Source: Pseudomonadales bacterium (GTDB taxonomy: Bacteria > Pseudomonadota > Gammaproteobacteria > Pseudomonadales > Azotimanducaceae). Taken from it: a DNA stretch of 64,000 bases. Within the stretch, counting starts at the first letter, position 1. Each line of letters starts with the position of its first letter. The position numbers and the translations under genes were made by a program. The DNA lies in NCBI GenBank assembly GCA_028281005.1, contig JANQKS010000106.1, forward strand, positions 1 through 64,000, in the 5' to 3' direction. Of the stretch, positions 1-64,000 are shown one piece after another. A model generated the notes under the pieces. The model saw nothing but the letters and a program-made list of their open reading frames with translations, did no database searches and was not told the origin of the DNA.

Positions 1-79
1 GTCCCTTGCTAATGTTACAACATGAGCTGCGGAACCCGCCTTGTTCTTGACGATTCTGGGCTCATCATAGTTCAACAAA
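1..79. other. Window-edge sequence downstream of rapZ, no assignable gene
   Basis: In many gammaproteobacteria ptsO (NPr) follows rapZ. Here the minus-strand reading frame leaving the 52-100 repeat stays open to the window edge, but its short translation does not show the NPr phospho-histidine motif, so I do not call ptsO. The left part of the dispersed repeat occupies 52-79. Nothing else is supportable in this fragment. Confidence 0.3.
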
Positions 80-100
80 TTAACCAAACAGGACACTAGC
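52..100. repeat. 49-bp dispersed repeat, copy 1 (end of rapZ)
   Basis: This 49-nt segment recurs at 10149-10197 with only three mismatches, all transitions. It begins GATTCTGGGCTCA and ends CAAACAGGACACTAGC. Here it covers the last codons and TAA stop of rapZ and continues downstream. No transposase gene is near either copy. It may be a MITE-like element or the remnant of an insertion-sequence end; the family is not recognised. Confidence 0.8.
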
Positions 101-964
101 CGCCGGTTTCAGTCTCGCCAGTTCACGATGGCGGACTAACACATTGTCATAGTGGCCGGCAAAACGTTCCGCCATACGCTCAGCCACATAGACACTGCGG
201 TGTTGTCCGCCGGTGCAGCCGAGTGCCACCGTCATATACACCCGGGCATTGGCCTCAAAATGGGGTATCCAGTTACATAAGTAAGCTGTGATGTCACCGA
301 TCATGTCGCTGACCAAGGCTTGTTTGGCGAGGTACTCTTGCACGGGTTGGTCGCGGCCGGTGAGCGGTCGCAATGCCTCCTCCCAGTGCGGGTTGGGTAG
401 GCAGCGCAGGTCAAACACCATGTCTGCGTCAACGGGCACACCGTACTTAAAGCCGAACGAACGAAACAGCAAACTGATGCCGCTGGCGCTTCTCGCAACC
501 ACACGGGTCGCGACCAAACCGGCCAGTTCCTGACTGGACATCTGGGTGCTGTCGATGGTGAGGTCGGCCAGATCCGCGATGCTTTCCAGTACCTCCGCTT
601 CGGCGTCGATGGCTTGGCGTAGGTCGGTGTCTGCGTTGGTCAGCGGGTGCCGACGCCGGGTTTCGCTAAAGCGCTTCACCAGGGTTGGGCTCAGCGCATC
701 TAGATAGATCACTTCGCAATCCACATCCATACGGTCGATGGATAACAAAATCTCCGGAAAACGTTCGAGGTCGCGGCTGCGGGCGTCGATGCAAACCGCC
801 ATGTTGGCGTCTTGCTGTGCCGGGTCGCGCAACACGTTGTGCACCAACGATTGCAATAGAATCACCGGGAAATTGTCGATGCAGTTGAAGCCGGCGTCTT
901 CCAAGGCGTTTAGAACCGTGGATTTTCCTGAGCCAGAACGGCCGCTGATGATGATGAGTTTCAC
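80..964 (-). CDS. rapZ: RNase adapter protein RapZ
   Basis: RapZ is a P-loop protein which in enterobacteria binds the small RNA GlmZ and delivers it to RNase E, controlling glucosamine-6-phosphate synthase; in other bacteria the role may differ. The Walker A motif GRSGSGKST is at residues 8-16, and the C-terminal half has the family segments FGFKYGVP and GCTGGQHRSV. At 294 aa it is slightly longer than the E. coli protein (284 aa). Homology appears to end at HRELARLKP; the extra residues ASVLFG and the stop codon lie within the 49-bp repeat. It overlaps ptsN by 4 nt, consistent with the usual rpoN-hpf-ptsN-rapZ operon. Confidence 0.96.
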   Translation of the reverse strand: MKLIIISGRSGSGKSTVLNALEDAGFNCIDNFPVILLQSLVHNVLRDPAQQDANMAVCIDARSRDLERFPEILLSIDRMDVDCEVIYLDALSPTLVKRFSETRRRHPLTNADTDLRQAIDAEAEVLESIADLADLTIDSTQMSSQELAGLVATRVVARSASGISLLFRSFGFKYGVPVDADMVFDLRCLPNPHWEEALRPLTGRDQPVQEYLAKQALVSDMIGDITAYLCNWIPHFEANARVYMTVALGCTGGQHRSVYVAERMAERFAGHYDNVLVRHRELARLKPAASVLFG

Positions 965-1443
965 GCGCTTTGGGCGCTCGGGTCGGCACCCTGGTCGGTA
1001 AGTAGAGCGCTAAATGTATTGCGTAGTGCGTCGTCAGAGGCGCAAGCGCGTAGTTGGGCTCGCTGGTCGGGTTGGGAGAAGATGTCGGCTAAGGTAGCCA
1101 GCGCGTCGAGGTGAGCACTTTGTTCATCTTCCGGCACCACCAATACAAACAGTAGATCTACTGGGGCTGCGTCGCTGGCCTCAAAATCGACGGGTTCCGG
1201 TAAGGTGACAAGCGCGGCGCGCATGTCGGATGACGGAATGCGGCAATGGGGAACCGCAACACCATCACCCAGGCCGGTGCTGCCGAGGCGTTCGCGCGCC
1301 ATGAGCCCGTCAAACAGTGTGTCAGCGCTGACTTCTTCGTCCGACAGCAGATCAGCTATGAGTTGCAGCGCCCGTTTGCGACTGGCAGCGGGCAGGTGAC
1401 ATCGTACGCGCTCTCCTTCTAACAATGTCTGTAAGTGGTGCAC
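961..1443 (-). CDS. ptsN: Nitrogen-PTS EIIA component PtsN
   Basis: PtsN (EIIA-Ntr) is the terminal phospho-acceptor of the regulatory nitrogen phosphotransferase system and controls potassium uptake and nitrogen or envelope responses by binding partner proteins. The 160-aa product is a single PTS EIIA type-2 domain; the phosphorylated histidine sits in VAVPHCRI, preceded by the family segment RERLGSTGLGDG. The start is GTG with a GAGG Shine-Dalgarno a few bases upstream. It lies between hpf and rapZ in the standard order and overlaps rapZ by 4 nt. Confidence 0.95.
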   Translation of the reverse strand: MHHLQTLLEGERVRCHLPAASRKRALQLIADLLSDEEVSADTLFDGLMARERLGSTGLGDGVAVPHCRIPSSDMRAALVTLPEPVDFEASDAAPVDLLFVLVVPEDEQSAHLDALATLADIFSQPDQRAQLRACASDDALRNTFSALLTDQGADPSAQSA

Positions 1444-1484
1444 CGTGCCTCATGTGGGTGGTGAAATTTTGTGGGCAAATTTTA

Positions 1485-1808
1485 CTACAAGTGGTGCGCG
1501 CTGCGGGAGCTGCTACCGTGCAGGCGTGCGGTGGTTTTCTCTTTGTGCTTGATGAGCTGCCGATCCAGTTTGTCGACCAGTTGATCGATGGCGGCGTACA
1601 TGTCTTCAGCGTCGGCGTTGGCGAACAATTCGGCGCCGGTGACGTGGGCGGTGGCTTCCGCGAGGTGGTGCAGCTTCTCTACGTTGAGCACCACGTGGAC
1701 TTGGGTGATTTGCTGGCTATGACGGTCAAGTTTTTCGAACTTCTGTTCAATGTAGTTGTTGATGGATTCGGTGAGATCAACGTGGTGGCCTGAGATGCTT
1801 AGCTGCAT
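1485..1808 (-). CDS. hpf: Ribosome hibernation promoting factor (short form)
   Basis: This is a short HPF/YfiA-type protein that binds the 30S decoding centre and promotes ribosome dimerisation in stationary phase. The product (107 aa) begins MQLSISGHHVDLT and has the basic C-terminal helix region (DRQLIKHKEK) typical of the family. The ORF track starts five codons earlier, but that ATG overlaps the strong AGGAGG that sits 4 nt before the chosen ATG, so the internal start is preferred. Its place directly after rpoN is the conserved arrangement. Confidence 0.94.
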   Translation of the reverse strand: MQLSISGHHVDLTESINNYIEQKFEKLDRHSQQITQVHVVLNVEKLHHLAEATAHVTGAELFANADAEDMYAAIDQLVDKLDRQLIKHKEKTTARLHGSSSRSAHHL

Positions 1809-1872
1809 ATGTCCTCCTATCATGCCCTGCCTTGGCGAGGGATATTGCTTGGGGCGTTTACGCTTGGTCTAG

Positions 1873-3414
1873 TCACACCAATTGTTTGCGCTCGTTTGAT
1901 GGCGGAATCGAAAGCGATTCGCGATATTTGGCGACGGTGCGCCGTGCTACATTGATATTTTGATTTTTGAGTATTGCTGCGATCTTGCTGTCGCTCAATG
2001 GTTTTTTCGGATCCTCTTCCGCGGTAAGCTTCTGGATTAACGCGCGTATGGCGGTGGAGGAAACTTCCCCGCCGGTGGCGGTGCCGACGTGGGAAGAAAA
2101 GAAGTATTTCAGCTCAAAGACACCACGCGGCGTAGACATGTATTTGCGGCTGGTTACCCTGGAAATAGTCGACTCATGCAAATCCACCGCTTCAGCGATA
2201 TCCGCCAAAATCAGCGGCTTCATGGCTTCCGGGCCATATTCCAAGAAGCCTCGCTGTACCTCGACAATTTTGCTGGCGACCCGTAACAGGGTGTCGTGGC
2301 GGGTTTGTAGGCTTTTCAGAAACCAGCGCGCCTCTTGTAGGCTGTCACGTAGATACGCTTTGTCATTGGTGTTTTTAGAGGAACGGGCAAATCCCTCATA
2401 GAGGGGATTGATGCGAATCTGCGGTGTCGCCTCTTGATTCAGTTCCACCACCCAACGGCCCTCTGACTTACGTACGACCACATCGGGCACGATGTAATCT
2501 GATGCGCTGTCTGCGATGGCAGATCCCGGTCGCGGGTTCAGCGTTTGGATGAGGCTCATGGCTTGCGCGAGCGCATCGTCGCTGAGTTTAGATTTACGTT
2601 TAAGCGTGGTGAAGTCTTTACTGCCGAGCAAGTCCATAAATTCGTTGATCAGCAATTGTGCTTCGCACAGCCACGGCGTGTTGCTGGGTAACTGGTTCAG
2701 CTGCAGGTTGAGGCACTCTCGTAAATCTCTGGCACCTACTCCCAATGGATCAAATTCTTGGATACGCGCGAGAACTGCACAGACGTCTTCATGGCTCACT
2801 TGATCCTCTTCGGGCAGAGAAAGGTCAAGCAACGACTCCCAAATCTCTTCGGTGCTCACGGTGAGCATGCCGTTGGGGTCGACCGCGTCGATGATAGACA
2901 GCGCTATCTCTCGGTCAGATGCCGCAAAGGGGGTGAGATTAAGTTGCCACAGCAAGTGATCAGTGAGGTCTTCCTCTTCGCTGCGATTGGCCAGTGGGTC
3001 AAAATCACCGTCCCCGGCGGGTAGGCTCGAGGCGTTGGGGTAGATGTCGTCCCAGTTCGAATCGACTGGCATCTCTTCAGCGACGGGTTCGGCCAGTTGG
3101 TCGTTCACGTCGGCCACCTGGGGCTCGTCTATGTCGCTATCTGCATGCTCAATTTTGGCCTGCTCGGCAGCCAGTTCGGCGAGCGTGTCGCTGCTGGCTG
3201 AAATTTCGCTGGCGTTATCATCCCCGCTGTCTTCGCCGGTGGCCTCCCCATCCTGGGCGTCTTCGCTCAACTCCAGCATGGGATTCTCTTCTAACGTGCT
3301 CTGAATCTCCTGCTGCAGATCTAACGCAGACAGCTGTAGCAGGCGAATCGCCTGTTGCAGCTGTGGCGTCATGGTCAGTGATTGACCGAGTTTTAGCGCG
3401 AGAGTTTGTTTCAT
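1873..3414 (-). CDS. rpoN: RNA polymerase sigma-54 factor RpoN
   Basis: RpoN directs RNA polymerase to -24/-12 promoters activated by AAA+ enhancer-binding proteins. The 513-aa protein has the three usual regions: an N-terminal glutamine/leucine-rich activator-interacting segment ([20 protein letters not shown]), an acidic variable linker around residues 50-120, and a C-terminal DNA-binding part ending in the RpoN box [10 protein letters not shown]. It heads hpf-ptsN-rapZ. A candidate target in this window is the pilA promoter at 52061. Confidence 0.98.
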
Positions 3415-3666
3415 ACAAACGTGTGCTTAGAGCCCTTTTGAATCCGTTTTGAGCAAATATTAAAAACCATGCCAATTTACCACGATGGCCGGCAAAAAGG
3501 CGGTTTCAAGCGGGCAAAATGCGAACCAAAATGTAAATAACTCGGGTTTTTTGAGACCTGTTCAACATGCCGCGCACGGCTTGTCCCAGGTCTTGGGTCG
3601 GTCCCGAATCAACTCTAGTGAGCCTCTGAATAAGTCTCAAAAGCTCAGAGGCTCTCTAGATCGACG
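3415..3666. other. lptB-rpoN intergenic region with two stem-loops
   Basis: Two inverted repeats stand out. AGACCTG (3554-3560) pairs with CAGGTCT (3587-3593) and encloses a small GCCG/CGGC hairpin. CTAGTGAGCCTCTGA (3615-3629) pairs with TCAGAGGCTCTCTAG (3645-3659), giving 14 of 15 pairs. Neither is followed by a T-tract in the minus direction, so classical intrinsic terminators are unlikely. They may be mRNA-processing or stabilising hairpins between lptB and rpoN. The small ORF here (3485-3754) is not convincing. Confidence 0.5.
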
Positions 3667-4422
3667 TCAGATCGAAAACCCCTCGCCTAGGTACACTTGT
3701 CGAACGGTATCGTTGTCGAGAATGGCCGCCGCGCTACCTTCGGCGATGATGTGACCCTCGTGCACGATGTAGGCGCGGTCACAAATGTCCAACGTGTCTT
3801 TGACGTTATGGTCGGTGATCAGCACGCCAATGCCGCGCCGGCTTAAGTCGCGGATTTCACTTTTTATATCGCTCACCGATATTGGGTCGACACCGGCAAA
3901 AGGTTCATCCAGCAACATGAAACGAGGCTCGCTGGCCAAGGCGCGGGCGATCTCTAAGCGCCGCCGCTCGCCGCCGGACAAACTCTGCCCCAGTGAATCC
4001 CGCACCCCGGTGAGATTAAATTCCTCAAGCAACTGTTCCACCAGTTCATTACGTTGAGTTTTGTTGAGGTCTTTGCGCAGGTCGGTGATGGCGCGCAAAT
4101 TATCTGTGGTGGACAGCGTACGAAACACGCTGGCTTCTTGGGGTAGATAGCCAATACCGGCGAGCGCGCGTTGATGCACGGGCGCGTCGGTGAGTTCTTG
4201 CTCATCCAAAAAAATACCGCCTTCATCTGCCTTGATGAGGCCTACCACCATGTAAAAACAGGTTGTCTTACCGGCGCCGTTCGGGCCAAGCAAGCCAACT
4301 ATTTCACCGCTGCCCACGGTGAGGGAGACGTTTTCAACGGCAATTTTGGAACGGTAAGCTTTACGTAGAGAATCTGCGCGTAGCACCGTATGGGTGGGGG
4401 CCTGGGCGGGGGAGGCGGCCAC
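3667..4422 (-). CDS. lptB: LPS export ABC transporter ATPase LptB
   Basis: LptB is the cytoplasmic ATPase of LptB2FG, which extracts lipopolysaccharide from the inner membrane and pushes it along the LptC-LptA bridge. The 251-aa protein has Walker [10 protein letters not shown] near residue 47, the ABC signature [15 protein letters not shown], and Walker [14 protein letters not shown] followed by the switch histidine in ITDHNVKDT. It ends the kdsC-lptC-lptA-lptB run and is separated from lptA by 2 nt. The N-terminus carries about ten more residues than E. coli LptB. Confidence 0.97.
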
Positions 4423-4424
4423 GC

Positions 4425-4982
4425 TCAGTTGTTGCTCGGGCGACTTGCCGGATCCAGTTGCATACGTACCCGGCCATTGCCGTCACCGGCACTGGCGTCC
4501 ACCTTGCCGGCCACAATGTCGTAGCGGATCGACTCGCCTTGCAGTTCGTTGCCTTGCTGCACAAGGGTGGCTTTGCCGTTGAGGTAGATGCGTTCTTCTG
4601 CGGTGTGATAGATGATGGAATCCGCGTTGGCGATCACTTCTCCCTGATCGTCTTCCAGTTCTTGGCGATAACGTGCGGGTGTGCCAATGGTGGTAATACG
4701 TTCCACTTGGTCCCCGTTGATCTTGACCACCATTTTGTCCCCCTGCACGCGCAAGGTGCCTTGCACAATTTGTACGGAGCCCGTGTAAATAATGGTTTCG
4801 TTGTTTTGATCAATCTCGGCGTCGTCACCTTCGATGTGGATGGGCTGATCCGCATCCGAGGCCAGCGCCCAAAGCTGTGGCGCAGCCAAAGCCAACAACA
4901 CAATCAGCACAGCTTGTAGGGGTAGCTTGCGTTGGGCGGCTTGGCGCCAAGTGCGGGTGCTGGTAGGAGTTAGGTGCTGCAA
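4425..4982 (-). CDS. lptA: LPS transport periplasmic protein LptA
   Basis: LptA is the periplasmic OstA-domain protein that polymerises into the hydrophobic bridge carrying LPS to LptDE. The 185-aa sequence has an N-terminal hydrophobic export signal ([16 protein letters not shown], roughly residues 20-35) and then the beta-jellyroll with the hallmark segments [13 protein letters not shown] and [17 protein letters not shown]. It lies between lptC and lptB with almost no spacing, as expected for co-translated partners. Confidence 0.95.
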
Positions 4983-4983
4983 T

Positions 4984-5598
4984 TTAGGAATTCTTAAACT
5001 GTTCGGGTAAGACTATCGTATGAACCCTTTGACCACTGTTGGAAGAGAGGTTCAGCAGGCCGGACTGGAGATCGGCCTTCATGCCCGCAGCTTCAGTGCG
5101 CCCCACTTCGGTATCGATCATAACATTTTGGTCTGTCTCGGCGAATTGACGATTGGGGTAGATGTAGAAAGACTCCGAACGCAAAGTGATGATGCCGTTT
5201 TGCGGGTGCTGCTGCACCAGCTCCACAGATTCCCGCAAGTAAACGACCTCTTCCGGACTACCGTCAGGACCCTGACGTTTGCGTATGTAGCCGTGACGCG
5301 CGCCGATGTCCCAAGGCGGTTGCTCAGGGTTGATCAGATGTAGGTCCGGTTCGGTAAGACGCGTCAGCTGTTCGCGGTCGAATTGACGGATGACGTCTGC
5401 CTGCAAGCGGTAGTGTAACTGGCCATCGGCGCGCAGCTGATTAAACAGCACATCTTCGGCATAGATGTCCGGCTCGTTGCGGATGATGATTTCTGTATCA
5501 CTGGGCGGCTCGGTGTCTTTGCCCACCAGCTGGTAAACCACAACCGCGGCGGCGCTTACGCCGATTACCCAGCTTACCCAACCCAGATAGCGCGACAT
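4984..5598 (-). CDS. lptC: LPS export inner-membrane tether LptC
   Basis: LptC is a bitopic membrane protein that receives LPS from LptB2FG and hands it to LptA. The 204-aa product has one N-terminal membrane helix (WVSWVIGVSAAAVVVYQLV, residues 8-26) followed by a periplasmic OstA-like domain with PDIYAEDV and GQLHYRLQAD. The stop is immediately before the lptA start. Sequence conservation in LptC is generally low; position and domain layout support the call. Confidence 0.92.
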   Translation of the reverse strand: MSRYLGWVSWVIGVSAAAVVVYQLVGKDTEPPSDTEIIIRNEPDIYAEDVLFNQLRADGQLHYRLQADVIRQFDREQLTRLTEPDLHLINPEQPPWDIGARHGYIRKRQGPDGSPEEVVYLRESVELVQQHPQNGIITLRSESFYIYPNRQFAETDQNVMIDTEVGRTEAAGMKADLQSGLLNLSSNSGQRVHTIVLPEQFKNS

Positions 5599-5637
5599 CA
5601 GCTTATGCGCCTATAAAGAGAAAGAGCTCAACAGAGC

Positions 5638-6153
5638 TCAGAATGCCCATTTGCCTTGGGCGGTGAGAATCAATTGCGCGATCTCCACCACGACACCGTC
5701 GCCCCCTTTGCGTTGGGTGGTGTAGTGCGCTTGAGCGAGGGTGGCGGGATGGGCGTTGGGGACCGTCAGCGCCAATGTCACACTGGGGTGTTCAAACAGC
5801 GCTATGTCCTGGATATCGTCGCCCACGGCGGCATTGTCGGTGGCGGGAAAACCTTGTTGGATGAGGTCATCCAAAGCGGCCCCTTTGGAATCTGCTCCTT
5901 GGCGCAGATAGTTGATGCTGAGTTCGTTTGCGCGGCGTTCTACAATCGAGGACTGACGCCCGGTGATGATGGCAATCTCAACGCCGTGTGCCGCCAGGAG
6001 TTTGAGGCTGGCACCATCCTGCACATTAAACTGTTTTAACTCGCGCCCGTCGTCTGTGTAGATAATACGCCCGTCTGTGAGCACGCCGTCCACGTCGAAT
6101 ACAATGCCGCGCACGTCGCGAGCCAGTTCGTTTAGATCATGCCCACTTGGCAT
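5638..6153 (-). CDS. kdsC: 3-deoxy-D-manno-octulosonate 8-phosphate phosphatase KdsC
   Basis: KdsC is a cytoplasmic HAD-family phosphatase that releases Kdo from Kdo-8-phosphate for LPS core synthesis. The nucleophile motif is GIVFDVDGVLTDG (residues 16-28), motif II is IITGRQS, and motif IV lies in VGDDIQDI. The 171-aa length is typical of the single-domain tetrameric enzyme. The arabinose-5-phosphate isomerase gene kdsD, usually directly upstream, is absent; the CaCA exchanger gene is the immediate upstream neighbour. Confidence 0.95.
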   Translation of the reverse strand: MPSGHDLNELARDVRGIVFDVDGVLTDGRIIYTDDGRELKQFNVQDGASLKLLAAHGVEIAIITGRQSSIVERRANELSINYLRQGADSKGAALDDLIQQGFPATDNAAVGDDIQDIALFEHPSVTLALTVPNAHPATLAQAHYTTQRKGGDGVVVEIAQLILTAQGKWAF

Positions 6154-6172
6154 GGCGGTCTCTGCACATCCT

Positions 6173-7135
6173 TTAAGCCTGATGGATCAACAATAAGTTG
6201 TAGCCCACCCAGGCCGCTAACATCACCATGCCTTCAAACCGGGTGATGACCGGCCTCGAGTTTATGCCGTAGGCAAACAACGCTAACATGACAGTCAACG
6301 CAAGCATCATGCCGCCGTCGCGCCATAATGCGCCCGGTGGAATCTCCGTGCCGCCGACCATGGCCGGCACCGCCAGCACCGCGAGAATATTGAGAATGTT
6401 GGAACCCACCACATTGCCGATGGCAATGTCTGGATGACCTTTGATGGCAGAGCCGATGGTGGCCGCCAGTTCAGGCAGGCTGGTGCCGACGGCAACAATG
6501 GTCAAGCCGATGATCATATCGCTAACACCCAAGTAACGGGCGATGGAGGTCGCGGAATAGACCAGCACTTGCGCTGACATCAGCAGCACCAGCAAGCCAA
6601 GCACAAGCCAAGCCGCGGCTTGCCAATTGGTCATGTCCGGTAGATCGTCGAGCTCCTCCTGCACGGATGCGGATAGTTCCTGGTCGTTCCCATCTTGGTT
6701 GCTCATTAATCGCCACAAGATGGCGCTTAAACCCAACAGTAGAAGAAAACCGTCAAAAAAGCCCAAGTCGCGGTCGAACATCAGCCCCATCGCCAGCAGG
6801 GTGGCGCCGAGTAGCCAAGGCAGTTCGGCTTGGCGTACCGGTTTGGAAAACGGCAAAGGGGCAACTAAGGCGGTGATGCCAAGTACCAGACCGATGTTGG
6901 CAATGTTGGAGCCAATGGCATTACCTACCGCCAACAGCGGATTGCCGTCGATGGCGGCAAACAGGGCGACCAGAAGCTCCGGCGCCGATGTGCCCACCGA
7001 CACCACCGTCAGGCCAATCAGCATTTTGGACACCCCTAGGTTCTGCGCGCAGGCAGCGGCGCCAGATAGAAATCGGTCGGCGCTCCATACCAAGGCGACA
7101 AAACCGACAATCAGTAGTAAAAGGGGAACCCACAT
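6173..7135 (-). CDS. CaCA-family calcium/sodium antiporter (YrbG-like)
   Basis: This is an inner-membrane cation exchanger of the Ca2+:cation antiporter superfamily. The 320-aa protein consists of two homologous halves with inverted topology, each with the signature repeat: VSVGTSAPELLVAL with GNAIGSNIANIG in the first half, and VAVGTSLPELAATI with GNVVGSNILNIL in the second. About ten hydrophobic segments are visible, and a hydrophilic acidic loop (about residues 140-170) joins the halves. YrbG homologues occupy this place next to kdsD/kdsC in many gammaproteobacteria. The ion transported is not proven. Confidence 0.92.
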   Translation of the reverse strand: MWVPLLLLIVGFVALVWSADRFLSGAAACAQNLGVSKMLIGLTVVSVGTSAPELLVALFAAIDGNPLLAVGNAIGSNIANIGLVLGITALVAPLPFSKPVRQAELPWLLGATLLAMGLMFDRDLGFFDGFLLLLGLSAILWRLMSNQDGNDQELSASVQEELDDLPDMTNWQAAAWLVLGLLVLLMSAQVLVYSATSIARYLGVSDMIIGLTIVAVGTSLPELAATIGSAIKGHPDIAIGNVVGSNILNILAVLAVPAMVGGTEIPPGALWRDGGMMLALTVMLALFAYGINSRPVITRFEGMVMLAAWVGYNLLLIHQA

Positions 7136-7218
7136 AGGTGTGTGATGGTCAGATTACAGCTATCAAGTGTCCTAGGAGGAGCACTTTAGTCTGATCAGAA
7201 GCTCCAGCCAACCGCTGC

Positions 7219-7242
7219 AACCCCATTAATTACGGGGTTTTT
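7219..7242 (+). terminator. Terminator-like hairpin before the mla promoter
   Basis: AACCCC and GGGGTT form a 6-bp stem around a 9-nt AT-rich loop, followed by TTTTT reading on the plus strand. No plus-strand gene ends upstream, so it may insulate the mla operon or end a short leader or antisense transcript. Confidence 0.5.
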
Positions 7243-7247
7243 AGCGC

Positions 7248-7264
7248 AATTGGTCTGACCAATT
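7248..7264. promoter_or_regulatory. PdhR/GntR-type operator palindrome
   Basis: AATTGGTCTGACCAATT is a perfect 8-1-8 palindrome and matches the known PdhR box pattern ATTGGTnnnACCAAT of the FadR/GntR family. It lies about 64 bp upstream of the mlaF -10. No GntR-family gene is in the window, so the regulator is inferred from motif similarity only. Confidence 0.5.
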
Positions 7265-7327
7265 CGCTGGCTGCAGAGGCTAGTGCTCAAACCACTTGAT
7301 GCGCTTAAGAGTTCGTTCAGGCGCGGG

Positions 7328-7336
7328 TGTTATAAT
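7328..7336 (+). promoter_or_regulatory. Extended -10 promoter element for mlaFEDCB
   Basis: TGTTATAAT is a consensus -10 hexamer with the TGn extension, 39 nt before the mlaF TTG start. No good -35 is visible at the right distance, which is usual for extended -10 promoters. Confidence 0.6.
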
Positions 7337-7374
7337 TCTACGTCTTCTTAACAGCCAAACAAGGTGATACCACT

Positions 7375-8184
7375 TTGCAAGCCAGTGAACATCTGATCGA
7401 GATCAGAGACTTGTCGTTTCGGCGCGGCGACAGAGTAATTTTTGATGGTGCGGATTTCGATATTCCGCGCGGCAGAATTACCGCAATTATGGGCCCCAGC
7501 GGCACGGGCAAAACCACTTTGCTAAAGATCATTGGTGGCCAAGTTAAACCGGATGCCGGGCAAGTGTATGTGGAAGGCCAAGACATTTGCAGCATGAACC
7601 GTGATGAGCTGTTCGCCTTCCGCCGTAATCTTGGCATGATGTTTCAGAGTTCTGCTTTGTTCACTGACTTGTCAGTCTACGAAAACGTTGCATTTCCAAT
7701 GCGCGTCCATACCAATCTGTCGGAAGAGCTCATTCGCGACCTGGTCATGATGAAATTAAACGCTGTGGGATTACGCGGTGCGCGTGACTTGGCGCCGTCA
7801 CAGCTGTCCGGCGGTATGGCGCGACGCGTGGCGTTGGCGCGTGCGATTGCTTTGGATCCCGATCTGATTATGTATGACGAGCCGTTCACCGGGCAGGACC
7901 CGATTGCCATGGGTGTGCTGGTGGGTCTGATCAAGGAACTGAATTCAGCGCTTAACATCACCAGCCTGTTGGTTTCGCACGATATCCATGAAACCGTCAG
8001 CATCGCCGACCAGATCTTCGTGATTGCCGATGGCAAAGTGATCGGCGCAGGCACGCCGGAAGAACTACGCGCAGCCCCCACTCCCATGGTGCGCCAGTTT
8101 ATGCACGGTGAACCCGATGGTCCGGTGCCGTTCCACTACCCGGCAGACGACATAGAGTTTGATGTATTGGGCGAGGCTGGCTGA
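7375..8184 (+). CDS. mlaF: Phospholipid trafficking ABC ATPase MlaF
   Basis: MlaF is the ATPase of the MlaFEDB complex, which moves phospholipids between the inner membrane and the periplasmic carrier MlaC to maintain outer-membrane lipid asymmetry. The 269-aa sequence has Walker A GPSGTGKTT (about residue 42), signature LSGGMARRVALARAI, Walker B LIMYDEPFTGQDP and the switch histidine in LVSHDIHET. The start is TTG with AAGGTG eight bases upstream; no better in-frame start precedes it. It heads mlaFEDCB and continues past the start of mlaE by only 1 nt spacing. Confidence 0.96.
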   Translation: MQASEHLIEIRDLSFRRGDRVIFDGADFDIPRGRITAIMGPSGTGKTTLLKIIGGQVKPDAGQVYVEGQDICSMNRDELFAFRRNLGMMFQSSALFTDLSVYENVAFPMRVHTNLSEELIRDLVMMKLNAVGLRGARDLAPSQLSGGMARRVALARAIALDPDLIMYDEPFTGQDPIAMGVLVGLIKELNSALNITSLLVSHDIHETVSIADQIFVIADGKVIGAGTPEELRAAPTPMVRQFMHGEPDGPVPFHYPADDIEFDVLGEAG

Positions 8185-8185
8185 C

Positions 8186-8965
8186 ATGGTGGGCTTGGTG
8201 CGCCTGTTGGGCATCCGTTTTTTGACCTGGCTGAATTCTTTGGGCCGCGCCACGGTATTGTGGGCCAATGCCATGTGGTGGCTGCCTCGATGGGAAGGCG
8301 TCCGCCTGATTGTTACGCAAATTTACTACGTGGGTTTCTTGTCGCTGGTCATCATCGTGCTGTCTGCGTTTTCCATCGGCGCCGTATTGGCGCTGCAGTT
8401 TTATACCCAGTTGGCGCGCTTCGGCGCGGAGGATGCGGTTGGTGTAGGGTTGGCTCTGGTAGTGCTGCGGGAGCTTGGGCCGGTGGTGACTGCCTTGTTA
8501 TTTGCGGGTCGCGCAGGTTCTGCGCTGACGGCTGAAATTGGTTTGATGAAAACCACCGAACAGCTATCGAGCATGGAGATGATGGGGGTAGATCCGCTTA
8601 AACGCATCATTGCGCCGCGTATCTGGGCAGGTCTGATCAGTGTGCCTATCCTTACCGCTATATTTAACACCGTGGCCATTTACGGGGGTGTGGTCGTTGG
8701 TGTGAACTGGTTAGGCGCTGACCCTGGCGGCTTCTGGTCGGGCATGCAAGAAGGGGTTGAGATCTACGAAGACCTGGTGAAAGGTATGATCAAGAGCGCC
8801 GTATTTGCTTTGTTGGTCACCTGGGTGGCTGTGTTTCAAGGTTATGACGCCCCCCCCACGGCAGAAGGTATGTCGCTGGCCACTACGCGTACAGTGGTAA
8901 TATCGTCGGTGCTTATTTTAGCCACAGACTTTTTGATGACCCTTGTTTTTTACGGAGACTTTTAA
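8186..8965 (+). CDS. mlaE: Phospholipid ABC transporter permease MlaE
   Basis: MlaE is the inner-membrane permease of the Mla complex. The 259-aa product has about five to six hydrophobic segments and the family stretch LRELGPVVTALLFAGRAGSALTAE-like, split here as RELGPVVTAL and GRAGSALTAEIG. The ORF track begins at 8159 inside mlaF; the ATG at 8186, directly after the mlaF stop, gives an N-terminus that fits the family better. The stop overlaps the mlaD start by one base. Confidence 0.94.
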   Translation: MVGLVRLLGIRFLTWLNSLGRATVLWANAMWWLPRWEGVRLIVTQIYYVGFLSLVIIVLSAFSIGAVLALQFYTQLARFGAEDAVGVGLALVVLRELGPVVTALLFAGRAGSALTAEIGLMKTTEQLSSMEMMGVDPLKRIIAPRIWAGLISVPILTAIFNTVAIYGGVVVGVNWLGADPGGFWSGMQEGVEIYEDLVKGMIKSAVFALLVTWVAVFQGYDAPPTAEGMSLATTRTVVISSVLILATDFLMTLVFYGDF

Positions 8966-9423
8966 TGCGCATGCGGACCATTGAAATCAGCGTTGGCGGC
9001 TTTGTGTTGGCCGGCATCATTGCGCTGGTGTTCCTGGCGGTGCAAGTCAGTGGTGTGAATACCAGTCAAGTACAGGACAGTTATGCGGTGATCGCCCGTT
9101 TTGATGACGTAGCAGGGCTGCGTGCGCGGGCAAAAGTCAGCATGGCGGGTGTGACCATTGGGCGGGTGCGTTCGATCGATGTGGATATGCAATGGGGTGA
9201 TGCCATCGTCACCATGGACATTTTGGGTGAGCCGGGCAACTTAACCACCGACACCAGTGCCAAAATCCTCACCGAAGGCATCCTTGGCGCACGTTATATA
9301 GGGCTCTCCCCTGGAGCCGATGAAGAAACCTTGGCTGACGGTGATGAGATTGTGGAAACCCAAGGCGCGCTGGTGCTGGAGAATCTCATCGGTGATTTTT
9401 TAACGAACATAGGGAAATCCTGA
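8965..9423 (+). CDS. mlaD: Phospholipid-binding MCE protein MlaD
   Basis: MlaD is anchored in the inner membrane and forms a hexameric MCE-domain ring on the periplasmic side of MlaFE through which lipids pass. The 152-aa protein has an N-terminal membrane helix (GGFVLAGIIALVFLAVQV, residues 11-28) and one MCE domain with ARFDDVAGLRARAKVSMAGV and the lipid-channel region near ILGARYIGLSPG. Its ATG overlaps the mlaE stop codon, indicating translational coupling. Confidence 0.95.
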   Translation: MRMRTIEISVGGFVLAGIIALVFLAVQVSGVNTSQVQDSYAVIARFDDVAGLRARAKVSMAGVTIGRVRSIDVDMQWGDAIVTMDILGEPGNLTTDTSAKILTEGILGARYIGLSPGADEETLADGDEIVETQGALVLENLIGDFLTNIGKS

Positions 9424-9424
9424 C

Positions 9425-10138
9425 ATGTTGAAGAAGATATTGGCGGTGATTCTGATTGCCGCAACAACAGTGGGTGTTTTTGCAACGCCGCTGGTGTGGG
9501 CGTCGAGCACGGTAGAAAGTGCGGCTCGTTCGGAAACGGCGGAAGAGGCGGTCAAATTGGCCACCGACGAAGTACTGGCGCTCATCACCGCGGGCAAAGA
9601 CTACGCAGACGATGAGCCGGAACGTTTTTACAAGGAAGTGGAAGGTTTGCTGCGCCCCATCATTAATTTCCCGCGCTTTGCGCGCAGCGTAATGGGCCCA
9701 TACTACAAGGTGGCGACAGCAGAACAGCGGGAGCGCTTTGCCGAATCCTTTAAGTGGAGCCTGGTGCGTACTTATGCTCTGGCCCTCACCGAGTTTAGCG
9801 GGGGTGAGGTGAGTGTTTTGCCGCCGCGTCGCAAGCCAAAAAACCCTGACGTGGTCAATGTCACCCAAGAGATCAAATACGAAGGGAAAGCCTACATGGT
9901 GGTGTATCGCATGCGTCGCAGTGAGGCTGCATGGAGTGTGAGCAATCTGATTGTGGAAGGGATCAACATCGGCTTGAACTACAAATCCCAATTTGCCGCG
10001 GCCATGAAAGACCCCCAGTATGGCGGGGACATGGATGCGGTGATAGACGCCTGGGTGGATGTCATCGAGGCGGAAGAAGAGGCTGCAGACGAAGCTGAGA
10101 CCGCGGAGTCTGCGCCGACTCAAGCCACTTCGGCATAA
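9425..10138 (+). CDS. mlaC: Periplasmic phospholipid-binding protein MlaC
   Basis: MlaC shuttles phospholipids across the periplasm between MlaA-porin complexes in the outer membrane and MlaD. The 237-aa product has a cleavable signal peptide (MLKKILAVILIAATTVGVFA, cleavage near residue 26) and the Tol_Tol_Ttg2 domain with the conserved FPRFARSVMGPYY segment. It follows mlaD after a single base. The acidic, alanine-rich tail (about residues 215-237) is likely disordered. Confidence 0.94.
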   Translation: MLKKILAVILIAATTVGVFATPLVWASSTVESAARSETAEEAVKLATDEVLALITAGKDYADDEPERFYKEVEGLLRPIINFPRFARSVMGPYYKVATAEQRERFAESFKWSLVRTYALALTEFSGGEVSVLPPRRKPKNPDVVNVTQEIKYEGKAYMVVYRMRRSEAAWSVSNLIVEGINIGLNYKSQFAAAMKDPQYGGDMDAVIDAWVDVIEAEEEAADEAETAESAPTQATSA

Positions 10139-10148
10139 GCCGCGACAT

Positions 10149-10197
10149 GATTCTGGGCTCACCATAGTTCAACGAATTAGCCAAACAGGACACTAGC
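10149..10197. repeat. 49-bp dispersed repeat, copy 2 (between mlaC and mlaB)
   Basis: This segment is near-identical to 52-100 (46 of 49 positions). It fills almost the whole mlaC-mlaB gap, and its AGGA, eight bases before the mlaB ATG, is the only visible Shine-Dalgarno for mlaB. The insertion did not split the operon, so it is probably transcribed as part of the mla mRNA. Confidence 0.82.
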
Positions 10198-10509
10198 ATG
10201 GCCGCGCAGTTAGCCGAACCGTTTAATCTGACCGGTGACGAACTTGGCTTGGAACAAGCTGAGGCCGTCAAAGCCGCAGGGATGGCGTTGATCGAGCGCA
10301 GTTCCGACGCCGAACCCATCAGGGTTGATCTGGCGGCGCTGGAGCAAGCCAATAGTGTCACCGTGGCTGTGCTGATGGCGTGGTATCGGCACGCTGCCAT
10401 ACAGCAAAAATCCATTATGTTTGTGAATCTTTCCCAAGATTTACTTAACATCATAGAGTTTTCGGGATTGCGCCGCTTGCTGGTTGCCGATCAACCCAGC
10501 CAACCCTAA
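10198..10509 (+). CDS. mlaB: STAS-domain lipid asymmetry protein MlaB
   Basis: MlaB is the small cytoplasmic STAS-domain subunit that binds MlaF and is needed for assembly and activity of the MlaFEDB transporter. The 103-aa product has the STAS pattern RVDLAALEQANSVTVAVLM, where EQANSVTVA replaces the more common DSAGLAL-type loop. The start is the ATG immediately after the 49-bp repeat. Identification rests mainly on operon position plus STAS-like features. Confidence 0.88.
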   Translation: MAAQLAEPFNLTGDELGLEQAEAVKAAGMALIERSSDAEPIRVDLAALEQANSVTVAVLMAWYRHAAIQQKSIMFVNLSQDLLNIIEFSGLRRLLVADQPSQP

Positions 10510-10538
10510 GCGATCCTAGCAACCGTATAAGAGAGACT

Positions 10539-10757
10539 ATGCAAGACGAGATAAGCGCCAAGATCAGCTCGGCGCTGGATGCCCAATCGGTGAATGTCAC
10601 GCTGGATGGCAATCGAGCGTTAATTGAAGTCACCAGCAACGTTTTTACAGGCATGAATCGCGTGCAAAAACAGCAGGCGGTGTACGCGTGCATTGAAGAT
10701 TACATTGCAGATGGCCGCCTCCACGCAGTCACCATCAAAGCTCACGAGCCAGACTAA
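10539..10757 (+). CDS. ibaG: BolA-family protein IbaG
   Basis: IbaG is a small BolA-like protein that works with monothiol glutaredoxin in iron-sulfur trafficking and has links to acid stress. The 72-aa length and the segments VNVTLDGNRALIEV, MNRVQKQQAVYA and LHAVTIKAH (helix-turn-helix-like BolA fold) are typical. It lies between mlaB and murA, which is the conserved location; an AGAGAG sequence lies upstream of the ATG. Confidence 0.93.
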   Translation: MQDEISAKISSALDAQSVNVTLDGNRALIEVTSNVFTGMNRVQKQQAVYACIEDYIADGRLHAVTIKAHEPD

Positions 10758-12032
<1,275 letters not shown>

Positions 12033-12073
12033 GAAGCTGGTAGGATGCGCGCGCAAAATTTCTGAAGGCTGAT

Positions 12074-12697
12074 ATGGGCTTAGTCATTGCTCTGAACAAA
12101 GGGCGGATTCTCAAAGAGTGTCTACCGCTGCTCGCGGCTTGTGGTATCGAGCCGGATGAAGACCCGCATGTCTCGCGCAAGCTGATTTTTAGCAGCCGCA
12201 GCGGCGGCCACCAGTTGATTATTACCCGCTCAGCGGATGTGCCGACTTATGTCGAAAACGGGGTGGCTGATGTGGGTGTCACCGGTAAAGACACCATCCT
12301 AGAGTATGGTGGCGCCATGGGTTTTTACGAGATGCTGGACCTGGGTATTGGCCGCTGCCGTATGATGACTGCCGGCCCCGTCGGTGTGCCCGAACCTGCG
12401 GGAGTGCTCCGCGTAGCCAGTAAGTTTGTCAATATCACACGCACTTTTTATCAACAGCGCAGCCGCCAGGTGGAAGTCATCAAGCTGTCCGGTGCGATGG
12501 AAATTGCACCGCTGCTGGGTCTGGCGGATACCATTGTCGATATTGTAGACACCGGAAATACGCTCAAGGCCAATGGCCTTGAGGCGCGTGAGAAGATTTG
12601 TGACATCAGCACCCGGGTCATCGTTAATCGTGCCTCGATGAAAACCAAGTTCGATGAGGTGCGAGAATTTATCGACCGTTTGGCCACGGTGGTTTAG
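12074..12697 (+). CDS. hisG: ATP phosphoribosyltransferase, short form HisG(S)
   Basis: HisG condenses ATP with PRPP, the first step of histidine synthesis. At 207 aa it is the short form without the C-terminal allosteric domain, which in known systems requires HisZ; hisZ is not in the window. The family segments [20 protein letters not shown] and [14 protein letters not shown] (PRPP site) are present. It precedes hisD by 2 nt and follows murA, as in Pseudomonas. Confidence 0.96.
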
Positions 12698-12699
12698 CC

Positions 12700-14025
12700 A
12701 TGCCGGCTACTCGTTTATCTACGACCGATGAGACCTTTGAAGCGCAACTGCAGCAGCTGCTACATTGGGAGATGAGCGCGGATGACGGTCTGGAAGGTGT
12801 TGAGGCGGTCGCGCGCGACATCCTCAAGCAGATCCGCCAGCAAGGTGACAGCGCGCTGCTGTCGTTGACGAATCAGTTTGACCGCGTTGATGCCGCGAAC
12901 ATGCAGGCTTTGGAGCGCAATGGCGGCGATTTGCAAGCTGCGTTGGGGCGTATTAGTGCAGCGGATCGCACCGCGCTTGAACAAGCGGCGGCACGTATTC
13001 GCAGCTATCACGAACATCAAGTGGAGCGCACTTGGTCCTATACCGATGAGCTAGGTAATGTGCTCGGTCAAAAAATTACGCCGCTGGAGCGGGTGGGTGT
13101 CTACGTCCCCGGTGGTCAGGCCAGCTACCCCTCCAGTGTCCTCATGACATTGATTCCGGCGCGGGTGGCCGGTGTGCAAGAATTAATAGTCACCGTGCCC
13201 ACGCCAGACGGCGAACGCAACGATATGGTGCTGGCCGCCCTGGCGGTAGCCGGCGTGGACAGAGTGTTTAACATCGGCGGCGCTCAAGCCATTGGCGCCA
13301 TGGCCTACGGTACGGTTACGGTACCGCGAGTGGATAAAATTGTTGGGCCCGGTAATGCCTACGTCGCCGCTGCAAAACGACAGGTGTTCGGGCAGGTGGG
13401 TATAGACCTCATCGCCGGACCCAGCGAAGTATTGATCCTGGCTGACGGCAGCACCGATCCGCAATGGGCAGCGTTGGACTTATTCTCCCAGGCTGAACAC
13501 GACGCGGTGGCGCAGAGCATTTTGTTGTCGCCGGACGCGGCGTTTGTGCAGGCCGTGGCAGATGCCATGGCGGCGTTGTTACCCAGCATGCGGCGTAAAG
13601 ACATCATCACTCAATCGCTAGAAAACCGCGGTGCGCTCATCACTACCCGCGATATGGGTGAGGCTGTGACCATCGCCAATCGCATTGCCCCTGAGCACTT
13701 GGAATTGCATGTCGACGACCCGGACACTTATGTCGAACAAATCCGCCATGCGGGCGCCATTTTCTGCGGCGCCCACACTGCAGAAACCTTTGGTGACTAT
13801 GTGGCGGGCCCCTCCCATGTATTGCCAACCTTCGGTACTGCCAGGTTTGCCTCACCGCTGGGGGTTTATGATTTTGTTAAGCGCAGCTCAGTGATACACA
13901 TGTCGCCGGAAGGTGCCGCGCAGCTTGCAGACATAGCCGTGCCGCTGGCGACCAGCGAAGGCCTCGAAGCCCACGCCCGGGCAGCGGCTGCGCGGGTGAC
14001 AACAACAAACGACGCTAACCGCTAG
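12700..14025 (+). CDS. hisD: Histidinol dehydrogenase HisD
   Basis: HisD performs the last two oxidations of histidine synthesis, converting L-histidinol to L-histidine with two NAD and a zinc ion. The 441-aa sequence shows the signature [14 protein letters not shown] with [12 protein letters not shown], the zinc-site segment FSQAEHD (residues about 265-271) and the catalytic region IAPEHLELH. hisC, which often follows, is absent here: the next gene is a protease on the opposite strand. Confidence 0.97.
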
Positions 14026-14072
14026 GGCGCTGCCGAGCTTCGTGGCTGATTCGCAAGCGCTGTGGCAGGCAC

Positions 14073-15131
14073 TTACTTGATCGGATCCGGTAATTCTCCG
14101 GCGTAGGCCGTTGCCAGAAACCGTTGCCCACCCCGCATGACCTCCACCTCAATCGGATCACCCGGCTGCGTGTTAGCGATCACGTCGGTGATGGTGTAAG
14201 CGCTCTGCGCCGCCACTTGATTGATCGAGAGGATAAAGTCACCGGGCGCAATGCCAGCCAAGTGTGCCGGTCCACCTCGATTTACCCCGCGCACTTCAAG
14301 CCCGGGTGGGCCGCCGGGAATGGCCTGCAATCTGAGGTTGACCCCTAGCCAACCGCGGATCACTCGCCCATGGCGCACAATTTGTTCCATCACCTGCAGG
14401 GCGATGTCAGCCGGAATCGCAAAACCGATCCCCTCTGAGCCACCGGATTGGGAATAAATCATGGTGTTGATCCCCAGCAACCGGCCTTCGTGATCAATTA
14501 GAGCGCCGCCGCTGTTACCGGGGCTGATCGCTGCGTCGGTCTGAATAAAGTCGTCGTAGGGGCTGTTGGTGATCACCGAGCGGGAAAAGGCGCTGATGAT
14601 CCCCTGGGAGACGCTGTGCCCAAGACCAAATGGGTTGCCGATGGCCAGCGCTACATCCCCCACCCGCGGGCGTTCATCCGCCAATGTGGGGATCACCGGC
14701 AAGCCCCGCGCAGCGACCTTGATCACCGCCAGATCCGTATGCGGATCGCTGCCGATCACTTGCGCCGTAGTCGCCTGATTGTTGGCGAACATAACAATGA
14801 TCTCATCGGCCCCCGCCACCACATGTTCGTTGGTCAGCACGTAGCCGTCCTCCCGCACAATGACGCCGGAGCCCAGCGAGTTTTGCACTTGCTGCTCTCC
14901 GGGAAACGCCTCACATAAGGCGCGGTAGGCGGGGATGCGGCACAGTGGGCTGCGCTGGGTGATCTTGGTGGAATAGATGTTCACCACTGCCGGCGCCGCG
15001 CGGGCGACCGCGCTGGCAAAACCTGGCCGCTGCTCAGCGCCGCCACCGCCGTTGTTCCACAGAATTATAGTGAGGCCAAGCAGGGCGCCAAGGATGGCAG
15101 GCGCCACAATGAAGCGGGTCAGATGTGTCAT
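14073..15131 (-). CDS. DegS/AlgW-type periplasmic serine protease
   Basis: This is an inner-membrane-anchored HtrA-family protease with one PDZ domain, the architecture of DegS/AlgW, which cleaves an anti-sigma factor in envelope stress. The 352-aa form chosen here begins MTHLTRFIVAP, giving an N-terminal anchor helix (residues 4-25). The triad is visible: His in LTNEHVVAGAD, Asp in DPHTDLAVI, Ser in SPGNSGGAL. The C-terminal PDZ spans about residues 250-345. The ORF track start 17 codons upstream is less likely. AlgW occupies the same neighbourhood in Pseudomonas. Confidence 0.9.
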   Translation of the reverse strand: MTHLTRFIVAPAILGALLGLTIILWNNGGGGAEQRPGFASAVARAAPAVVNIYSTKITQRSPLCRIPAYRALCEAFPGEQQVQNSLGSGVIVREDGYVLTNEHVVAGADEIIVMFANNQATTAQVIGSDPHTDLAVIKVAARGLPVIPTLADERPRVGDVALAIGNPFGLGHSVSQGIISAFSRSVITNSPYDDFIQTDAAISPGNSGGALIDHEGRLLGINTMIYSQSGGSEGIGFAIPADIALQVMEQIVRHGRVIRGWLGVNLRLQAIPGGPPGLEVRGVNRGGPAHLAGIAPGDFILSINQVAAQSAYTITDVIANTQPGDPIEVEVMRGGQRFLATAYAGELPDPIK

Positions 15132-15256
15132 GAACGCGAGAGTAGTGGAAAGCGGTCTGATATTGAACGCGGCATGATACATAGTTAATGCGAGGCTTAT
15201 GGAACCGTCGCGAATTCCTTAGAAAACGACACTTGGAAAACGCGAGGCTTGCGTAG

Positions 15257-15345
15257 GTGACGGCCTATTCAGGAGGCTCTGCGACAGGACGTCGCAGCGC
15301 TCGTGAATCTTCGATTCCCGCGCGCCCATGGATGGCTGCAGTGCG
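15257..15345 (+). repeat. Fold-back element A (degenerate, right arm missing)
   Basis: The left arm ends GGCCTATTCAGGA and runs into a core beginning GGCTCTGCGACAGG. Hairpin I is TGCGAC/GTCGCA with loop AGGAC; relative to copy B it keeps pairing through a compensated change (C-G to A-T). An extra GAATC/GATTC hairpin follows, then GCCCATGGATGGC. No complementary right arm follows; instead the arm sequence reappears in direct orientation at 15567-15584. Confidence 0.65.
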
Positions 15346-15407
15346 TGGATAACGAAACCCAAGCAAATCGACCAGCGCATAGACTTGGGTAGAGTAAGGC
15401 ATGCGTA

Positions 15408-15499
15408 GGCCACAACCGGTTCAGGAGGCTCTGCGCCAGGGACGGCGCAGCGCCAGCGTCCATGGATGGACTTGCAGCGGTCCTGAACCGGTTGTGGCC
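15408..15499 (+). repeat. Fold-back element B (variable arm, conserved core)
   Basis: A 19-bp perfect inverted repeat (left arm 15408-15426, GGCCACAACCGGTTCAGGA; right arm 15481-15499) encloses a 54-nt core. The core has hairpin I TGCGCC/GGCGCA with loop AGGGAC and hairpin II GTCCA/TGGAC around TGGA. The core is 49/54 identical to element F, whereas the outer arms share only the inner heptamer-like end. There is no T-tract, so it is not an intrinsic terminator. Confidence 0.88.
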
Positions 15500-15639
15500 G
15501 TGAGCAGGCCGACCAGATCTGACTGATTCGGAGCCCTTGGATGCTGTTTCGATCGACTCGCTCTCGGTGAGGGCCTATTCAGGACAAAAATCCATTGCGT
15601 TGCACCAACCAGCGTTCGTCGCTAACGTACGCGGCCGAT

Positions 15640-16755
15640 ATGACAAACAGCACCCCGCAATCCAGATACCAAGCCAAGTTGGCCGCCGGTGAATTCCTAG
15701 AGGACCCGGCTCAAGCTCAGGTGGTTGAGTTGCTGGAAGACCTCTACCAGCGCCTTACCCATCGTCCTGAGCCAAGCGGCCTGTCCGGCTTGTTGGGCAA
15801 GCTACGTCCGCAGCGGCCCGTGCCGGAGCGGGGGTTGTATTTGTGGGGAGGCGTGGGCCGCGGCAAAACCATGTTGATGGACTTGTTTTACGACTGTTTG
15901 CCCGCCCGGCGGCGTTTGCGTATGCACTTCCACCGTTTCATGCGGCGCGTACACGATGGCTTGAAACAGTGGTCTGGTACCGCGGACCCACTGCGAAAGG
16001 TGGCGGCTGACATCGCGGCGGATGCGGATGTGCTCTGTTTTGATGAGTTTTTTGTCTCGGACATCGGTGACGCGATGATTTTGGCGGAAGTGCTTGATGA
16101 GCTGTTTAGCCTTGGCGTGACGTTGGTGGCGACTTCCAATGTGGAGCCGCAGCACCTGTATGAAAACGGCTTGCAACGCAGACGTTTTTTGCCGGCGATC
16201 GATTTGTTGTATACCCATACGCAAGTTCAGCAAATTGATGATGGTTTGGACTTTCGCTTGCGGGCGTTGCAACAGGCGGAGATTTACCACTTCCCCTTGG
16301 GTAAGGAGGCAGAGGACAGCCTGCTACGCAGCTTTAAAGCGCTGGCGCCGAACACGCCGGAACAGGGTGTGGTTTTGCAGATTGAAAACCGACCCATACA
16401 GGCGCGGATGGTGGCTGACGATGTCGTGTGGTTTGACTTTGCAGAGTTGTGTGAGGGTCCGCGCAGCCAAAACGACTACATCGAGCTGGCGATGGTTTAC
16501 CACGCGGTCTTACTGAGTAATGTACCGGCATTGACCATCCTCAAAGAGAGCGCCGCGCGTCGCTTCATCAGTCTGGTGGATGAGTTCTATGATCACGGGG
16601 TCAAACTCATCATTAGCGCGGAGGTGGGTATCACTGATTTGTATCAGGGTGAGCGGCTGCGATTTGAATTTGAACGCACCGCGAGCAGGCTGTTGGAGAT
16701 GCAATCTGAAGAGTACCTTGGCGGCTCCCATCTGCCCGCTGCAGAGGTGTCTTGA
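15640..16755 (+). CDS. zapE: Cell division AAA+-like ATPase ZapE (AFG1 family)
   Basis: ZapE is an AFG1-type P-loop ATPase that associates with the Z-ring and affects constriction in E. coli. The 371-aa form chosen starts [14 protein letters not shown]. Walker A is [13 protein letters not shown] (about residue 70), followed by the family segment [10 protein letters not shown] and Walker [29 protein letters not shown] is also characteristic. The track's longer N-terminus, beginning just after the lone arm repeat, lacks support. It lies upstream of rplM-rpsI, its conserved place. Confidence 0.93.
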
Positions 16756-16770
16756 AGCGCCAGAACTCGG

Positions 16771-16799
16771 TTGTAAAGCGCTACCTGTTCCTCTAACAT
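16771..16799 (+). promoter_or_regulatory. Sigma-70-like promoter for rplM-rpsI
   Basis: TTGTAA (16771-16776) and TAACAT (16794-16799) are separated by 17 bp, giving a start roughly 30 nt before the rplM ATG. A strong ribosomal-protein promoter is expected here. Confidence 0.5.
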
Positions 16800-16834
16800 T
16801 CGCGTCCCGAATTTTAGGCCCCCTGGGAATAACA

Positions 16835-17269
16835 ATGAAAACGGTAAGCATGCGTGACCAGGACGTGGATCGGTCATGGTGGTTAATCGACGCGAAGAAC
16901 CAAACTCTGGGTCGTCTGGCGACTGAGGTCGCACGCCGTTTGCGTGGCAAGCACAAGCCCGAGTACACCCCGCATGTGGACACCGGCGATTACATCATCG
17001 TCATCAATGCGGACAAAGTGCGTGTCACCGGCAACAAAGAAACCGGCAAAATCTACTGGCGTCATAGCGGCTACCCAGGCGGCATTCGCGGCACCAGCGT
17101 TGCGGACATGCGGGAAAATCATCCGGAAAGGATCATCGAAAAAGCCGTCAAAGGCATGTTGCCGCGTAACCCCTTGGGCCGCGCGATGTATCGCAAGTTG
17201 AAAGTATACGCAGGAGCTGAGCACCCCCATGCGGCTCAGCAACCCACTACCTTGGAGCTGTCTGCATGA
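16835..17269 (+). CDS. rplM: 50S ribosomal protein L13
   Basis: L13 is an early-assembling protein of the large ribosomal subunit. The 144-aa product starts [20 protein letters not shown] and contains the signature [21 protein letters not shown] near residues 108-128. The ORF track begins at 16580 within zapE; the ATG at 16835 is the family start. It overlaps rpsI by 4 nt (ATGA), the normal rplM-rpsI pair. Confidence 0.98.
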
Positions 17270-17655
17270 CCGATACCAACTACGGCACTGGCCGACGTAA
17301 GACTGCCGCTGCGAGAGTTTTTCTCGCCTCTGGTTCTGGGCAAATCACGGTGAACGCAAAACCGCTAGACGAATTCTTCGGCCGTGAAACCTCCCGGATG
17401 GTTGTACGCCAACCCCTCGAGGTTGCCGAACTGTCAGACAAACTCGACGTGAAAGTCACCGTCAAAGGTGGTGGTGCCTCCGGCCAGGCCGGCGCCATTC
17501 GCCATGGCATTGCGCGTGCGTTGGTTGATTACGATGAGACATTGCGCAGCCCGATGCGCGCGGCTGGCTTCTTAACCCGCGACGCACGTGAGGTTGAGCG
17601 TAAGAAAGTCGGCTTACGAAAAGCGCGCAAGCGACCGCAATTCTCCAAGCGCTAG
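17266..17655 (+). CDS. rpsI: 30S ribosomal protein S9
   Basis: S9 is a small-subunit protein whose C-terminal tail contacts the P-site tRNA anticodon. The 129-aa sequence has the typical N-terminus [15 protein letters not shown], the signature [19 protein letters not shown] and the universally conserved basic tail ending RKRPQFSKR. It is co-transcribed with rplM. Confidence 0.98.
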
Positions 17656-17765
17656 CGGGCCAAAAATACCTCCCAGCCACACATGCGTCTGCTCGCAGCA
17701 GGCAGGGGGCGGGGCGGTTGTTAGTTAAAACGAGCGGACAAAGCACGCCTTGAAACCGTCGCCTG

Positions 17766-17774
17766 TGCTACAAT
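17766..17774 (+). promoter_or_regulatory. Extended -10 promoter element for petABC
   Basis: TGCTACAAT matches an extended -10. It overlaps the ATG that the ORF track uses for petA, which supports the downstream TTG at 17836 as the real start. Confidence 0.5.
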
Positions 17775-17835
17775 GCCGCGGTTTGCAAGCGATTGCATTT
17801 TCCTCGTCTTTTTAAACCAGATTGGAGCACAAGCT

Positions 17836-18474
17836 TTGAGCAGTGATGATGCCAGTCTTGAGAATCCTGCCGCAGAAGCAGGGTCCTACGACCAAAACAA
17901 CAGCAATAAAAGCCGGCGTTACTTCTTGATCGGCGCGACCGCCGCGGTTGCTGGCGTCGGAGTGGTTGGCGCCGCCGTCCCTTTCTTAAGTTACTGGAGC
18001 CCGAGCGCTAAAGCGCGTGCCGCGGGTGCACCCGTAAAGATTGATTTCAGCAAGCTTCTTCCCGGAGAGATGTTGAGCCCCATTCCGGCTTGGCGCGGCA
18101 AACCCATTTTTGTCGTCTACAGGGATGAGGCCACCATTGCGGAGCTGAACGAACAACCCAACGATCTGGCAGACCCTGATTCGGTGAGCCCAATGCAGCC
18201 GGACTACGCGCAGAACCCAACTCGCTCCACACGACCGGAAATTGGCATCTATGTAGGCATCTGCACCCACCTGGGGTGTTCGCCGAAGCTGGTGCCCGAG
18301 AGCAACTTCGTCGAAGCAGACCAGGGTGGCTTCTTTTGCCCGTGCCACGGCTCGAAGTTTGATATGGCTGGCCGCGTCGGTGCAGGTTATCCGGCGCCGG
18401 ACAACTTGGAAGTGCCGCCGCATAGTTTTGAATCCGATACGGTGGTGGTGATCGGCGAGGAGGGAGCAGCCTGA
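17836..18474 (+). CDS. petA: Ubiquinol-cytochrome c reductase Rieske iron-sulfur subunit
   Basis: PetA carries the 2Fe-2S cluster that accepts electrons from ubiquinol in the bc1 complex. The chosen 212-aa form starts at TTG with GGAG nine bases upstream. A Tat-type signal/anchor (SRRYFLIGATAAVAGVGVVG) is followed by the cluster ligands CTHLGC and CPCHGSKFD. The longer ORF-track start overlaps the predicted -10. The stop overlaps the petB ATG. Confidence 0.95.
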   Translation: MSSDDASLENPAAEAGSYDQNNSNKSRRYFLIGATAAVAGVGVVGAAVPFLSYWSPSAKARAAGAPVKIDFSKLLPGEMLSPIPAWRGKPIFVVYRDEATIAELNEQPNDLADPDSVSPMQPDYAQNPTRSTRPEIGIYVGICTHLGCSPKLVPESNFVEADQGGFFCPCHGSKFDMAGRVGAGYPAPDNLEVPPHSFESDTVVVIGEEGAA

Positions 18475-19766
18475 TGTCCGCACCCGATCAACAGCAAGAC
18501 GATTTCTTTAAACAGGACAACTGGTTTACGAAATCTGTTGCCTGGGTAGACGCGCGCTTTCCGGCCACGGAAACGTTCGAATACCACATGTCGCGCTACT
18601 ACGCGCCAAAAAACTTTAACTTCTTTTATGTCTTCGGCTGGCTTGCCACCTTTGTGCTGGTGCTGCAGATTGTCACCGGCATCTGGTTAACGATGAACTA
18701 CGTGCCGTCCGGAGCTGGGGCGTTCGCGTCGGTTGAATACATCATGCGTGATGTCGAGTATGGCTGGTTGATGCGTTACCTGCATTCCACCGGGGCATCG
18801 TTTTTCTTCATTGTCGTTTATCTGCACATGTTCCGTGCGCTGCTGTATGGCTCATATCGCGGCCCGCGGGAGTTGTTGTGGATGATCGGTATGGCCATCT
18901 TCCTAGCCCTCATGGCGGAAGGCTTCTTTGGTTACCTGCTGCCCTGGGGCAACATGTCCTACTGGGGTGCCCAGGTCATCGTTTCCTTGGTTGGCGCGAT
19001 TCCGTACATTGGTCCGGACCTCATGGATTGGGTACGTGGCGACTTTCTGATGTCCGAAGCGACGCTCAACCGCTTTTTTGCCCTGCACGTGATTGCGCTG
19101 CCCTTGGTGTTGGTGATGCTGGTGTTTGTGCACTTTGTAGCGCTGCACCACGTGGGTTCCAACAACCCGGACGGCGTCGAGATCAAGAAGAACAAAGGGC
19201 CGGACGGAGTGCCGCTGGATGGCATCCCGTTCCATCCCTACTACACCGTGCATGACATCCATGCCACGGTCGTTTTCTTGTTTATCTTCTCTGTCTTCGT
19301 GTTCTTCCAACCGGAAGGGTGGGGATATTTCCTTGAGAAACCCAACTTCCAAGAAGCGGATTCGTTGAAAACGCCGGAGCTCATTGCACCGGTTTGGTAC
19401 TACACACCGTTCTACTCCATGCTACGGGCAGTGACCTTCCCGATGTTTGGGTTGGATGCGAAGTTTTGGGGTTTTGTGGTGATGGTGGCCGCCATCATCA
19501 TACCCGCCGTGTTGCCATGGCTTGACCGCAGCCCGGTGAAGTCCATGCGCTACAAGGGTAAGTGGTCAAAATTCATGTTGGCGCAATTTGTAGTGAGTTT
19601 CTTCATTCTGGGTTGGCTTGGCACCTTGGCGGCCACCGACGGTCGTACCGCAGCCGCGCAATTCTTTACGATTACTTATTTCCTCTACTTTATGTTAATG
19701 CCTTGGTACACGCGCATAGAGAAATGTAAACCTGAGCCGGAACGTGTGACGTTCAGCGGGCACTGA
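18474..19766 (+). CDS. petB: Ubiquinol-cytochrome c reductase cytochrome b
   Basis: Cytochrome b is the membrane core of complex III, holding two b hemes and both quinone sites. The 430-aa protein has eight or more hydrophobic segments; the N-terminal half includes WLMRYLHSTGASFFF and the heme-ligand histidines in LHMFRALLYGS and LHVIALPLVL, and the Qo-site motif PVWY-type appears in IAPVWYYTPFYS (the PEWY counterpart is PVWY). It is the second gene of petABC with 1-nt overlap at its start. Confidence 0.97.
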   Translation: MSAPDQQQDDFFKQDNWFTKSVAWVDARFPATETFEYHMSRYYAPKNFNFFYVFGWLATFVLVLQIVTGIWLTMNYVPSGAGAFASVEYIMRDVEYGWLMRYLHSTGASFFFIVVYLHMFRALLYGSYRGPRELLWMIGMAIFLALMAEGFFGYLLPWGNMSYWGAQVIVSLVGAIPYIGPDLMDWVRGDFLMSEATLNRFFALHVIALPLVLVMLVFVHFVALHHVGSNNPDGVEIKKNKGPDGVPLDGIPFHPYYTVHDIHATVVFLFIFSVFVFFQPEGWGYFLEKPNFQEADSLKTPELIAPVWYYTPFYSMLRAVTFPMFGLDAKFWGFVVMVAAIIIPAVLPWLDRSPVKSMRYKGKWSKFMLAQFVVSFFILGWLGTLAATDGRTAAAQFFTITYFLYFMLMPWYTRIEKCKPEPERVTFSGH

Positions 19767-19782
19767 GAGGAATCGCGCAACA

Positions 19783-20577
19783 ATGAAAAAAACCACAGCC
19801 ATCATCCTGTCTGTTTTACTGAGTCTGCCAACGCTGGGTTGGGCGGCGTCCGCGATCAACTGGGACATGGAACCGTTTGATCCGGACCTGCACGACAAGC
19901 CGTCGTTGCAAAACGGCATGCGTTTGTATGTGAACTATTGTCTCGGCTGCCACAGCTTGAAGTTTCAGCGTTACGAAATGACGGTGGACTTCCTTGGCAT
20001 TCCGCACGAGACGGCGTTAGAGAATCTGATCTTCTCAGGCCAAAAGATCGGTGAGCCGATGACAACGGCCATGGATCCAGAACTTGCTAAGAATTGGTTT
20101 GGCGCACCGCCGCCGGATCTGACTCAGGTGGCGAAGACCCGTGGCACTGAGTGGATCTACAACTTTTTGCAGACGTTCTATGATGACCCCAGCCGTCCGT
20201 TAGGGGTCAACAACAAAGTGTTTGAAAATGTCGGTATGCCTCACGTGTTGGCTGACCTCCAGGGTATACAACGCGAAGCCTGTGTTCAGGTTCCGAAGAT
20301 GGCGGAAAACGGCGGAGAAATGCGGGATCCGTTGGTTCCGGGCTTGGCCATCACCGAAGAGAAGTGCGGTGAATTAGTGGTCGATGAGGGAACCGGTTTA
20401 TACAGTGCCGACGAGTACCGCGCTGCCGTGTATGACCTCACCAATTTCTTGTACTACGTGGCAGAGCCCACGCGGTTGCAGCGCTATCGGACCGGTATTT
20501 TTGTACTGTTGTTCCTGGTCATTCTCGGCTGCTTTACCTACCTGTTGAACCGGGAGTACTGGAAAGACGTGCGCTAG
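19783..20577 (+). CDS. petC: Ubiquinol-cytochrome c reductase cytochrome c1
   Basis: Cytochrome c1 passes electrons from the Rieske protein to soluble cytochrome c. The 264-aa product has a signal peptide (MKKTTAIILSVLLSLPTLGWA), the heme motif CLGCH near residues 46-50, a likely sixth ligand Met in the second half (EPMTTAMDP region or later), and a C-terminal anchor helix (TGIFVLLFLVILGCFTYLL, about residues 238-256). It ends the petABC operon. Confidence 0.96.
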   Translation: MKKTTAIILSVLLSLPTLGWAASAINWDMEPFDPDLHDKPSLQNGMRLYVNYCLGCHSLKFQRYEMTVDFLGIPHETALENLIFSGQKIGEPMTTAMDPELAKNWFGAPPPDLTQVAKTRGTEWIYNFLQTFYDDPSRPLGVNNKVFENVGMPHVLADLQGIQREACVQVPKMAENGGEMRDPLVPGLAITEEKCGELVVDEGTGLYSADEYRAAVYDLTNFLYYVAEPTRLQRYRTGIFVLLFLVILGCFTYLLNREYWKDVR

Positions 20578-20604
20578 CCGCGCGCCTACAAATGGGGACA
20601 TAAG

Positions 20605-20666
20605 GCTGGCCGAGTGGTACCACGGCCAGCATCACCTGGCCTAAGGCTTCGATCCGGTGCCTTAGG
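20605..20666. other. Two adjacent hairpins between petC and sspA
   Basis: GCTGGCCG (20605-20612) pairs with CGGCCAGC (20623-20630), and CCTAAGGC (20640-20647) pairs with GCCTTAGG (20659-20666), each an 8-bp perfect stem. No T-tract follows. They probably end or stabilise the petABC transcript, or lie in the sspA leader. Confidence 0.5.
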
Positions 20667-20711
20667 TCTGTCTAACTACTTCGCTTAATTTATCGCAAAG
20701 GTGTCTACTCC

Positions 20712-21344
20712 ATGAGCATAGTCACAAAACGATCGTCAATGACACTGTTCTCGGATGCCCGGGATCACTATTCACACCGCGTACGTATGGTACTGGCAGA
20801 AAAAGGAGTGACTGTCGATATCGTTGACGTCGATCCCAGCAAGAAGCCCGAAGACCTTGCGGAAATTAACCCCTACAACAGTCTGCCGACTTTGTTGGAC
20901 CGTGACCTCGTGCTCTACGAAGCAAACGTCATCATGGAGTATCTTGACGAGCGTTTCCCACATCCACCGCTATTGCCGGTATACCCGGTACAGCGAGCGC
21001 TCACCCGTTTGTGGATTACCCGGGTCGAAAAAGAGTGGAGCACGCGCCTGGATGTGCTCATGGCTGGCAAAGGCCGTGAGACGGTAATTACCAAGGCGCG
21101 TAAAGAGTTGCGCGAAAGCATCATCGCCATCGCGCCAATTTTCGGGGAAAAGCCCTACTTCATGAACGAAGAGTTTTCGTTGGTGGATTGCTGTGTTGCC
21201 CCGATTCTTTGGCGCCTTAAAGAAGTGGGTATCACCCTGCCGGAGAAATCAACGCGCCCGTTGCTCAAGTACATGCAGACCATGTTTGAGCGGGATGCGT
21301 TCCGCGCCAGTCTCACTGAGGCTGAAATCGAGATGCAAGAGTGA
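20712..21344 (+). CDS. sspA: Stringent starvation protein A
   Basis: SspA is a glutathione-S-transferase-fold protein that binds RNA polymerase and alters transcription under starvation and in virulence regulation. The 210-aa product has the thioredoxin-like N-terminal domain (TLFSDARDHYSHRVRMVLAEKG) and the all-helical GST C-terminal domain; INPYNSLPTL carries the cis-proline. It overlaps sspB by 4 nt and follows petC, the Pseudomonas arrangement. Confidence 0.96.
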   Translation: MSIVTKRSSMTLFSDARDHYSHRVRMVLAEKGVTVDIVDVDPSKKPEDLAEINPYNSLPTLLDRDLVLYEANVIMEYLDERFPHPPLLPVYPVQRALTRLWITRVEKEWSTRLDVLMAGKGRETVITKARKELRESIIAIAPIFGEKPYFMNEEFSLVDCCVAPILWRLKEVGITLPEKSTRPLLKYMQTMFERDAFRASLTEAEIEMQE

Positions 21345-21784
21345 AACCTCAGCGCCCCTACCTCTTGCGGGCGTTGTATGAGTGGCTGGTAGACAGCAAC
21401 GACGTGCCGTACATACTGGTTGATGCCCATGCAGCGGACGTGCAAGTCCCCACGGAACACGTCAAAGACGGTCAGATTGTGCTGAATCTAGGGCCTGAAG
21501 CGGTCCGTGACTTAGCGCTTGAACAAGACTATGTGATGTGCAGCAGCCGCTTCTCTGGCCGGGCCTATGAACTTTACTTACCCATGGCCAGCATACGCGC
21601 CATATATGGCCGCGATACGCGCCAAGGCATGGTGTTTCCCGAAGAGGAGTTCAGCGACACTGCGGTTGCTGACAATTTAGCCAACGCAGCCCCGGATGAA
21701 GCTGGAAAGCCGGACAAGGCGCAGAAGGCAGACAATCCGGAGAAAAAAGGCGGCAGCGACAAACCACCACTCCGCTTGGTTTAG
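21341..21784 (+). CDS. sspB: ClpXP specificity-enhancing factor SspB
   Basis: SspB tethers ssrA-tagged and other substrates to ClpXP. The 147-aa protein has the conserved dimeric substrate-binding domain (PYLLRALYEWLVDSNDVPYILVDA, then MASIRAIYGRDTRQGM) and a flexible charged linker ending in the ClpX-binding tail KPPLRLV. The start is GTG, overlapping the sspA stop. Confidence 0.96.
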   Translation: MKPQRPYLLRALYEWLVDSNDVPYILVDAHAADVQVPTEHVKDGQIVLNLGPEAVRDLALEQDYVMCSSRFSGRAYELYLPMASIRAIYGRDTRQGMVFPEEEFSDTAVADNLANAAPDEAGKPDKAQKADNPEKKGGSDKPPLRLV

Positions 21785-21824
21785 GGCGCCGCACGATTGG
21801 CGCTGGGCTCAAGCAGAGTCCAAT

Positions 21825-22361
21825 TCATAGATATTCAAACACTTTCACGATCTTCTGTACGCCGTACACTTGCGAAGTGACTTTCACCGCGTTGTCCGCC
21901 TGGGCGCGGGTCAGTAAACCCATCAAATAGACCACACCGTTTTCCGTGACGACCTTGGTTTTTGTGCCGTAGGCCTCGTCGGACACAATCAAACGAGACT
22001 TCACCTTGGTGGTCAACCAACTGTCATTGGTGCGAGCCATCAATGAGATTGGGCCACCGACAGTCAGTTCGTTGTGCACCTTGCGTACCCGCTGCAGGCT
22101 TTGCGCCACTTCGGCGGCTTTATCCCGCAACGCTTCGCTCGCGACTTGCCCAGCGAGGAGGATCACACCGTTGTAAGACACCACCACGAGGTGAGAGCCC
22201 TTAAATCCGGGGTCGGATCTGCGGATTTCCCGTTTCACCATCGGTTCAAGCACGGCGTCATCGATAAAAACGCCGGGTGTACGCTTGCTGGGGTCGCTTA
22301 CGCAACCGGCTAACAAGGCAATGAACAGAATGTTAAGGGGGAGTTTTGATGCGTGCGCCAT
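21825..22361 (-). CDS. dolP: Outer-membrane lipoprotein DolP (YraP), dual BON domains
   Basis: DolP is an outer-membrane lipoprotein linked to envelope integrity and BAM function, binding anionic lipids at division sites. The 178-aa form chosen starts MAHASKLPLNILFIALLAGC, giving a lipobox LLAGC with the acylated cysteine at residue 20. Two BON domains follow (about residues 45-110 and 120-178). diaA, usual upstream partner between yraN and dolP, is missing. Confidence 0.9.
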   Translation of the reverse strand: MAHASKLPLNILFIALLAGCVSDPSKRTPGVFIDDAVLEPMVKREIRRSDPGFKGSHLVVVSYNGVILLAGQVASEALRDKAAEVAQSLQRVRKVHNELTVGGPISLMARTNDSWLTTKVKSRLIVSDEAYGTKTKVVTENGVVYLMGLLTRAQADNAVKVTSQVYGVQKIVKVFEYL

Positions 22362-22418
22362 AAGTACATGTACAGCTAATTTGGGAGGCGCTAGTTTGGG
22401 GGTGGAACTCACCTCGCG

Positions 22419-22811
22419 TCAACGGTGACTGGCAGAATTAGCGCTAAATGCGCCCGCGATCCAATTGATGTCTGGGGCCTGCAGCGTTCCGCTCAAGGCA
22501 ACCACGTCGAAGCGGCAGGGCCATTGGGCGTATTGCCGATGCAGTTGCTGGAAGCGCTGGGCACTGCGCGTTAACCGTGTGCGTTTGGTGTGAGTCACGC
22601 TGGCCAGCGCGCCGCCATAATTTTGAGCGGCGCGGTAACGTACTTCAACAAACACTAAGATCTGCGCTTGCAACTTGGACTTGTCGCGCATGACCAAATC
22701 GATCTCGCCGGTCTTGCAGCTGAAGTTGCGTTTGATCAGGCGCAACCCCGCAGCACGCAAATATTTGAGCGCGGCGTCTTCAGCTTGTTGGCCGATGCGC
22801 TGGGTGCGCAT
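22419..22811 (-). CDS. yraN: UPF0102 family protein YraN
   Basis: This is a small protein of the UPF0102 family with a predicted endonuclease-like (Holliday-junction-resolvase-type) fold and unclear function. The 130-aa product shows the family pattern GQQAEDAALKYLRAAG, then KTGEIDLVMRD and VFVEVRYR, which together carry the putative D-(E/V)xK-type residues. It lies 5 nt downstream of lpoA and just ahead of dolP in the conserved lpoA-yraN-(diaA)-dolP order. Confidence 0.92.
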   Translation of the reverse strand: MRTQRIGQQAEDAALKYLRAAGLRLIKRNFSCKTGEIDLVMRDKSKLQAQILVFVEVRYRAAQNYGGALASVTHTKRTRLTRSAQRFQQLHRQYAQWPCRFDVVALSGTLQAPDINWIAGAFSANSASHR

Positions 22812-22816
22812 TGCGC

Positions 22817-24598
22817 TTAATTTGGTGTTAGCCGCTCACCGCCGCGGCCGATGCGGCTGACGCTCAGGTCACGGCGAAACTTGCCGCCGCGTTCAAGCCA
22901 CAAGTACCCCGTCGCGCCGGGCAGAGCGACTTGGCTATCCGGCTGCAGGATAGGCAGCCAAGTGGCCAGCCGATAGGCGTCGTAGCCCAGCGCGTAGAGC
23001 TCACCAAGCGGGTCTTTCTGCAGATTGAAGGCGCTGCGAATGGCTTGCTGCTGGGCATCAGGGGCCGCGAACACGGGCATTTCGGTCAGCTCAAAACCCG
23101 CCAAGCTGGCTAACTCGTCGCCGATTGCCGCTTGGGACGTGGCGAATACAGGTAAGTTATCGGCGAAGTGGAACTTTAGGGCGGGGACCAGTGCTTGGGC
23201 TTCAACCTGCGTGGTCAGCGCAATGACCGCATCCAGATCGCCGCGTGCGCGCGGTAAAAACTCCAATGGCTCACCGAGAATATTGGCAATTTCGTTTTTG
23301 CGGGTTTCACTGGCGGCCACCTGCATCGCCTCACCAACCGCGTTGGTCAGTCCGCGGATGTTCTGGAACGGCGCCGCGGTCAGCGGGTAAGGCCACGCTT
23401 CGTTATAGGCTACCAAGGCGCGTTGGGCCCAGCGCGCTTGGCTGTGCACCACCAACAATCGCTCCGCGCCGCTGAGCAATACATGGTCTGCCAGGGAAGC
23501 CGCTTCGTCCTCAATGGCGATGCCAAACTGAAACAGCGGCGCAGGCGGCGGCGCTAACTCGGTCGGATTTAAGCCAGCGGCGGGTTGCGCCGGATTGTCT
23601 GACTCGTCCAGGTAGTTCAGCACCAAACGGGGTGTGTTGTCGAATTGGGTGAGGGTGACAAAGGCTTCGACATCGTCTTTGATGAGTGGCCCGATCAGCA
23701 CGTCAGCCCCTTCGCGCAGCGCCTGTTCATACAACTGGCTGATGGGCGCTTCCCCGGTGTCGTAAATGCGAACCTCTGGACGGCCTTCACCGCGCTCACC
23801 TAAGTAAGCTGCAATCAAGCCGTCGCGCACGGCGACACCGGCTGCCGCAAATGCGCCGGACAGGGGTAACAACAGGCCAATTTGGGGGGGTCGATATTCA
23901 CTTAAGTTGCGCAATGCGGTGGGGGGCTGCAAGCGCGCGGGATGGTTCGGATAGCGTGTTTGCCAATCCCGCCAAGCTTGTAACTGGCCGGTAATGGAAC
24001 CGGCGGTCCTTATGTTTTCCTGCAGCAACCACCAAGCGTGATGCTCGGCGTCGGTAAACGCCTCGGGCGCACGGCGTGCGCGACTCAGCGCCAGCCAAAT
24101 GCGTTCGTTAATGTCCGCCGGCAGCCAAGTGTCCGCAGCACCGGCGAGTAAGCTCGCCTGGATGTAGCCGTCCGCGCTGCATCGGTAATTCGACAGGGCA
24201 CTACAGATCTCCGCAAGCAGCAGGTAGTCTGCGCCGTTAAACTCTGCCAGGCTCGCCATCGCTTGCTCCGCCTGAGCGACTCTGCCTAAGGCAAATAAAG
24301 CTTCTGCCGAAGCGCGCGCGCGGGTGTCGAGCTGGGTGGCGCTAAGCCCGGCGGTGGGTATGGCGGTAAGCGTATCCAGCGCTTGCTCATAGGCGCCGTT
24401 AAACACCAGCACCCGAGCGGCCAACAAACGCAGCCCTGCTGCTTTTGTTGCCGGCGCCAGCTGCGCTTCGCGTAACAGTGCGTATGCGTCAGTGGCGCCT
24501 AGATCAGATTCGCGTGGGCTACTAATACTAACCGGCGTGCTTTGACAGGCCGACATTGTCAAAATGACGGCCAGTGAGATAAGGAAACGTGACAACAT
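22817..24598 (-). CDS. lpoA: Outer-membrane lipoprotein LpoA, PBP1A activator
   Basis: LpoA is an outer-membrane lipoprotein that reaches through the periplasm to activate the peptidoglycan synthase PBP1A. The real start is the ATG at 24598 (MLSRFLISLAVILTMSAC, lipobox cysteine at residue 18); the 715-aa ORF in the track extends 122 codons into the rsmI region. The resulting 593 aa has an N-terminal TPR-like helical domain and a C-terminal LppC/periplasmic-binding-like domain (from about residue 245, IGLLLPLSGAFAAAG). Its start codon overlaps that of rsmI on the other strand. Confidence 0.93.
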   Translation of the reverse strand: MLSRFLISLAVILTMSACQSTPVSISSPRESDLGATDAYALLREAQLAPATKAAGLRLLAARVLVFNGAYEQALDTLTAIPTAGLSATQLDTRARASAEALFALGRVAQAEQAMASLAEFNGADYLLLAEICSALSNYRCSADGYIQASLLAGAADTWLPADINERIWLALSRARRAPEAFTDAEHHAWWLLQENIRTAGSITGQLQAWRDWQTRYPNHPARLQPPTALRNLSEYRPPQIGLLLPLSGAFAAAGVAVRDGLIAAYLGERGEGRPEVRIYDTGEAPISQLYEQALREGADVLIGPLIKDDVEAFVTLTQFDNTPRLVLNYLDESDNPAQPAAGLNPTELAPPPAPLFQFGIAIEDEAASLADHVLLSGAERLLVVHSQARWAQRALVAYNEAWPYPLTAAPFQNIRGLTNAVGEAMQVAASETRKNEIANILGEPLEFLPRARGDLDAVIALTTQVEAQALVPALKFHFADNLPVFATSQAAIGDELASLAGFELTEMPVFAAPDAQQQAIRSAFNLQKDPLGELYALGYDAYRLATWLPILQPDSQVALPGATGYLWLERGGKFRRDLSVSRIGRGGERLTPN

Positions 24599-25436
24599 GA
24601 CTGGGCGACGCAACACAGGTGTCCTATATATGGTGGCTACCCCTATTGGGCACCTTGGCGACCTTTCTCGTCGAGCGGAACAAGTCTTGCAACAGGTGCA
24701 GATAGTGGCAGCAGAGGATACCAGACGGACCCGTGTGCTGTTAGAGCACATTGGCCACCGCGCGCCTGAATTGCTGAGTATGCACGAACACAACGAACAA
24801 GCCATGGTGGCGCAGCTATTGGGGCGCCTACAAGCGGGTGATTCGGTGGCCGTCGTCTCCGATGCCGGGACGCCGCTGCTGAACGACCCGGGTTTCCCGC
24901 TGGTGCAAGCCGCCCACGAAGCCGAGATCCAAGTCGTTCCCATTCCGGGCGCTTGCGCGATCACGGCAGCACTCAGCGTCTGCCCATTGCCATGTCAGTC
25001 CTTTCGCTACATCGGCTTCCTAGCCACTAAAGCGTCCTCCCGCCAACAAGCTTTGGCAGCCCACCTTAGTCTGGGCGACGCCGTGGTTTTCCTCGAATCG
25101 CCCCGCCGCATCCTCACCACCCTGCAAGACCTCGCCGCACTCACTGATCGCCGCATCATGCTGGCTCGGGAGCTCACCAAACAATACGAGACACTGTACG
25201 TCGGCACCGCGGCGGAACTCATCACCCAGTTAGTTGAACAACCCAAGGGTGAATTCACCGGCATCATTGAGGCCGGAGCCCCGCAAAGCGTCAGCCACGA
25301 CCACCAGAGCGTCTTAACACTGCTGCTGCAAGAGCTGCCGCCCACCAAAGCCGCCAAAATTGCCGCGGCTATCTGCAACACCAAGAAGTCGGACATGTAC
25401 GACCTCGCCCTATCTTTGTCCGGTAAGGATAATTGA
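24597..25436 (+). CDS. rsmI: 16S rRNA (cytidine-1402-2'-O)-methyltransferase RsmI
   Basis: RsmI 2'-O-methylates C1402 in the decoding centre of 16S rRNA. The 279-aa product belongs to the tetrapyrrole-methylase fold: LYMVATPIGHLGDLSRRA, AAEDTRRTRVLLEH, VVSDAGTPLLNDPG and RELTKQYET are all family hallmarks. The chosen ATG (AAGGA 11 nt upstream) matches the family start; an ATG 33 nt earlier is possible but lies deeper inside lpoA. It is divergent from lpoA with overlapping start codons. Confidence 0.95.
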   Translation: MTGRRNTGVLYMVATPIGHLGDLSRRAEQVLQQVQIVAAEDTRRTRVLLEHIGHRAPELLSMHEHNEQAMVAQLLGRLQAGDSVAVVSDAGTPLLNDPGFPLVQAAHEAEIQVVPIPGACAITAALSVCPLPCQSFRYIGFLATKASSRQQALAAHLSLGDAVVFLESPRRILTTLQDLAALTDRRIMLARELTKQYETLYVGTAAELITQLVEQPKGEFTGIIEAGAPQSVSHDHQSVLTLLLQELPPTKAAKIAAAICNTKKSDMYDLALSLSGKDN

Positions 25437-25760
25437 CGCCCAGTAGTAGTGACCACGGCGGTGGGGTGGATAGGCCCCTCGTCGGCATGTTTAGGTGCTG
25501 CGACGACCCCCAAGTGAAGCCCTTCAATACCGCGAGTTGTTGACACCAAAGGCGCAGGGGGCCAGAGCCCATGTTCAGGAGCGTCGCGCGCATGGACGCG
25601 CGCGCGCAGCTACAGGGATGTATTCACCGCGGTCCTGAACATGGGCTCTGGCCCCCTGTGCCGAACGAGTCCGACAATCAACTTCGGCAGCGATTTGAGG
25701 AAACCACACCTTGCAAAAGCGGCGTTGTGAATCCCCATTAACCCGTCTAGTCTGTCCCCA
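25437..25760. other. rsmI-rnpB intergenic region
   Basis: This 324-bp gap holds fold-back element C (25551-25662) and the rnpB promoter region. The sequence just before rnpB has a weak -10 like TAGTCT near 25748. No protein gene is supported; the minus-strand ORFs here are artefacts of the structured RNA and the repeat. Confidence 0.6.
25551..25662 (+). repeat. Fold-back element C
   Basis: Thirty-base arms (25551-25580 and 25633-25662) pair at 29 positions plus one G-T (G-U in plus-strand RNA). The 52-nt core begins GCGTCGCGCGCATGGACG; hairpin I is GCGCGC/GCGCGC with loop ATGGAC and hairpin II is TACA/TGTA around GGGA. The core differs from the reverse complement of element D at a single base, although the arms are entirely different. 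Confidence 0.9.
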
Positions 25761-26103
<343 letters not shown>

Positions 26104-26181
26104 TACTCTTCAGTTCCTGCTAGGAGCTTGTACGGAAGGGCTTGCAGACAGGCTTTTACTGAATGGTTTGCAGTTCGATCC

Positions 26182-26293
26182 GGTCGCAGGGCTTCAACCT
26201 CACTTTCAGGACCGCGGTGAATACATCCCTGTAGCTGCGCGCGCGCGTCCGTGCGCGCGACGCTCCTGAAAGTGAGGTTGAAGCCCCACGACC
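26182..26293 (-). repeat. Fold-back element D (reverse orientation)
   Basis: Thirty-base arms (26182-26211, 26264-26293) pair at 28 positions. The two mismatches are A-C and C-A on the plus strand, so both become G-U in minus-strand RNA, the core-sense direction. The 52-nt core is the reverse complement of element C with one difference, in the loop of hairpin I (ACGGAC instead of ATGGAC). Confidence 0.9.
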
Positions 26294-26523
26294 TGCTGAT
26301 GTCAGCAACATCTGGTGTTAAATGGTTTCGCTAGTTTCGTTCGCGCGGATCTTAGTGTAGTTGGGTATTACCAACCTTCTCTTTATTCCAAAAAACTCAC
26401 AAACTTAATGTAGATTCTAGGTAGCGGGCCTAGGTTGTCGAATGACCTCGCATTCTTTCTCAAGAAGCGCCCTGGGATGGCAAAATTTCCTTATTTTTCC
26501 GTAAGTTATGCCTCATTACCTGC

Positions 26524-26551
26524 TTGACTCGGCTTCACCCGACTCTATAGT
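26524..26551 (+). promoter_or_regulatory. Sigma-70 promoter of the dcw cluster (Pmra)
   Basis: TTGACT (26524-26529) and TATAGT (26546-26551) are spaced by 16 bp, a strong match. Initiation would fall near 26558, at the edge of the MraZ box, leaving a leader of about 140 nt before mraZ. Confidence 0.72.
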
Positions 26552-26559
26552 GTCGTAAA

Positions 26560-26586
26560 TTGGGTTAAAGTGGAGAAATGTGGGTA
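26560..26586 (+). promoter_or_regulatory. MraZ-binding box, three 10-bp-spaced TGGGN repeats
   Basis: TGGGT (26561), TGGAG (26571) and TGGGT (26581) recur at exact 10-bp intervals just downstream of the promoter, the known arrangement of MraZ operators. This predicts autorepression of the dcw operon by MraZ. Confidence 0.8.
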
Positions 26587-26700
26587 TTTTGCGCTATCTA
26601 TTGTCGATAGTGATTCAAAATCAGGCGTTGGCGATGTGCGGTCCTCTGTTGTGTAAGGGGTGTTTGCATATTGCCGGATTTGGCCACCCTCCGATACACC

Positions 26701-27159
26701 ATGTTTCGCGGCATCAACAATGTGACGTTAGACGGCAAAGGTCGTATGGCCTTGCCGGCGCGCAATCGCGAAACAGTGCATTTGGCGGGGGACGGCAAAA
26801 TTGTTCTGACCATCGACGTCAATGAACCCTGCTTGCTCCTCTACCCGCTCCCGGAATGGGAGGTTGTGCAACGCAAATTGGAAGGTTTATCCAATATCAA
26901 TCCGCGTGCGCGGATGTTGCAGCGTCTGTTAATCGGGCATGCCACTGACTTGGAGTTGGATGCCAACGGCCGAGTGCTGATTCCCAGCATGTTGCGTGAA
27001 TACGCCGATTTAACAAAGAAGTTGGTCCTGGTCGGCCAGGGCAACAAGATCGAGCTGTGGTCAGAAGACCAATGGCGTGAACGCATGCAGGCATGGCTGG
27101 AGTCGGATACTGCAGAGTTGCTGGCAGATGGGGATGCGTTCACCGGATTGTCGGTTTAG
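26701..27159 (+). CDS. mraZ: Transcriptional regulator MraZ
   Basis: MraZ is a ring-shaped AbrB-fold DNA-binding protein that represses its own dcw operon. The 152-aa product starts MFRGINNVTLDGKGRMALPARNR and has two SpoVT/AbrB-like repeats, the second around LELDANGRVLIPSMLREY, each with the DxxGR(M/V) pattern. The ATG at 26701 is the family start. Its operator box lies 115 bp upstream. The stop overlaps the rsmH GTG. Confidence 0.97.
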   Translation: MFRGINNVTLDGKGRMALPARNRETVHLAGDGKIVLTIDVNEPCLLLYPLPEWEVVQRKLEGLSNINPRARMLQRLLIGHATDLELDANGRVLIPSMLREYADLTKKLVLVGQGNKIELWSEDQWRERMQAWLESDTAELLADGDAFTGLSV

Positions 27160-28118
27160 TGGGCGGGGACGAATCAGGGAGCAACCCCGACCACATACCA
27201 GTATTACTGGATGAAGTGCTGAAAAATCTAGTGCAAGCCAAGGCTGGAACGTACGTAGACGCAACCTTTGGACGTGGTGGACACAGCCGTGCGTTGTTAC
27301 GTGCGCTGGATACCCACGCCCGTGTCGTTACCATTGACCGTGACCCCACGGCGGTGGCGGCAGCGCAGACGCTGGCGGCTCAAGATACCCGTCTTAGCGT
27401 GCTGCAAGGCAGGTTTTCCCAGATGACCGATTTGCTCGAGGCGCACACCCCTGTGCAGGGTGTGCTGATGGATCTTGGTGTCTCGTCTCCGCAGTTGGAT
27501 ACCCCGGAGCGTGGCTTCAGCTTTCGCGCTGCCGGCCCGTTGGATATGCGCATGAACCCCGAGGAAGGGGAATCTGCCGCCGAGTGGCTGAACCGTGCGC
27601 AGGAAGCTGAGATCGCTACAGTATTAAAAGAGTTTGGTGAAGAGCGTTTTGCGCGGCGTATCGCCAAAGCCATCGTCGCGGCGCGACCCTTTGAGGATAC
27701 GTTAGCCCTGGCGGATGTGGTTGCGGCAGCCGTCCCCGGACGTGGCCAGCCCGGCAAGCATCCAGCCACGCGGACCTTTCAAGCGGTACGCATTTTCATC
27801 AATGAAGAAATGCAAGAACTCGATCAGGGTTTGCAGGCGGCGTTTGCGGCGCTGGCCCCCGCCGGGCGTCTAGCGGTCATCAGCTTTCATTCGTTAGAGG
27901 ACCGGGCCGTCAAACAGCTCTTTCGCCGCCTGACCCAGCCTCCTGCATTGCCGCGGCGCGTGCCTGTACGGCACAGCGAAATGTCGAGCCCAGCCGAGCA
28001 CATTGCCGGCCCGGTACGCGCCACAGCGGCGGAGTGTGCGGCCAACCCGCGCGCGCGCAGCGCTACCTTACGTGTCATTGCAAAAAAAGCGCTCCCCTCG
28101 CAAGAGGTGCACAACTAG
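27159..28118 (+). CDS. rsmH: 16S rRNA (cytosine-1402-N4)-methyltransferase RsmH
   Basis: RsmH (MraW) N4-methylates C1402 of 16S rRNA; RsmI in this window modifies the same nucleotide. The 319-aa form starts at GTG overlapping the mraZ stop by one base. Family segments: HIPVLLDEVL, the SAM site YVDATFGRGGHSRALL, MDLGVSSPQLD, RGFSFRAAGPLDMRM and ISFHSLEDRAVK. The track start 22 codons upstream lies inside mraZ. Confidence 0.96.
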   Translation: MGGDESGSNPDHIPVLLDEVLKNLVQAKAGTYVDATFGRGGHSRALLRALDTHARVVTIDRDPTAVAAAQTLAAQDTRLSVLQGRFSQMTDLLEAHTPVQGVLMDLGVSSPQLDTPERGFSFRAAGPLDMRMNPEEGESAAEWLNRAQEAEIATVLKEFGEERFARRIAKAIVAARPFEDTLALADVVAAAVPGRGQPGKHPATRTFQAVRIFINEEMQELDQGLQAAFAALAPAGRLAVISFHSLEDRAVKQLFRRLTQPPALPRRVPVRHSEMSSPAEHIAGPVRATAAECAANPRARSATLRVIAKKALPSQEVHN

Positions 28119-28417
28119 TGGCGGCGGCGCGTAAGTCAGGCCGTGCCAGCACTGTGCTGTTGTGGGGCGGATGTTTTGCTGTTCTGTTGGTGGTGATTGC
28201 CATCTCAGGGCTGAGCCTGGTCGATCAAGCGCACGAAATGCGGGGGCTGTATAGCACCATGGCGGAGGTGCAACAACAGCAAGATGGTCTGTTAGAAGAA
28301 CACAGCCGTTTGATGCTTGAGCGCAGCACATTGTCGAGCATGCAAACCATCGAAGCGGTGGCGGAGAGTGAGCTCGACATGCACTTTCCGGAAGGTGTGG
28401 GTGAGGTGTTGCGATGA
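28118..28417 (+). CDS. ftsL: Cell division protein FtsL
   Basis: FtsL is a bitopic divisome protein that with FtsB and FtsQ activates FtsWI. The 99-aa product, starting at GTG overlapping the rsmH stop, has a short cytoplasmic N-terminus, one membrane helix (VLLWGGCFAVLLVVIAISGLSLV, about residues 11-33) and a periplasmic coiled coil (EVQQQQDGLLEEHSRLMLERSTL). Sequence identity in FtsL is always low; position between rsmH and ftsI decides the call. Confidence 0.92.
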   Translation: MAAARKSGRASTVLLWGGCFAVLLVVIAISGLSLVDQAHEMRGLYSTMAEVQQQQDGLLEEHSRLMLERSTLSSMQTIEAVAESELDMHFPEGVGEVLR

Positions 28418-30108
28418 GCGCCTGGCGTCACTACGTGGTGTTGGCTGTTTTTCTCACCGCGGTAGCGGGTTTGTGCGTGCGCGTGATTTATCTCGGTGTG
28501 AGCGATCGCGATTTTCTGCAAGACCAAGGTGATGCGCGTTCGATTCGCCAAGAAACCATCCCCGCGATGCGCGGCGTGATTTACGATCGTCAGGGTGAGC
28601 CGTTAGCGGTCAGCACGCCTGTATTTGCGGTGTGGACCGACCCAAGCCAGGCAGATTTCTCTAACACCGATGTGCAACGGCTCGCTGACATTGTGCAGGT
28701 GCCCGCGGCCACCCTTAGTGAAAGGTTAGATGGCAACGCCGGGCGGGAATTTGTTTATCTTAAACGCCGCGCGCCCTGGGCCATGGCAGAACGCGTGCGT
28801 GCGGCCAATCTGCGGCATGTGTATCTACAACCGGAGTATCGCCGTTACTACCCGGCGGCAGAGACCACTGCCCATGTCGTTGGTGTGACTAACATAGATG
28901 ATCAAGGGATTGAAGGCAGTGAATTTGCTTTTGATGCCCAACTAAAAGGCCAGCACGGCGGCAAAGTGGTGCTTAAAGATCTGCGCGGTAACACGGTACG
29001 TGATCTGGACTATGTGAGCGCGCCGGTATACGGGCAGGACCTGAACTTAAGCATCGATTTGCGTCTGCAGTTTCTCGCTTATCGCGAGCTTAAGTCTGCG
29101 GTGGCCAGCCACGCCGCTAAATCGGGATCCGTGGTGATGGTGGATGCCAGCAACGGTGAACTGCTGGCCTTGGTAAACCAGCCCTCCTATAACCCGAACA
29201 ACATTCCAGAGCAGCTCAAAGGTATGCGCAACCGCGCCATCACAGACGCCTATGAGCCCGGTTCCACCATCAAACCTTTTACCGCGCTGGCGGCTTTGGA
29301 GTCTGGGCGTTATGACCAACACACCACCATCGATACTGCCCCTGGTTTTTTTCGCATTGGCCAGAAACTGATTCAGGATCCCGGCAACCTGGAAGCCATC
29401 TCCTTAGGTCGGTCGTTAGCAAAATCCAGCCAAGTGGCGTTTGCCAAAGTTGCTTTGGACTTAGAAGAGCAGGCTGTGTTTAACGTCCTGCGGCGGGCTG
29501 GTATTGGCGACTTCATCGGCACGGGTCTACCAGGTGAAACCATGGGTTTCCTAACGGCTACCCAATTGCGTTACCCGGTGGTGCGCGCATCGCTCGCCTA
29601 TGGTTATGGGCTTTCCGTGACACCCTTGCAGCTGGCGCATGCTTACCTGTCGCTGGCGACGCTGGGGGAAAAACTGCCGTTGTCCATTTTACCCACCAAG
29701 GTACGGCCGACCACGCGTGAGCGTGTGTTTGATCGCCGCGTGGTGCAGGAAGTGTTGGCCATGATGGAAGGCGTGACAGGCGCAGAAGGAACCGCCCCGG
29801 GTGCCGGTATAGACGGCTACCGGGTGGCCGGCAAAACCGGCACGGCCAGGCTGGTTGGGCCGCAAGGGTATACCGATGAGCGCCATGTCGCCTGGTTTGC
29901 CGGGGTGGTGCCGGTGAGCGATCCGCGCTTAGTGGTTGTTGTCGTGATCAACGAACCCACCGCGGGAATGACCGGTGGAGGCGTCGTGGCGGCGCCGGTG
30001 TTTAGCCGGGTTGCCGGGCGTAGTCTGCGCTTGTTGGGGGTGGCGCCGGACGCGCAAATGACCGCGGCGGCGGACAACGTTACGTCAAACGAGGCGGCGC
30101 CCGGATGA
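28414..30108 (+). CDS. ftsI: Septal peptidoglycan transpeptidase FtsI (PBP3)
   Basis: FtsI is the division-specific class B penicillin-binding protein that cross-links septal peptidoglycan with FtsW. The 564-aa protein has an N-terminal membrane helix (residues 8-28), the pedestal domain starting MRGVIYDRQGEPLAVS, and the transpeptidase with active serine in STIK (Ser284) and KTGTA near residue 472. The SxN motif reads SSQ (338-340) instead of the usual SSN. It overlaps ftsL and murE by 4 nt each. Confidence 0.96.
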   Translation: MSAWRHYVVLAVFLTAVAGLCVRVIYLGVSDRDFLQDQGDARSIRQETIPAMRGVIYDRQGEPLAVSTPVFAVWTDPSQADFSNTDVQRLADIVQVPAATLSERLDGNAGREFVYLKRRAPWAMAERVRAANLRHVYLQPEYRRYYPAAETTAHVVGVTNIDDQGIEGSEFAFDAQLKGQHGGKVVLKDLRGNTVRDLDYVSAPVYGQDLNLSIDLRLQFLAYRELKSAVASHAAKSGSVVMVDASNGELLALVNQPSYNPNNIPEQLKGMRNRAITDAYEPGSTIKPFTALAALESGRYDQHTTIDTAPGFFRIGQKLIQDPGNLEAISLGRSLAKSSQVAFAKVALDLEEQAVFNVLRRAGIGDFIGTGLPGETMGFLTATQLRYPVVRASLAYGYGLSVTPLQLAHAYLSLATLGEKLPLSILPTKVRPTTRERVFDRRVVQEVLAMMEGVTGAEGTAPGAGIDGYRVAGKTGTARLVGPQGYTDERHVAWFAGVVPVSDPRLVVVVVINEPTAGMTGGGVVAAPVFSRVAGRSLRLLGVAPDAQMTAAADNVTSNEAAPG

Positions 30109-31544
30109 ATCTGCGTGCGCTGCTTAACGATGTCAGCCTGCCAGACATCAATCTGGCGGGGTTAAGTGAACACACCGCGGAAGTGATGCCGCAGTTTGGT
30201 TTTTTGGGTGTGGCCGCCAACGATACAACGTTGCGACAACACTGTGAAAGCGCAGTACAACAGGGCGCGGTGGCCGTGCTGGTCGACGCGCCCAATCTGG
30301 AAATTTCCATGCAAAGTGCGGTGCCGGTGATACAGGTACTGGGCTTGGCTGCCCAGCGCGGCGAGCTGGCCGCCAAGTTTTATGCCCATCCCAGCGCACA
30401 GCTCAACTGCGTGGGGATCACTGGCACGAACGGAAAAACTTCGGTGGCCTACCATATTGCCGATCTCAGCAACCGCCTGGGTGTACCGATGGGTTATTGC
30501 GGCACCTTGGGCTGGGGGGCTTTAGCCGCCTTGCAAGGGGGTGAAATGACCACCGCAAATGCCGTGGCGTTGCAGCGGCAGCTGGCGGCCATGCGTGATC
30601 AGGGTATGCAAGCAGCGGCGCTTGAAGTCAGCTCACATGCTCTGGACCAGGGCCGCGCGCGTGCGGTGCAGTTTGACTACGGCGTGTTTACGAATCTCAG
30701 TCGCGATCACCTGGATTATCACGGTACCTTTGCCGCTTATCGTGCCGCCAAGGCGAAGTTGTTTACCGAATGGACGCTGCAATGTGCGGTGCTCAACGTG
30801 GCTGATGAGTTTGGCGCTGAATTGGCGGCGCAACACGGCGCCGCCAAGGTCACCTATGGGCGTGGTGGTGATTGGGTCTGGCAGACGTCACCGGTTGATG
30901 GTGGTCTACAAGTCATCTGGCAATCGCCGTCCGGAGAATTCCAACAGTATTTGCCTGTTGTAGCGGACTATGCCGTTGCTAACCTCACCGCCGCCCTAGC
31001 GACCTTAGTGTCCATGGGGCATGCCCCGGAGGCGGTGGTTGAGCAGCTGCCTTTGCTAAGCGCTGTACCGGGGCGGATGGAAGTATTAACTGCCGCTGGA
31101 GCACCCACCGTGGTTGTGGACTATGCGCATACGCCGGATGCGCTCGCCCAGGTTTTGGCAGCGCTGCGCGCCAATTGTCGCGGCCGGCTCCTATGTGTGG
31201 TGGGCTGCGGTGGCGACCGGGATACGGGCAAACGGCCGCAGATGGGACAGCAGGCCACCAGCGGGGCGGACCTTGTTTGGTTTACCGCGGACAACCCCCG
31301 CTCGGAAGCAGCCGCGGACATCATTGCAGACATGCAAGGATCGTTGTCATCCGGAGCGGCTGCCAAAGTGACCGCTTGTGTGGATCGGCGTCAGGCCATT
31401 CGCGAAGCGATTGCCGCGGGCAATTCACAGGATGTGGTGTTGGTGGCCGGCAAAGGTCATGAAGATTACCAAGAGATCGACGGTGAACGTTTACCCTTTG
31501 ATGATCGCCAAGTGGTTGCCGAGATGTTGGGGGAAACCGCCTGA
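30105..31544 (+). CDS. murE: UDP-MurNAc-L-Ala-D-Glu:meso-DAP ligase MurE
   Basis: MurE adds meso-diaminopimelate to the muramyl dipeptide. The 479-aa ligase has the P-loop [15 protein letters not shown] (about residues 103-117), and the specificity motif DNPR (in [11 protein letters not shown]) that marks meso-DAP rather than lysine enzymes. The stop overlaps the mraY ATG. murF, which normally comes next, is not present. Confidence 0.96.
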
Positions 31545-32629
31545 TGTTGTTGTGGTTGACTGAATATCTGGCGAATTTCATAAGTGGCTTCTCGGTATTC
31601 CATTACCTGACCTTCCGTACCATGGTCAGCGTCATGACCGCCTTGGGGATGTCTCTGCTGATTGGCCCTTACGTGATCGCCAAGCTAACGGATTTACAGA
31701 TTGGCCAAACGGTCCGGGATGAAGGCCCTCAGAGTCACTTAAGTAAAGCGGGTACACCCACCATGGGTGGGGCCCTGATATTGATTGTTATCGCCATGAC
31801 AACTTTGCTGTGGGGGGATCTGAGCTCGCGCCATATATGGGTCGTGTTGGCGGTAACCTTAGCGTTTGGTGTGATTGGTTGGGTTGACGACTATCTGAAA
31901 ATTGCGCGCAAAAACAGTGCCGGCTTGGTCGCGCGCTGGAAGTACTTTTGGCAGACGGTGGTGGGTTTTGCCGCGGCAGTGTTCCTATTCACTTCCGCCG
32001 AATTACCCGCGGAAACCGACTACATTGTGCCGTTCTTTAAAAACGTAGCCATACCGTTAGGGGCAGCGGGATTTATCCTGGTGAGCTATCTGATGATCGT
32101 CGGTATGAGTAACGCCGTTAATCTAACCGATGGTTTGGATGGGCTAGCCATCCTGCCGACGGTGATGGTCGGCGCCGCCCTGGGGTTGATTGCCTACGTG
32201 GCGGGTAACACCGAGTTTTCCGCCTATCTGCAGATTCCCTACATTCCCGGGGCGGGAGAATTAGCGGTGTTCTGCGGCGCGTTAATCGGCGCCGGGTTGG
32301 GTTTTTTATGGTTCAACACGTATCCCGCCCAGGTGTTTATGGGAGACGTGGGCGCTTTGGCGCTGGGTGCGGCGCTGGGTGTGGTGGCTATCATCGTGCG
32401 TCATGAAATTGTGCTGTTGATCATGGGTGGTTTGTTTGTCCTGGAAACCGCCAGCGTCATCATACAAGTGGCGTCATTCAAGCTGACCGGTAAGCGCATC
32501 TTCCGCATGGCGCCGATTCACCATCACTTTGAATTAAAAGGCTGGCCGGAGCCCAAGGTGATCGTACGGTTATGGATCGTGACCTTGGTGCTGGTCACGG
32601 TGGGCCTGTCGACGTTGAAGCTGAGGTAG
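31544..32629 (+). CDS. mraY: Phospho-MurNAc-pentapeptide translocase MraY
   Basis: MraY transfers phospho-MurNAc-pentapeptide to undecaprenyl phosphate, forming lipid I in the inner membrane. The 361-aa protein has about ten membrane segments; catalytic and Mg-binding segments [24 protein letters not shown] and [14 protein letters not shown] are intact, as is the histidine motif [13 protein letters not shown]. It begins at ATG overlapping the murE stop. Confidence 0.97.
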
Positions 32630-32634
32630 GCTGG

Positions 32635-33978
32635 ATGAGCATGCGCGCAGCAGTTATTGGTTTTGGTGTCACCGGCGAGTCCGTCGTGCGTCACCTGCGC
32701 GGGCGTGGGGTTGATGTGGTCGTTTTGGATACTCGAGCGTCGCGCCAGACTCAGTTCGACGATGTGTCGTTTATGTGGGAATGCCAACGCTGGCCTGGCT
32801 TGTCGGTGGATTTCGCCGTGGTCAGCCCCGGATTGTCTTTGGAACACTGCCTGGTGGCGGGTGCTGCTGCGGCCGGGGTCACGCTGTGTAGTGATATTGA
32901 CCTATTTTTCGACGCGGTCACCGCGCCCGTGCTGGGGGTGACCGGTACCAACGGCAAAAGCACGGTAGTTAGCCTGGCCGGCCACCTCCTGAACAGCGCT
33001 GGCTTGTCTTGTGGCATGGGCGGCAATTTAGGCGTTGCTGCGCTGGACCTACTTGCTCCCGAACATCAGTGTTACGTGCTGGAGCTATCCAGTTTTCAGC
33101 TGGAGCGCAGCAAACAGCAACCTTTCCAGGCGGCGGCAGTGCTCAACTTAACCGAAGATCATCTGGACAGACACGGTGACATGCAACGATACGCAGCGGC
33201 CAAACATCGTATCTATCACCATGCCGAACGCTGTATTTACAACCGCCAAGATCCGCTAACCCAGCCTCAAGACGCAGAGCGTGTCGTCAGCTTTGGTCTG
33301 GACCAACCGCCTTCTACGCAAGATTGGGGTGTCGTGGAAAGCCGCAGTGGCGCAGCGACGTCCGAACGGGCGCTCACCCGTGGCACACAAGTTTTATGTA
33401 TGACGCAAGCGTTACCCCTGACCGGTGCGCACAACGAGCTCAACGTATTGGCCGCCTGCGCCTTGGTGGATGAGCATCTCAGTTTCACCCAAATACGTGC
33501 GGGTTTGGGGGCGTTTACGGGCCTGCCACATCGTTTTGAAACCGTGGCTGAGGTTGACGGCGCCATCTACATCAACGACTCAAAAGCCACCAACCTGGGT
33601 GCCACCATGGCGGCGTTGGCAGGTATGCCATGCACGGATCAGGTCATTTTAATAGCCGGCGGAGATGCCAAGGGTGTGGATCTGTCTCCGTTGGCTGATG
33701 TGTTAAGAGGGCGCGTGCGTGAAGTGCTGACGATTGGTCGGGACGGTCCTGCGCTCGGTGCGGTCGCAGACCAGACCGGTGTAGCCCACCGCGCTTGCGA
33801 CAGTCTTGCGGACGCGGTGCGCGCAGCGCATCAAGTTGCCCAGGCGGGCGATAGCGTGTTGTTGTCGCCGGCCTGCGCCAGCCTGGATATGTTCGACAAC
33901 TATATGCAGCGCGGCGAACAGTTTGCGGCCGCGGTGCGCAGCCTCACGGCTAACGCTTCTGATGCGGGGCTAACCTAG
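32635..33978 (+). CDS. murD: UDP-N-acetylmuramoylalanine--D-glutamate ligase MurD
   Basis: MurD adds D-glutamate to UDP-MurNAc-L-alanine. The 447-aa form chosen starts MSMRAAVIGFGVTGESVVRH, preceded by GAGG eight bases upstream; the track start overlaps mraY. The P-loop is GVTGTNGKSTVVSLAGH, followed by MGGNLGVAALDLL, LTEDHLDRHGDM and LPHRFETVAEVDG with the carbamylated-lysine region NDSKATN. ftsW follows without a gap. Confidence 0.96.
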   Translation: MSMRAAVIGFGVTGESVVRHLRGRGVDVVVLDTRASRQTQFDDVSFMWECQRWPGLSVDFAVVSPGLSLEHCLVAGAAAAGVTLCSDIDLFFDAVTAPVLGVTGTNGKSTVVSLAGHLLNSAGLSCGMGGNLGVAALDLLAPEHQCYVLELSSFQLERSKQQPFQAAAVLNLTEDHLDRHGDMQRYAAAKHRIYHHAERCIYNRQDPLTQPQDAERVVSFGLDQPPSTQDWGVVESRSGAATSERALTRGTQVLCMTQALPLTGAHNELNVLAACALVDEHLSFTQIRAGLGAFTGLPHRFETVAEVDGAIYINDSKATNLGATMAALAGMPCTDQVILIAGGDAKGVDLSPLADVLRGRVREVLTIGRDGPALGAVADQTGVAHRACDSLADAVRAAHQVAQAGDSVLLSPACASLDMFDNYMQRGEQFAAAVRSLTANASDAGLT

Positions 33979-35091
33979 ATGGCTTCGTCTTCTCAAGGCT
34001 TGCGCATCGCTCCGCTGGTCATCCCGTGGGCGGCGTTGCTGACGGTGGGCACGGTCATGGTGGGTTCCGCCGCGATTGCCCTCGGTGGCAGCTATTTAAG
34101 CAAACACCTGGTATTCCTCGGCGTTGCAGGTGTGGCCAGCGTCATCGTCTACGCCGTACCGCCGAGTTGGTGGCACCGATTGTATCTGCTTGGATGGCTG
34201 GCTTCGGCGCTGGTTGCGGTGTTGGTGCTTATCCCGGGGGTGGGCTACGAGGTAAATGGCGCCCAACGTTGGATCAGGTTGGGTGGGTTTTCCCTGCAAG
34301 CGGCGGAGGTGGCAAAGTTTGGTTTGGGCATCTACCTGGCGGGCTACTTAAGCCGCCATCATGAGAAGCTTCGAAGTGACCCGGAAGTGCTGTTTGTGCC
34401 GCTGTGCATGATAGGTGTGGTGTGTGGGTTGCTGATCGCGCAGCCCGATCTCGGTTCTGCGGTGGTCATAGTGGCCGCCAGTGTAGGCTTATTGTTCCTG
34501 GCCGGGGCGAAGCTGCGTTATTTCCTGTTGATTGTTGTGTTGGGCGCTGCAGCTTTGGCCGCCTTGGTGATGTTTGCGCCGTACCGCATGCAACGTCTGA
34601 TTGCCTTTCTCGACCCATGGTCCGTGGCGTTTGGCAGTGGCTACCAATTGACCCAAGCGCTGATTGCTTTTGGCCGTGGTGAGTGGTTTGGCCTTGGGCT
34701 TGGGGAAGGGGTGCAGAAGTTGTACTACTTGCCCGAAGCGCACAACGATTTCATCTTTGCAGTGGTGGCGGAAGAGCTAGGCGGCGTTGGCGCTATCTTG
34801 TTGGCGTTGCTGTTGTGCTACCTGGTTGTGCAGGTGTTCTTGCTGGCCCGGCGCCATATTCAGAATCGAGCCTACTTTGCCGGCATGGTGGCCTACTTTG
34901 CCGGGCTGGTACTAGGCATACAGTTCCTGGTAAATCTTGGTGTAAATACCGGTGTCCTACCTACCAAGGGTCTAACCTTACCCTTTGTCAGCTACGGCGG
35001 TAACAGTCTCATCATCTCCTGTGCTTTATTGGCGTTGGTACTGCGCACATCCCAGGAGAGTTTGGTCAAAGCCGGAGGTCGACGTGGCTGA
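33979..35091 (+). CDS. ftsW: Septal peptidoglycan polymerase FtsW
   Basis: FtsW is the SEDS-family glycosyltransferase that polymerises septal glycan with FtsI. The 370-aa protein has ten hydrophobic segments and the SEDS hallmarks [20 protein letters not shown], the [18 protein letters not shown] loop and the terminal [15 protein letters not shown]. It overlaps murC by 8 nt. murG, the usual gene between ftsW and murC, is missing. Confidence 0.96.
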
Positions 35092-36502
35092 GCCGGTGAC
35101 CTACCAAGTGCCGGAGATGGGGCGTATCCGCTGCATTCATTTTGTCGGTATTGGCGGCGCGGGTATGTGTGGTATCGCTGAAGTGCTGATTAATCAGGGT
35201 TACCAAGTGACCGGCTCCGATGTGCGCGCTTCGGAAAACACTGCACGCCTGATCGAAAAAGGCGCTGTGGTGCACATTGGTCATGATGCGCAGTGGGTGG
35301 CAAACGCCGACGTGGTGGTCATCTCTAGCGCCGTGGCTGAGGACAATCCGGAGGTGCAGGCGGCCCATCAGCAGCGGACACCGGTGGTTCCCAGAGCGGA
35401 AATGTTGGGGGAGTTGATGCGTTACCGTCACGGTATCGCTGTGGCAGGTACCCATGGTAAAACCACCACCACCAGTTTAATCACGGAAATATTCCGCTGC
35501 GCGGGATTGTCACCAACATTTGTTATCGGCGGTTTGCTCAACAGTGCTGGTACCAATGCCGAGCTCGGTATGGGGCGTTATCTGATCGCCGAAGCGGACG
35601 AATCTGATGCGTCGTTTCTGCGTTTACAACCGATGTCGGCGGTGATCACCAACATCGACAAGGACCACATGTCGACCTACGGCAACGATTTTGGTGTGCT
35701 CAAAGAAACTTTCATCGAGTTTGTGCATCGGTTGCCTTTTTACGGCACTGTGGCGTTGTGTGTCGATGATGCGGATGTGGTTGATATCTTGCCGCAACTG
35801 GCGCGGCCGGTATTGACTTATGGATTATCTGCAGAGGCGCAGTTTCGCGCGCATAACATACAAGCCAACGGTAAAGCCTGGACATTTTCCGTCGATCGCG
35901 GCGAGTTAGGCCCAAGCCTAGACATCAGCCTGGCCATTCCCGGAGAACACAACGTTTTAAACGCCACTGCTGCCGTTGCCATCGCCACCGACGAAGGCAT
36001 TGCGGATGCCCACATCATTGCCGGTTTGTCCGGCTTTGCCGGTGTGGATCGGCGCTTCCAAGTCACTGAAAAGATCAAAATTGGCGCCAACCGCGTCATC
36101 CTGGTGGACGATTATGGACATCACCCCACAGAAGTGGCGGCGGTGATTGCAACTGCACGCAAAGTGTGGCCTCAAGCGCGTTTGGCGATGCTTTATCAAC
36201 CGCACCGGTATTCCCGTACACGGGATTTGTTTGAAGATTTTGTTCGCGTCCTGAATGAAGTGGATGCGCTCATGTTGGTGGACGTTTATGCCGCCGGCGA
36301 ACCTTCGATAGCAGGGGCTGATGGCGCCGCGTTGGCCCATGCCATACGCCAGCGCGGTCAGTTAAGCCCGATGTTTGCGCAGCATCCGGAAGAAGCGCTC
36401 GAGCTGTTGGAAACATTTACCAGCGGACAAGATGTGCTGCTGGTGCAAGGCGCCGGGAACGTCAGCCAGATCTCTAACCAGCTGAGGCAGGAACGTGTCT
36501 AG
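35084..36502 (+). CDS. murC: UDP-N-acetylmuramate--L-alanine ligase MurC
   Basis: MurC attaches L-alanine to UDP-MurNAc. The 472-aa form starts at GTG, with GGAGG about six bases upstream, inside the end of ftsW; the longer ORF lies within ftsW. The N-terminal [18 protein letters not shown]-loop [26 protein letters not shown] and [12 protein letters not shown] are typical. It overlaps ftsQ by 8 nt; ddl, often between them, is absent. Confidence 0.96.
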
Positions 36503-37310
36503 CGCTGCCGCAAAGTACTCGCAACGGCTGCTGAGTAGAGTCTTGCTGGTGCTGACGCTGGTGTCCATCGTGGTGTTGTGTGCCGGGATATGGCGGATGT
36601 TAGACGTACCGCTGCGCGGGTTTGTTATTGACGGTGAACTGACCGGCGGAGAACGTCTGGAGCTGCAACAGGCGCTGGCCACCATGCAGTTGCGTGGCAT
36701 CTTGTCGACGTCGCTGACGTCGGTGGCCCAAACCGTGCGGGCGCTACCCTGGGCGCGTGAGATTAGCGTAAGGCGTCAATGGCCGGACAAGCTAGTCGTG
36801 ACCTTACACAAAGCCAACCCTGTGGCGCGCTGGGGAGAAGATCAATATTTATCTGCGTTTGGCGATTTGTTGAGTTTGCCGGACAACTATGTCGGCTTGC
36901 CGCGCTTCGATGTCAGTGTGGCCAGTCCGGTCGCGGCTATGGAAGTGTATCGGTTACTTGATCAAATTCTCGCGCGAGAGAATCTTTCCATACAAGAGCT
37001 TCAGCAGAATCCCCAGGGCGAATGGCGTCTTAGTCTGGTGCGGGGACCGCTGGTGGTGCTGGGTGCGGAGCAGCTGAACGAACGTATGCACCGTTTTCTG
37101 CTGTTGTACCGGCGAGTACTGAGCCAAGAGGAACAACCGGCAGCGTACATCGACGCGCGTTATACCAATGGCTTGGCCGTGCGCTACGTTGAGCCGCTAG
37201 CGGCAGACAACCCGCAAATCAGCGCTGCAAGCGTCGACGCGGCACCTCCAGCTTGGGTGGCGCGCAACCAACCAACGACTTTAATCGAGGAAGAACCCAG
37301 TGGCGGCTGA
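36495..37310 (+). CDS. ftsQ: Cell division protein FtsQ
   Basis: FtsQ is a bitopic scaffold of the divisome that recruits FtsLB. The 271-aa product starts at GTG inside the murC end, has a short cytoplasmic tail, one membrane helix ([21 protein letters not shown], about residues 16-36), then the POTRA domain ([22 protein letters not shown]) and beta domain ([28 protein letters not shown]). It overlaps ftsA by 11 nt. Confidence 0.94.
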
Positions 37311-38529
37311 ACCCGAGTTACCCAAGATCGTCGGTCTCGACATCGGCACCAACAAGGTGGCTTGTATCGTGGCTGAAGTGAACAGCGACGGTGAGCTGGA
37401 GATCATTGGTATCGGCACCCATCACTCACGCGGCCTCAAAAAAGGTGTGGTGGTGAATATCGAGTCTACCGTGCAGTCGATTCAGCGCGCCGTTGAAGAA
37501 GCAGAGCTGATGGCCGGCTGCACCATCGACGCCGTATATGCGGGTATCGCCGGTAGTCACATCCGCTCGCTGAATTCTCACGGGATTGTCGCCATTCGTG
37601 ATCGTGAGGTGTACGCCCAGGACGTTGAGCGAGTCATTGATGCCGCCCAAGCCATGGCGATACCCGCCGATCAGAAAATCCTGCATGTACTACCCCAAGA
37701 ATATGTCATTGATAGCCAGGAAGGCGTGAAAGAACCGTTGGGGATGTCAGGTGTGCGCCTGGAAGCCAAGGTGCACATGGTGACGTGTGCCGTAAATGCA
37801 GCTCAGAACATAGAAAAGTGTATTGAACGCTGCGGGTTGCAGGTTAACGATGTCATCTTGGAGCAGTTGGCCTCCAGTTATTCGATTCTCACGGAAGATG
37901 AGCGTGAGTTAGGTGTGTGCATTGTCGATATCGGCGGCGGCACAACTGACATTGCGGTATTTACCGGCGGAGCCATCCGGCACACCGCGGTAATCCCCAT
38001 AGCGGGTGATCAGGTGACTAACGATATCGCTATGGCTTTACGTACACCAACGCAAAATGCGGAAGACCTAAAAATAAAATATGCCTGCGCCTTAACTCAA
38101 CTGGCGCGGGTGGACGAAATTATCAAGGTGCCTGGGGTTGGCGATAAGCCTGCTCGGGAATTGTCTCGTCAGTCGTTGGCGGAAGTGGTTGAGCCCCGCT
38201 ATGACGAGCTTTTTACCTTGATACAGGCGGAACTGCGTCGCAGCGGTTTCGAGGACCTGATTGCAGCCGGCATCGTTCTCACCGGTGGCGCTGCAAAAAT
38301 GGAGGGCGTGATCGAGCTAGCGGAAGAGATCTTCCACATGCCGGTCAGTCTGGGCGTGCCGCGTAACGTGGCAGGGTTGAAGGACATCGTACGTAACCCG
38401 GTCTACGCAACTGGCGTTGGCTTGTTGCAGTACGGGTTGGAACGAGAAAAAGAGATGCCCACAAAACGTAACTCCCGCAAGGGTGGCGCGTTAACAAGGG
38501 TGAAACACTGGATAAGCGAAAATTTTTAG
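37300..38529 (+). CDS. ftsA: Cell division protein FtsA
   Basis: FtsA is an actin-fold ATPase that anchors FtsZ to the membrane through a C-terminal amphipathic helix. The 409-aa protein starts at GTG overlapping ftsQ; phosphate-1 motif VGLDIGTNKVACIVAEV, phosphate-2 CIVDIGGGTTDIAVF and adenosine motif GIVLTGGAAKMEG are present. The last residues TRVKHWISENF form the expected membrane-targeting helix. ftsZ follows after 15 nt. Confidence 0.97.
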   Translation: MAAEPELPKIVGLDIGTNKVACIVAEVNSDGELEIIGIGTHHSRGLKKGVVVNIESTVQSIQRAVEEAELMAGCTIDAVYAGIAGSHIRSLNSHGIVAIRDREVYAQDVERVIDAAQAMAIPADQKILHVLPQEYVIDSQEGVKEPLGMSGVRLEAKVHMVTCAVNAAQNIEKCIERCGLQVNDVILEQLASSYSILTEDERELGVCIVDIGGGTTDIAVFTGGAIRHTAVIPIAGDQVTNDIAMALRTPTQNAEDLKIKYACALTQLARVDEIIKVPGVGDKPARELSRQSLAEVVEPRYDELFTLIQAELRRSGFEDLIAAGIVLTGGAAKMEGVIELAEEIFHMPVSLGVPRNVAGLKDIVRNPVYATGVGLLQYGLEREKEMPTKRNSRKGGALTRVKHWISENF

Positions 38530-38544
38530 CTGGAGATATATACG

Positions 38545-39696
38545 ATGTTTGAATTGGTCGACAGCGCGCCACAAAGCGCGGTTATAAAGGTAATTGGGGT
38601 CGGTGGTGGCGGCGGTAACGCTGTGCAACACATGGTCTCGAAACAAGTGGACGGCGTGGATTTTATTGCCGCCAATACGGATGCGCAGGCTTTAAAAAGC
38701 CTGGATGCTCAAACCACGCTGCAAATTGGCAGTGGTATTACCAAGGGCCTCGGCGCGGGTGCGAACCCAGAGGTGGGTCGAGCGGCAGCGGTGGAAGACC
38801 GCGACCGCATCGGCGAGGTATTGTCCGGTGCCGACATGGTGTTTATCACTGCCGGTATGGGTGGTGGGACAGGCACAGGTGCGGCACCCATTGTAGCGGA
38901 AGTGGCGCGCGAACTGGATATCCTCACCGTTGCCGTGGTAACCAAACCGTTTAACTTTGAGAAACGCAAAGACGTGGCGGACCTGGGTATACGCGAATTG
39001 TCGCAGCACGTGGATTCGCTCATCACCATCCCCAATGAAAAATTGTTGGCGGTGTTAGGAGAACGAACCAGCATGCTGGATGCGTTCAGCGCTGCCAACG
39101 ATGTGTTGTTGGGTGCGGTGCAAGGTATCGCGGATCTGATCATACGGCCGGGTATGATCAACGTGGATTTTGCCGATGTACGTACCGTGATGTCGGAGAT
39201 GGGTATGGCGATGATGGGCACCGGGCGGTCGTCTGGTGAAAACCGGGCCCGGGACGCAGCGGAAGCCGCGATCCGTTCCCCTCTTCTGGAAGATGTCGAC
39301 TTGCACGGTGCACGCGGCATTCTGGTGAACGTCACCGCAGGACCGGACCTCAACATTGGCGAATTCACCGACGTTGGCAACATTGTTGAAGACTTCGCCT
39401 CCTCTTCCGCGACTGTGGTTGTGGGTACCGTCATCGATCCGGACATGGGTGAAGAGCTGAAGGTAACGGTGGTCGCTACCGGTCTCGGGGAAGAGGAAAT
39501 CCCGAGCATCGTGGTGGACAACACAACCGTGGCGCAACAAGCATTAGACGGCCAAGTTGACTACGCACAACTGGATCGTCCTGCGTTTGCTCGTCATCAA
39601 AGTAGCATGCAACAAGACAATCTCGCGGAAGACCAAGACGGCCAAGACCTAGATTACCTGGATATCCCGGCCTTTTTGCGCCGCCAGGCGGACTAA
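38545..39696 (+). CDS. ftsZ: Cell division protein FtsZ
   Basis: FtsZ is the tubulin-like GTPase that builds the cytokinetic ring. The 383-aa protein has VIGVGGGGGNAVQHMV, the tubulin signature GGGTGTGAAP (residues about 108-117) and the catalytic T7-loop segment NVDFADVRTVMSEMGMA. The C-terminal peptide LDYLDIPAFLRRQAD is the FtsA/ZipA-binding tail. A strong terminator follows 45 nt downstream. Confidence 0.98.
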   Translation: MFELVDSAPQSAVIKVIGVGGGGGNAVQHMVSKQVDGVDFIAANTDAQALKSLDAQTTLQIGSGITKGLGAGANPEVGRAAAVEDRDRIGEVLSGADMVFITAGMGGGTGTGAAPIVAEVARELDILTVAVVTKPFNFEKRKDVADLGIRELSQHVDSLITIPNEKLLAVLGERTSMLDAFSAANDVLLGAVQGIADLIIRPGMINVDFADVRTVMSEMGMAMMGTGRSSGENRARDAAEAAIRSPLLEDVDLHGARGILVNVTAGPDLNIGEFTDVGNIVEDFASSSATVVVGTVIDPDMGEELKVTVVATGLGEEEIPSIVVDNTTVAQQALDGQVDYAQLDRPAFARHQSSMQQDNLAEDQDGQDLDYLDIPAFLRRQAD

Positions 39697-39740
39697 GCGT
39701 CGCTGACTCCCGGTCGCAACGCTGTCGTTTCTCCAGCTTC

Positions 39741-39777
39741 GGCGCACAACGCTTGGCCGCGTTGTGCGCCCTGTTTT
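39741..39777 (+). terminator. Intrinsic terminator after ftsZ
   Basis: GGCGCACAACGC (39741-39752) and GCGTTGTGCGCC (39759-39770) form a perfect 12-bp stem with a 6-nt loop, followed by CTGTTTT. It separates the dcw operon from lpxC. Confidence 0.85.
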
Positions 39778-39876
39778 AAAAGGCGGAGAAAGGCAGGTTT
39801 TGATACAAAATGAAACAAAAAGTGCGGCATGGTCCATAGTGTGGGCTGCTATGCCTTTGCTACCATGCGCCGCCGT

Positions 39877-40806
39877 ATGTCTATGACAAATTCATTACAA
39901 CAACGCACCCTGAACAACACCATCCGCGCCACCGGCGTCGGATTGCACACGGGTGAAAAAGTGTATGTAACACTGCGCCCCGCACCGGTGGATACCGGGA
40001 TTGTGTTTGTGCGTTCGGACCTAGCGAATGCGGTTGAGCTCAAAGCCCATGCCCTCAATGTAGGGACCACCACCATGGCGACCTCATTGACGGATGGTAG
40101 CCATGAAATATCCACCATTGAACACTTGATGTCCGCCTTTGCCGGGCTCGGCATCGACAACGCCATTGTTGAAGTCAGCGCTCCGGAATTGCCGATTATG
40201 GACGGCAGCGCCGCCCCCTTTGTGTTTTTGCTGCAATCCGCAGGGATTGCTGAGCAGAACGCCGCCAAAAAGTTTGTGCGGATCTTAGAGCCGGTGCGTA
40301 TCGAACAGGGCGATGTATATGCGGAGCTTACCCCGCATGATGGTTTTCAGCTGAATTACACGCTGAAATACGAACACCCGGTGTTCAAGAAACATGAACA
40401 CACGGTGTGTGTAGATTTTTCGTCCACGGCCTATGTCAAAGAAGTGAGCCGTGCCCGCACCTTCGGCTTCCTCGCCGATTATGAAAAGCTGCGCTCCATG
40501 AACCTGGCCAAAGGTGGCAGCTTAGACAACGCTGTGGTGGTAGATGACTATCGGATACTCAACGAGGAAGGGCTGCGTTTGGAAGATGAGTTTGTCAAAC
40601 ACAAGATTCTTGACGCCATCGGTGATCTTTATTTGCTTGGGCACAGTCTGATTGGGCGGTTTACCGGACATAAGTCTGGACATGGACCGAATAATTTGTT
40701 GCTGCGGAAGCTGCTGGAAACGCCAACCTCCTATGACATTGTGACGTTTGACGACATCGCAACGGCTCCAATCGCTTATTCCAAACCGCTGCTGGCCAGC
40801 GCCTGA
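39877..40806 (+). CDS. lpxC: UDP-3-O-acyl-N-acetylglucosamine deacetylase LpxC
   Basis: LpxC is the zinc enzyme of the committed step of lipid A synthesis. The family start is near [19 protein letters not shown], so the chosen ATG (39877; 39883 is equally possible) drops 16 codons of the track ORF. Zinc ligands are in [10 protein letters not shown] (His) and the pair HKILDAIGD (His, Asp); the general base/acid segment [17 protein letters not shown] is intact. It is about 309 aa, normal length. Confidence 0.96.
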
Positions 40807-40880
40807 TCCACCGCTCCTTGTTCCAATCTTTTTGAAAACGCTTTTTGGCGTTTTACCGCTGTTGTTGGGTCGATCGAGAC

Positions 40881-40992
40881 GGCCCGGCCCGGGATGGTGC
40901 TGTTCAGGACCGCTGCGAGTCCATCCATGGACGCTGGCGCCTCGCCATCCATGGCTCGGAGCCTCCTGAACAGCACCATCCCGGACCGAGCC
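40881..40992 (-). repeat. Fold-back element E (reverse orientation)
   Basis: Twenty-nine-base arms (40881-40909, 40964-40992) pair at 27 positions; both mismatches are C-A on the plus strand and hence G-U in minus-strand (core-sense) RNA. The core is again 54 nt and, reverse complemented, shares GCGCCAGCGTCCATGGATGG with element B. Hairpin I is reshaped (GCC/GGC around ATGGAT, with flanking CGA and GAG). Confidence 0.88.
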
Positions 40993-41147
40993 TCGCGTTA
41001 ACCTTGGGTCAGCGGTGAATCGCTGATTGGCGGTTTTAATAGTTGGGAAGTACTGCGTGGTGAATCAGGCGCTAGCCAACAGCAGTAGGCACTAACTGAC
41101 CGAAACCGCCACGAGTCGTCAGAACTTAGAAGCCGGGCGCCACCCAA

Positions 41148-41261
41148 GGTTCGAGGGTTGCCGGTCCCCGATCGGGAGGCTCTGCGCCAGGGACGGCGCA
41201 GCGCCAGCGTACAGGGATGTATTTACAGCGGTCCCGAGCGGGGACCGGCAACCCTCGAACC
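41148..41261 (+). repeat. Fold-back element F
   Basis: Thirty-base arms (41148-41177, 41232-41261) pair with one A-G mismatch. The arm ends read GGGA/TCCC rather than TTCAGGA/TCCTGAA, with a compensated change. The 54-nt core matches element B at 49 positions; the differences include a compensated C-G to A-T change in hairpin II. GTACAGGGATGT (41209-41220) equals the CsrA consensus RUACARGGAUGU. Confidence 0.9.
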
Positions 41262-41380
41262 GTGAACAAACCGGAAACGAAATTGACAGATGAGAATTGT
41301 GAACCGAGTCACGGATGATTAGCGACTAATGGAATGCTTCTGTACTGCTTCGCAGTAACTTCACACACCCCGTGGGAGAC

Positions 41381-41740
41381 TTAGGGTGAGTCGCTACTGA
41401 CTCGTAGTTTGAAGTCGGTCACACGGCTGAAACTGGACAGAGCTCTGAGCTGAGGGAGCAATTCCGGTAGTAGGAATCGCAGGCGTGTGGCCACGGCTGC
41501 GCTGTGACAGAGGATATGGGCGTTTGGCCCGCGGATGTCGGTGACTTCGACTTCGTAGCACAGCGGTGGGTCGATGAACGCGCGTAGTTCGGCGGTCCAT
41601 TGCTTTTGATTGGATGATGTTTTCAGCAGACGTTGTAATGGAGTAAATCGGCTGTGGCTTTCGTTCAGCAGATCATCTATTTTATGAGTCGACACTTGAG
41701 CTGGGTTCAAAGCTTCGTAGATCAGGACGAAGTATGGCAC
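41381..41740 (-). CDS. DUF721 family protein, DciA-like
   Basis: The DUF721 (DciA) domain is found in the helicase loader/operator used by bacteria without DnaC; in gammaproteobacteria a DUF721 gene commonly sits between lpxC and the M23 peptidase/secA. The 119-aa product has the KH-like pattern LQRLLKTSSNQKQW, EVTDIRGPNAHILCHSAAVATRLRFLLPELLPQL. The start is uncertain: GTG at 41740, or GTG at 41695 (VSTHKIDDLL), neither with a convincing Shine-Dalgarno. Replication function is inferred from the family. Confidence 0.75.
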   Translation of the reverse strand: MPYFVLIYEALNPAQVSTHKIDDLLNESHSRFTPLQRLLKTSSNQKQWTAELRAFIDPPLCYEVEVTDIRGPNAHILCHSAAVATRLRFLLPELLPQLRALSSFSRVTDFKLRVSSDSP

Positions 41741-41820
41741 AGACGTTTGGGGCTTGCTCCCAAGTTGCCCGCCAACTCAGCCGCAAGCTTGAAGATAAGC
41801 TGCATAATAAAAAGAACATC

Positions 41821-42729
41821 ATGAAGATCATTCTGCTACGCGACAAAGGAGTGCATCGCTCCGTGCAGATAAGCCGCCGGGTCCTGGCGGTGAGCGCTGG
41901 TTTAGCCTTCCTGTGTGGCGCCGTTTTTATCGGCGCCTTGTCGTTGTATGCCACCTCGGATGCGGTGGACGCGGAAGTGGTGGCCGAGTGGCAACAAAAG
42001 CTCATTGAACAGCGCGAAGAAGTGGAAACACTGCAGCGTAAAAGCCAGTTGCAGAGCGCTGCCGTGGGTCGCCAACTGGCCAGTATGCAAGCGCGTTTGT
42101 TGCGCATGGAAGCGATCGGCGCCCACATGGCCGATGCAGCCGATTTGCAAGGGAATGAATTTGACTTCACCACGCCCCCAGCGCAAGGGGGTCCTGTGGC
42201 GGGCCAACAGAAGGCCATGGATTGGGTGGATTTGGGCTCTGAGATCGACGAGCTGTCCAGTCAACTCAAACGCCGTGAATTGGAGCTCAGCATGCTTGAT
42301 CAGGTGTTGGTCAATGAAGAGATCACCAATACCTCTGAAGTGCGCGGCCGTCCGGTCACTTGGGGCTGGATGTCATCTCCTTTTGGGCAACGGGTAGACC
42401 CGATCAGCGGTAAAAACGCCTGGCATTCGGGTGTGGATTTTGCCGGTCGAGAAGGCTCCGATGTGATTGCGGTGGCCAGCGGCGTGGTGACCTTTGCCGG
42501 ACAGCGTTACGGTTACGGCAAGCTGGTAGAAATCAGCCATAGCAATGGTTATGTCACCCGCTATGCGCATCACAAATCTCTCCTGGTAGAGACCGGTGAG
42601 GTGGTGAAGAAAGGTGAGGTGATCGGCACCATGGGCAGCAGCGGTCGTTCTACAGGGCCGCACGTCCACTTCGAAGTGCTTAAAAACGGGCGTACGGTTG
42701 ACCCCGCGCGTTACGTCTCGGCGCGCTAG
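41821..42729 (+). CDS. M23-family (LytM) murein hydrolase-like protein
   Basis: This is a membrane-anchored periplasmic M23 metallopeptidase domain protein. The chosen 302-aa form starts MKIILLRDKGVHRS, has one membrane helix (VLAVSAGLAFLCGAVFIGAL), a coiled-coil stretch (about residues 50-100), and a C-terminal LytM domain with the zinc ligands HSGVDFAG and HVHF, suggesting an active endopeptidase rather than an EnvC/NlpD-like degenerate one. The track start 29 codons upstream overlaps the DUF721 5' end. Its position before secA is conserved in Pseudomonas. Confidence 0.88.
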   Translation: MKIILLRDKGVHRSVQISRRVLAVSAGLAFLCGAVFIGALSLYATSDAVDAEVVAEWQQKLIEQREEVETLQRKSQLQSAAVGRQLASMQARLLRMEAIGAHMADAADLQGNEFDFTTPPAQGGPVAGQQKAMDWVDLGSEIDELSSQLKRRELELSMLDQVLVNEEITNTSEVRGRPVTWGWMSSPFGQRVDPISGKNAWHSGVDFAGREGSDVIAVASGVVTFAGQRYGYGKLVEISHSNGYVTRYAHHKSLLVETGEVVKKGEVIGTMGSSGRSTGPHVHFEVLKNGRTVDPARYVSAR

Positions 42730-42817
42730 CTGGCGCCACAGCGGGAACAATTCCTTTTTCCCATTGCCTAAGTGCCGGTACAATGCCGCCACCTAACTTT
42801 CCTCGATAACAGTCTCT

Positions 42818-45583
42818 ATGGCTAATTTTTTCACCGCTATCTTTGGTACCAAGAACAACCGCGAACTCAAACGCATGGGTAAAGTCGTGCGGCGTATCAA
42901 TGAGTTAGAAGAAACCATCGATGCGGCCACCGACCTGCCTGGCAAGACCCAGGAGTTTAGAGACCGCGTAGAACAGGGTGAGGGCCTTGATCAGCTGTTG
43001 CCGGAAGCGTTTGCGGTGGTGCGTGAAGCCGCCAAACGGACCAAAAATATGCGTCACTTCGACGTGCAGATGATCGGCGGCATTACCTTGCATGAAGGCC
43101 GTATTGCGGAGATGCGTACCGGGGAAGGTAAAACCCTCATGGCCACCTTGCCCGCATACCTCAATGCGCTGACCGGCAACGGCGTGCATGTGGTAACGGT
43201 GAACGATTACCTGGCGCGTCGCGACGCCACTTGGATGGGGGATATATACGAAGCGCTGGGTATGACCGTTGGCGTGGTGCAATCCGGACAGGACCCAATC
43301 AGCAAACGCGAAGCTTATGCGGCTGACATTACCTATGGGACCAACAACGAATTTGGCTTCGATTACCTGCGCGACAATATGGCGTTTACCCTCGAAGACC
43401 GGTTTCAACGCGGCCTAAACTTCGCCATCGTCGACGAGGTTGACTCCATCCTGATTGACGAAGCGCGTACCCCGCTGATTATTTCCGGTCCTGCCGAAGA
43501 GAGTACTCAGCTATACGCCACCATGAACAAACTGGCGCCGAAGCTCAAACAGCAGGAGTTTATCGAGCAGGCGCGCGTGTTTGGTGAAGAAGCGCCGGAG
43601 CCCACCGGTGACTTCATGGTGGATGAAAAAAACCGCCAGGTTGAGCTGACCGAACTGGGTCACGCCAAGGTGGAGGAGGAACTCATTAAACTGGGTTTGC
43701 TGGACGATGGCGGCAGCCTCTATTCCGCCAGCAACCTGAATCTGCTGCATCACATGCACGCGGCATTAAAAGCGCACTTTCTGTTCAAACGTGATGTCGA
43801 CTACATGGTCGCCAATGGTGAAATTGTCATTGTTGACGAGCACACCGGCCGCGCGATGACCGGCCGGCGTTGGTCTGAGGGCATTCACCAGGCGGTGGAA
43901 GCCAAAGAAGGTGTGACCATCCAGAACGAAAGCCAGACACTGGCGTCCACTACTTTTCAGAATTACTTCCGCATGTACAACAAGTTGTCTGGCATGACGG
44001 GTACAGCGGACACGGAAGCGTTTGAATTCCGCCAAATCTACGGGTTAGACGTGGTGGTGATTCCCACGCACAAACCAATGGTTCGCGACGATCAAAACGA
44101 TCTCATTTTTCTCACTATGGCGGATAAGTACGATGCCATTGTTGAAGACATCAACCAACGCATCGAAAAAGGCCAACCTGTGCTGGTGGGTACTGCGTCC
44201 ATTGAGTCTTCAGAGTTGATTTCTAAAGAACTGAATAACCGGAAGATTGCGCACAGCGTGTTGAATGCCAAGCAACACGAGCGCGAAGCGGACATCATTG
44301 CCGATGCCGGCCGTCCGGGTGTGGTCACCATCGCCACCAACATGGCCGGCCGCGGCACCGACATCGTGCTGGGCGGAAATCTGGATGCAGAGCTGGCGCA
44401 CGCCGGTGAACTGACTGAGGCGCAAAAAGAGGCGCTCTCTACCGATTGGCAACAACGCCATGACCAGGTCATAGAGGCGGGTGGTTTGCACATTGTGGGC
44501 ACCGAACGACATGAATCTCGTCGTATTGACAACCAGCTACGTGGCCGCTCCGGCCGTCAGGGGGATCCAGGCTCCAGCCGTTTCTATCTGTCTATGGAAG
44601 ACAACTTGATGCGCATATTTGCCTCTGATCGAGTGCGCGGCATGATGGCATCGTTGGGGATGGAGGATGGGGAAGCAATCGAACACCGTATCGTGAACCG
44701 GTCGATTGAGAACGCCCAGCGTAAAGTAGAAGGGCACAACTTCGATATACGCAAAAACCTGCTGGAATACGATGACGTCTCCAATGATCAGCGTCAGATC
44801 ATCTACCAGCAGCGCCGCGACCTGATGGCATCCAACGACATATCGGACACCATCGAAGGCATGCGCGACGAAGTGGTGTTTGATGTGTTTGCGCAATACA
44901 TCCCACCTCAGAGCCTAGAGGAGCAGTGGGATACAGCGGGTTTGCAGGAGGCGCTGTTAACGGAATTTGGTTCTAACCAGCCGATTGCCCAGTGGCTGGA
45001 GGAAGACGACACCCTTGACGAAGATAAACTGCGCGACAGAGTGCTGGCGCAAATCGAAGACGAGTACAAAGCCAAAGAGGCGGAGTGGCAGGCGGTAAAC
45101 GTCGATATGCGCCTGGTCGAAAAGCAGGTCATGCTGCAGTTGCTGGATCAGCGGTGGAAAGAGCATCTGGCGACCATGGATCACCTGCGCCAAGGTATAC
45201 ATTTGCGAGCTTACGCGCAGAAACAGCCAAAACAAGAATACAAACGTGAAGCGTTTGAGTTGTTCCAAGAATTGTTGTTCAACATCAAGTTGGACGTCGT
45301 GCGGATGTTGTCGCGTATACAAATTGAACAGCCGGAAGAAGTGGAAGCGCGCGAACGTGCGCGCCGCGAAGCTGAAGCCCAGCGCATGCAGTTTCAACAC
45401 GCAGACACCTCCGCGTTAAACGGTGTCGATGGAGCAGAGGGTTCAAGCGACGAACCTGCAGCCGCCGCAGAGCCGGACAAAGCAGAAACCTTTGTGCGCG
45501 AAGAGCGCAAGATCGGCCGCAACGAACCTTGTCCTTGCGGTTCCGGCAAAAAATACAAGCAGTGCCACGGCAAAGTAGCTTAA
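42818..45583 (+). CDS. secA: Preprotein translocase ATPase SecA
   Basis: SecA drives proteins through SecYEG. The 921-aa protein carries the DEAD motor with Walker [39 protein letters not shown], the second nucleotide-binding half ([15 protein letters not shown]) and the C-terminal zinc-binding/SecB-interaction tail [21 protein letters not shown] at 42779 is a likely -10. It is 14 nt upstream of argJ. Confidence 0.98.
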
Positions 45584-45596
45584 AACCGGCTCACGC

Positions 45597-46811
45597 GTGG
45601 CGGTCAATTTAGCACCCCCTGATCAGCTGTTACCCGTGCCCGGCGCACGGGTGGGCAGCGCTTGCGCCGGTATCAAACAACAGGAACGCCGCGACCTCGC
45701 CTTATTTGAGTTTGTCGACGGCACGGACATCGCGGGGGTCTACACACAATCACATTTTGCCGCGGCACCGGTCATTCTGGCGCGCGCGCGGCAACAGCAC
45801 AGCCGTGCTTGGGTGGTTAACAGCGGTAACGCCAATGCCGCTACTGGCAAACCTGGCAAAGACGATGCCGCACACGTCAGCGCACATGCCGGCCGGCTGT
45901 TGCAGATACCGGACACTGAAGTGCAGCCGTTTTCCACCGGTGTGATCGGCGAGCGCTTGCCAGTGGAGAAAATGACCCAGGCCCTGGACCAGGCTTATAC
46001 GGATCTGTCACCAGATGGGTGGTTGGCGGCGGCACGTGCCATCATGACCACAGACACCGTGGAGAAAGGTGTTTCCAGACAATTCGAATTAGACGGTCAG
46101 GTCATCACCATCACCGGGATTGCCAAAGGCTCCGGGATGATCAAACCAAACATGGCCACCATGCTGGCTTACGTGGCCTGTGACGCCAATGTGGTACCCG
46201 GGGTGGCGCAACGACTGATCGAAGACGCGGTGCGCTACAGCTTCAACCGCATCACCGTAGATGGCGACACATCAACGAATGACTGTTTTATGTTGGCCTG
46301 TACCGGTGTTGCGGCCAATGACCCGATCACCGGCGTTGAACATCCGGATTACGCCAAGCTGTCCGCTGCGCTTACCGAGGTGGCAACCACTTTGGCCCAA
46401 GCCCTGGTGCGCGATGGTGAAGGGGCGACAAAGTTTGTCACCGTGCAGGTCACGGGCGGGCGAACCGCCGAAGATTGCCTGAGTGTGGCATACACCATAG
46501 CGGAATCACCCTTGGTAAAAACTGCATTGTTTGCCGGTGATGCCAATTGGGGTCGTTTTTGCATGGCCATCGGCCGAGCACCGGTGCAAGACTTGGATCC
46601 AACCCGCGTAGGTTTGTGGTTGGATGACGTACAAGTGGCCGCAGGTGGTCTGATGTGTGATGCCTACACAGAGGAGCAGGGTGCTGCAGTTTTGGCCCAG
46701 CCAGAATTCACCATTACCGTGGATTTAGGCAGTGGCGATGCACGCGAAACCGTCTGGACCACGGACTTGTCGTACGACTATGTGCGTATCAACGCGGAGT
46801 ACCGCACCTAG
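45597..46811 (+). CDS. argJ: Bifunctional ornithine acetyltransferase/N-acetylglutamate synthase ArgJ
   Basis: ArgJ recycles the acetyl group between N-acetylornithine and glutamate in arginine synthesis; it may also use acetyl-CoA. The 404-aa precursor is cleaved autocatalytically at the Ala-Thr bond in KPNMATMLAYV, giving alpha and beta chains. NSGNANAATG (oxyanion/substrate), GIAKGSGMIKPNMATM and the C-terminal YVRINAEYRT are conserved. The start is GTG. secA-argJ is the usual adjacency. Confidence 0.96.
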   Translation: MAVNLAPPDQLLPVPGARVGSACAGIKQQERRDLALFEFVDGTDIAGVYTQSHFAAAPVILARARQQHSRAWVVNSGNANAATGKPGKDDAAHVSAHAGRLLQIPDTEVQPFSTGVIGERLPVEKMTQALDQAYTDLSPDGWLAAARAIMTTDTVEKGVSRQFELDGQVITITGIAKGSGMIKPNMATMLAYVACDANVVPGVAQRLIEDAVRYSFNRITVDGDTSTNDCFMLACTGVAANDPITGVEHPDYAKLSAALTEVATTLAQALVRDGEGATKFVTVQVTGGRTAEDCLSVAYTIAESPLVKTALFAGDANWGRFCMAIGRAPVQDLDPTRVGLWLDDVQVAAGGLMCDAYTEEQGAAVLAQPEFTITVDLGSGDARETVWTTDLSYDYVRINAEYRT

Positions 46812-46820
46812 GGTTTAGGC

Positions 46821-47018
46821 CTATCGACCCTGCAGATCTTCGCTGAGCACATCCTGGTGGTCGGCATCGCCGGGAATACGGTGGGATTCATCCGCCCAAG
46901 CCCCTAAATCAATCAGTTTGCAACGCTCCGAGCAAAACGGGCGATATGGGTTCTTGGCGGTCCACTTCACTGCAGCTTGGCAAGTAGGGCAGGAGACTAT
47001 GCGGGCTGTGTCTGACAT
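46821..47018 (-). CDS. yacG: DNA gyrase inhibitor YacG (zinc finger)
   Basis: YacG is a small zinc protein that inhibits DNA gyrase by binding GyrB. The 65-aa product has the four zinc cysteines in CPTC and [14 protein letters not shown], the latter being the family signature. It overlaps coaE by 22 nt, consistent with the conserved pilD-coaE-yacG arrangement. Confidence 0.94.
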
Positions 47019-47611
47019 AGGGAGAGATAGCTCTGGTGGAGTTGCTCCACTTGTTGGTGGAGGTGTTTAAGATCCTGGTCGTTCACCAGAACGTCATCTG
47101 CATAACCACGGCGTTCGCTGCGGTCTGCTTGCGCGTTGATAATGTTTTCAACCTGCTCGGCGGTGTTATTGTCCCTCGCCATGGTGCGCTCAAGCTGTAG
47201 TTCTCGCGGGACATCCACCACCAATATCCGATCGCACCAGGTGTGCTGACCGGATTCAATCAACAGCGGATTGACCAATATCACATAGGCTGAGGTTGCG
47301 GTTTCGATCTGTGTGCGCAGCCAACTGGAAATCAGCGGATGCAGCAGGTTTTGTAACCATTGCCGTTGCGCAGGATCTGCAAACACCAGATGCCGCAGCT
47401 TGGTGCGCTCAAGTGTGCCGTTGGGGCTGAGAATGTCTTCGCCAAAGTGCTCTGCAATGCTGCGCAGCGCAGGCTGACCTGGCGCCACCACCGCTCGGCT
47501 GGCGATGTCGGCATCCACACACTCGACGCCACACTGCGCAAAGTGGTCTGCCGCAGCACTTTTGCCACTGCCGATACCGCCGGTGAGCCCGACGAGAAAC
47601 TTATTAGCCAT
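46997..47611 (-). CDS. coaE: Dephospho-CoA kinase CoaE
   Basis: CoaE phosphorylates the 3'-OH of dephospho-CoA in the last step of CoA synthesis. The 204-aa protein has P-loop [27 protein letters not shown] and [10 protein letters not shown] with [18 protein letters not shown]. It is between pilD and yacG, 18 nt after pilD, the standard type IV pilus cluster order. Confidence 0.96.
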
Positions 47612-47629
47612 ATCCGTTTGGATGTTTTG

Positions 47630-48487
47630 TTATGGAGCAAAAACCGCGAGCACGTTATCACGAAAGACGAGGGTGACCCAACCGGCGATACCCAGAAATG
47701 GGCCGAATGGGATGGGTTCGCTGCGGCTTTGCTTGGCCGTGACCATACGCACGACGGCGTAGAGCAACCCGCTGGCAGCGGCTAGGAGGATGATGCTGGG
47801 TAAAGCTTGCCAGCCTAACCAGGCACCGAGTGCTGCCAACAACTTAAAGTCCCCGTAGCCCATACCTTCTTTGCCGGTGAGGAGTTTAAACCCCCAATAC
47901 GTGCTCCACAGAAACAGGTAACCGGCAATGGCACCGATGAGCGCATCCTGTACCGATACGATGCCTGTCGTGAAGGTGTTGGCGATCAAGCCAAGCCACA
48001 GTAGCGGGTAGGTGATCTGATCGGGTAACAAGGTGGTGTCGTAGTCGATAAAAACCAACGCAACGACCATCCAGGTGAACAGGCACGCAAACAGACCGAG
48101 CCAGGTAAAACCAAATACAAAAACCACCGCAACTGAGCACAGCGCCGTGAGCACCTCAATGCTGGGATAACGTATCGATATGGGCGCGTGGCAGGCTGTA
48201 CACTTGCCGCGTTGGATGAGCCAGCTGAGGACCGGGATGTTTTCCCATGCTCTGATCTGATGCCCGCAATGGGGACACCGCGAGCGGGGTGTCATTAAGT
48301 TAAATGGGGCAGGCGGCTCCCTACCGCCGTTGGGTAATTCAAGCAGCTCGTGCGCTTGTTGCCGCCATTCCCGGTCCAGCATAACCGGGAGGCGGTAGAT
48401 GACGACATTGAGAAAACTACCGACGCAGAGCGCAATCCAAACCAATAGAGTAAGGCCCTGCCAGCCGTAGGCGGTAAGAGATTCCAT
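47630..48487 (-). CDS. pilD: Type IV prepilin peptidase/N-methyltransferase PilD
   Basis: PilD cleaves the leader of type IV prepilins and N-methylates the new N-terminus. The 285-aa protein has the four cytoplasmic cysteines in CPHCGHQIRAWENIPVLSW and GKCTACHAPI, the two catalytic aspartates in FIDYDTTLLPDQ and MGYGDFKLLAALGAW, and about eight membrane segments. It follows pilC after 45 nt. Its likely substrates in this window are pilA and the second pilin. Confidence 0.96.
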   Translation of the reverse strand: MESLTAYGWQGLTLLVWIALCVGSFLNVVIYRLPVMLDREWRQQAHELLELPNGGREPPAPFNLMTPRSRCPHCGHQIRAWENIPVLSWLIQRGKCTACHAPISIRYPSIEVLTALCSVAVVFVFGFTWLGLFACLFTWMVVALVFIDYDTTLLPDQITYPLLWLGLIANTFTTGIVSVQDALIGAIAGYLFLWSTYWGFKLLTGKEGMGYGDFKLLAALGAWLGWQALPSIILLAAASGLLYAVVRMVTAKQSRSEPIPFGPFLGIAGWVTLVFRDNVLAVFAP

Positions 48488-48532
48488 TCTCTTGAATCAG
48501 TCTCTTATAGTGGTGGGCGGCAGCCTTTGCGC

Positions 48533-49747
48533 TTAGCCGCCAACAACGGCACCCAGCTGGAAGATCGGCAGGTACATAGCGATGATCAAGCCACCTACCA
48601 AGACGCCTAACACAGCCATGATCATGGGTTCCATGAGGGCGGTGAGGTTATCTACCGCGTTGTCCACCTGCTCTTCATAGTAGGTGGCGGACTTGTCCAG
48701 CATGTCATCCAAGGCGCCGGCTTCCTCTCCGATGGCGACCATCTGGGTGACCATATTGGGGAACACGCCGGTATTGCGCATACTGAAGTTCAGCTGTTGA
48801 CCGGTGGAGACATCGTCGCGGATGCGATAAACCGCCTCGACAAAGACACTGTTGCCGGTAGAACCGGCTACGGAATTGAGTGCGTCCACCAGCGGCACAC
48901 CAGCGGCAAAAGTAGTAGAAAGCGTTCGCGCGTATCTGGCGATGGCCGATTTCTCAACAATGTTGCCTGCTACGGGCGCTTTTAGCACCAATTTGTCCAT
49001 GGTCTCCCGAAATCCTTTTGAGCGTTTATGAATCTCCGAGAAAACAAAGCCCAGTGCGATCAGGCCTGCGGCGATCAGGAACCAATAGGCCTGCGCAAAT
49101 TCTGAAAAGCGGATCACCAACTGGGTGAAGGCCGGCAGCTCAGCGCCGAAACCAGCAAACACTTGTTCGAACTGCGGTACTACTTTGACCAGCAAGATCC
49201 CGGATACGATGACCGCCACGACAATAACCGCTATGGGGTAGGTCATGGCTTTCTTAACTTTGGCCTTCAGAGATTCGGTTTTTTCTTTGTAGGTGGCGAT
49301 CCGGTCCAGCATGGATTCTAATGCACCTGACTGTTCGCCGGCTTCTACCAGGTTACAGAACAGTTCATCAAACTCATTGGGGTGACGTCGGATTGCCGCG
49401 GCAAAGGAGTTACCGCCTGCCACGTCTTGGCGAATGTTCTTGATCAATTCAGCGAGCTTAGGTTTGTCGACCCCATCCGCGACGATGTCAAAAGCTTGTA
49501 CCAAGGGTACACCGGCGCGCATCATGGTGGCCATCTGCCGTGTAAATAAGGCGATGTCGGCGGGCTTTACCTTGCCACCGCCGCCGAAAGAAAGGCCGGC
49601 ACGTTTCTTGGTGACTTTGTTGGCGACGATGCCTTGGCGGCGAAGTTCCGCCTTGGCAATGGCGGGTGTTGATGAAGTGATCTCACCCTTGGTCGTACGA
49701 CCCTGTTTGTCCTTGCCTTCCCAGACAAATACTGCGCTTTCGGCCAT
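48533..49747 (-). CDS. pilC: Type IV pilus inner-membrane platform protein PilC
   Basis: PilC is the GspF-family platform that couples the PilB/PilT motors to pilin polymerisation. The 404-aa protein has two T2SSF repeats (about residues 70-195 and 275-395) with LFTRQMATMMRAGVPLVQAF and LSTTFAAGVPLVDAL, and three to four membrane segments. It lies between pilB and pilD. Confidence 0.96.
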   Translation of the reverse strand: MAESAVFVWEGKDKQGRTTKGEITSSTPAIAKAELRRQGIVANKVTKKRAGLSFGGGGKVKPADIALFTRQMATMMRAGVPLVQAFDIVADGVDKPKLAELIKNIRQDVAGGNSFAAAIRRHPNEFDELFCNLVEAGEQSGALESMLDRIATYKEKTESLKAKVKKAMTYPIAVIVVAVIVSGILLVKVVPQFEQVFAGFGAELPAFTQLVIRFSEFAQAYWFLIAAGLIALGFVFSEIHKRSKGFRETMDKLVLKAPVAGNIVEKSAIARYARTLSTTFAAGVPLVDALNSVAGSTGNSVFVEAVYRIRDDVSTGQQLNFSMRNTGVFPNMVTQMVAIGEEAGALDDMLDKSATYYEEQVDNAVDNLTALMEPMIMAVLGVLVGGLIIAMYLPIFQLGAVVGG

Positions 49748-49790
49748 CTCTCTAAACTACCTCAAGTGACACTTGGATGAGTGACATAAT

Positions 49791-51518
49791 TTAATGACCG
49801 GTGGTAACCCGGTTAGCTTCGGCGAGACTCGTTACCCCTTGCATCACTTTCAAGAGGCCGGAACGCCGCAAATCATTAAAGCCGTGCTCTCTGGCCTGTT
49901 CGGCCAGCTGCAAGCTGTTTCCTTCTTCCATGATAATACGGGACATCTCAGGAGTTATTTTAACTACTTCATATATTCCGACTCGGCCTTTGTAGCCGTT
50001 GTTGCACTTGCTACAGCCGTCTGGATTGGCTTCAAACAGCTCAAATCCGGTGCTGATGTCTTCCTCCGTGAATCCTTCCTCGACCAGTACAGATTTGGGC
50101 ACGTCCATGGCCACCTTACATTCGTTACACAAGCGACGCGCGAGACGCTGCGCAATGATCAAATTCACCGAGGTTGCCAAGTTAAATGACGGAACACCCA
50201 TATTGCTCAAGCGTGTGAGGGTCTCCGGCGCAGAGTTGGTGTGCAGTGTGGACAGTACCATGTGACCGGTTTGCGCGGCCTTGATGGCAATTTCCGCCGT
50301 TTCTAAGTCACGGATCTCACCCACCATGACCACGTCCGGGTCCTGGCGCAAAAAGGAGCGCAACGCCGAGGAGAAGTCTAACCCCACCTTGTGGTTAACG
50401 TTCACCTGGTTGATGCCTTCCAGGTTGATTTCCACCGGGTCTTCGGCGGTGGCAATATTGGTCTCTGACGTGTTGAGGATGTTCAAGCCGGTATACAAGG
50501 TAACAGTTTTACCGGAGCCGGTGGGCCCGGTGACCAATATCATACCTTGCGGACGGTGCAGAGAGTCGAGAAACAGCTCCTGTTGGAACTCCTCGAAACC
50601 CAGCGCCTCAATACCCATTTTGGCGCTGGAGGGATCGAGGATCCGCAATACAATTTTCTCACCCCACAACGTTGGTAGGGTATTCACGCGGAAATCGATG
50701 GCGCGGGTTTTTGACAGCTTCATCTTGATGCGGCCGTCTTGAGGCACGCGGCGTTCGGAGATGTCCATTTCCGACATCACTTTTAAGCGCGCTGCTAAGC
50801 GGGTGCCGAGGTTTTGTGGCGGTGAGCTCACCACGTGCAGCACACCGTCAGTACGAAACCGCACTCGGTAAGTCTTTTCATAGGGTTCAAAGTGAATGTC
50901 AGACGCCCCGGTTTTAATGGCGTCCAGCAGCATTTTGTTGACGAAACGTACAATCGGCGTGTCGTCGGTGGCGGAGCCCGGGTCCTCTTCTTCGGCTGCG
51001 TCGGCTTCTTCGAACGCGTCCATATCGAGGTCTTCGAGCTCACCCCCGTCAAGATCCCCTAAACCATCGTCTTCCTGAGCGTTTAAGAAGCTGTCAATGA
51101 AGGCTGAGAGTTTGTCCTCTTCAACCAGCACCGGCTCGGTGTTAACCCCGGTTTGGAACTTGATTTCATCCAGCGCCTGCAAGTTGGTCGGGTCGGATAC
51201 CGCAACAAATAGGCGCACACCACGGCGCACCAACGGCATGGCATTGTGTTGGCGAATGAGCTGTTCTTTGACTAGGTCTTTGGGAATACTCTCGACGTCG
51301 AATACCGACAGATCCATCAACGGCACACCAAATTCCTGTGCCGCGCTGGCGGCCAAGACTTTGGCTTCCACTAAGGTATTTTGTACGAGGTAGCTGACCA
51401 GCGGTTGTCCGGCTTTGCGCGCCTCGTCGGTGGCGGTGACCGCTACTTCGGCTTCTATCAGCCCATCGTCGACGAGGCGACGGGCGAGACCGCTGAGTGC
51501 TATTGGTTCTGTGGCCAT
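49791..51518 (-). CDS. pilB: Type IV pilus extension ATPase PilB
   Basis: PilB is the hexameric ATPase powering pilus extension. The 575-aa form starts MATEPIALSGLARRL; the ORF track adds 46 unlikely codons. It has an N-terminal MshEN-type domain, Walker A GPTGSGKTVTLYTGL, Asp box DPVEINLEGINQV, Walker B region LRQDPDVVMVGEIRD, His box QTGHMVLSTLHTN, and a CxxC...CxxC zinc motif (CNEC, CSKC) near the C-terminus. It is divergent from pilA. Confidence 0.96.
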   Translation of the reverse strand: MATEPIALSGLARRLVDDGLIEAEVAVTATDEARKAGQPLVSYLVQNTLVEAKVLAASAAQEFGVPLMDLSVFDVESIPKDLVKEQLIRQHNAMPLVRRGVRLFVAVSDPTNLQALDEIKFQTGVNTEPVLVEEDKLSAFIDSFLNAQEDDGLGDLDGGELEDLDMDAFEEADAAEEEDPGSATDDTPIVRFVNKMLLDAIKTGASDIHFEPYEKTYRVRFRTDGVLHVVSSPPQNLGTRLAARLKVMSEMDISERRVPQDGRIKMKLSKTRAIDFRVNTLPTLWGEKIVLRILDPSSAKMGIEALGFEEFQQELFLDSLHRPQGMILVTGPTGSGKTVTLYTGLNILNTSETNIATAEDPVEINLEGINQVNVNHKVGLDFSSALRSFLRQDPDVVMVGEIRDLETAEIAIKAAQTGHMVLSTLHTNSAPETLTRLSNMGVPSFNLATSVNLIIAQRLARRLCNECKVAMDVPKSVLVEEGFTEEDISTGFELFEANPDGCSKCNNGYKGRVGIYEVVKITPEMSRIIMEEGNSLQLAEQAREHGFNDLRRSGLLKVMQGVTSLAEANRVTTGH

Positions 51519-51835
51519 ACTGCGCTTAAGATCCTTTTTAAGTCGGCGATAAACGGCGCCAAAGGACGGCGTGCCGCTATTTTCGTTAGCACTTGCATTG
51601 GTAATTAAAGTGGCAACTAACAATACCCGCACGCAGCCGACAAAGTGTAGGCTCAAGTCGCATGGCTGTCGATAAGCCTGTCACATTTTTCCCTGCCGGA
51701 TAGCCACCCAATCTGGCACCGGTTTAAGCTGTATCGGCCCGCGTCACCAACGCTTTAGCAGATGTTCTATGGACTGCAGCAAGACACCGTCGATGGCTTA
51801 CCTATTCTAGCGTTTATGCAATTTACTTATCTTTA

Positions 51836-51863
51836 TATTGGGCAAGCGATATTGGGCAAGCGG
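51836..51863. repeat. 14-bp tandem duplication upstream of pilA
   Basis: ATATTGGGCAAGCG is present twice in perfect tandem about 200 bp upstream of the sigma-54 promoter, inside the divergent pilB/pilA region. Two copies are too few for a CRISPR or VNTR; duplicated regulator sites are possible. Confidence 0.7.
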
Positions 51864-52060
51864 ATGGCTGGGTGGATATCGGGTAACGGTTTTGCCCACT
51901 GTGACGGTCAGGGTCAGCAAGTGACGTTAATCCGTGGCTGTTACGGCGGTCAGCAGGGGGTGCTAAGTGCCTACAGAACTCCCTGCAGCTGTCTTACCCC
52001 TGAGTTAAGTGTTTGAAATATATAGTGTTCGTTGCCAGATGCTCGCTGTAGGAGCAAAGT

Positions 52061-52076
52061 TGGCATGGGGCTTGCT
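52061..52076 (+). promoter_or_regulatory. Sigma-54 (-24/-12) promoter of pilA
   Basis: TGGCATGGGGCTTGCT fits the RpoN consensus TGGCACGGNNNTTGCW with one change and exact spacing between GG and GC. It lies 85-100 bp upstream of the pilA start; PilS/PilR-RpoN control of pilA is the Pseudomonas precedent, and rpoN is in this window. Confidence 0.85.
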
Positions 52077-52160
52077 TTTCTTTGGGCGACGGGCGCGGCT
52101 TGCGTGACTTAAGTCCATGGCTGCCACGTTTTGACACTTAAGTAACGGAGTATGTTTGAA

Positions 52161-52634
52161 ATGAAAAACGCACTGCAAAAGGGTTTCACCCTGATCGAAC
52201 TGATGATCGTGGTAGCCATCATCGGCATTTTGGCCGCTGTGGCACTGCCTGCGTATCAGTCTTATATCGAAACCGCCAACATGGGTAAGGTAAACAGCCA
52301 CTATGAAGAGGGCATCAAGTTTGCTCGCGGCGAAATGTCTCGAGTTCGCACTAACCTTTCCATGGGAATCATGGACCAGGACGCCGCCGATGACGCGCTG
52401 GCTGAAGCTGGCTTCCTGGATAACCTGGAACGTGAAATCGGCTTGACGAAGTTCACGACAGGTGCGCCGAACGGCGGTCCGGCTTATGACGCGCTGGGTT
52501 CAGTGGTTGCTGACTCAGGTACGGTTGGCTTCACGTTTGGTGGTGCGGTGAGCACAGGTAATGCAAACATCGTTGTCTACCGGCCCGTTTACCTCGGCTT
52601 CACGAATCAGGTTTCTGAGACTGTTAACTGGTAG
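52161..52634 (+). CDS. pilA: Type IV pilin, probable major pilin PilA
   Basis: This is the structural subunit of type IV pili. The 157-aa prepilin starts [20 protein letters not shown], with cleavage after Gly8 before Phe, the class IVa pattern, and the invariant Glu5. The ATG at 52161 is preferred because GGAG lies about ten bases upstream; the ATG at 52152 would be only one base from it. The mature protein contains no cysteine, so the usual C-terminal disulfide loop is absent. A strong terminator follows. Confidence 0.92.
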
Positions 52635-52690
52635 TCGACGGAACTTCCGGTCTATACCCGGCAACTGCCGAGAGTATGGATACTAGATCC

Positions 52691-52718
52691 AAAAAGGGCA
52701 GCGTCGCTGCCCTTTTTT
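52691..52718 (+). terminator. Intrinsic terminator after pilA
   Basis: AAAAAGGGCAGC and GCTGCCCTTTTTT form a 12-bp stem around a 3-nt loop with a T-tract in both directions, so it can act bidirectionally. Confidence 0.93.
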
Positions 52719-52770
52719 ACGATGGGCTAAGGGATAATGTACTTAGAGGCGACTTGTAGAGGTGGTTAGA

Positions 52771-53136
52771 ATGAAAGACAGTCAAGGTTTTACATTGGTA
52801 GAGTTGATGATCGCAATCGGGATTATTGCTGTATTGGCGGCGTTTGCGTTGCCGGCCTACAATTCTTACATCACGACTGCTGAGCAGGGACAATTGATAA
52901 GCAACATCAAAACAATGGAGGTCTTTCAGGAGGATTTTTTCCTGCGCAACGGGGAGTATGCCGTTGATCTCGACGATAATGACGCGATTAGAATTGAAAT
53001 TGGTTGGGTGCCCCAAAGAGACGATGACATTGCCTACTCCATCGCGGATGGCGACGGCACCAGCTACGAAGTCACCGCCGTCAGCCCGAGCGGTATGACC
53101 ATTTGTATGGAATATCCTGCAAATACGCCCTGCTAA
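52771..53136 (+). CDS. Second type IV pilin-like protein
   Basis: A second prepilin lies just downstream of pilA. The 121-aa form starts [20 protein letters not shown] at ATG with AGGTGG upstream; the track's GTG start adds three residues. Cleavage is expected between Gly6 and Phe7. It resembles minor pilins or short PilA/PilE paralogues and has two cysteines near the C-terminus ([11 protein letters not shown]) that could form a small disulfide loop. It follows its own weak promoter region after the pilA terminator. Confidence 0.85.
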
Positions 53137-53184
53137 GTATCTCGACTTTATTCGTGCGTGCAAACGCAGTAAGGTTGCGCGCAC

Positions 53185-53260
<76 letters not shown>

Positions 53261-53319
53261 ACTCGAAGTAAACCGACATCGACACCCTTCACAAACCTTG
53301 GACAGCATGCTCGGATGCA

Positions 53320-55206
53320 TTGCATCTGAATCAAGGCGGTGTGGTTCAAAATCTTTGGTTGGCGTTGTGTGTATTTGCGAGTTGCTTTTTCTACGGTGCA
53401 ATCAATCCCGTTTGGGTGCTACCTGCTTTACTTGGCCCTCTGCTTGTTCTGGCATCCACACCTAGTGACCGCTTCATCAGCCTGCAGCTGCAGTCGCCCC
53501 GGCTGCTTTGGGGTTCCCTTGCTGCTCTGAGCCTAATCATCGCGCACCAAACGGTGGTGAGTATAAATCCAGACGCAAGTTTTATTCCGAGCATCGTCCT
53601 CGCTTGTTTGCCGCTATGGGTGCTGACGGTTGCAGTCGCAAAAAACCCGCCACAGCTTTGGGCCTTCCTCACACTGCTAGTTACAAATCTTGCGGTCATC
53701 AGCGTTGTCGATTTCTTGATCCTTCAACAGCGTTCGCACGCGCCACTCGTTGATCCCGGCAACTACCTAACGCTGCTGTATTTTGCGTGGATCCCTTGGG
53801 TTGTGGCTGCACTTATGAAGCCGCTGAGGGGAATCACGCTTTGGCTGTTCCTTAGTATTACGGTTGTCTTCAGTATTGCCATGCTCGCAACACACTTGCG
53901 ATTTGCGGTTTTGGTGCTTGTGTTCATGGTGTTAGTTGTCGTCCTGCTATGTTTTAGGTCGAGCAGCCGCTGGACTACTGGTATAGCGATCATCGCGGCG
54001 ATTATTTTCGGTGGTGTGACGTATCTGCTTCTGGATCCTGCCGGTGCCGCATCCTCGTTCGGCGATGCAAGTCGACAAGCCACGCAACAAAGCCCACGGC
54101 TCCTCCTGTGGCAATCAACCTGGGAAGCAGTGAAGGATATGGGAGGCATTAATGGCACTGGCGTTGGAACCTTCCTCCAAGTATATCCGTCGTTTCGCTC
54201 TCCGGCAGAACAGTCAACTTCAGGTGTTGTGGTACACAATGATTATCTGCAACTCCTTTTGGAAGGCGGCGTTTGGCTTTTTGTGCCTTTGATAGCTCTG
54301 TGTGCGGCGATTGGACTGGCGATATTAAAAGGAGTTCTTTTAGGTCCTGTCCCAGAGCGCGAAGCGGGGCTGTTCGTTGCCATGGGCGTGGCTGCTTTAC
54401 ACGCCTCCGTAAATTTTGTGTTCTCCGTACTTCCTTTGGTTCTTTTATTTGCAGTCGCGCTGGCATTGGCTTCCAGAGGACTATTGCCCGAACGATGTCC
54501 CTCCCAATCGATCAGTAGTAGAAGATGGATTTTTGGCAAAGCCATGATTTGTGCACTTTTAGTTTTGAACATAGCTTATGTCATGCTGCACGTGACCAAC
54601 CTTGCCGTATTTGCGGGGTACAACCAGGTGATTGGCGCTCACTATATCCGCGCAGATGGGGAACGCGCGCTGGAGTACGCTAACCTGTCGCAGCGTTTGA
54701 ACGGTGCGCGAGGTTTGCCGTTTTTTGGTGAAGCACGATTATTGGAACAGAAACTGGCGGCTGAGCCAACGCCGATGAATCTAAGCCGAACCGAAGCTGC
54801 ATACCAACGTTCCGCCGAGTTGGGTGGCTTGAACGCCGCTGTGTTGGTTAACTATGCAATGTTCAAGCAGGCGGTTGGACAGACCCAAGCTGGGCGTGAT
54901 CTTTTGGAGGAGGCGTTAAGAATTAACCCCTACGACCTTTTTGCTAGTGTAGCTCTATTGCATTTTTACGAAACACAAAAAGAGCCGCTGGAAGTTCAAA
55001 GGATTTCCCAACAAATACTTAAGTGGTGCAAACTAATTGCTAAGGAACCTGGGGCCGAGCAGTTGTTTGAACGAATAAAAACCAAATATGTGGGTTCTTC
55101 GGCAGATGCTGAGCGCCTTGAGGTGTGCATGCGTGAGCTTCATCGGCCACGCGGGGGCGGCAGGCACCAGACACCTCTCATGCGGTGGGCCGCTGGTAAG
55201 GCATAG
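53320..55206 (+). CDS. TfpO/PglL-like pilin O-glycan ligase (Wzy/WaaL family)
   Basis: This is a polytopic membrane protein of the O-antigen ligase/oligosaccharyltransferase superfamily, likely attaching glycan to the pilin encoded upstream. The 628-aa product has about ten to twelve hydrophobic segments in the first 440 residues and a soluble TPR-like C-terminus (GLNAAVLVNYAMFKQAVGQT). The catalytic-loop motif VVHNDYLQLLLEGG (about residues 304-317) is present. The start is a TTG with no strong Shine-Dalgarno; GTG at 53341 is an alternative. Sequence is AT-richer than the neighbours by eye. Confidence 0.82.
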   Translation: MHLNQGGVVQNLWLALCVFASCFFYGAINPVWVLPALLGPLLVLASTPSDRFISLQLQSPRLLWGSLAALSLIIAHQTVVSINPDASFIPSIVLACLPLWVLTVAVAKNPPQLWAFLTLLVTNLAVISVVDFLILQQRSHAPLVDPGNYLTLLYFAWIPWVVAALMKPLRGITLWLFLSITVVFSIAMLATHLRFAVLVLVFMVLVVVLLCFRSSSRWTTGIAIIAAIIFGGVTYLLLDPAGAASSFGDASRQATQQSPRLLLWQSTWEAVKDMGGINGTGVGTFLQVYPSFRSPAEQSTSGVVVHNDYLQLLLEGGVWLFVPLIALCAAIGLAILKGVLLGPVPEREAGLFVAMGVAALHASVNFVFSVLPLVLLFAVALALASRGLLPERCPSQSISSRRWIFGKAMICALLVLNIAYVMLHVTNLAVFAGYNQVIGAHYIRADGERALEYANLSQRLNGARGLPFFGEARLLEQKLAAEPTPMNLSRTEAAYQRSAELGGLNAAVLVNYAMFKQAVGQTQAGRDLLEEALRINPYDLFASVALLHFYETQKEPLEVQRISQQILKWCKLIAKEPGAEQLFERIKTKYVGSSADAERLEVCMRELHRPRGGGRHQTPLMRWAAGKA

Positions 55207-55208
55207 TT

Positions 55209-55946
55209 CTAGACATCCAAATTAGTAATCAGACCGATTCTCTCCAGACTGGCTCGGCGGTAAACGAGATAGCCGAAGACATACCGTGTGGAGAATACAT
55301 AAAAAGCGTAGTCTTCTAACTCTCCTCCGTTTTCTGCCAACCAGTTCGTTAGACGCTCTGTCCATTCGGGGCTAATTGTGATTTCAGCTGTCCTTTCAGC
55401 TGCGTCGACAAACCCTGGTGTAGCGGTTGAAAAAGGGACGTAATAATCGGTGAGTGTGTTCATGGAGCGACCTGATTTGAAATTCTCCGCGAAAAGATCG
55501 TAATGCTCGGTTTCGTTTTCGGGCATTTGCACAGCTACCCACTTCGGACCATTGCCTGGAAAATGTCGTAGGTCAGGAACGGAGACTCCTTCTTCGGCGC
55601 GATAGTCATCTGCTGACATCGTAGTAAAACGCCCCTCGGTGTAGACCACGGCCAACGGTCTTTCACTGTAGACCACCCAGGTACCCGCGCATAAGCACAC
55701 CATCTGTACAAGGCCTATCAATGTTAAATCTGTACGCAGGCCAGGTTTACCAGCTTTAAACACTACTAAGGTGAGGAGCGGGCCTAGCACCAGATCCACC
55801 GCAACAATAATCCGAACGCCGCGCCAGCCGCCGTCGTTGGCAAAGAAAATATCCGGGTACCATTCGAATACCACCAGATAGGCCAGCACAAAAAAGATCA
55901 GCAAACTGATGCCGAGATGGATTGCAAATGCTGTAAACCGACTCAT
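55209..55946 (-). CDS. TfpX/TfpZ-like type IV pilin accessory protein
   Basis: The 245-aa protein resembles TfpX/TfpZ accessory proteins found beside pilA in Pseudomonas groups, which affect pilin stability or assembly. It has four N-terminal membrane segments, a characteristic segment YPDIFFANDGGWRGVRIIVAVDLVLGP split by the loop, and a soluble C-terminal domain. The ATG at 55946 is chosen; the track's TTG 15 nt upstream is possible. It is convergent with the TfpO-like gene, with only 2 nt between stops. Confidence 0.78.
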   Translation of the reverse strand: MSRFTAFAIHLGISLLIFFVLAYLVVFEWYPDIFFANDGGWRGVRIIVAVDLVLGPLLTLVVFKAGKPGLRTDLTLIGLVQMVCLCAGTWVVYSERPLAVVYTEGRFTTMSADDYRAEEGVSVPDLRHFPGNGPKWVAVQMPENETEHYDLFAENFKSGRSMNTLTDYYVPFSTATPGFVDAAERTAEITISPEWTERLTNWLAENGGELEDYAFYVFSTRYVFGYLVYRRASLERIGLITNLDV

Positions 55947-56000
55947 CGCTTGGTCGCCCAACTCTGTCCGTGATTGCGTTTACGTTTTAGTTAAAGCCAG

Positions 56001-56852
56001 CTATATAAAGCGCATTGATAAATCGAGGGGATCGATGTTTTTGGTCAACTCGCCTACGGAAATATAGTCCACGCCGGTGGCGGCGATTTCAGTGATGGAT
56101 GTCTCATCTATGCCGCCGGAAGCTTCCAGCTTCAGCTTGCCGGCGGCCATCTGCACTGCGGTCTGGGAGTCTTGCAGCGAAAAGTTGTCCAACATGGCGA
56201 TGTCGGCGCCCGCGGCAATGGCTTCTTCGAGCTCCGCCAGCGATTCCGTTTCAACTTCCAGGGTTAAGTCCGGGTGGTGCGCGCGCGCCTGTTGCACCGC
56301 GGCGGTGATGCTGCCCGCAGCGGCAATGTGGTTTTCTTTGAGCAGGTAGGCGTCAAATAAACCCACGCGGTGATTCTGCCCGCCGCCGCAGGTGACCGCG
56401 TATTTTTGCGCCAAACGCAATCCGGGCAGCGTTTTACGGGTATCCAGCAGGGTGGTGCGGGTACCTTGCAAGAGCTTCACGTAGTGCGCGGTTTTGGTGG
56501 CGGTGCCGGACAACAGCTGGACAAAGTTCAGCATGGTGCGTTCGGTTGTAAGCAAGCTAGTTGCCGGTCCGCTTAAGTAAAACAGCACAGTATCCGCACA
56601 AATGGTTTCGCCGTCTTCGACTTGCCATTCGACGTTGATGCGCGTTTGGGTGCGTGTCCCGACTTGCCGCGCGGTCTCTTCCACCCACGCGCGGCCGCAG
56701 AAGACGCCGTCCTCACGGGTGATAACGCGTGCTTTTGCAACTACGCCTACCTCGATGAGTGCTGCCGAGACGTCTCCCGACCCGATGTCTTCGTCCAGTG
56801 CATCGCCTACATTACGTTGCACCGCTTGTTTAAGAATGTCTGCTGCAATCAT
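56001..56852 (-). CDS. nadC: Quinolinate phosphoribosyltransferase NadC
   Basis: NadC converts quinolinate and PRPP into nicotinate mononucleotide in de novo NAD synthesis. The 283-aa form starts MIAADILKQAVQRNVG; the track ORF adds 30 codons with no family similarity. Key segments: DEDIGSGDVSAAL, LLDTRKTLPGLRLAQKYAV with GGGQNHRVGLFDAYLLKENH, and LEASGGID near the C-terminus. It is divergent from ampD, an arrangement also found in Pseudomonas. Confidence 0.96.
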   Translation of the reverse strand: MIAADILKQAVQRNVGDALDEDIGSGDVSAALIEVGVVAKARVITREDGVFCGRAWVEETARQVGTRTQTRINVEWQVEDGETICADTVLFYLSGPATSLLTTERTMLNFVQLLSGTATKTAHYVKLLQGTRTTLLDTRKTLPGLRLAQKYAVTCGGGQNHRVGLFDAYLLKENHIAAAGSITAAVQQARAHHPDLTLEVETESLAELEEAIAAGADIAMLDNFSLQDSQTAVQMAAGKLKLEASGGIDETSITEIAATGVDYISVGELTKNIDPLDLSMRFI

Positions 56853-56968
56853 GAAACTATGTACCGGTCGGTGGTGTTGACGGGCTGAAAGGCAGACAAT
56901 TGTAGTCCTTGAGAACCGTTGAACAAGTTTACAGCTGTGCAATTTGAAGCAAAGGATGGCGTCACCCG

Positions 56969-57586
56969 GTGCATATTAACGTGCATACAAAAGTTCAGAC
57001 AGCAGAGCAGACAGAAGCCCCGATAGACCCGGAGCACCGCCTGCGTGGTGCCCAGTGGTGCCCCAGTCCGTTTTGGGATGAGCGTCCCGCCTGGGCGCAG
57101 CCGGAATTGCTCGTAGTGCACTGTATTTCACTGCCTGAGGGCCAATTTGGCACAGGTTACCCGCAAGCTCTGTTTACCGGACAGCTCACAGGTGACGAGC
57201 ATGCGGATTTTGGCGATCTGCGGGGTGCTGAAGTTACGCCGCATCTGCTTATCGACCGCCAAGGTTCAGTGCAGCAGTTTGTTGCGTTCGACAAACGCGC
57301 ATGGCACGCCGGGATGTCGTGCTGGCGGACGCGCCGCGGGTGTAACGCGTATTCCATAGGCATCGAGCTGGAAGGTTCGATTCACACACCATTTACTCTG
57401 GAACAGTATGATGCCTTGGGTGATGTGTGCGCCGCGCTGCTGCGTCACTATCCAGGTTTGAGCGTGGACGCCGTGGTCGGTCACAACGAAATTGCTCCAC
57501 AGCGCAAACAGGATCCAGGACCGTATTTTGATTGGTGTGGATTGTTGTTGCGCCTGCACCAGCAGTTAAGCAACCCAAGAGTTTGA
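56969..57586 (+). CDS. ampD: 1,6-anhydro-N-acetylmuramyl-L-alanine amidase AmpD
   Basis: AmpD is the cytoplasmic zinc amidase of peptidoglycan recycling whose loss derepresses ampC beta-lactamase in species that have it. The 205-aa protein has the amidase_2 ligands: His in LVVHCISLP, the catalytic/zinc region KRAWHAGMSCW and GHNEIAPQRKQDPGPYFDW. GTG is used as the start. It ends 1 nt before aceE. Confidence 0.95.
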   Translation: MHINVHTKVQTAEQTEAPIDPEHRLRGAQWCPSPFWDERPAWAQPELLVVHCISLPEGQFGTGYPQALFTGQLTGDEHADFGDLRGAEVTPHLLIDRQGSVQQFVAFDKRAWHAGMSCWRTRRGCNAYSIGIELEGSIHTPFTLEQYDALGDVCAALLRHYPGLSVDAVVGHNEIAPQRKQDPGPYFDWCGLLLRLHQQLSNPRV

Positions 57587-57587
57587 G

Positions 57588-60260
57588 ATGGCAAAAACAG
57601 GACTAGAAGACAACAATCCGGACGAAACCAGAGAGTGGCTGGCGTCGCTGGAGTATGTGCTTGAAAACGACGGCGTTGAGCGGGCTAACTTCTTATTGGA
57701 ACGCCTCTCGGCGCGCATGACCAAAACCGGCGCCAGTTTGCCGTATACGGTCAACACGGCTTATCACAACACCATCCCGTCTGCCAAAGAAGCGTTTATG
57801 CCGGGGGATCTGTTCATGGAGCGGCGCATCCGCTCCCTGATTCGCTGGAACGCCTTAGCCATGGTAGTGCGCGCCAATTCCAAGCCGGGTGAGCTTGGTG
57901 GGCATATCTCCAGTTTTGCGTCTTCAGCCACGTTATATGACGTTGGCTTTAACTACTTTTTTAAGGGGCCGGACGGCGGTAATCCAGGCGACCTGATTTA
58001 TTTTCAAGGCCACTCGGCTCCAGGCGTTTATGCGCGCTCCTTTCTCGAAGGCCGCCTGTCTGAACAGCAGATGGACAACTTTCGCCAGGAGGTTGACGGC
58101 GGCGGTCTGTCTTCTTATCCCCATCCTTGGTTGATGCCTGACTACTGGCAATTTCCCACGGTGTCCATGGGTTTAGGTCCGCTGCAAGCCATTTACCAAG
58201 CCCATGTCATGAAATATCTGGACAGCCGTGGATTGGTAGAGATGGGCGACCGCAAGGTGTGGGCCTTTTTGGGAGACGGCGAAACTGACGAACCCGAATC
58301 GTTGGGAGCGTTGGCTTTGGCCGGGCGGGAAAAGCTGGACAACCTAATTTTTGTCGTCAACTGTAACCTGCAGCGTTTGGATGGCCCCGTCCGCGGCAAC
58401 GGCAAAATCATCCAGGAGTTAGAAGGTTATTTCCGCGGCGCCGGTTGGAATGTCATCAAAGTGGTGTGGGGCCGCTTATGGGATCCGCTGTTTGCTCGGG
58501 ATGAGCGCGGTTTGTTGCAGCAACGCATGAACGAAACCGTTGATGGCGAATACCAGAATTTTAAAGCCAAAGGCGGCGGCTACGTGCGCGAGAAGCTGTT
58601 TGGGCAGGACGAAGAGTTGTTACAGATGGTTGAAAACCTCTCCGACGACGATATCTACCGCCTTAATCGCGGGGGTCATGACCCGTACAAGGTCTACGCG
58701 GCCTATCACGCCGCGGTGCACCACAAAGGTCAGCCTACGGTGATTCTGGCGAAGACCATCAAAGGTTACGGCATGGGTGATGCCGGTGAGTCGGAAAACG
58801 ACACCCATCAGGTGAAAAAGCTCAATCTGGAAGAGCTTAAGGCTTTCCGTGACCGTTTCGATGTACCGCTGACAGATGCTGAACTGGAATCCATCCCCTA
58901 CTATCGACCGGCAGAAGATTCGCCCGAAATGGTGTATTTCCGTGAAAAACGTGCCGCCTTGGGTGGTCCCATACCAAAGCGCACGGTAGATCCGACCCAG
59001 CTGCCGGTGCCTGATCTCAGCGCCTTTGAAGCTCAGTTAAAAGGCAGCGGCAAACGCAGCATCAGCACCACCATGGCCTTTGTACGTATTCTTGCCACCC
59101 TGGTGCGCGACAAACAAATCGGTAAACGCGTTGTGCCCATTGTTCCGGATGAAGCGCGCACATTTGGAATGGAGGGGATGTTCCGTCAGCTCGGTATTTA
59201 TTCTTCGGTGGGCCAATTGTATGAGCCTGAAGATGCGGACGAGCTGAATTCGTACGTCGAGTCCAAGGACGGCCAGGTTATGGAGGAAGGTATAAACGAA
59301 GCCGGGGCGTTTGCTGCTTGGTTGTCCGCAGCCACCTCCTACAGCACCCACGGCTACACTTTGGTGCCGTTCTACATCTACTACTCCATGTTCGGGTTCC
59401 AGCGGGTGGGTGACTTAAGCTGGGCGGCGGGTGATCTGCGTGCGCGGGGTTTTCTGCTCGGTGGTACTGCCGGGCGCACCACCCTGAACGGGGAAGGCCT
59501 GCAGCACCAGGATGGGCATAGCCACGTGTTGGCTTCCACGGTGCCCAACTGCATTAGTTATGACCCCTGCTACAACTACGAGCTGGCGGTGATTGTGCAA
59601 GATGGTCTCAGGCGCATGTATGTGGAGCAGGAGTCCCTCTACTTCTACATCACCGTCATGAACGAAAACTATCAGCATCCGGCGATGCCGGAAGGGGTAG
59701 AGGAAGGCATTCTGCGCGGCATGTACCCACTGCGAACGCTGGGTGAGGCAGATGCCTCCGCCTCGGCGAAGAAAGTACGGCTGCTCGGCAGCGGCACCAT
59801 TCTGCGTGAAGTGGAAGCCGCCGCAGAGATGTTGCACCAGGACTATGGGGTTGCGGTGGAAGTGTGGAGTGTGACCAGTTTCACCGAGCTGGCGCGGGAT
59901 GCCCAGGACGTGGAGCGCTGGAACATGTTGCATCCGGAAGAGACGCCGCGGCAGAGTTATGCCGCTACCTGCCTGGCTGGCGATGCGCCGGTCATCGCCG
60001 CAAGTGACTACATGAAAGCGCTTGCGGAGCAGCTGCGCGGCAGCATCTCTGCGCCGTTTCACGTGTTGGGCACCGATGGTTTCGGCCGTAGTGATACCCG
60101 GGAACAGCTGCGTCATTTCTTCGAGATAGACCGTAGATTTGTGACGCTGGCGGCGCTGTCGAAACTCAGCGAAGCCCAGGTGATTTCCAGCCAAGACGTG
60201 AAACAAGCGCGCGACAGCCTCGGCATCAGTGCCGACAAAGACAACCCCCGGCTGAGTTGA
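57588..60260 (+). CDS. aceE: Pyruvate dehydrogenase E1 component AceE (homodimeric type)
   Basis: AceE decarboxylates pyruvate with thiamine diphosphate and acylates the lipoyl groups of AceF. The 890-aa length matches E. coli AceE (887). The TPP/Mg motif is LGDGETDEPESLGALALAG..NLIFVVNCNLQRLDG (about residues 225-265), and the transketolase central domain contains GGTAGRTTLNGEGLQHQDGHS. aceF follows after 42 nt; no pdhR or lpd is in the window. Confidence 0.97.
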   Translation: MAKTGLEDNNPDETREWLASLEYVLENDGVERANFLLERLSARMTKTGASLPYTVNTAYHNTIPSAKEAFMPGDLFMERRIRSLIRWNALAMVVRANSKPGELGGHISSFASSATLYDVGFNYFFKGPDGGNPGDLIYFQGHSAPGVYARSFLEGRLSEQQMDNFRQEVDGGGLSSYPHPWLMPDYWQFPTVSMGLGPLQAIYQAHVMKYLDSRGLVEMGDRKVWAFLGDGETDEPESLGALALAGREKLDNLIFVVNCNLQRLDGPVRGNGKIIQELEGYFRGAGWNVIKVVWGRLWDPLFARDERGLLQQRMNETVDGEYQNFKAKGGGYVREKLFGQDEELLQMVENLSDDDIYRLNRGGHDPYKVYAAYHAAVHHKGQPTVILAKTIKGYGMGDAGESENDTHQVKKLNLEELKAFRDRFDVPLTDAELESIPYYRPAEDSPEMVYFREKRAALGGPIPKRTVDPTQLPVPDLSAFEAQLKGSGKRSISTTMAFVRILATLVRDKQIGKRVVPIVPDEARTFGMEGMFRQLGIYSSVGQLYEPEDADELNSYVESKDGQVMEEGINEAGAFAAWLSAATSYSTHGYTLVPFYIYYSMFGFQRVGDLSWAAGDLRARGFLLGGTAGRTTLNGEGLQHQDGHSHVLASTVPNCISYDPCYNYELAVIVQDGLRRMYVEQESLYFYITVMNENYQHPAMPEGVEEGILRGMYPLRTLGEADASASAKKVRLLGSGTILREVEAAAEMLHQDYGVAVEVWSVTSFTELARDAQDVERWNMLHPEETPRQSYAATCLAGDAPVIAASDYMKALAEQLRGSISAPFHVLGTDGFGRSDTREQLRHFFEIDRRFVTLAALSKLSEAQVISSQDVKQARDSLGISADKDNPRLS

Positions 60261-60302
60261 CGGACCCAGTCGCAGCCGGTTTTTTGATAGAAGAGCATTC
60301 GA

Positions 60303-62051
60303 ATGGACGTAACGATTCCGAATCTTGGCGACATAGACGACGTTGAAGTCATCGAAATCTGTGTTGCGGTGGGTGATGAGGTGGTGGAGAACGATGTGCT
60401 CATCGTCATCGAATCTGATAAAGCCTCCATGGAAATTCCGGCGCCGGCGGCGGGCACCGTCAGCGCTCTGCAGGTCGCTGTGGGAGACCAGGTACAGGAA
60501 GGTATGCTCATTGCCGTGCTTGCAGATGCGCAGGGAAACACGGACGCAGATGCAGGTGGAGCTGATACCGAATCACCGGCCAAGGAGGCCGAGGAAGCAA
60601 GGCAGGCCGCGGAGCCTGTGCCTGCCGATCCTGAGCCCGACACCCAGGATGACACTTCTCAGTCCCAGGCTTCGCCCTCTTCCGCGGCGTCTGAGTCAAA
60701 AGACAACGCAGTCATAGACGTACTGGTCCCAGATCTGGGAGACGCCAGCGGCGTGGTGGTGATCGAAATTGCGGTCCAGCCCGGCGCGAGTGTCGACGTA
60801 AATGACTTGTTGGTTGTGTTGGAATCCGACAAAGCGTCGATGGAGATTGTGGCGGAACATGCAGGTTCCGTATTGGCGGTAGGCGTAGAAGAAGGCCAGG
60901 AAGTTGAACAGGGTACGCTCATTGCCACATTGTCGGTGTCAGACGCGGCGCCCGCTTCGAGTTCAATGCCGTCAACGTCTCCTTCGACTTCTACGTCTAC
61001 AGCGCCGGCACCCACTAGCAACGTAGAGGCACCTGAACCGCAAGCCGCGTCTTCGGTCTCGACGGCTTCTGCGCCTAGCTCAAGCGCATCCGCGAGCACG
61101 CTAGCGGGAGACGCTCGCCGTGATGCGGATGATGACGTTAAGGCCGCGGCAAAAGTGTATGCCGGTCCGGCCGTACGCCGCTTAGCACGTGAATTGGGTG
61201 TACAGCTCGCGGAAGTTAAAGGCACCGGCAACCGCTCGCGTATTACCAAGGACGATGTAAAAACCTATGTGAAAAACCGCATGGTAGCCTCGGCGCCCGC
61301 CGCGGGTGGCGGCGTAGGTTGGCCCGCAGTGGCGGTGATCGACTACGCCAAGTTTGGCCCCGTTGAGCTGCGCGATCTCACCCGCATACAGCAGCGTGGT
61401 GCGGACAATTTACACCGCAGTTGGGTGAATTTGCCCCATGTTACCCAGCACGACGAAGCTGATGTCACCGACATGGAAGAGTTTCGTCGGTCGTTGCGCA
61501 AAGAAGGTGAACAGCGTGGCGTTAAAGTCACCCCGCTGGCTTTCCTTATAAAAGCCTGTTGCAGTGCCCTGCGCGAATACCCGATGTTTAACGCCTCGTT
61601 GCATGAGGACGGCCGCCAATTGGTGGTGAAAGGCTACATCAATATCGGTATGGCGGTGGATACCCCCGAAGGGTTGGTGGTGCCGGTCATCAAAGCGGCT
61701 GACCAGAAGAGCATCTGGGAATTGAGCGCCGAAGTGGCCGAGTTGTCGACAAAGGCGCGCGACAAAAAGCTGGGTATGGATGACTTGCAGGGCGGCACGT
61801 TCAGTATCTCGAGTCTTGGCGCAATAGGCGGCACCGGCTTTACGCCGATTGTAAACGCGCCCGAAGTGGCCATATTAGGGGTCGCGAAGCTACAGACCAA
61901 ACCCCTATGGGACGGTGAGGGTTTTGTACCACGCCAGGTGCTACCGCTGTCTTTGTCCTATGATCACCGAGTGATAAACGGTGCGGATGGTGGCCGTTTT
62001 ATGCTTCACCTAACCACCCTGTTAAGCGACATACGACGCCTGGCGCTTTGA
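60303..62051 (+). CDS. aceF: Pyruvate dehydrogenase E2, dihydrolipoamide acetyltransferase AceF
   Basis: AceF is the E2 core of the pyruvate dehydrogenase complex. The 582-aa protein has two lipoyl domains (residues about 1-75 and 137-213), each with the lipoylated lysine in ESDKASMEI, joined by Ala/Pro/Ser/Glu-rich linkers; a peripheral subunit-binding domain (PAVRRLARELGVQLAEVKGTG, about 290-325); and the catalytic domain ending SLSYDHRVINGADGGRF with the active His and Asp. E. coli has three lipoyl domains; two is common elsewhere. Confidence 0.96.
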   Translation: MDVTIPNLGDIDDVEVIEICVAVGDEVVENDVLIVIESDKASMEIPAPAAGTVSALQVAVGDQVQEGMLIAVLADAQGNTDADAGGADTESPAKEAEEARQAAEPVPADPEPDTQDDTSQSQASPSSAASESKDNAVIDVLVPDLGDASGVVVIEIAVQPGASVDVNDLLVVLESDKASMEIVAEHAGSVLAVGVEEGQEVEQGTLIATLSVSDAAPASSSMPSTSPSTSTSTAPAPTSNVEAPEPQAASSVSTASAPSSSASASTLAGDARRDADDDVKAAAKVYAGPAVRRLARELGVQLAEVKGTGNRSRITKDDVKTYVKNRMVASAPAAGGGVGWPAVAVIDYAKFGPVELRDLTRIQQRGADNLHRSWVNLPHVTQHDEADVTDMEEFRRSLRKEGEQRGVKVTPLAFLIKACCSALREYPMFNASLHEDGRQLVVKGYINIGMAVDTPEGLVVPVIKAADQKSIWELSAEVAELSTKARDKKLGMDDLQGGTFSISSLGAIGGTGFTPIVNAPEVAILGVAKLQTKPLWDGEGFVPRQVLPLSLSYDHRVINGADGGRFMLHLTTLLSDIRRLAL

Positions 62052-62088
62052 TCAAATTGATCCGGGTGGCTGATTAGGCCCGGCTTGG

Positions 62089-62640
62089 TCAGCCTCGATT
62101 GGGCCCCTGCCACTGTTCTTCGGCGCTTGCGGTTAAACTGCGCGCCAGCACAAAAAAGTAGTCGCTCAGCCGGTTGAGGTATTGTGCGCTGGTGACATAG
62201 GCTTCCGGTGCTTCACCATCGGTCATGTGTATCAACGCCCAAAGCATCGTTTCCGCGCGTCGGCACACCGTGCGGCAGATGTGACTTTGCGCCGCTGGCA
62301 CGCCACCGCCGGGAAGCACGAATTCCGTAAGCGGCGGTAACGCGGCGTTCAGGGTATTAACCTCTGACTCCAAATGCGCCGCTGAGGGGGCGTTGAATTC
62401 ACCCTCCATGGCCAACACCGCGCCGATATCAAACAAATCTTGTTGAATCTGTTTGAGCTGAGCGGATTGCAGGTCGGTGGTGCTGACAAGCATGCCAACG
62501 TGGCTGTTAAGCTCATCCACGGCGCCAATGGCTTGAAAGATCGGAGCGTGTTTAGCAACGGTACGTCCGGTGGCTAGTTTGCTGTTGCCGCTGTCACCGG
62601 CGCGGGTGGTGACTTTACCAATACGTTGTTTATCAGCCAT
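62089..62640 (-). CDS. PduO-type cob(I)alamin adenosyltransferase
   Basis: This enzyme forms adenosylcobalamin from cob(I)alamin and ATP. The 183-aa form starts MADKQRIGKVTTRAGDSGNS at the ATG overlapping the upstream gene's stop by 8 nt. The N-terminal ATP segment TRAGDSGNSKLATG, the helical region AIGAVDELNSHVGML and the C-terminal ICRTVCRRAETML are characteristic. It converges with aceF. Confidence 0.88.
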   Translation of the reverse strand: MADKQRIGKVTTRAGDSGNSKLATGRTVAKHAPIFQAIGAVDELNSHVGMLVSTTDLQSAQLKQIQQDLFDIGAVLAMEGEFNAPSAAHLESEVNTLNAALPPLTEFVLPGGGVPAAQSHICRTVCRRAETMLWALIHMTDGEAPEAYVTSAQYLNRLSDYFFVLARSLTASAEEQWQGPNRG

Positions 62641-63619
62641 GTTCAGTTTCAAGCCGCAAGGCAGGATCAAATGGCCGTACCGTAATGATGCCGGTATCAA
62701 ACGACCTGCTTAAACCCTGGTAGGCAAATTCGAGAAGCTCTTTGGCTCGCGGGTGGCCGGTGCTGGCGTCAGCAGCGGTGATGCTCACTCCTACCACCAC
62801 CGGGATGTATCCCTGGCTGGTGCGAAAAGAATGCATATAAAGGCTGTCGAAGATGCGCCGGAAGCTCTGCGACGTGCAGTTTTCCAAGTTGTCTTGCAGC
62901 GTGGTGACCGCAAACACGTTGGTTTCCGGGTGGGTGACAACGTCCAGCGGTCGCACCAGCTGACGTATCTTTGCGCTGATGCCGGATAGCAGCTCATCGA
63001 TGCTGCTGGAGTCATATTGGTTTTTGATGACCTCGAGATTGTTTAAACCCACCAGCAGCAGGCAGGCAGCGCCACCCCGGGTTTCGGATTCGGTCAGGGT
63101 CGCCTCGAGGCGCTCCATGGTGAATTTTAAATTGCCCAGACCGGTGACCGGATCCACCAGGTCTGTGGTTTGTAATTCCTTCACTTTACGCAGCAAATGC
63201 CGGTTGCTTTTCATCAGCTCGTTATGGCGTTCGGTGATTTTTGCCGCGGCCACAATTCTCGGCAGCAGTTGGGTGCGTATGTGGGCCTTGTTGAGAAAAT
63301 CATCCACGCCGACATCAAAAGCTTTTTGTAGGGCATCAAAATCGTCGCGCGCGGTCATCAACATGACATAGGTGTGGTGGTGGTTGGCTTCGTCCAACTT
63401 CTTAACCTTGACGGTCAGTTCGAGGCCATCCATGGCGGGCATTAACCAGTCGGCGATGATGATTTGCGCTGGCCGTTTTTCCACTGAGCGCAGTGCTTCC
63501 AGCGGATTATTGGTAAAACGCACATTGTTGAAACCACCCGCTCGCAGCACCTTAGCGATAATCGCGCTGGAAAACTTTGCATCGTCGATGACGAGGATTG
63601 GAATGTCGGAATCCGGCAT
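62633..63619 (-). CDS. Response regulator with REC and degenerate GGDEF domain
   Basis: The 328-aa form starts MPDSDIPILVIDDAKFSS. The REC domain (about residues 4-125) has phospho-acceptor Asp in IIADWLMPAMDGLEL and a T/K switch in MLMTARDD...KA. The C-terminal domain begins DPVTGLGNLKFTMERLEA, like diguanylate cyclases, but the GGDEF signature position reads HPETNVFAV, so cyclase activity is doubtful. It probably acts as a c-di-GMP or protein-binding output. The partner kinase is not in the window. Confidence 0.82.
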   Translation of the reverse strand: MPDSDIPILVIDDAKFSSAIIAKVLRAGGFNNVRFTNNPLEALRSVEKRPAQIIIADWLMPAMDGLELTVKVKKLDEANHHHTYVMLMTARDDFDALQKAFDVGVDDFLNKAHIRTQLLPRIVAAAKITERHNELMKSNRHLLRKVKELQTTDLVDPVTGLGNLKFTMERLEATLTESETRGGAACLLLVGLNNLEVIKNQYDSSSIDELLSGISAKIRQLVRPLDVVTHPETNVFAVTTLQDNLENCTSQSFRRIFDSLYMHSFRTSQGYIPVVVGVSITAADASTGHPRAKELLEFAYQGLSRSFDTGIITVRPFDPALRLETEHG

Positions 63620-63771
63620 GTATCGTGCGGGGGTGCAAGTCGTAGTTGTGCGATAGACCTTGATATGCGACCCCTGTCGCGATGTCAAGGAAGGCGTCGA
63701 CAATTCGAACAAGAGCTCACTCAAGCTGCTTGGTCGCAAGTGGCTTTTACAAGTTGCGATGAGGAGGGTAA

Positions 63772-64000
63772 ATGCCGTCTTTTGATATTGTCTCAGAAGT
63801 AGACACCCACGAGCTGACCAACGCGATCGATCAGGCGTCGCGCGAGTTGGGTACCCGTTTCGACTTTAAGGGTGTGGATGCCAGCATCGAGCTGCAGGGA
63901 GAAGTGGTGCAAATCAGTGCGCCGGAAGAGTTCCAGATTAAGCAGCTTGAGGGGATTCTGCGCGATAAACTGTCTGCTCGTAAAGTGGACAGCCGCAGCC
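63772..64000 (+). CDS. YajQ-family nucleotide-binding protein (truncated by window end)
   Basis: Translation from the ATG at 63772 (GAGGAGGG about seven bases upstream) gives [19 protein letters not shown] and then FDFKGVD, hallmarks of the YajQ/UPF0234 family, whose members bind c-di-GMP or RNA and act with transcription factors in some species. About 76 codons are visible; the gene continues beyond the window and so is absent from the ORF track. It is divergent from the REC-GGDEF-like gene. Confidence 0.93.

Follow-up and report, generated by a model that had tools for sequence, protein, structure and literature searches.

In E. coli, MarA binds the mlaF–yrbG region next to the −35 element of mlaP2 and activates mla (PMC5684230), and in Klebsiella, RamA binds the mla promoter and activates it (PMC11792452). 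Fur affects VacJ/Yrb (Mla) in several species, possibly indirectly according to the authors of that study (PMC4737802). Regulated mla, as well as its coupling to RND efflux, is already known, and given this control by MarA, RamA and Fur elsewhere, the premise of an initial sequence-only reading of the present locus, by which Mla would be either constitutive or linked only to stress, is out of date. Neither a GntR regulator of mla nor a FadR-family regulator of RND pumps was found in the papers searched, which were largely open-access. Here we describe a predicted GntR-type operator in the yrbG–mlaF intergenic region of a 64,000-nt stretch of DNA, termed the window, which is likely the binding site of an efflux-linked regulator.

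A palindromic site between yrbG and mlaF

The 17-base perfect palindrome AATTGGTCTGACCAATT lies between the divergent genes yrbG and mlaF, with no long open frame running over it on either strand. The features of the region are as follows, with the mlaF and yrbG promoter positions inferred from conservation only:

6173–7135, minus strand: yrbG, calcium/sodium antiporter, divergent from mlaF (PF01699, TIGR00367)
7183–7211, minus strand: likely yrbG promoter, with −35 TTGGCT (7206–7211), 17-bp spacer and −10 TAAAGT (7183–7188)
7219–7242, plus strand: terminator-like hairpin AACCCC-N9-GGGGTT with U-tail (stem-loop 7219–7239; fold z −2.9), in this genome only
7248–7264, no strand: predicted palindromic operator AATTGGTCTGACCAATT, centre 7256, matrix score 27.0
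7328–7336, plus strand: likely extended −10 of mlaF, TGTTATAAT (TGnTATAnT), conserved in position in most of the 10 genus members that carry mla
7375–8184, plus strand: mlaF, phospholipid ABC transporter ATPase, first gene of mlaFEDC (NF008809, 396.5 bits against a curated cut-off of 441)
8192–8965, plus strand: mlaE, in mlaFEDC (PF02405)
8965–9423, plus strand: mlaD, in mlaFEDC (PF02470)
9425–10138, plus strand: mlaC, in mlaFEDC (PF05494)

The match to the E. coli PdhR box AATTGGTnnnACCAATT (PMC7660256) claimed in the sequence-only reading was borne out at 14 of 14 positions. The palindrome fits the E. coli LldR box AAnTGGTCnGACCAnTT (PMC10272880) equally and exactly, so that no regulator can be named from the motif by itself. 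The divergent arrangement was likewise described correctly, whereas a region "packed with inverted repeats" was an overstatement, as we found the palindrome and one good hairpin (7219–7239). Within the window, AATTGGTCTGACCAATT is the only match at up to three mismatches (0.17 expected), and its exact form occurs once in the 5.14-Mb genome. Scored with a matrix built from 26 gntR autooperators, from which the genome itself (G000) was excluded, the palindrome exceeded the training mean of 21.7, and the next-best site in the window reached 12.7.

The GntR regulator at C36 and its predicted autooperator

A genome-wide search, notably at the regulator's own gene, had been suggested beforehand, and the proposal had been made to depend on a GntR/FadR-type regulator of this specificity being encoded in the genome. 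A candidate was found that carries the palindrome at its promoter: besides the copy at mla, the genome has one further TTGGTCTGACCAA core, about 80 bp ahead of a gntR gene (G000:C36:1377–2099) that is followed by genes for an RND adaptor, an RND permease and a MATE transporter. Palindrome and flanking half-sites span about 80–107 bp upstream of gntR and form an overlapping array with a 14-bp period. Six sites with up to two mismatches, a threshold at which weaker regulon members may be missed, were present in the genome, three of them in open frames. The three intergenic ones lie at mla, at gntR and at a second RND adaptor (C124), the last not conserved in 19 relatives. The same predicted operator is thus present at RND efflux genes and in the mlaF–yrbG region of one genome.

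The autooperator was present in all 30 orthologous genus loci read, at a constant position and with one to three copies, mostly as a 14-bp-period array. Among the 75 relatives with enough upstream sequence in the named-genome collection, 71 carried a site with at most two mismatches over 12 positions, 67 with at most one and 17 an exact one, compared with 1/75 for an in-gene control of equal length. These relatives are mostly uncultured Gammaproteobacteria (e.g., the K189A clade and HTCC2143) and some Myxococcota, and, as judged from N-terminal sequence, the gene following gntR is RND-type adaptor-like in most of the 75. Together, this conservation pattern provides strong evidence for a predicted autoregulatory operator of the C36-type gntR family. 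For most orthologues the operator centre follows the first base of the −10 in the best −35/−10 pair by about 18–26 bp. The operators would then cover the predicted gntR start and the bases immediately behind it, an arrangement resembling that of a repressor and suggestive of autorepression.

The encoded protein of 240 residues contains an amino-terminal GntR winged helix-turn-helix (PF00392, 56.7 bits, cut-off 27), and its AF2 model (pLDDT 92.5) shows an all-helical FadR-type carboxy-terminal domain. A PDB fold search with this model returned FadR structures at the top, with TM scores by query length of 0.69–0.76, the value for the myristoyl-CoA form being 0.76. The DNA-contact arginines of FadR, R35, R45 and R49, are kept. 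The FadR equivalog models scored below their cut-offs (NF003444, 31.9/189; TIGR02812, 31.8/249.2 bits), and the protein is, as far as profiles and predicted fold indicate, FadR-like but no FadR equivalog. Based on the fold together with the efflux and lipid-transport targets we infer a lipid or amphiphile as ligand. The fatty-acid response proposed in the sequence-only reading may apply, given the closeness of the model to FadR, but the FadR ligand residues G216, S219 and W223 align to S, N and M, in a carboxy-terminal alignment that is itself weak at ~20% identity.

We also noted the same palindrome in other contexts. In seven small-genome relatives (G002, G017, G004, G014, G037, G021, G034; L310–L316) an exact TTGGTCTGACCAA lies between grpE and dnaK, 77–78 bp upstream of dnaK, with TTGAA and ATATA elements on its two sides. 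In several other genus members only GACCAAAT is retained upstream of dnaK, perhaps as a portion of a heat-shock −10, and the dnaK-upstream core may be an operator or a promoter element. In G062, from another family of the order, AATTGGTCAGACCAATT (L121:1501) precedes an open frame resembling, as judged by eye, an FMN-dependent alpha-hydroxy-acid (lactate) dehydrogenase, and the same palindrome may serve lactate control there. In G048, from another genus of the family, TTGGTCTGACCAA (L095:1501) precedes a superoxide dismutase-like open frame, again judged by eye.

Conservation and promoter architecture of the mla site

Ten genus genomes hold mlaF. The remaining 30 of the 40 genus members, mostly smaller genomes, had no MlaF at E ≤ 1e-80, suggesting that the mla system was lost in them. 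The best mla intergenic site scored 27.0 in G000, 27.0 in G025 and at most 9.7 in the eight others. In G025, ATTTGGTCTGACCAAAT occupies the equivalent mla intergenic region together with a half-site at 14-bp spacing, as at gntR, and none of 40 further family members yielded an intergenic match with up to two mismatches. The presence of the site in two of the ten mla-bearing genus members and in none of the 40 others indicates that the site was added within this lineage, two species having retained or gained it. Both belong to one clade with G003 and G007 (support 99), of which the inner order is unresolved. One-mismatch sites upstream of mlaF in G079 and G171 were rejected as operators, being yrbG codons for IGLT. 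A further conserved element, TGGTCTGA with a TGGTC half-site, was observed just upstream of the yrbG start (7136–7160) in about seven of the ten genomes, with a weak matrix score.

A sigma-70 scan of the region gave no consensus promoter. In the ten-genome alignment of the yrbG promoter, ACTTTAG is invariant and CCAAC nearly so. The operator centre lies 75 bp upstream of the mlaF TATAAT (TGnTATAAT at 7328–7336), at about position −87 relative to the predicted start; its distance upstream of the yrbG −10 is 68 bp. In G025 the two distances are 57 and 79 bp, respectively. With this spacing, mlaF is unlikely to be repressed by simple steric hindrance. The operator could instead act by activation, by looping or on an unseen promoter further upstream, or it could control yrbG; at mla, activation from upstream would be slightly favoured over repression.

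Alternative readings

A chance palindrome without function would fit its being missing in most relatives. Yet, by our own arithmetic, sixteen fixed bases in 5.1 Mb give an expectation of only about 0.001 exact matches per genome, and the recurrence of the exact core, 12 of 12, in the orthologous G025 intergenic region has a chance of roughly 2e-5, rendering coincidence extremely improbable. Almost as improbable is the view, hinted at in the sequence-only reading, that palindrome and neighbouring hairpin belong to a leader or antisense transcript, such as an attenuator or sRNA. The hairpin is real, with a U-tail on the plus strand, and both elements fold well as RNA (z −2.9 and −3.8), but the conserved mlaF −10 is located downstream of the palindrome, the region has no Rfam match and no consensus promoter, and the hairpin is absent from nine aligned relatives, including G025, which keeps the palindrome. 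A PdhR- or LldR-type pyruvate or lactate sensor coupling mla to carbon metabolism draws on the exact fit to both E. coli boxes and on one GntR protein of the genome (C111) that is nearest to NanR, LldR and PdhR. We nevertheless regard this as very unlikely: no protein of the whole genome reached the PdhR equivalog NF007001 (best 58.1 bits against a cut-off of 330, which 1 of 14 control genomes passed), the C111 promoter lacks the motif, and of the sites with up to three mismatches that were read in context, none was recognised as belonging to pdh or lld genes. PdhR was set aside as the binder on this score, and the pyruvate control that had been proposed is unsupported, the gene of the candidate regulator adjoining RND efflux genes. 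Among the GntR proteins C38, C59, C111 and C134, the upstream regions searched were those of the full-length C38 and C111, and neither has the motif; binding of the site by one of the four GntR matches besides C36 is a residual possibility.

The site could instead serve yrbG, the Na+/Ca2+ exchanger, and not mla. The operator is about equidistant from both promoters, and between the two species its distance to the yrbG −10 changes by roughly a helical turn (68 vs 79 bp), so that the phase to yrbG is kept and that to the mlaF −10 (75 vs 57 bp) is not, indicating that yrbG may be the target. We know of no precedent for co-control of yrbG with RND pumps. As the site occurs in two species only, however, the phase argument is weak, and co-control of mla and RND pumps does have precedent (PMC5684230, PMC11792452), leaving yrbG as sole target an unlikely although not negligible explanation.

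Proposed efflux-linked control of mla compared with known systems

Our preferred reading, which we hold with fair confidence on sequence grounds, is that the palindrome is a binding site of the C36 FadR-like GntR efflux regulator, and that mlaFEDC, perhaps along with yrbG, was recruited to its regulon in this lineage. The C36 regulator would repress its own gntR–adaptor–RND–MATE cluster from overlapping palindromes just downstream of the −10, as their position suggests, and mlaFEDC, perhaps with the divergent yrbG, would have joined recently via one site located some 87 bp before the predicted mlaF start. A putative lipid-like or amphiphilic inducer would then alter binding, shifting pump expression and phospholipid retrieval together. 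The sequences themselves establish the site, the regulator gene, the conservation of the autooperator and the reappearance of the mla site in another species; binding, its sign and the ligand are predictions. Actual control of mla by this regulator is probable, and the match to the operator of a conserved efflux regulator indicates that pumps and outer-membrane lipid balance are probably co-controlled.

More tentatively, at slightly less than an even chance, a conserved and undescribed FadR-like RND-efflux regulator of Gammaproteobacteria and Myxococcota, characterised by a gntR–adaptor–RND module and a 14-bp-period array, may have recruited mla in one lineage as an independent, lipid- or amphiphile-responsive counterpart of MarA/RamA. 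If so, coupling of efflux to phospholipid retrieval has evolved repeatedly through unrelated families of regulators, which would speak for selection on the coupling as such. The analysis turns an orphan motif into a testable regulator–operator pair whose autooperator is conserved, and it provides an example of a regulon recently rewired, as seen by comparing related species.

Compared with E. coli PdhR and LldR, the site shares the exact fit to the published consensus boxes, and the difference from PdhR lies in the lack of a PdhR equivalog and in a best candidate regulator that is efflux-linked. With E. coli FadR, the C36 regulator shares the fold, the GntR winged helix-turn-helix, the DNA-contact arginines, a TGGTC-type palindromic operator and the precedent of a dual regulator; it differs in its sequence (~18–20% identity), in the three ligand residues not kept in the alignment, and in its linkage to RND efflux instead of fad/fab genes. 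Fur likewise exerts transcriptional control of mla genes (PMC4737802), but is iron-responsive and belongs to another protein family with another site. Further counterparts are MarA and RamA acting on mlaFEDCB of enteric bacteria, regulators linked to drug efflux each of which also targets the mla promoter; MarA does so in the same mlaF–yrbG intergenic region that holds the operator predicted here. Those are AraC-family activators, with MarA bound next to the −35 of mlaP2, whereas the present candidate is a FadR-like member of the GntR family with its predicted site about 87 bp upstream.

What the first reader, a model, noticed from the sequence alone, without database searches (positions are those of the whole stretch)
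15257..41261. Family of intergenic fold-back elements with conserved core and copy-specific complementary arms
Five complete elements (B 15408, C 25551, D 26182, E 40881, F 41148) and one degenerate (A 15257) share one plan: a 19-30 nt arm, a 52-54 nt core, then the complementary arm. Cores are closely related (C/D 51 of 52; B/F 49 of 54). Apart from the inner heptamer TTCAGGA/TCCTGAA (changed but still mostly paired in F), arm sequences are different in every copy, yet pairing is kept at 90-100%. This is the reverse of integron attC sites or ordinary MITEs, where ends are constant. Either the element enters pre-existing palindromes, or its insertion duplicates flanking DNA in inverted orientation, or selection preserves a long clamp of free sequence. 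GGAG precedes the first hairpin in all copies, recalling the tetranucleotide beside REP hairpins moved by RAYT proteins.
Basis: partly seen in the sequence, partly recalled or inferred. Interest (0 to 1): 0.9.

Follow-up and report, generated by a model that had tools for sequence, protein, structure and literature searches.

The report
CsrA-type RNA hairpins with coevolving arms
The five fold-back elements are copies of a known but little-studied bacterial RNA family (TwoAYGGAY, predicted to bind the global regulator CsrA), present in about 40 copies in this genome; the two arms of each copy change together as if one arm were copied from the other, which explains how every copy can have different yet perfectly matching arms.

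Summary
In detail: five long fold-backs, the only such palindromes in the window, belong to a family of about 41 copies in the genome. They are relatives of Rfam RF01731, TwoAYGGAY. Two sibling copies reach the curated cut-off; in the window, E scores below it. The core is two hairpins whose loops keep the CsrA motif ANGGA, about 21 nt apart. The enclosing ~28-bp stem is free in sequence but obligatory in pairing, and mispairs are almost only G·U on one strand (35:2 and 151:11), so that strand's fold is selected. In related genomes the inner arm changes as whole base pairs at about the flank's per-site rate: 31 double against 2 single changes, where 3 and 64 are expected if the arms mutated independently. 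That is the signature of arm-to-arm template copying plus selection. All four element-bearing genomes of the genus carry csrA; 26 of 37 genomes lack it. Transcription and CsrA binding are untested.

The parts
15265..15335 (+). element A: 3'-truncated copy of a subtype with an extra hairpin between the two GGA hairpins
   Evidence: 16.5 bits, model positions 19-92; same extra hairpin as L015
15399..15509 (+). element B: complete, between a trypsin/PDZ protease gene (-) and an AFG1-like ATPase gene (+), both starting away from it
   Evidence: 104 bits; neighbours
25553..25660 (+). element C: complete, between rsmI and rnpB
   Evidence: 85.6 bits; rnpB; RsmI; no element at this site in 29 congeners
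26184..26291 (-). element D: complete, between rnpB and mraZ, sense strand opposite to rnpB
   Evidence: 79.6 bits; MraZ
40882..40991 (-). element E: complete, downstream of lpxC, divergent partner of F
   Evidence: 115.3 bits; RF01731 30.3 bits; LpxC
41150..41259 (+). element F: complete, divergent partner of E
   Evidence: 115.2 bits
40947..40952 (-). element E hairpin 1 loop AUGGAU, CsrA-type site
   Evidence: columns 40-45 of A3; A and GGA invariant in 25 copies
40923..40928 (-). element E hairpin 2 loop AUGGAU, CsrA-type site
   Evidence: columns 64-69 of A3; A and GGA invariant in 25 copies
41209..41220 (+). element F hairpin 2, GUACAGGGAUGU, an exact match to the published CsrA SELEX consensus RUACARGGAUGU
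   Evidence: sequence; consensus quoted in PMC7652899

Best explanation
Each element is DNA for a TwoAYGGAY-type RNA. On the sense strand two adjacent hairpins present ANGGAY loops with their GGA triplets about 21 nt apart, suited to one CsrA dimer, and a ~28-bp stem closes the structure. SHOWN: family relationship to RF01731, invariant ANGGA loops on covarying stems, obligatory arm pairing, sense-strand asymmetry of mispairs, csrA in every element-bearing genome examined, and arm base pairs changing in both arms at once in related genomes. INFERRED: (1) the element is transcribed and binds, and so titrates or locally recruits, CsrA; (2) the stem is a structural clamp whose sequence does not matter; (3) pairing is kept not only by selection but because a mutation in one arm is soon copied into, or erased by, the other through template switching at the DNA palindrome. 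The arms then drift as base pairs at roughly the single-site rate, so old copies end up with unrelated but matching arms.
For: Family: RF01731 hits at or above the cut-off in two own-genome copies (44.5, 43.0 bits) and in G026 and G041; E 30.3 bits. Structure: 25 own copies aligned without gaps over 110 columns: 96.6% of cells paired, 274 double-changed cells, covariation 0.679 versus 0.154 shuffled and at most 0.129 when slid; arm columns 10-21 standard-paired in all 25 copies with mostly 3-4 pair types. Strand: G.U 35 versus A.C 2 in this genome, 151 versus 11 in other genera. CsrA: loops match the SELEX consensus and the spacing fits the 10-63 nt bridging range (PMC7652899); csrA is in all 4 element-bearing genomes of a genus where 11 of 37 have it (hypergeometric P = 0.005) and in 18 of 18 RF01731-positive genomes against 235 of 274 overall. 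Arm copying: 23 strict orthologous comparisons, flanks 8% different: inner 19 bp 31 double and 2 single changes, 64 singles and 2.8 doubles expected under independence; doubles per bp 0.071 against 0.080 per flank site; 20 of 31 are transversions, so not the usual G.U route. Isolated changes with identical cores: L306/L327, L273/L330, L262/L295. A wider set agrees: 113 double, 4 single paired, 3 broken.
Against: No transcript data; no conserved promoter or U-tract seen, so the transcript is undefined. In tandem gene pairs the elements show no preference for the sense of the neighbouring genes (27 same, 22 opposite), which argues against a plain 3'-UTR role. The csrA correlation is confounded by phylogeny and genome size and is weak at class level. 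The arm-copying test comes from Microbulbifer, Halovibrio and Vreelandella relatives, not this species; the comparisons share three genomes and several doubles cluster in one element, so they are not independent. Elements were detected by requiring a mostly paired stem, which slightly disfavours broken copies. The flank rate includes coding sequence and is not strictly neutral. The transition/transversion contrast is marginal (p = 0.048). Conversion by paralogues could explain clustered changes, though not isolated single-pair changes.
Confidence: 0.68

Rival explanations
1. Selection alone: a TwoAYGGAY RNA under very strong selection for a perfect clamp, with ordinary two-step compensatory mutations and short-lived intermediates.
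For: Strand asymmetry shows selection acts; outer stem positions do show intermediates (40 single-paired against 39 double).
Against: Inner pairs change at about the flank per-site rate with almost no intermediates, many by transversion; deleterious intermediates should slow double changes far below that rate.
Confidence: 0.27
2. Selfish mobile element: a small element or divergent two-element unit that spreads, with the GGA hairpins kept for its own mobility or its control by CsrA.
For: Patchy distribution (4 of 40 congeners); C and D absent at orthologous sites; 37 matches in G030, many of two near-constant-arm subtypes within larger repeated units; two-element units inverted against colinear flanks in 3 of 7 cases.
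Against: No associated transposase identified and no Y1 transposase in G000; no target duplication resolved; orthologous single elements persist with orientation kept in 19 of 20 cases; one viral contig and no plasmid carry it.
Confidence: 0.2
3. Element recognised as folded single-stranded DNA by a recombinase, as integron attC sites are.
For: Strand-specific structure and free arm sequence also fit ssDNA recognition; units invert.
Against: Loops keep an RNA-binding consensus and the elements track csrA; no conserved cleavage-site box found at the arm ends beyond AGG/CCG.
Confidence: 0.05
4. Ordinary intrinsic terminators or REP/RAYT repeats.
For: Elements lie more often between convergent genes (27 of 83 against 33 of 210 background gaps).
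Against: No U-tract after the stem on the sense strand; no conserved short REP arms; no RAYT found in the genome.
Confidence: 0.03

Closest known systems
TwoAYGGAY RNA (Rfam RF01731; Weinberg et al. 2010, PMC2864571; proposed CsrA binding by Gardner and Eldai 2014, PMC4333381)
   Same: Two adjacent hairpins with AYGGAY-type loops inside an external stem; Gammaproteobacteria; tandem-GA variant of hairpin 1 in 5 of 25 copies.
   Different: The papers found here treat it as a motif of unknown function with a poorly conserved external stem; not described there: about 40 dispersed copies per genome, divergent two-element units, a near-perfect inner clamp changing in concert, sense-strand wobble asymmetry.
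CsrB/CsrC and RsmX/Y/Z sRNAs
   Same: GGA hairpin loops predicted to sequester CsrA; several loci per genome.
   Different: Those have many GGA sites, an own promoter and a Rho-independent terminator; this has two sites, no recognised promoter or terminator, and dozens of loci.
Template-switch mutation maintaining RNA hairpins (Monttinen and Loytynoja 2022, PMC8794818)
   Same: One event changes or restores both stem sides, giving multibase compensation without intermediates.
   Different: Reported there from rRNA and microRNA histories; here in a dispersed bacterial family with dozens of copies per genome, and inferred rather than observed.
REP/REPIN elements with RAYT transposases
   Same: Intergenic palindromes in many copies.
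   Different: Arms not constant, no Y1 transposase found in the genome, loops carry the CsrA motif.

Membership tests
TwoAYGGAY (RF01731) | two tandem hairpins with AYGGAY-type loops | tested here: met
   loop A and GGA positions invariant in 25 copies
TwoAYGGAY (RF01731) | external stem enclosing both hairpins | tested here: met
   28-bp helix, 97.0% of cells paired
TwoAYGGAY (RF01731) | score at or above the curated cut-off (43 bits) | tested here: inconclusive
   two sibling copies 44.5 and 43.0; none in the window, E 30.3
Csr/Rsm antagonist sRNA | csrA in the genome | tested here: met
   2 csrA genes in G000
Csr/Rsm antagonist sRNA | own promoter and Rho-independent terminator | tested here: not met
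   no conserved promoter upstream, no U-tract after the stem
Csr/Rsm antagonist sRNA | binds CsrA | not testable with these tools
   motif, spacing and co-occurrence only
REP/RAYT | Y1 (RAYT) transposase in the genome | tested here: not met
   PF01797: no match in G000
MITE | constant terminal inverted repeats | tested here: not met
   arm positions 6-18: mean pairwise identity 0.37, composition expectation 0.29
MITE | target-site duplication | tested here: inconclusive
   divergence at empty sites too high
integron attC | conserved R-box core sites and integrase | not tested
   outer borders AGGNC/GNCCG seen; no integrase search was made
intrinsic terminator | stem followed by U-tract | tested here: not met
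   sense-strand sequence after the 3' arm is not T-rich

The most novel reading that the evidence does not exclude
In several gammaproteobacterial genomes a dispersed family of CsrA-type RNAs keeps perfect ~19-bp clamps chiefly by unbiased arm-to-arm DNA copying, so that base pairs, not bases, are the units of mutation and drift at about the single-site rate; the two-element units are also repeatedly inverted, giving tens of parallel natural experiments on template switching per genome.
Probability: 0.45. Interest if true: 0.78.

Novelty: new variant of a known kind. Interest (0 to 1): 0.62.

Why it matters
It ties a little-studied Rfam family to the Csr system by loop consensus, spacing, strand asymmetry and co-occurrence, and shows it can reach about 40 copies per genome, many times the number of known Csr sRNAs. 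It also offers dozens of parallel stems in one bacterial genome for an old question: how long RNA stems stay perfectly paired while their sequence changes. The ratio of double to single changes, and the match between the base-pair rate and the single-site rate, are directly testable by resequencing strains or with a reporter.

Tried and rejected
R1 was built with a mis-registered stem and was not used. Insertion into pre-existing palindromes: no stem in 29 congeners at the C and D sites. Arms copied from elsewhere in the genome: two arms searched with 1-2 mismatches; one gave only itself, the other itself plus one unrelated one-mismatch site. RAYT: none in G000. Plasmid or phage carriage: no plasmid, one viral contig. 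Eukaryotic microRNA and Ysr224 Rfam hits are far below their cut-offs and reflect any long hairpin. Cis-regulation by sense orientation: no orientation preference in tandem gene pairs (simple ORF calling, some elements counted inside spurious ORFs). Alcanivorax CsrR1/2 (PMC9788540) and Pseudoalteromonas Pf1-3 (PMC11882849) were read as possible matches; as described they are different RNAs.

Full report
CHECK. The five fold-backs exist at the stated places. Exact 16-bp inverted repeats spaced 40-100 nt occur only at these five places in the window, and at none in 20 Markov simulations. A pattern search of the host genome (G000, 5.1 Mb, 135 contigs) finds 37 places with 0-3 mismatches and none for the reversed control pattern. 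A covariance model from 25 copies (R2) gives 52 matches in G000; removing opposite-strand matches and one weak match leaves about 41 copies, a lower bound. Element A is a 3'-truncated copy of a subtype with an extra hairpin, like L015.

ANATOMY. In sense orientation: a semi-constant 5' border ending in AGG, a 27-30 nt arm usually ending TTCAGGA, hairpin 1 with loop ANGGAY, hairpin 2 with loop ANGGAU, GCGGT, the complementary arm, then CCG and a semi-constant 3' border. In 25 ungapped copies every stem varies with its partner: 274 double-changed cells, covariation 0.679 against 0.154 for shuffles, and never above 0.129 when slid. Arm columns 10-21 are standard-paired in all 25 copies although most columns use three or four pair types; in the outer columns wobbles and mismatches are common. 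Mispairs are G·U far more often than A·C (35:2 here, 151:11 in other genera), so the fold of the sense strand, not merely the palindrome, is under selection. Arm positions 6-18 are close to random between copies (mean identity 0.37, composition expectation 0.29).

IDENTITY. Rfam's curated cut-offs give no hit to an element in the window, but with an E-value threshold element E matches RF01731 TwoAYGGAY at 30.3 bits, and siblings L003 and L012 reach 44.5 and 43.0 against a cut-off of 43, as do copies in G026 and G041. Rfam places the family in clan CL00106; from my own knowledge this is the CsrA/Rsm-binding clan. Weinberg et al. 2010 found the motif (PMC2864571); Gardner and Eldai 2014 proposed CsrA binding and remark that the external stem is not well conserved (PMC4333381). 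The loops fit the CsrA SELEX consensus RUACARGGAUGU, F exactly, and the ~21-nt gap between the GGA triplets fits the 10-63 nt range that one CsrA dimer bridges (PMC7652899).

DISTRIBUTION. R2 finds elements in 4 of 40 genomes of the genus: G000 about 41 copies, G030 37 matches, G026 6, G025 4. csrA is present in 11 of 37 genomes of the genus, including all four (hypergeometric P = 0.005, phylogenetically confounded). In a class-wide sample 18 of 274 genomes have RF01731, mostly in several copies, and all 18 have csrA, against 235 of 274 overall. Named genomes with close relatives of the element include several Microbulbifer species, Vreelandella, Halovibrio and Halospina. Only one viral contig and no plasmid carry it.

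ORIGIN AND TURNOVER. At the rsmI-rnpB-mraZ sites of C and D, 29 other species of the genus have neither element nor palindrome; the elements were gained in this lineage, or lost in all the others, as whole units. In Microbulbifer and relatives, elements persist at orthologous sites between species whose flanks are about 80-93% identical. Neighbouring elements within 700 bp are divergent in 31 of 41 cases. Two-element units are inverted against colinear flanks in 3 of 7 comparisons, single elements in 1 of 20. In G030 many copies belong to two near-identical subtypes within larger repeated units. The family can therefore multiply, but no enzyme was identified; the RAYT idea fails because the genome has no PF01797 match. 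Elements are commoner between convergent genes than background gaps and rarer between divergent ones, and show no sense preference in tandem gaps.

HOW THE ARMS STAY MATCHED. In a first set of orthologous pairs the inner 18 bp show 113 double changes, 4 single paired and 3 broken; the outer 9 bp show 39, 40 and 11. In a closer set, three related genomes with 92 elements, 23 strict comparisons give 31 double and 2 single changes in the inner 19 bp, against 2.8 and 64 expected if each arm mutated independently at the flank rate of 0.080 per site. Doubles per base pair (0.071) nearly equal the single-site flank rate. That is what unbiased arm-to-arm copying predicts: a mutation in either arm is half the time spread and half the time erased. 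Twenty of 31 doubles are transversions, which do not pass through G·U. Isolated changes of one or two pairs with identical cores (L306/L327, L273/L330, L262/L295) argue against replacement by a paralogue. The proposed mechanism, template switching during replication of a palindrome, is known in microbes and has been proposed to maintain RNA stems (PMC8794818). Selection must act too, or the wobble asymmetry would not exist. The comparisons are not independent and come from other genera, so this step is inferred.

VERDICT. A dispersed, high-copy variant of a known RNA family, most likely of the Csr system, with an unusually clear record of concerted arm evolution.

Noticed in passing
window 52-100 and 10149-10197: A 49-nt direct repeat at 94% identity, 10 kb apart, unrelated to the elements.
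   Followed up: no
window 15566-15585: GTGAGGGCCTATTCAGGAC repeats the 5' arm and heptamer of element A (GTGACGGCCTATTCAGGA) in direct orientation, without a core: perhaps a remnant.
   Followed up: no
Genus of the window, genomes G001-G036: csrA was not found in 26 of 37 genomes of this genus, including several nearly complete ones.
   Followed up: no
G051 and G306: Nine and eight csrA-like genes in single genomes.
   Followed up: no
L123/L194, L145/L184, L194/L222: The ~300-bp divergent two-element unit, in the first pair bounded by GTGGCGG...CCGCCAC, is inverted between species while the flanks are colinear.
   Followed up: partly
L154 compared with L141: A stretch of roughly 80 bases inserted between the two GGA hairpins of one element, itself containing further inverted repeats.
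   Followed up: no
G030 loci L055, L056, L063, L065: Tandem partial duplications that repeat only hairpin 2 and the 3' arm.
   Followed up: no
arms of G000 copies: The 5' arm is G-rich (257 G, 139 T, 117 C, 81 A over the pooled variable positions), so the two arms are compositionally asymmetric.
   Followed up: no
Microbulbifer arms, about 20 bp from the core: A tandem G.U pair recurs at the same place in many copies, just where perfect pairing ends.
   Followed up: no
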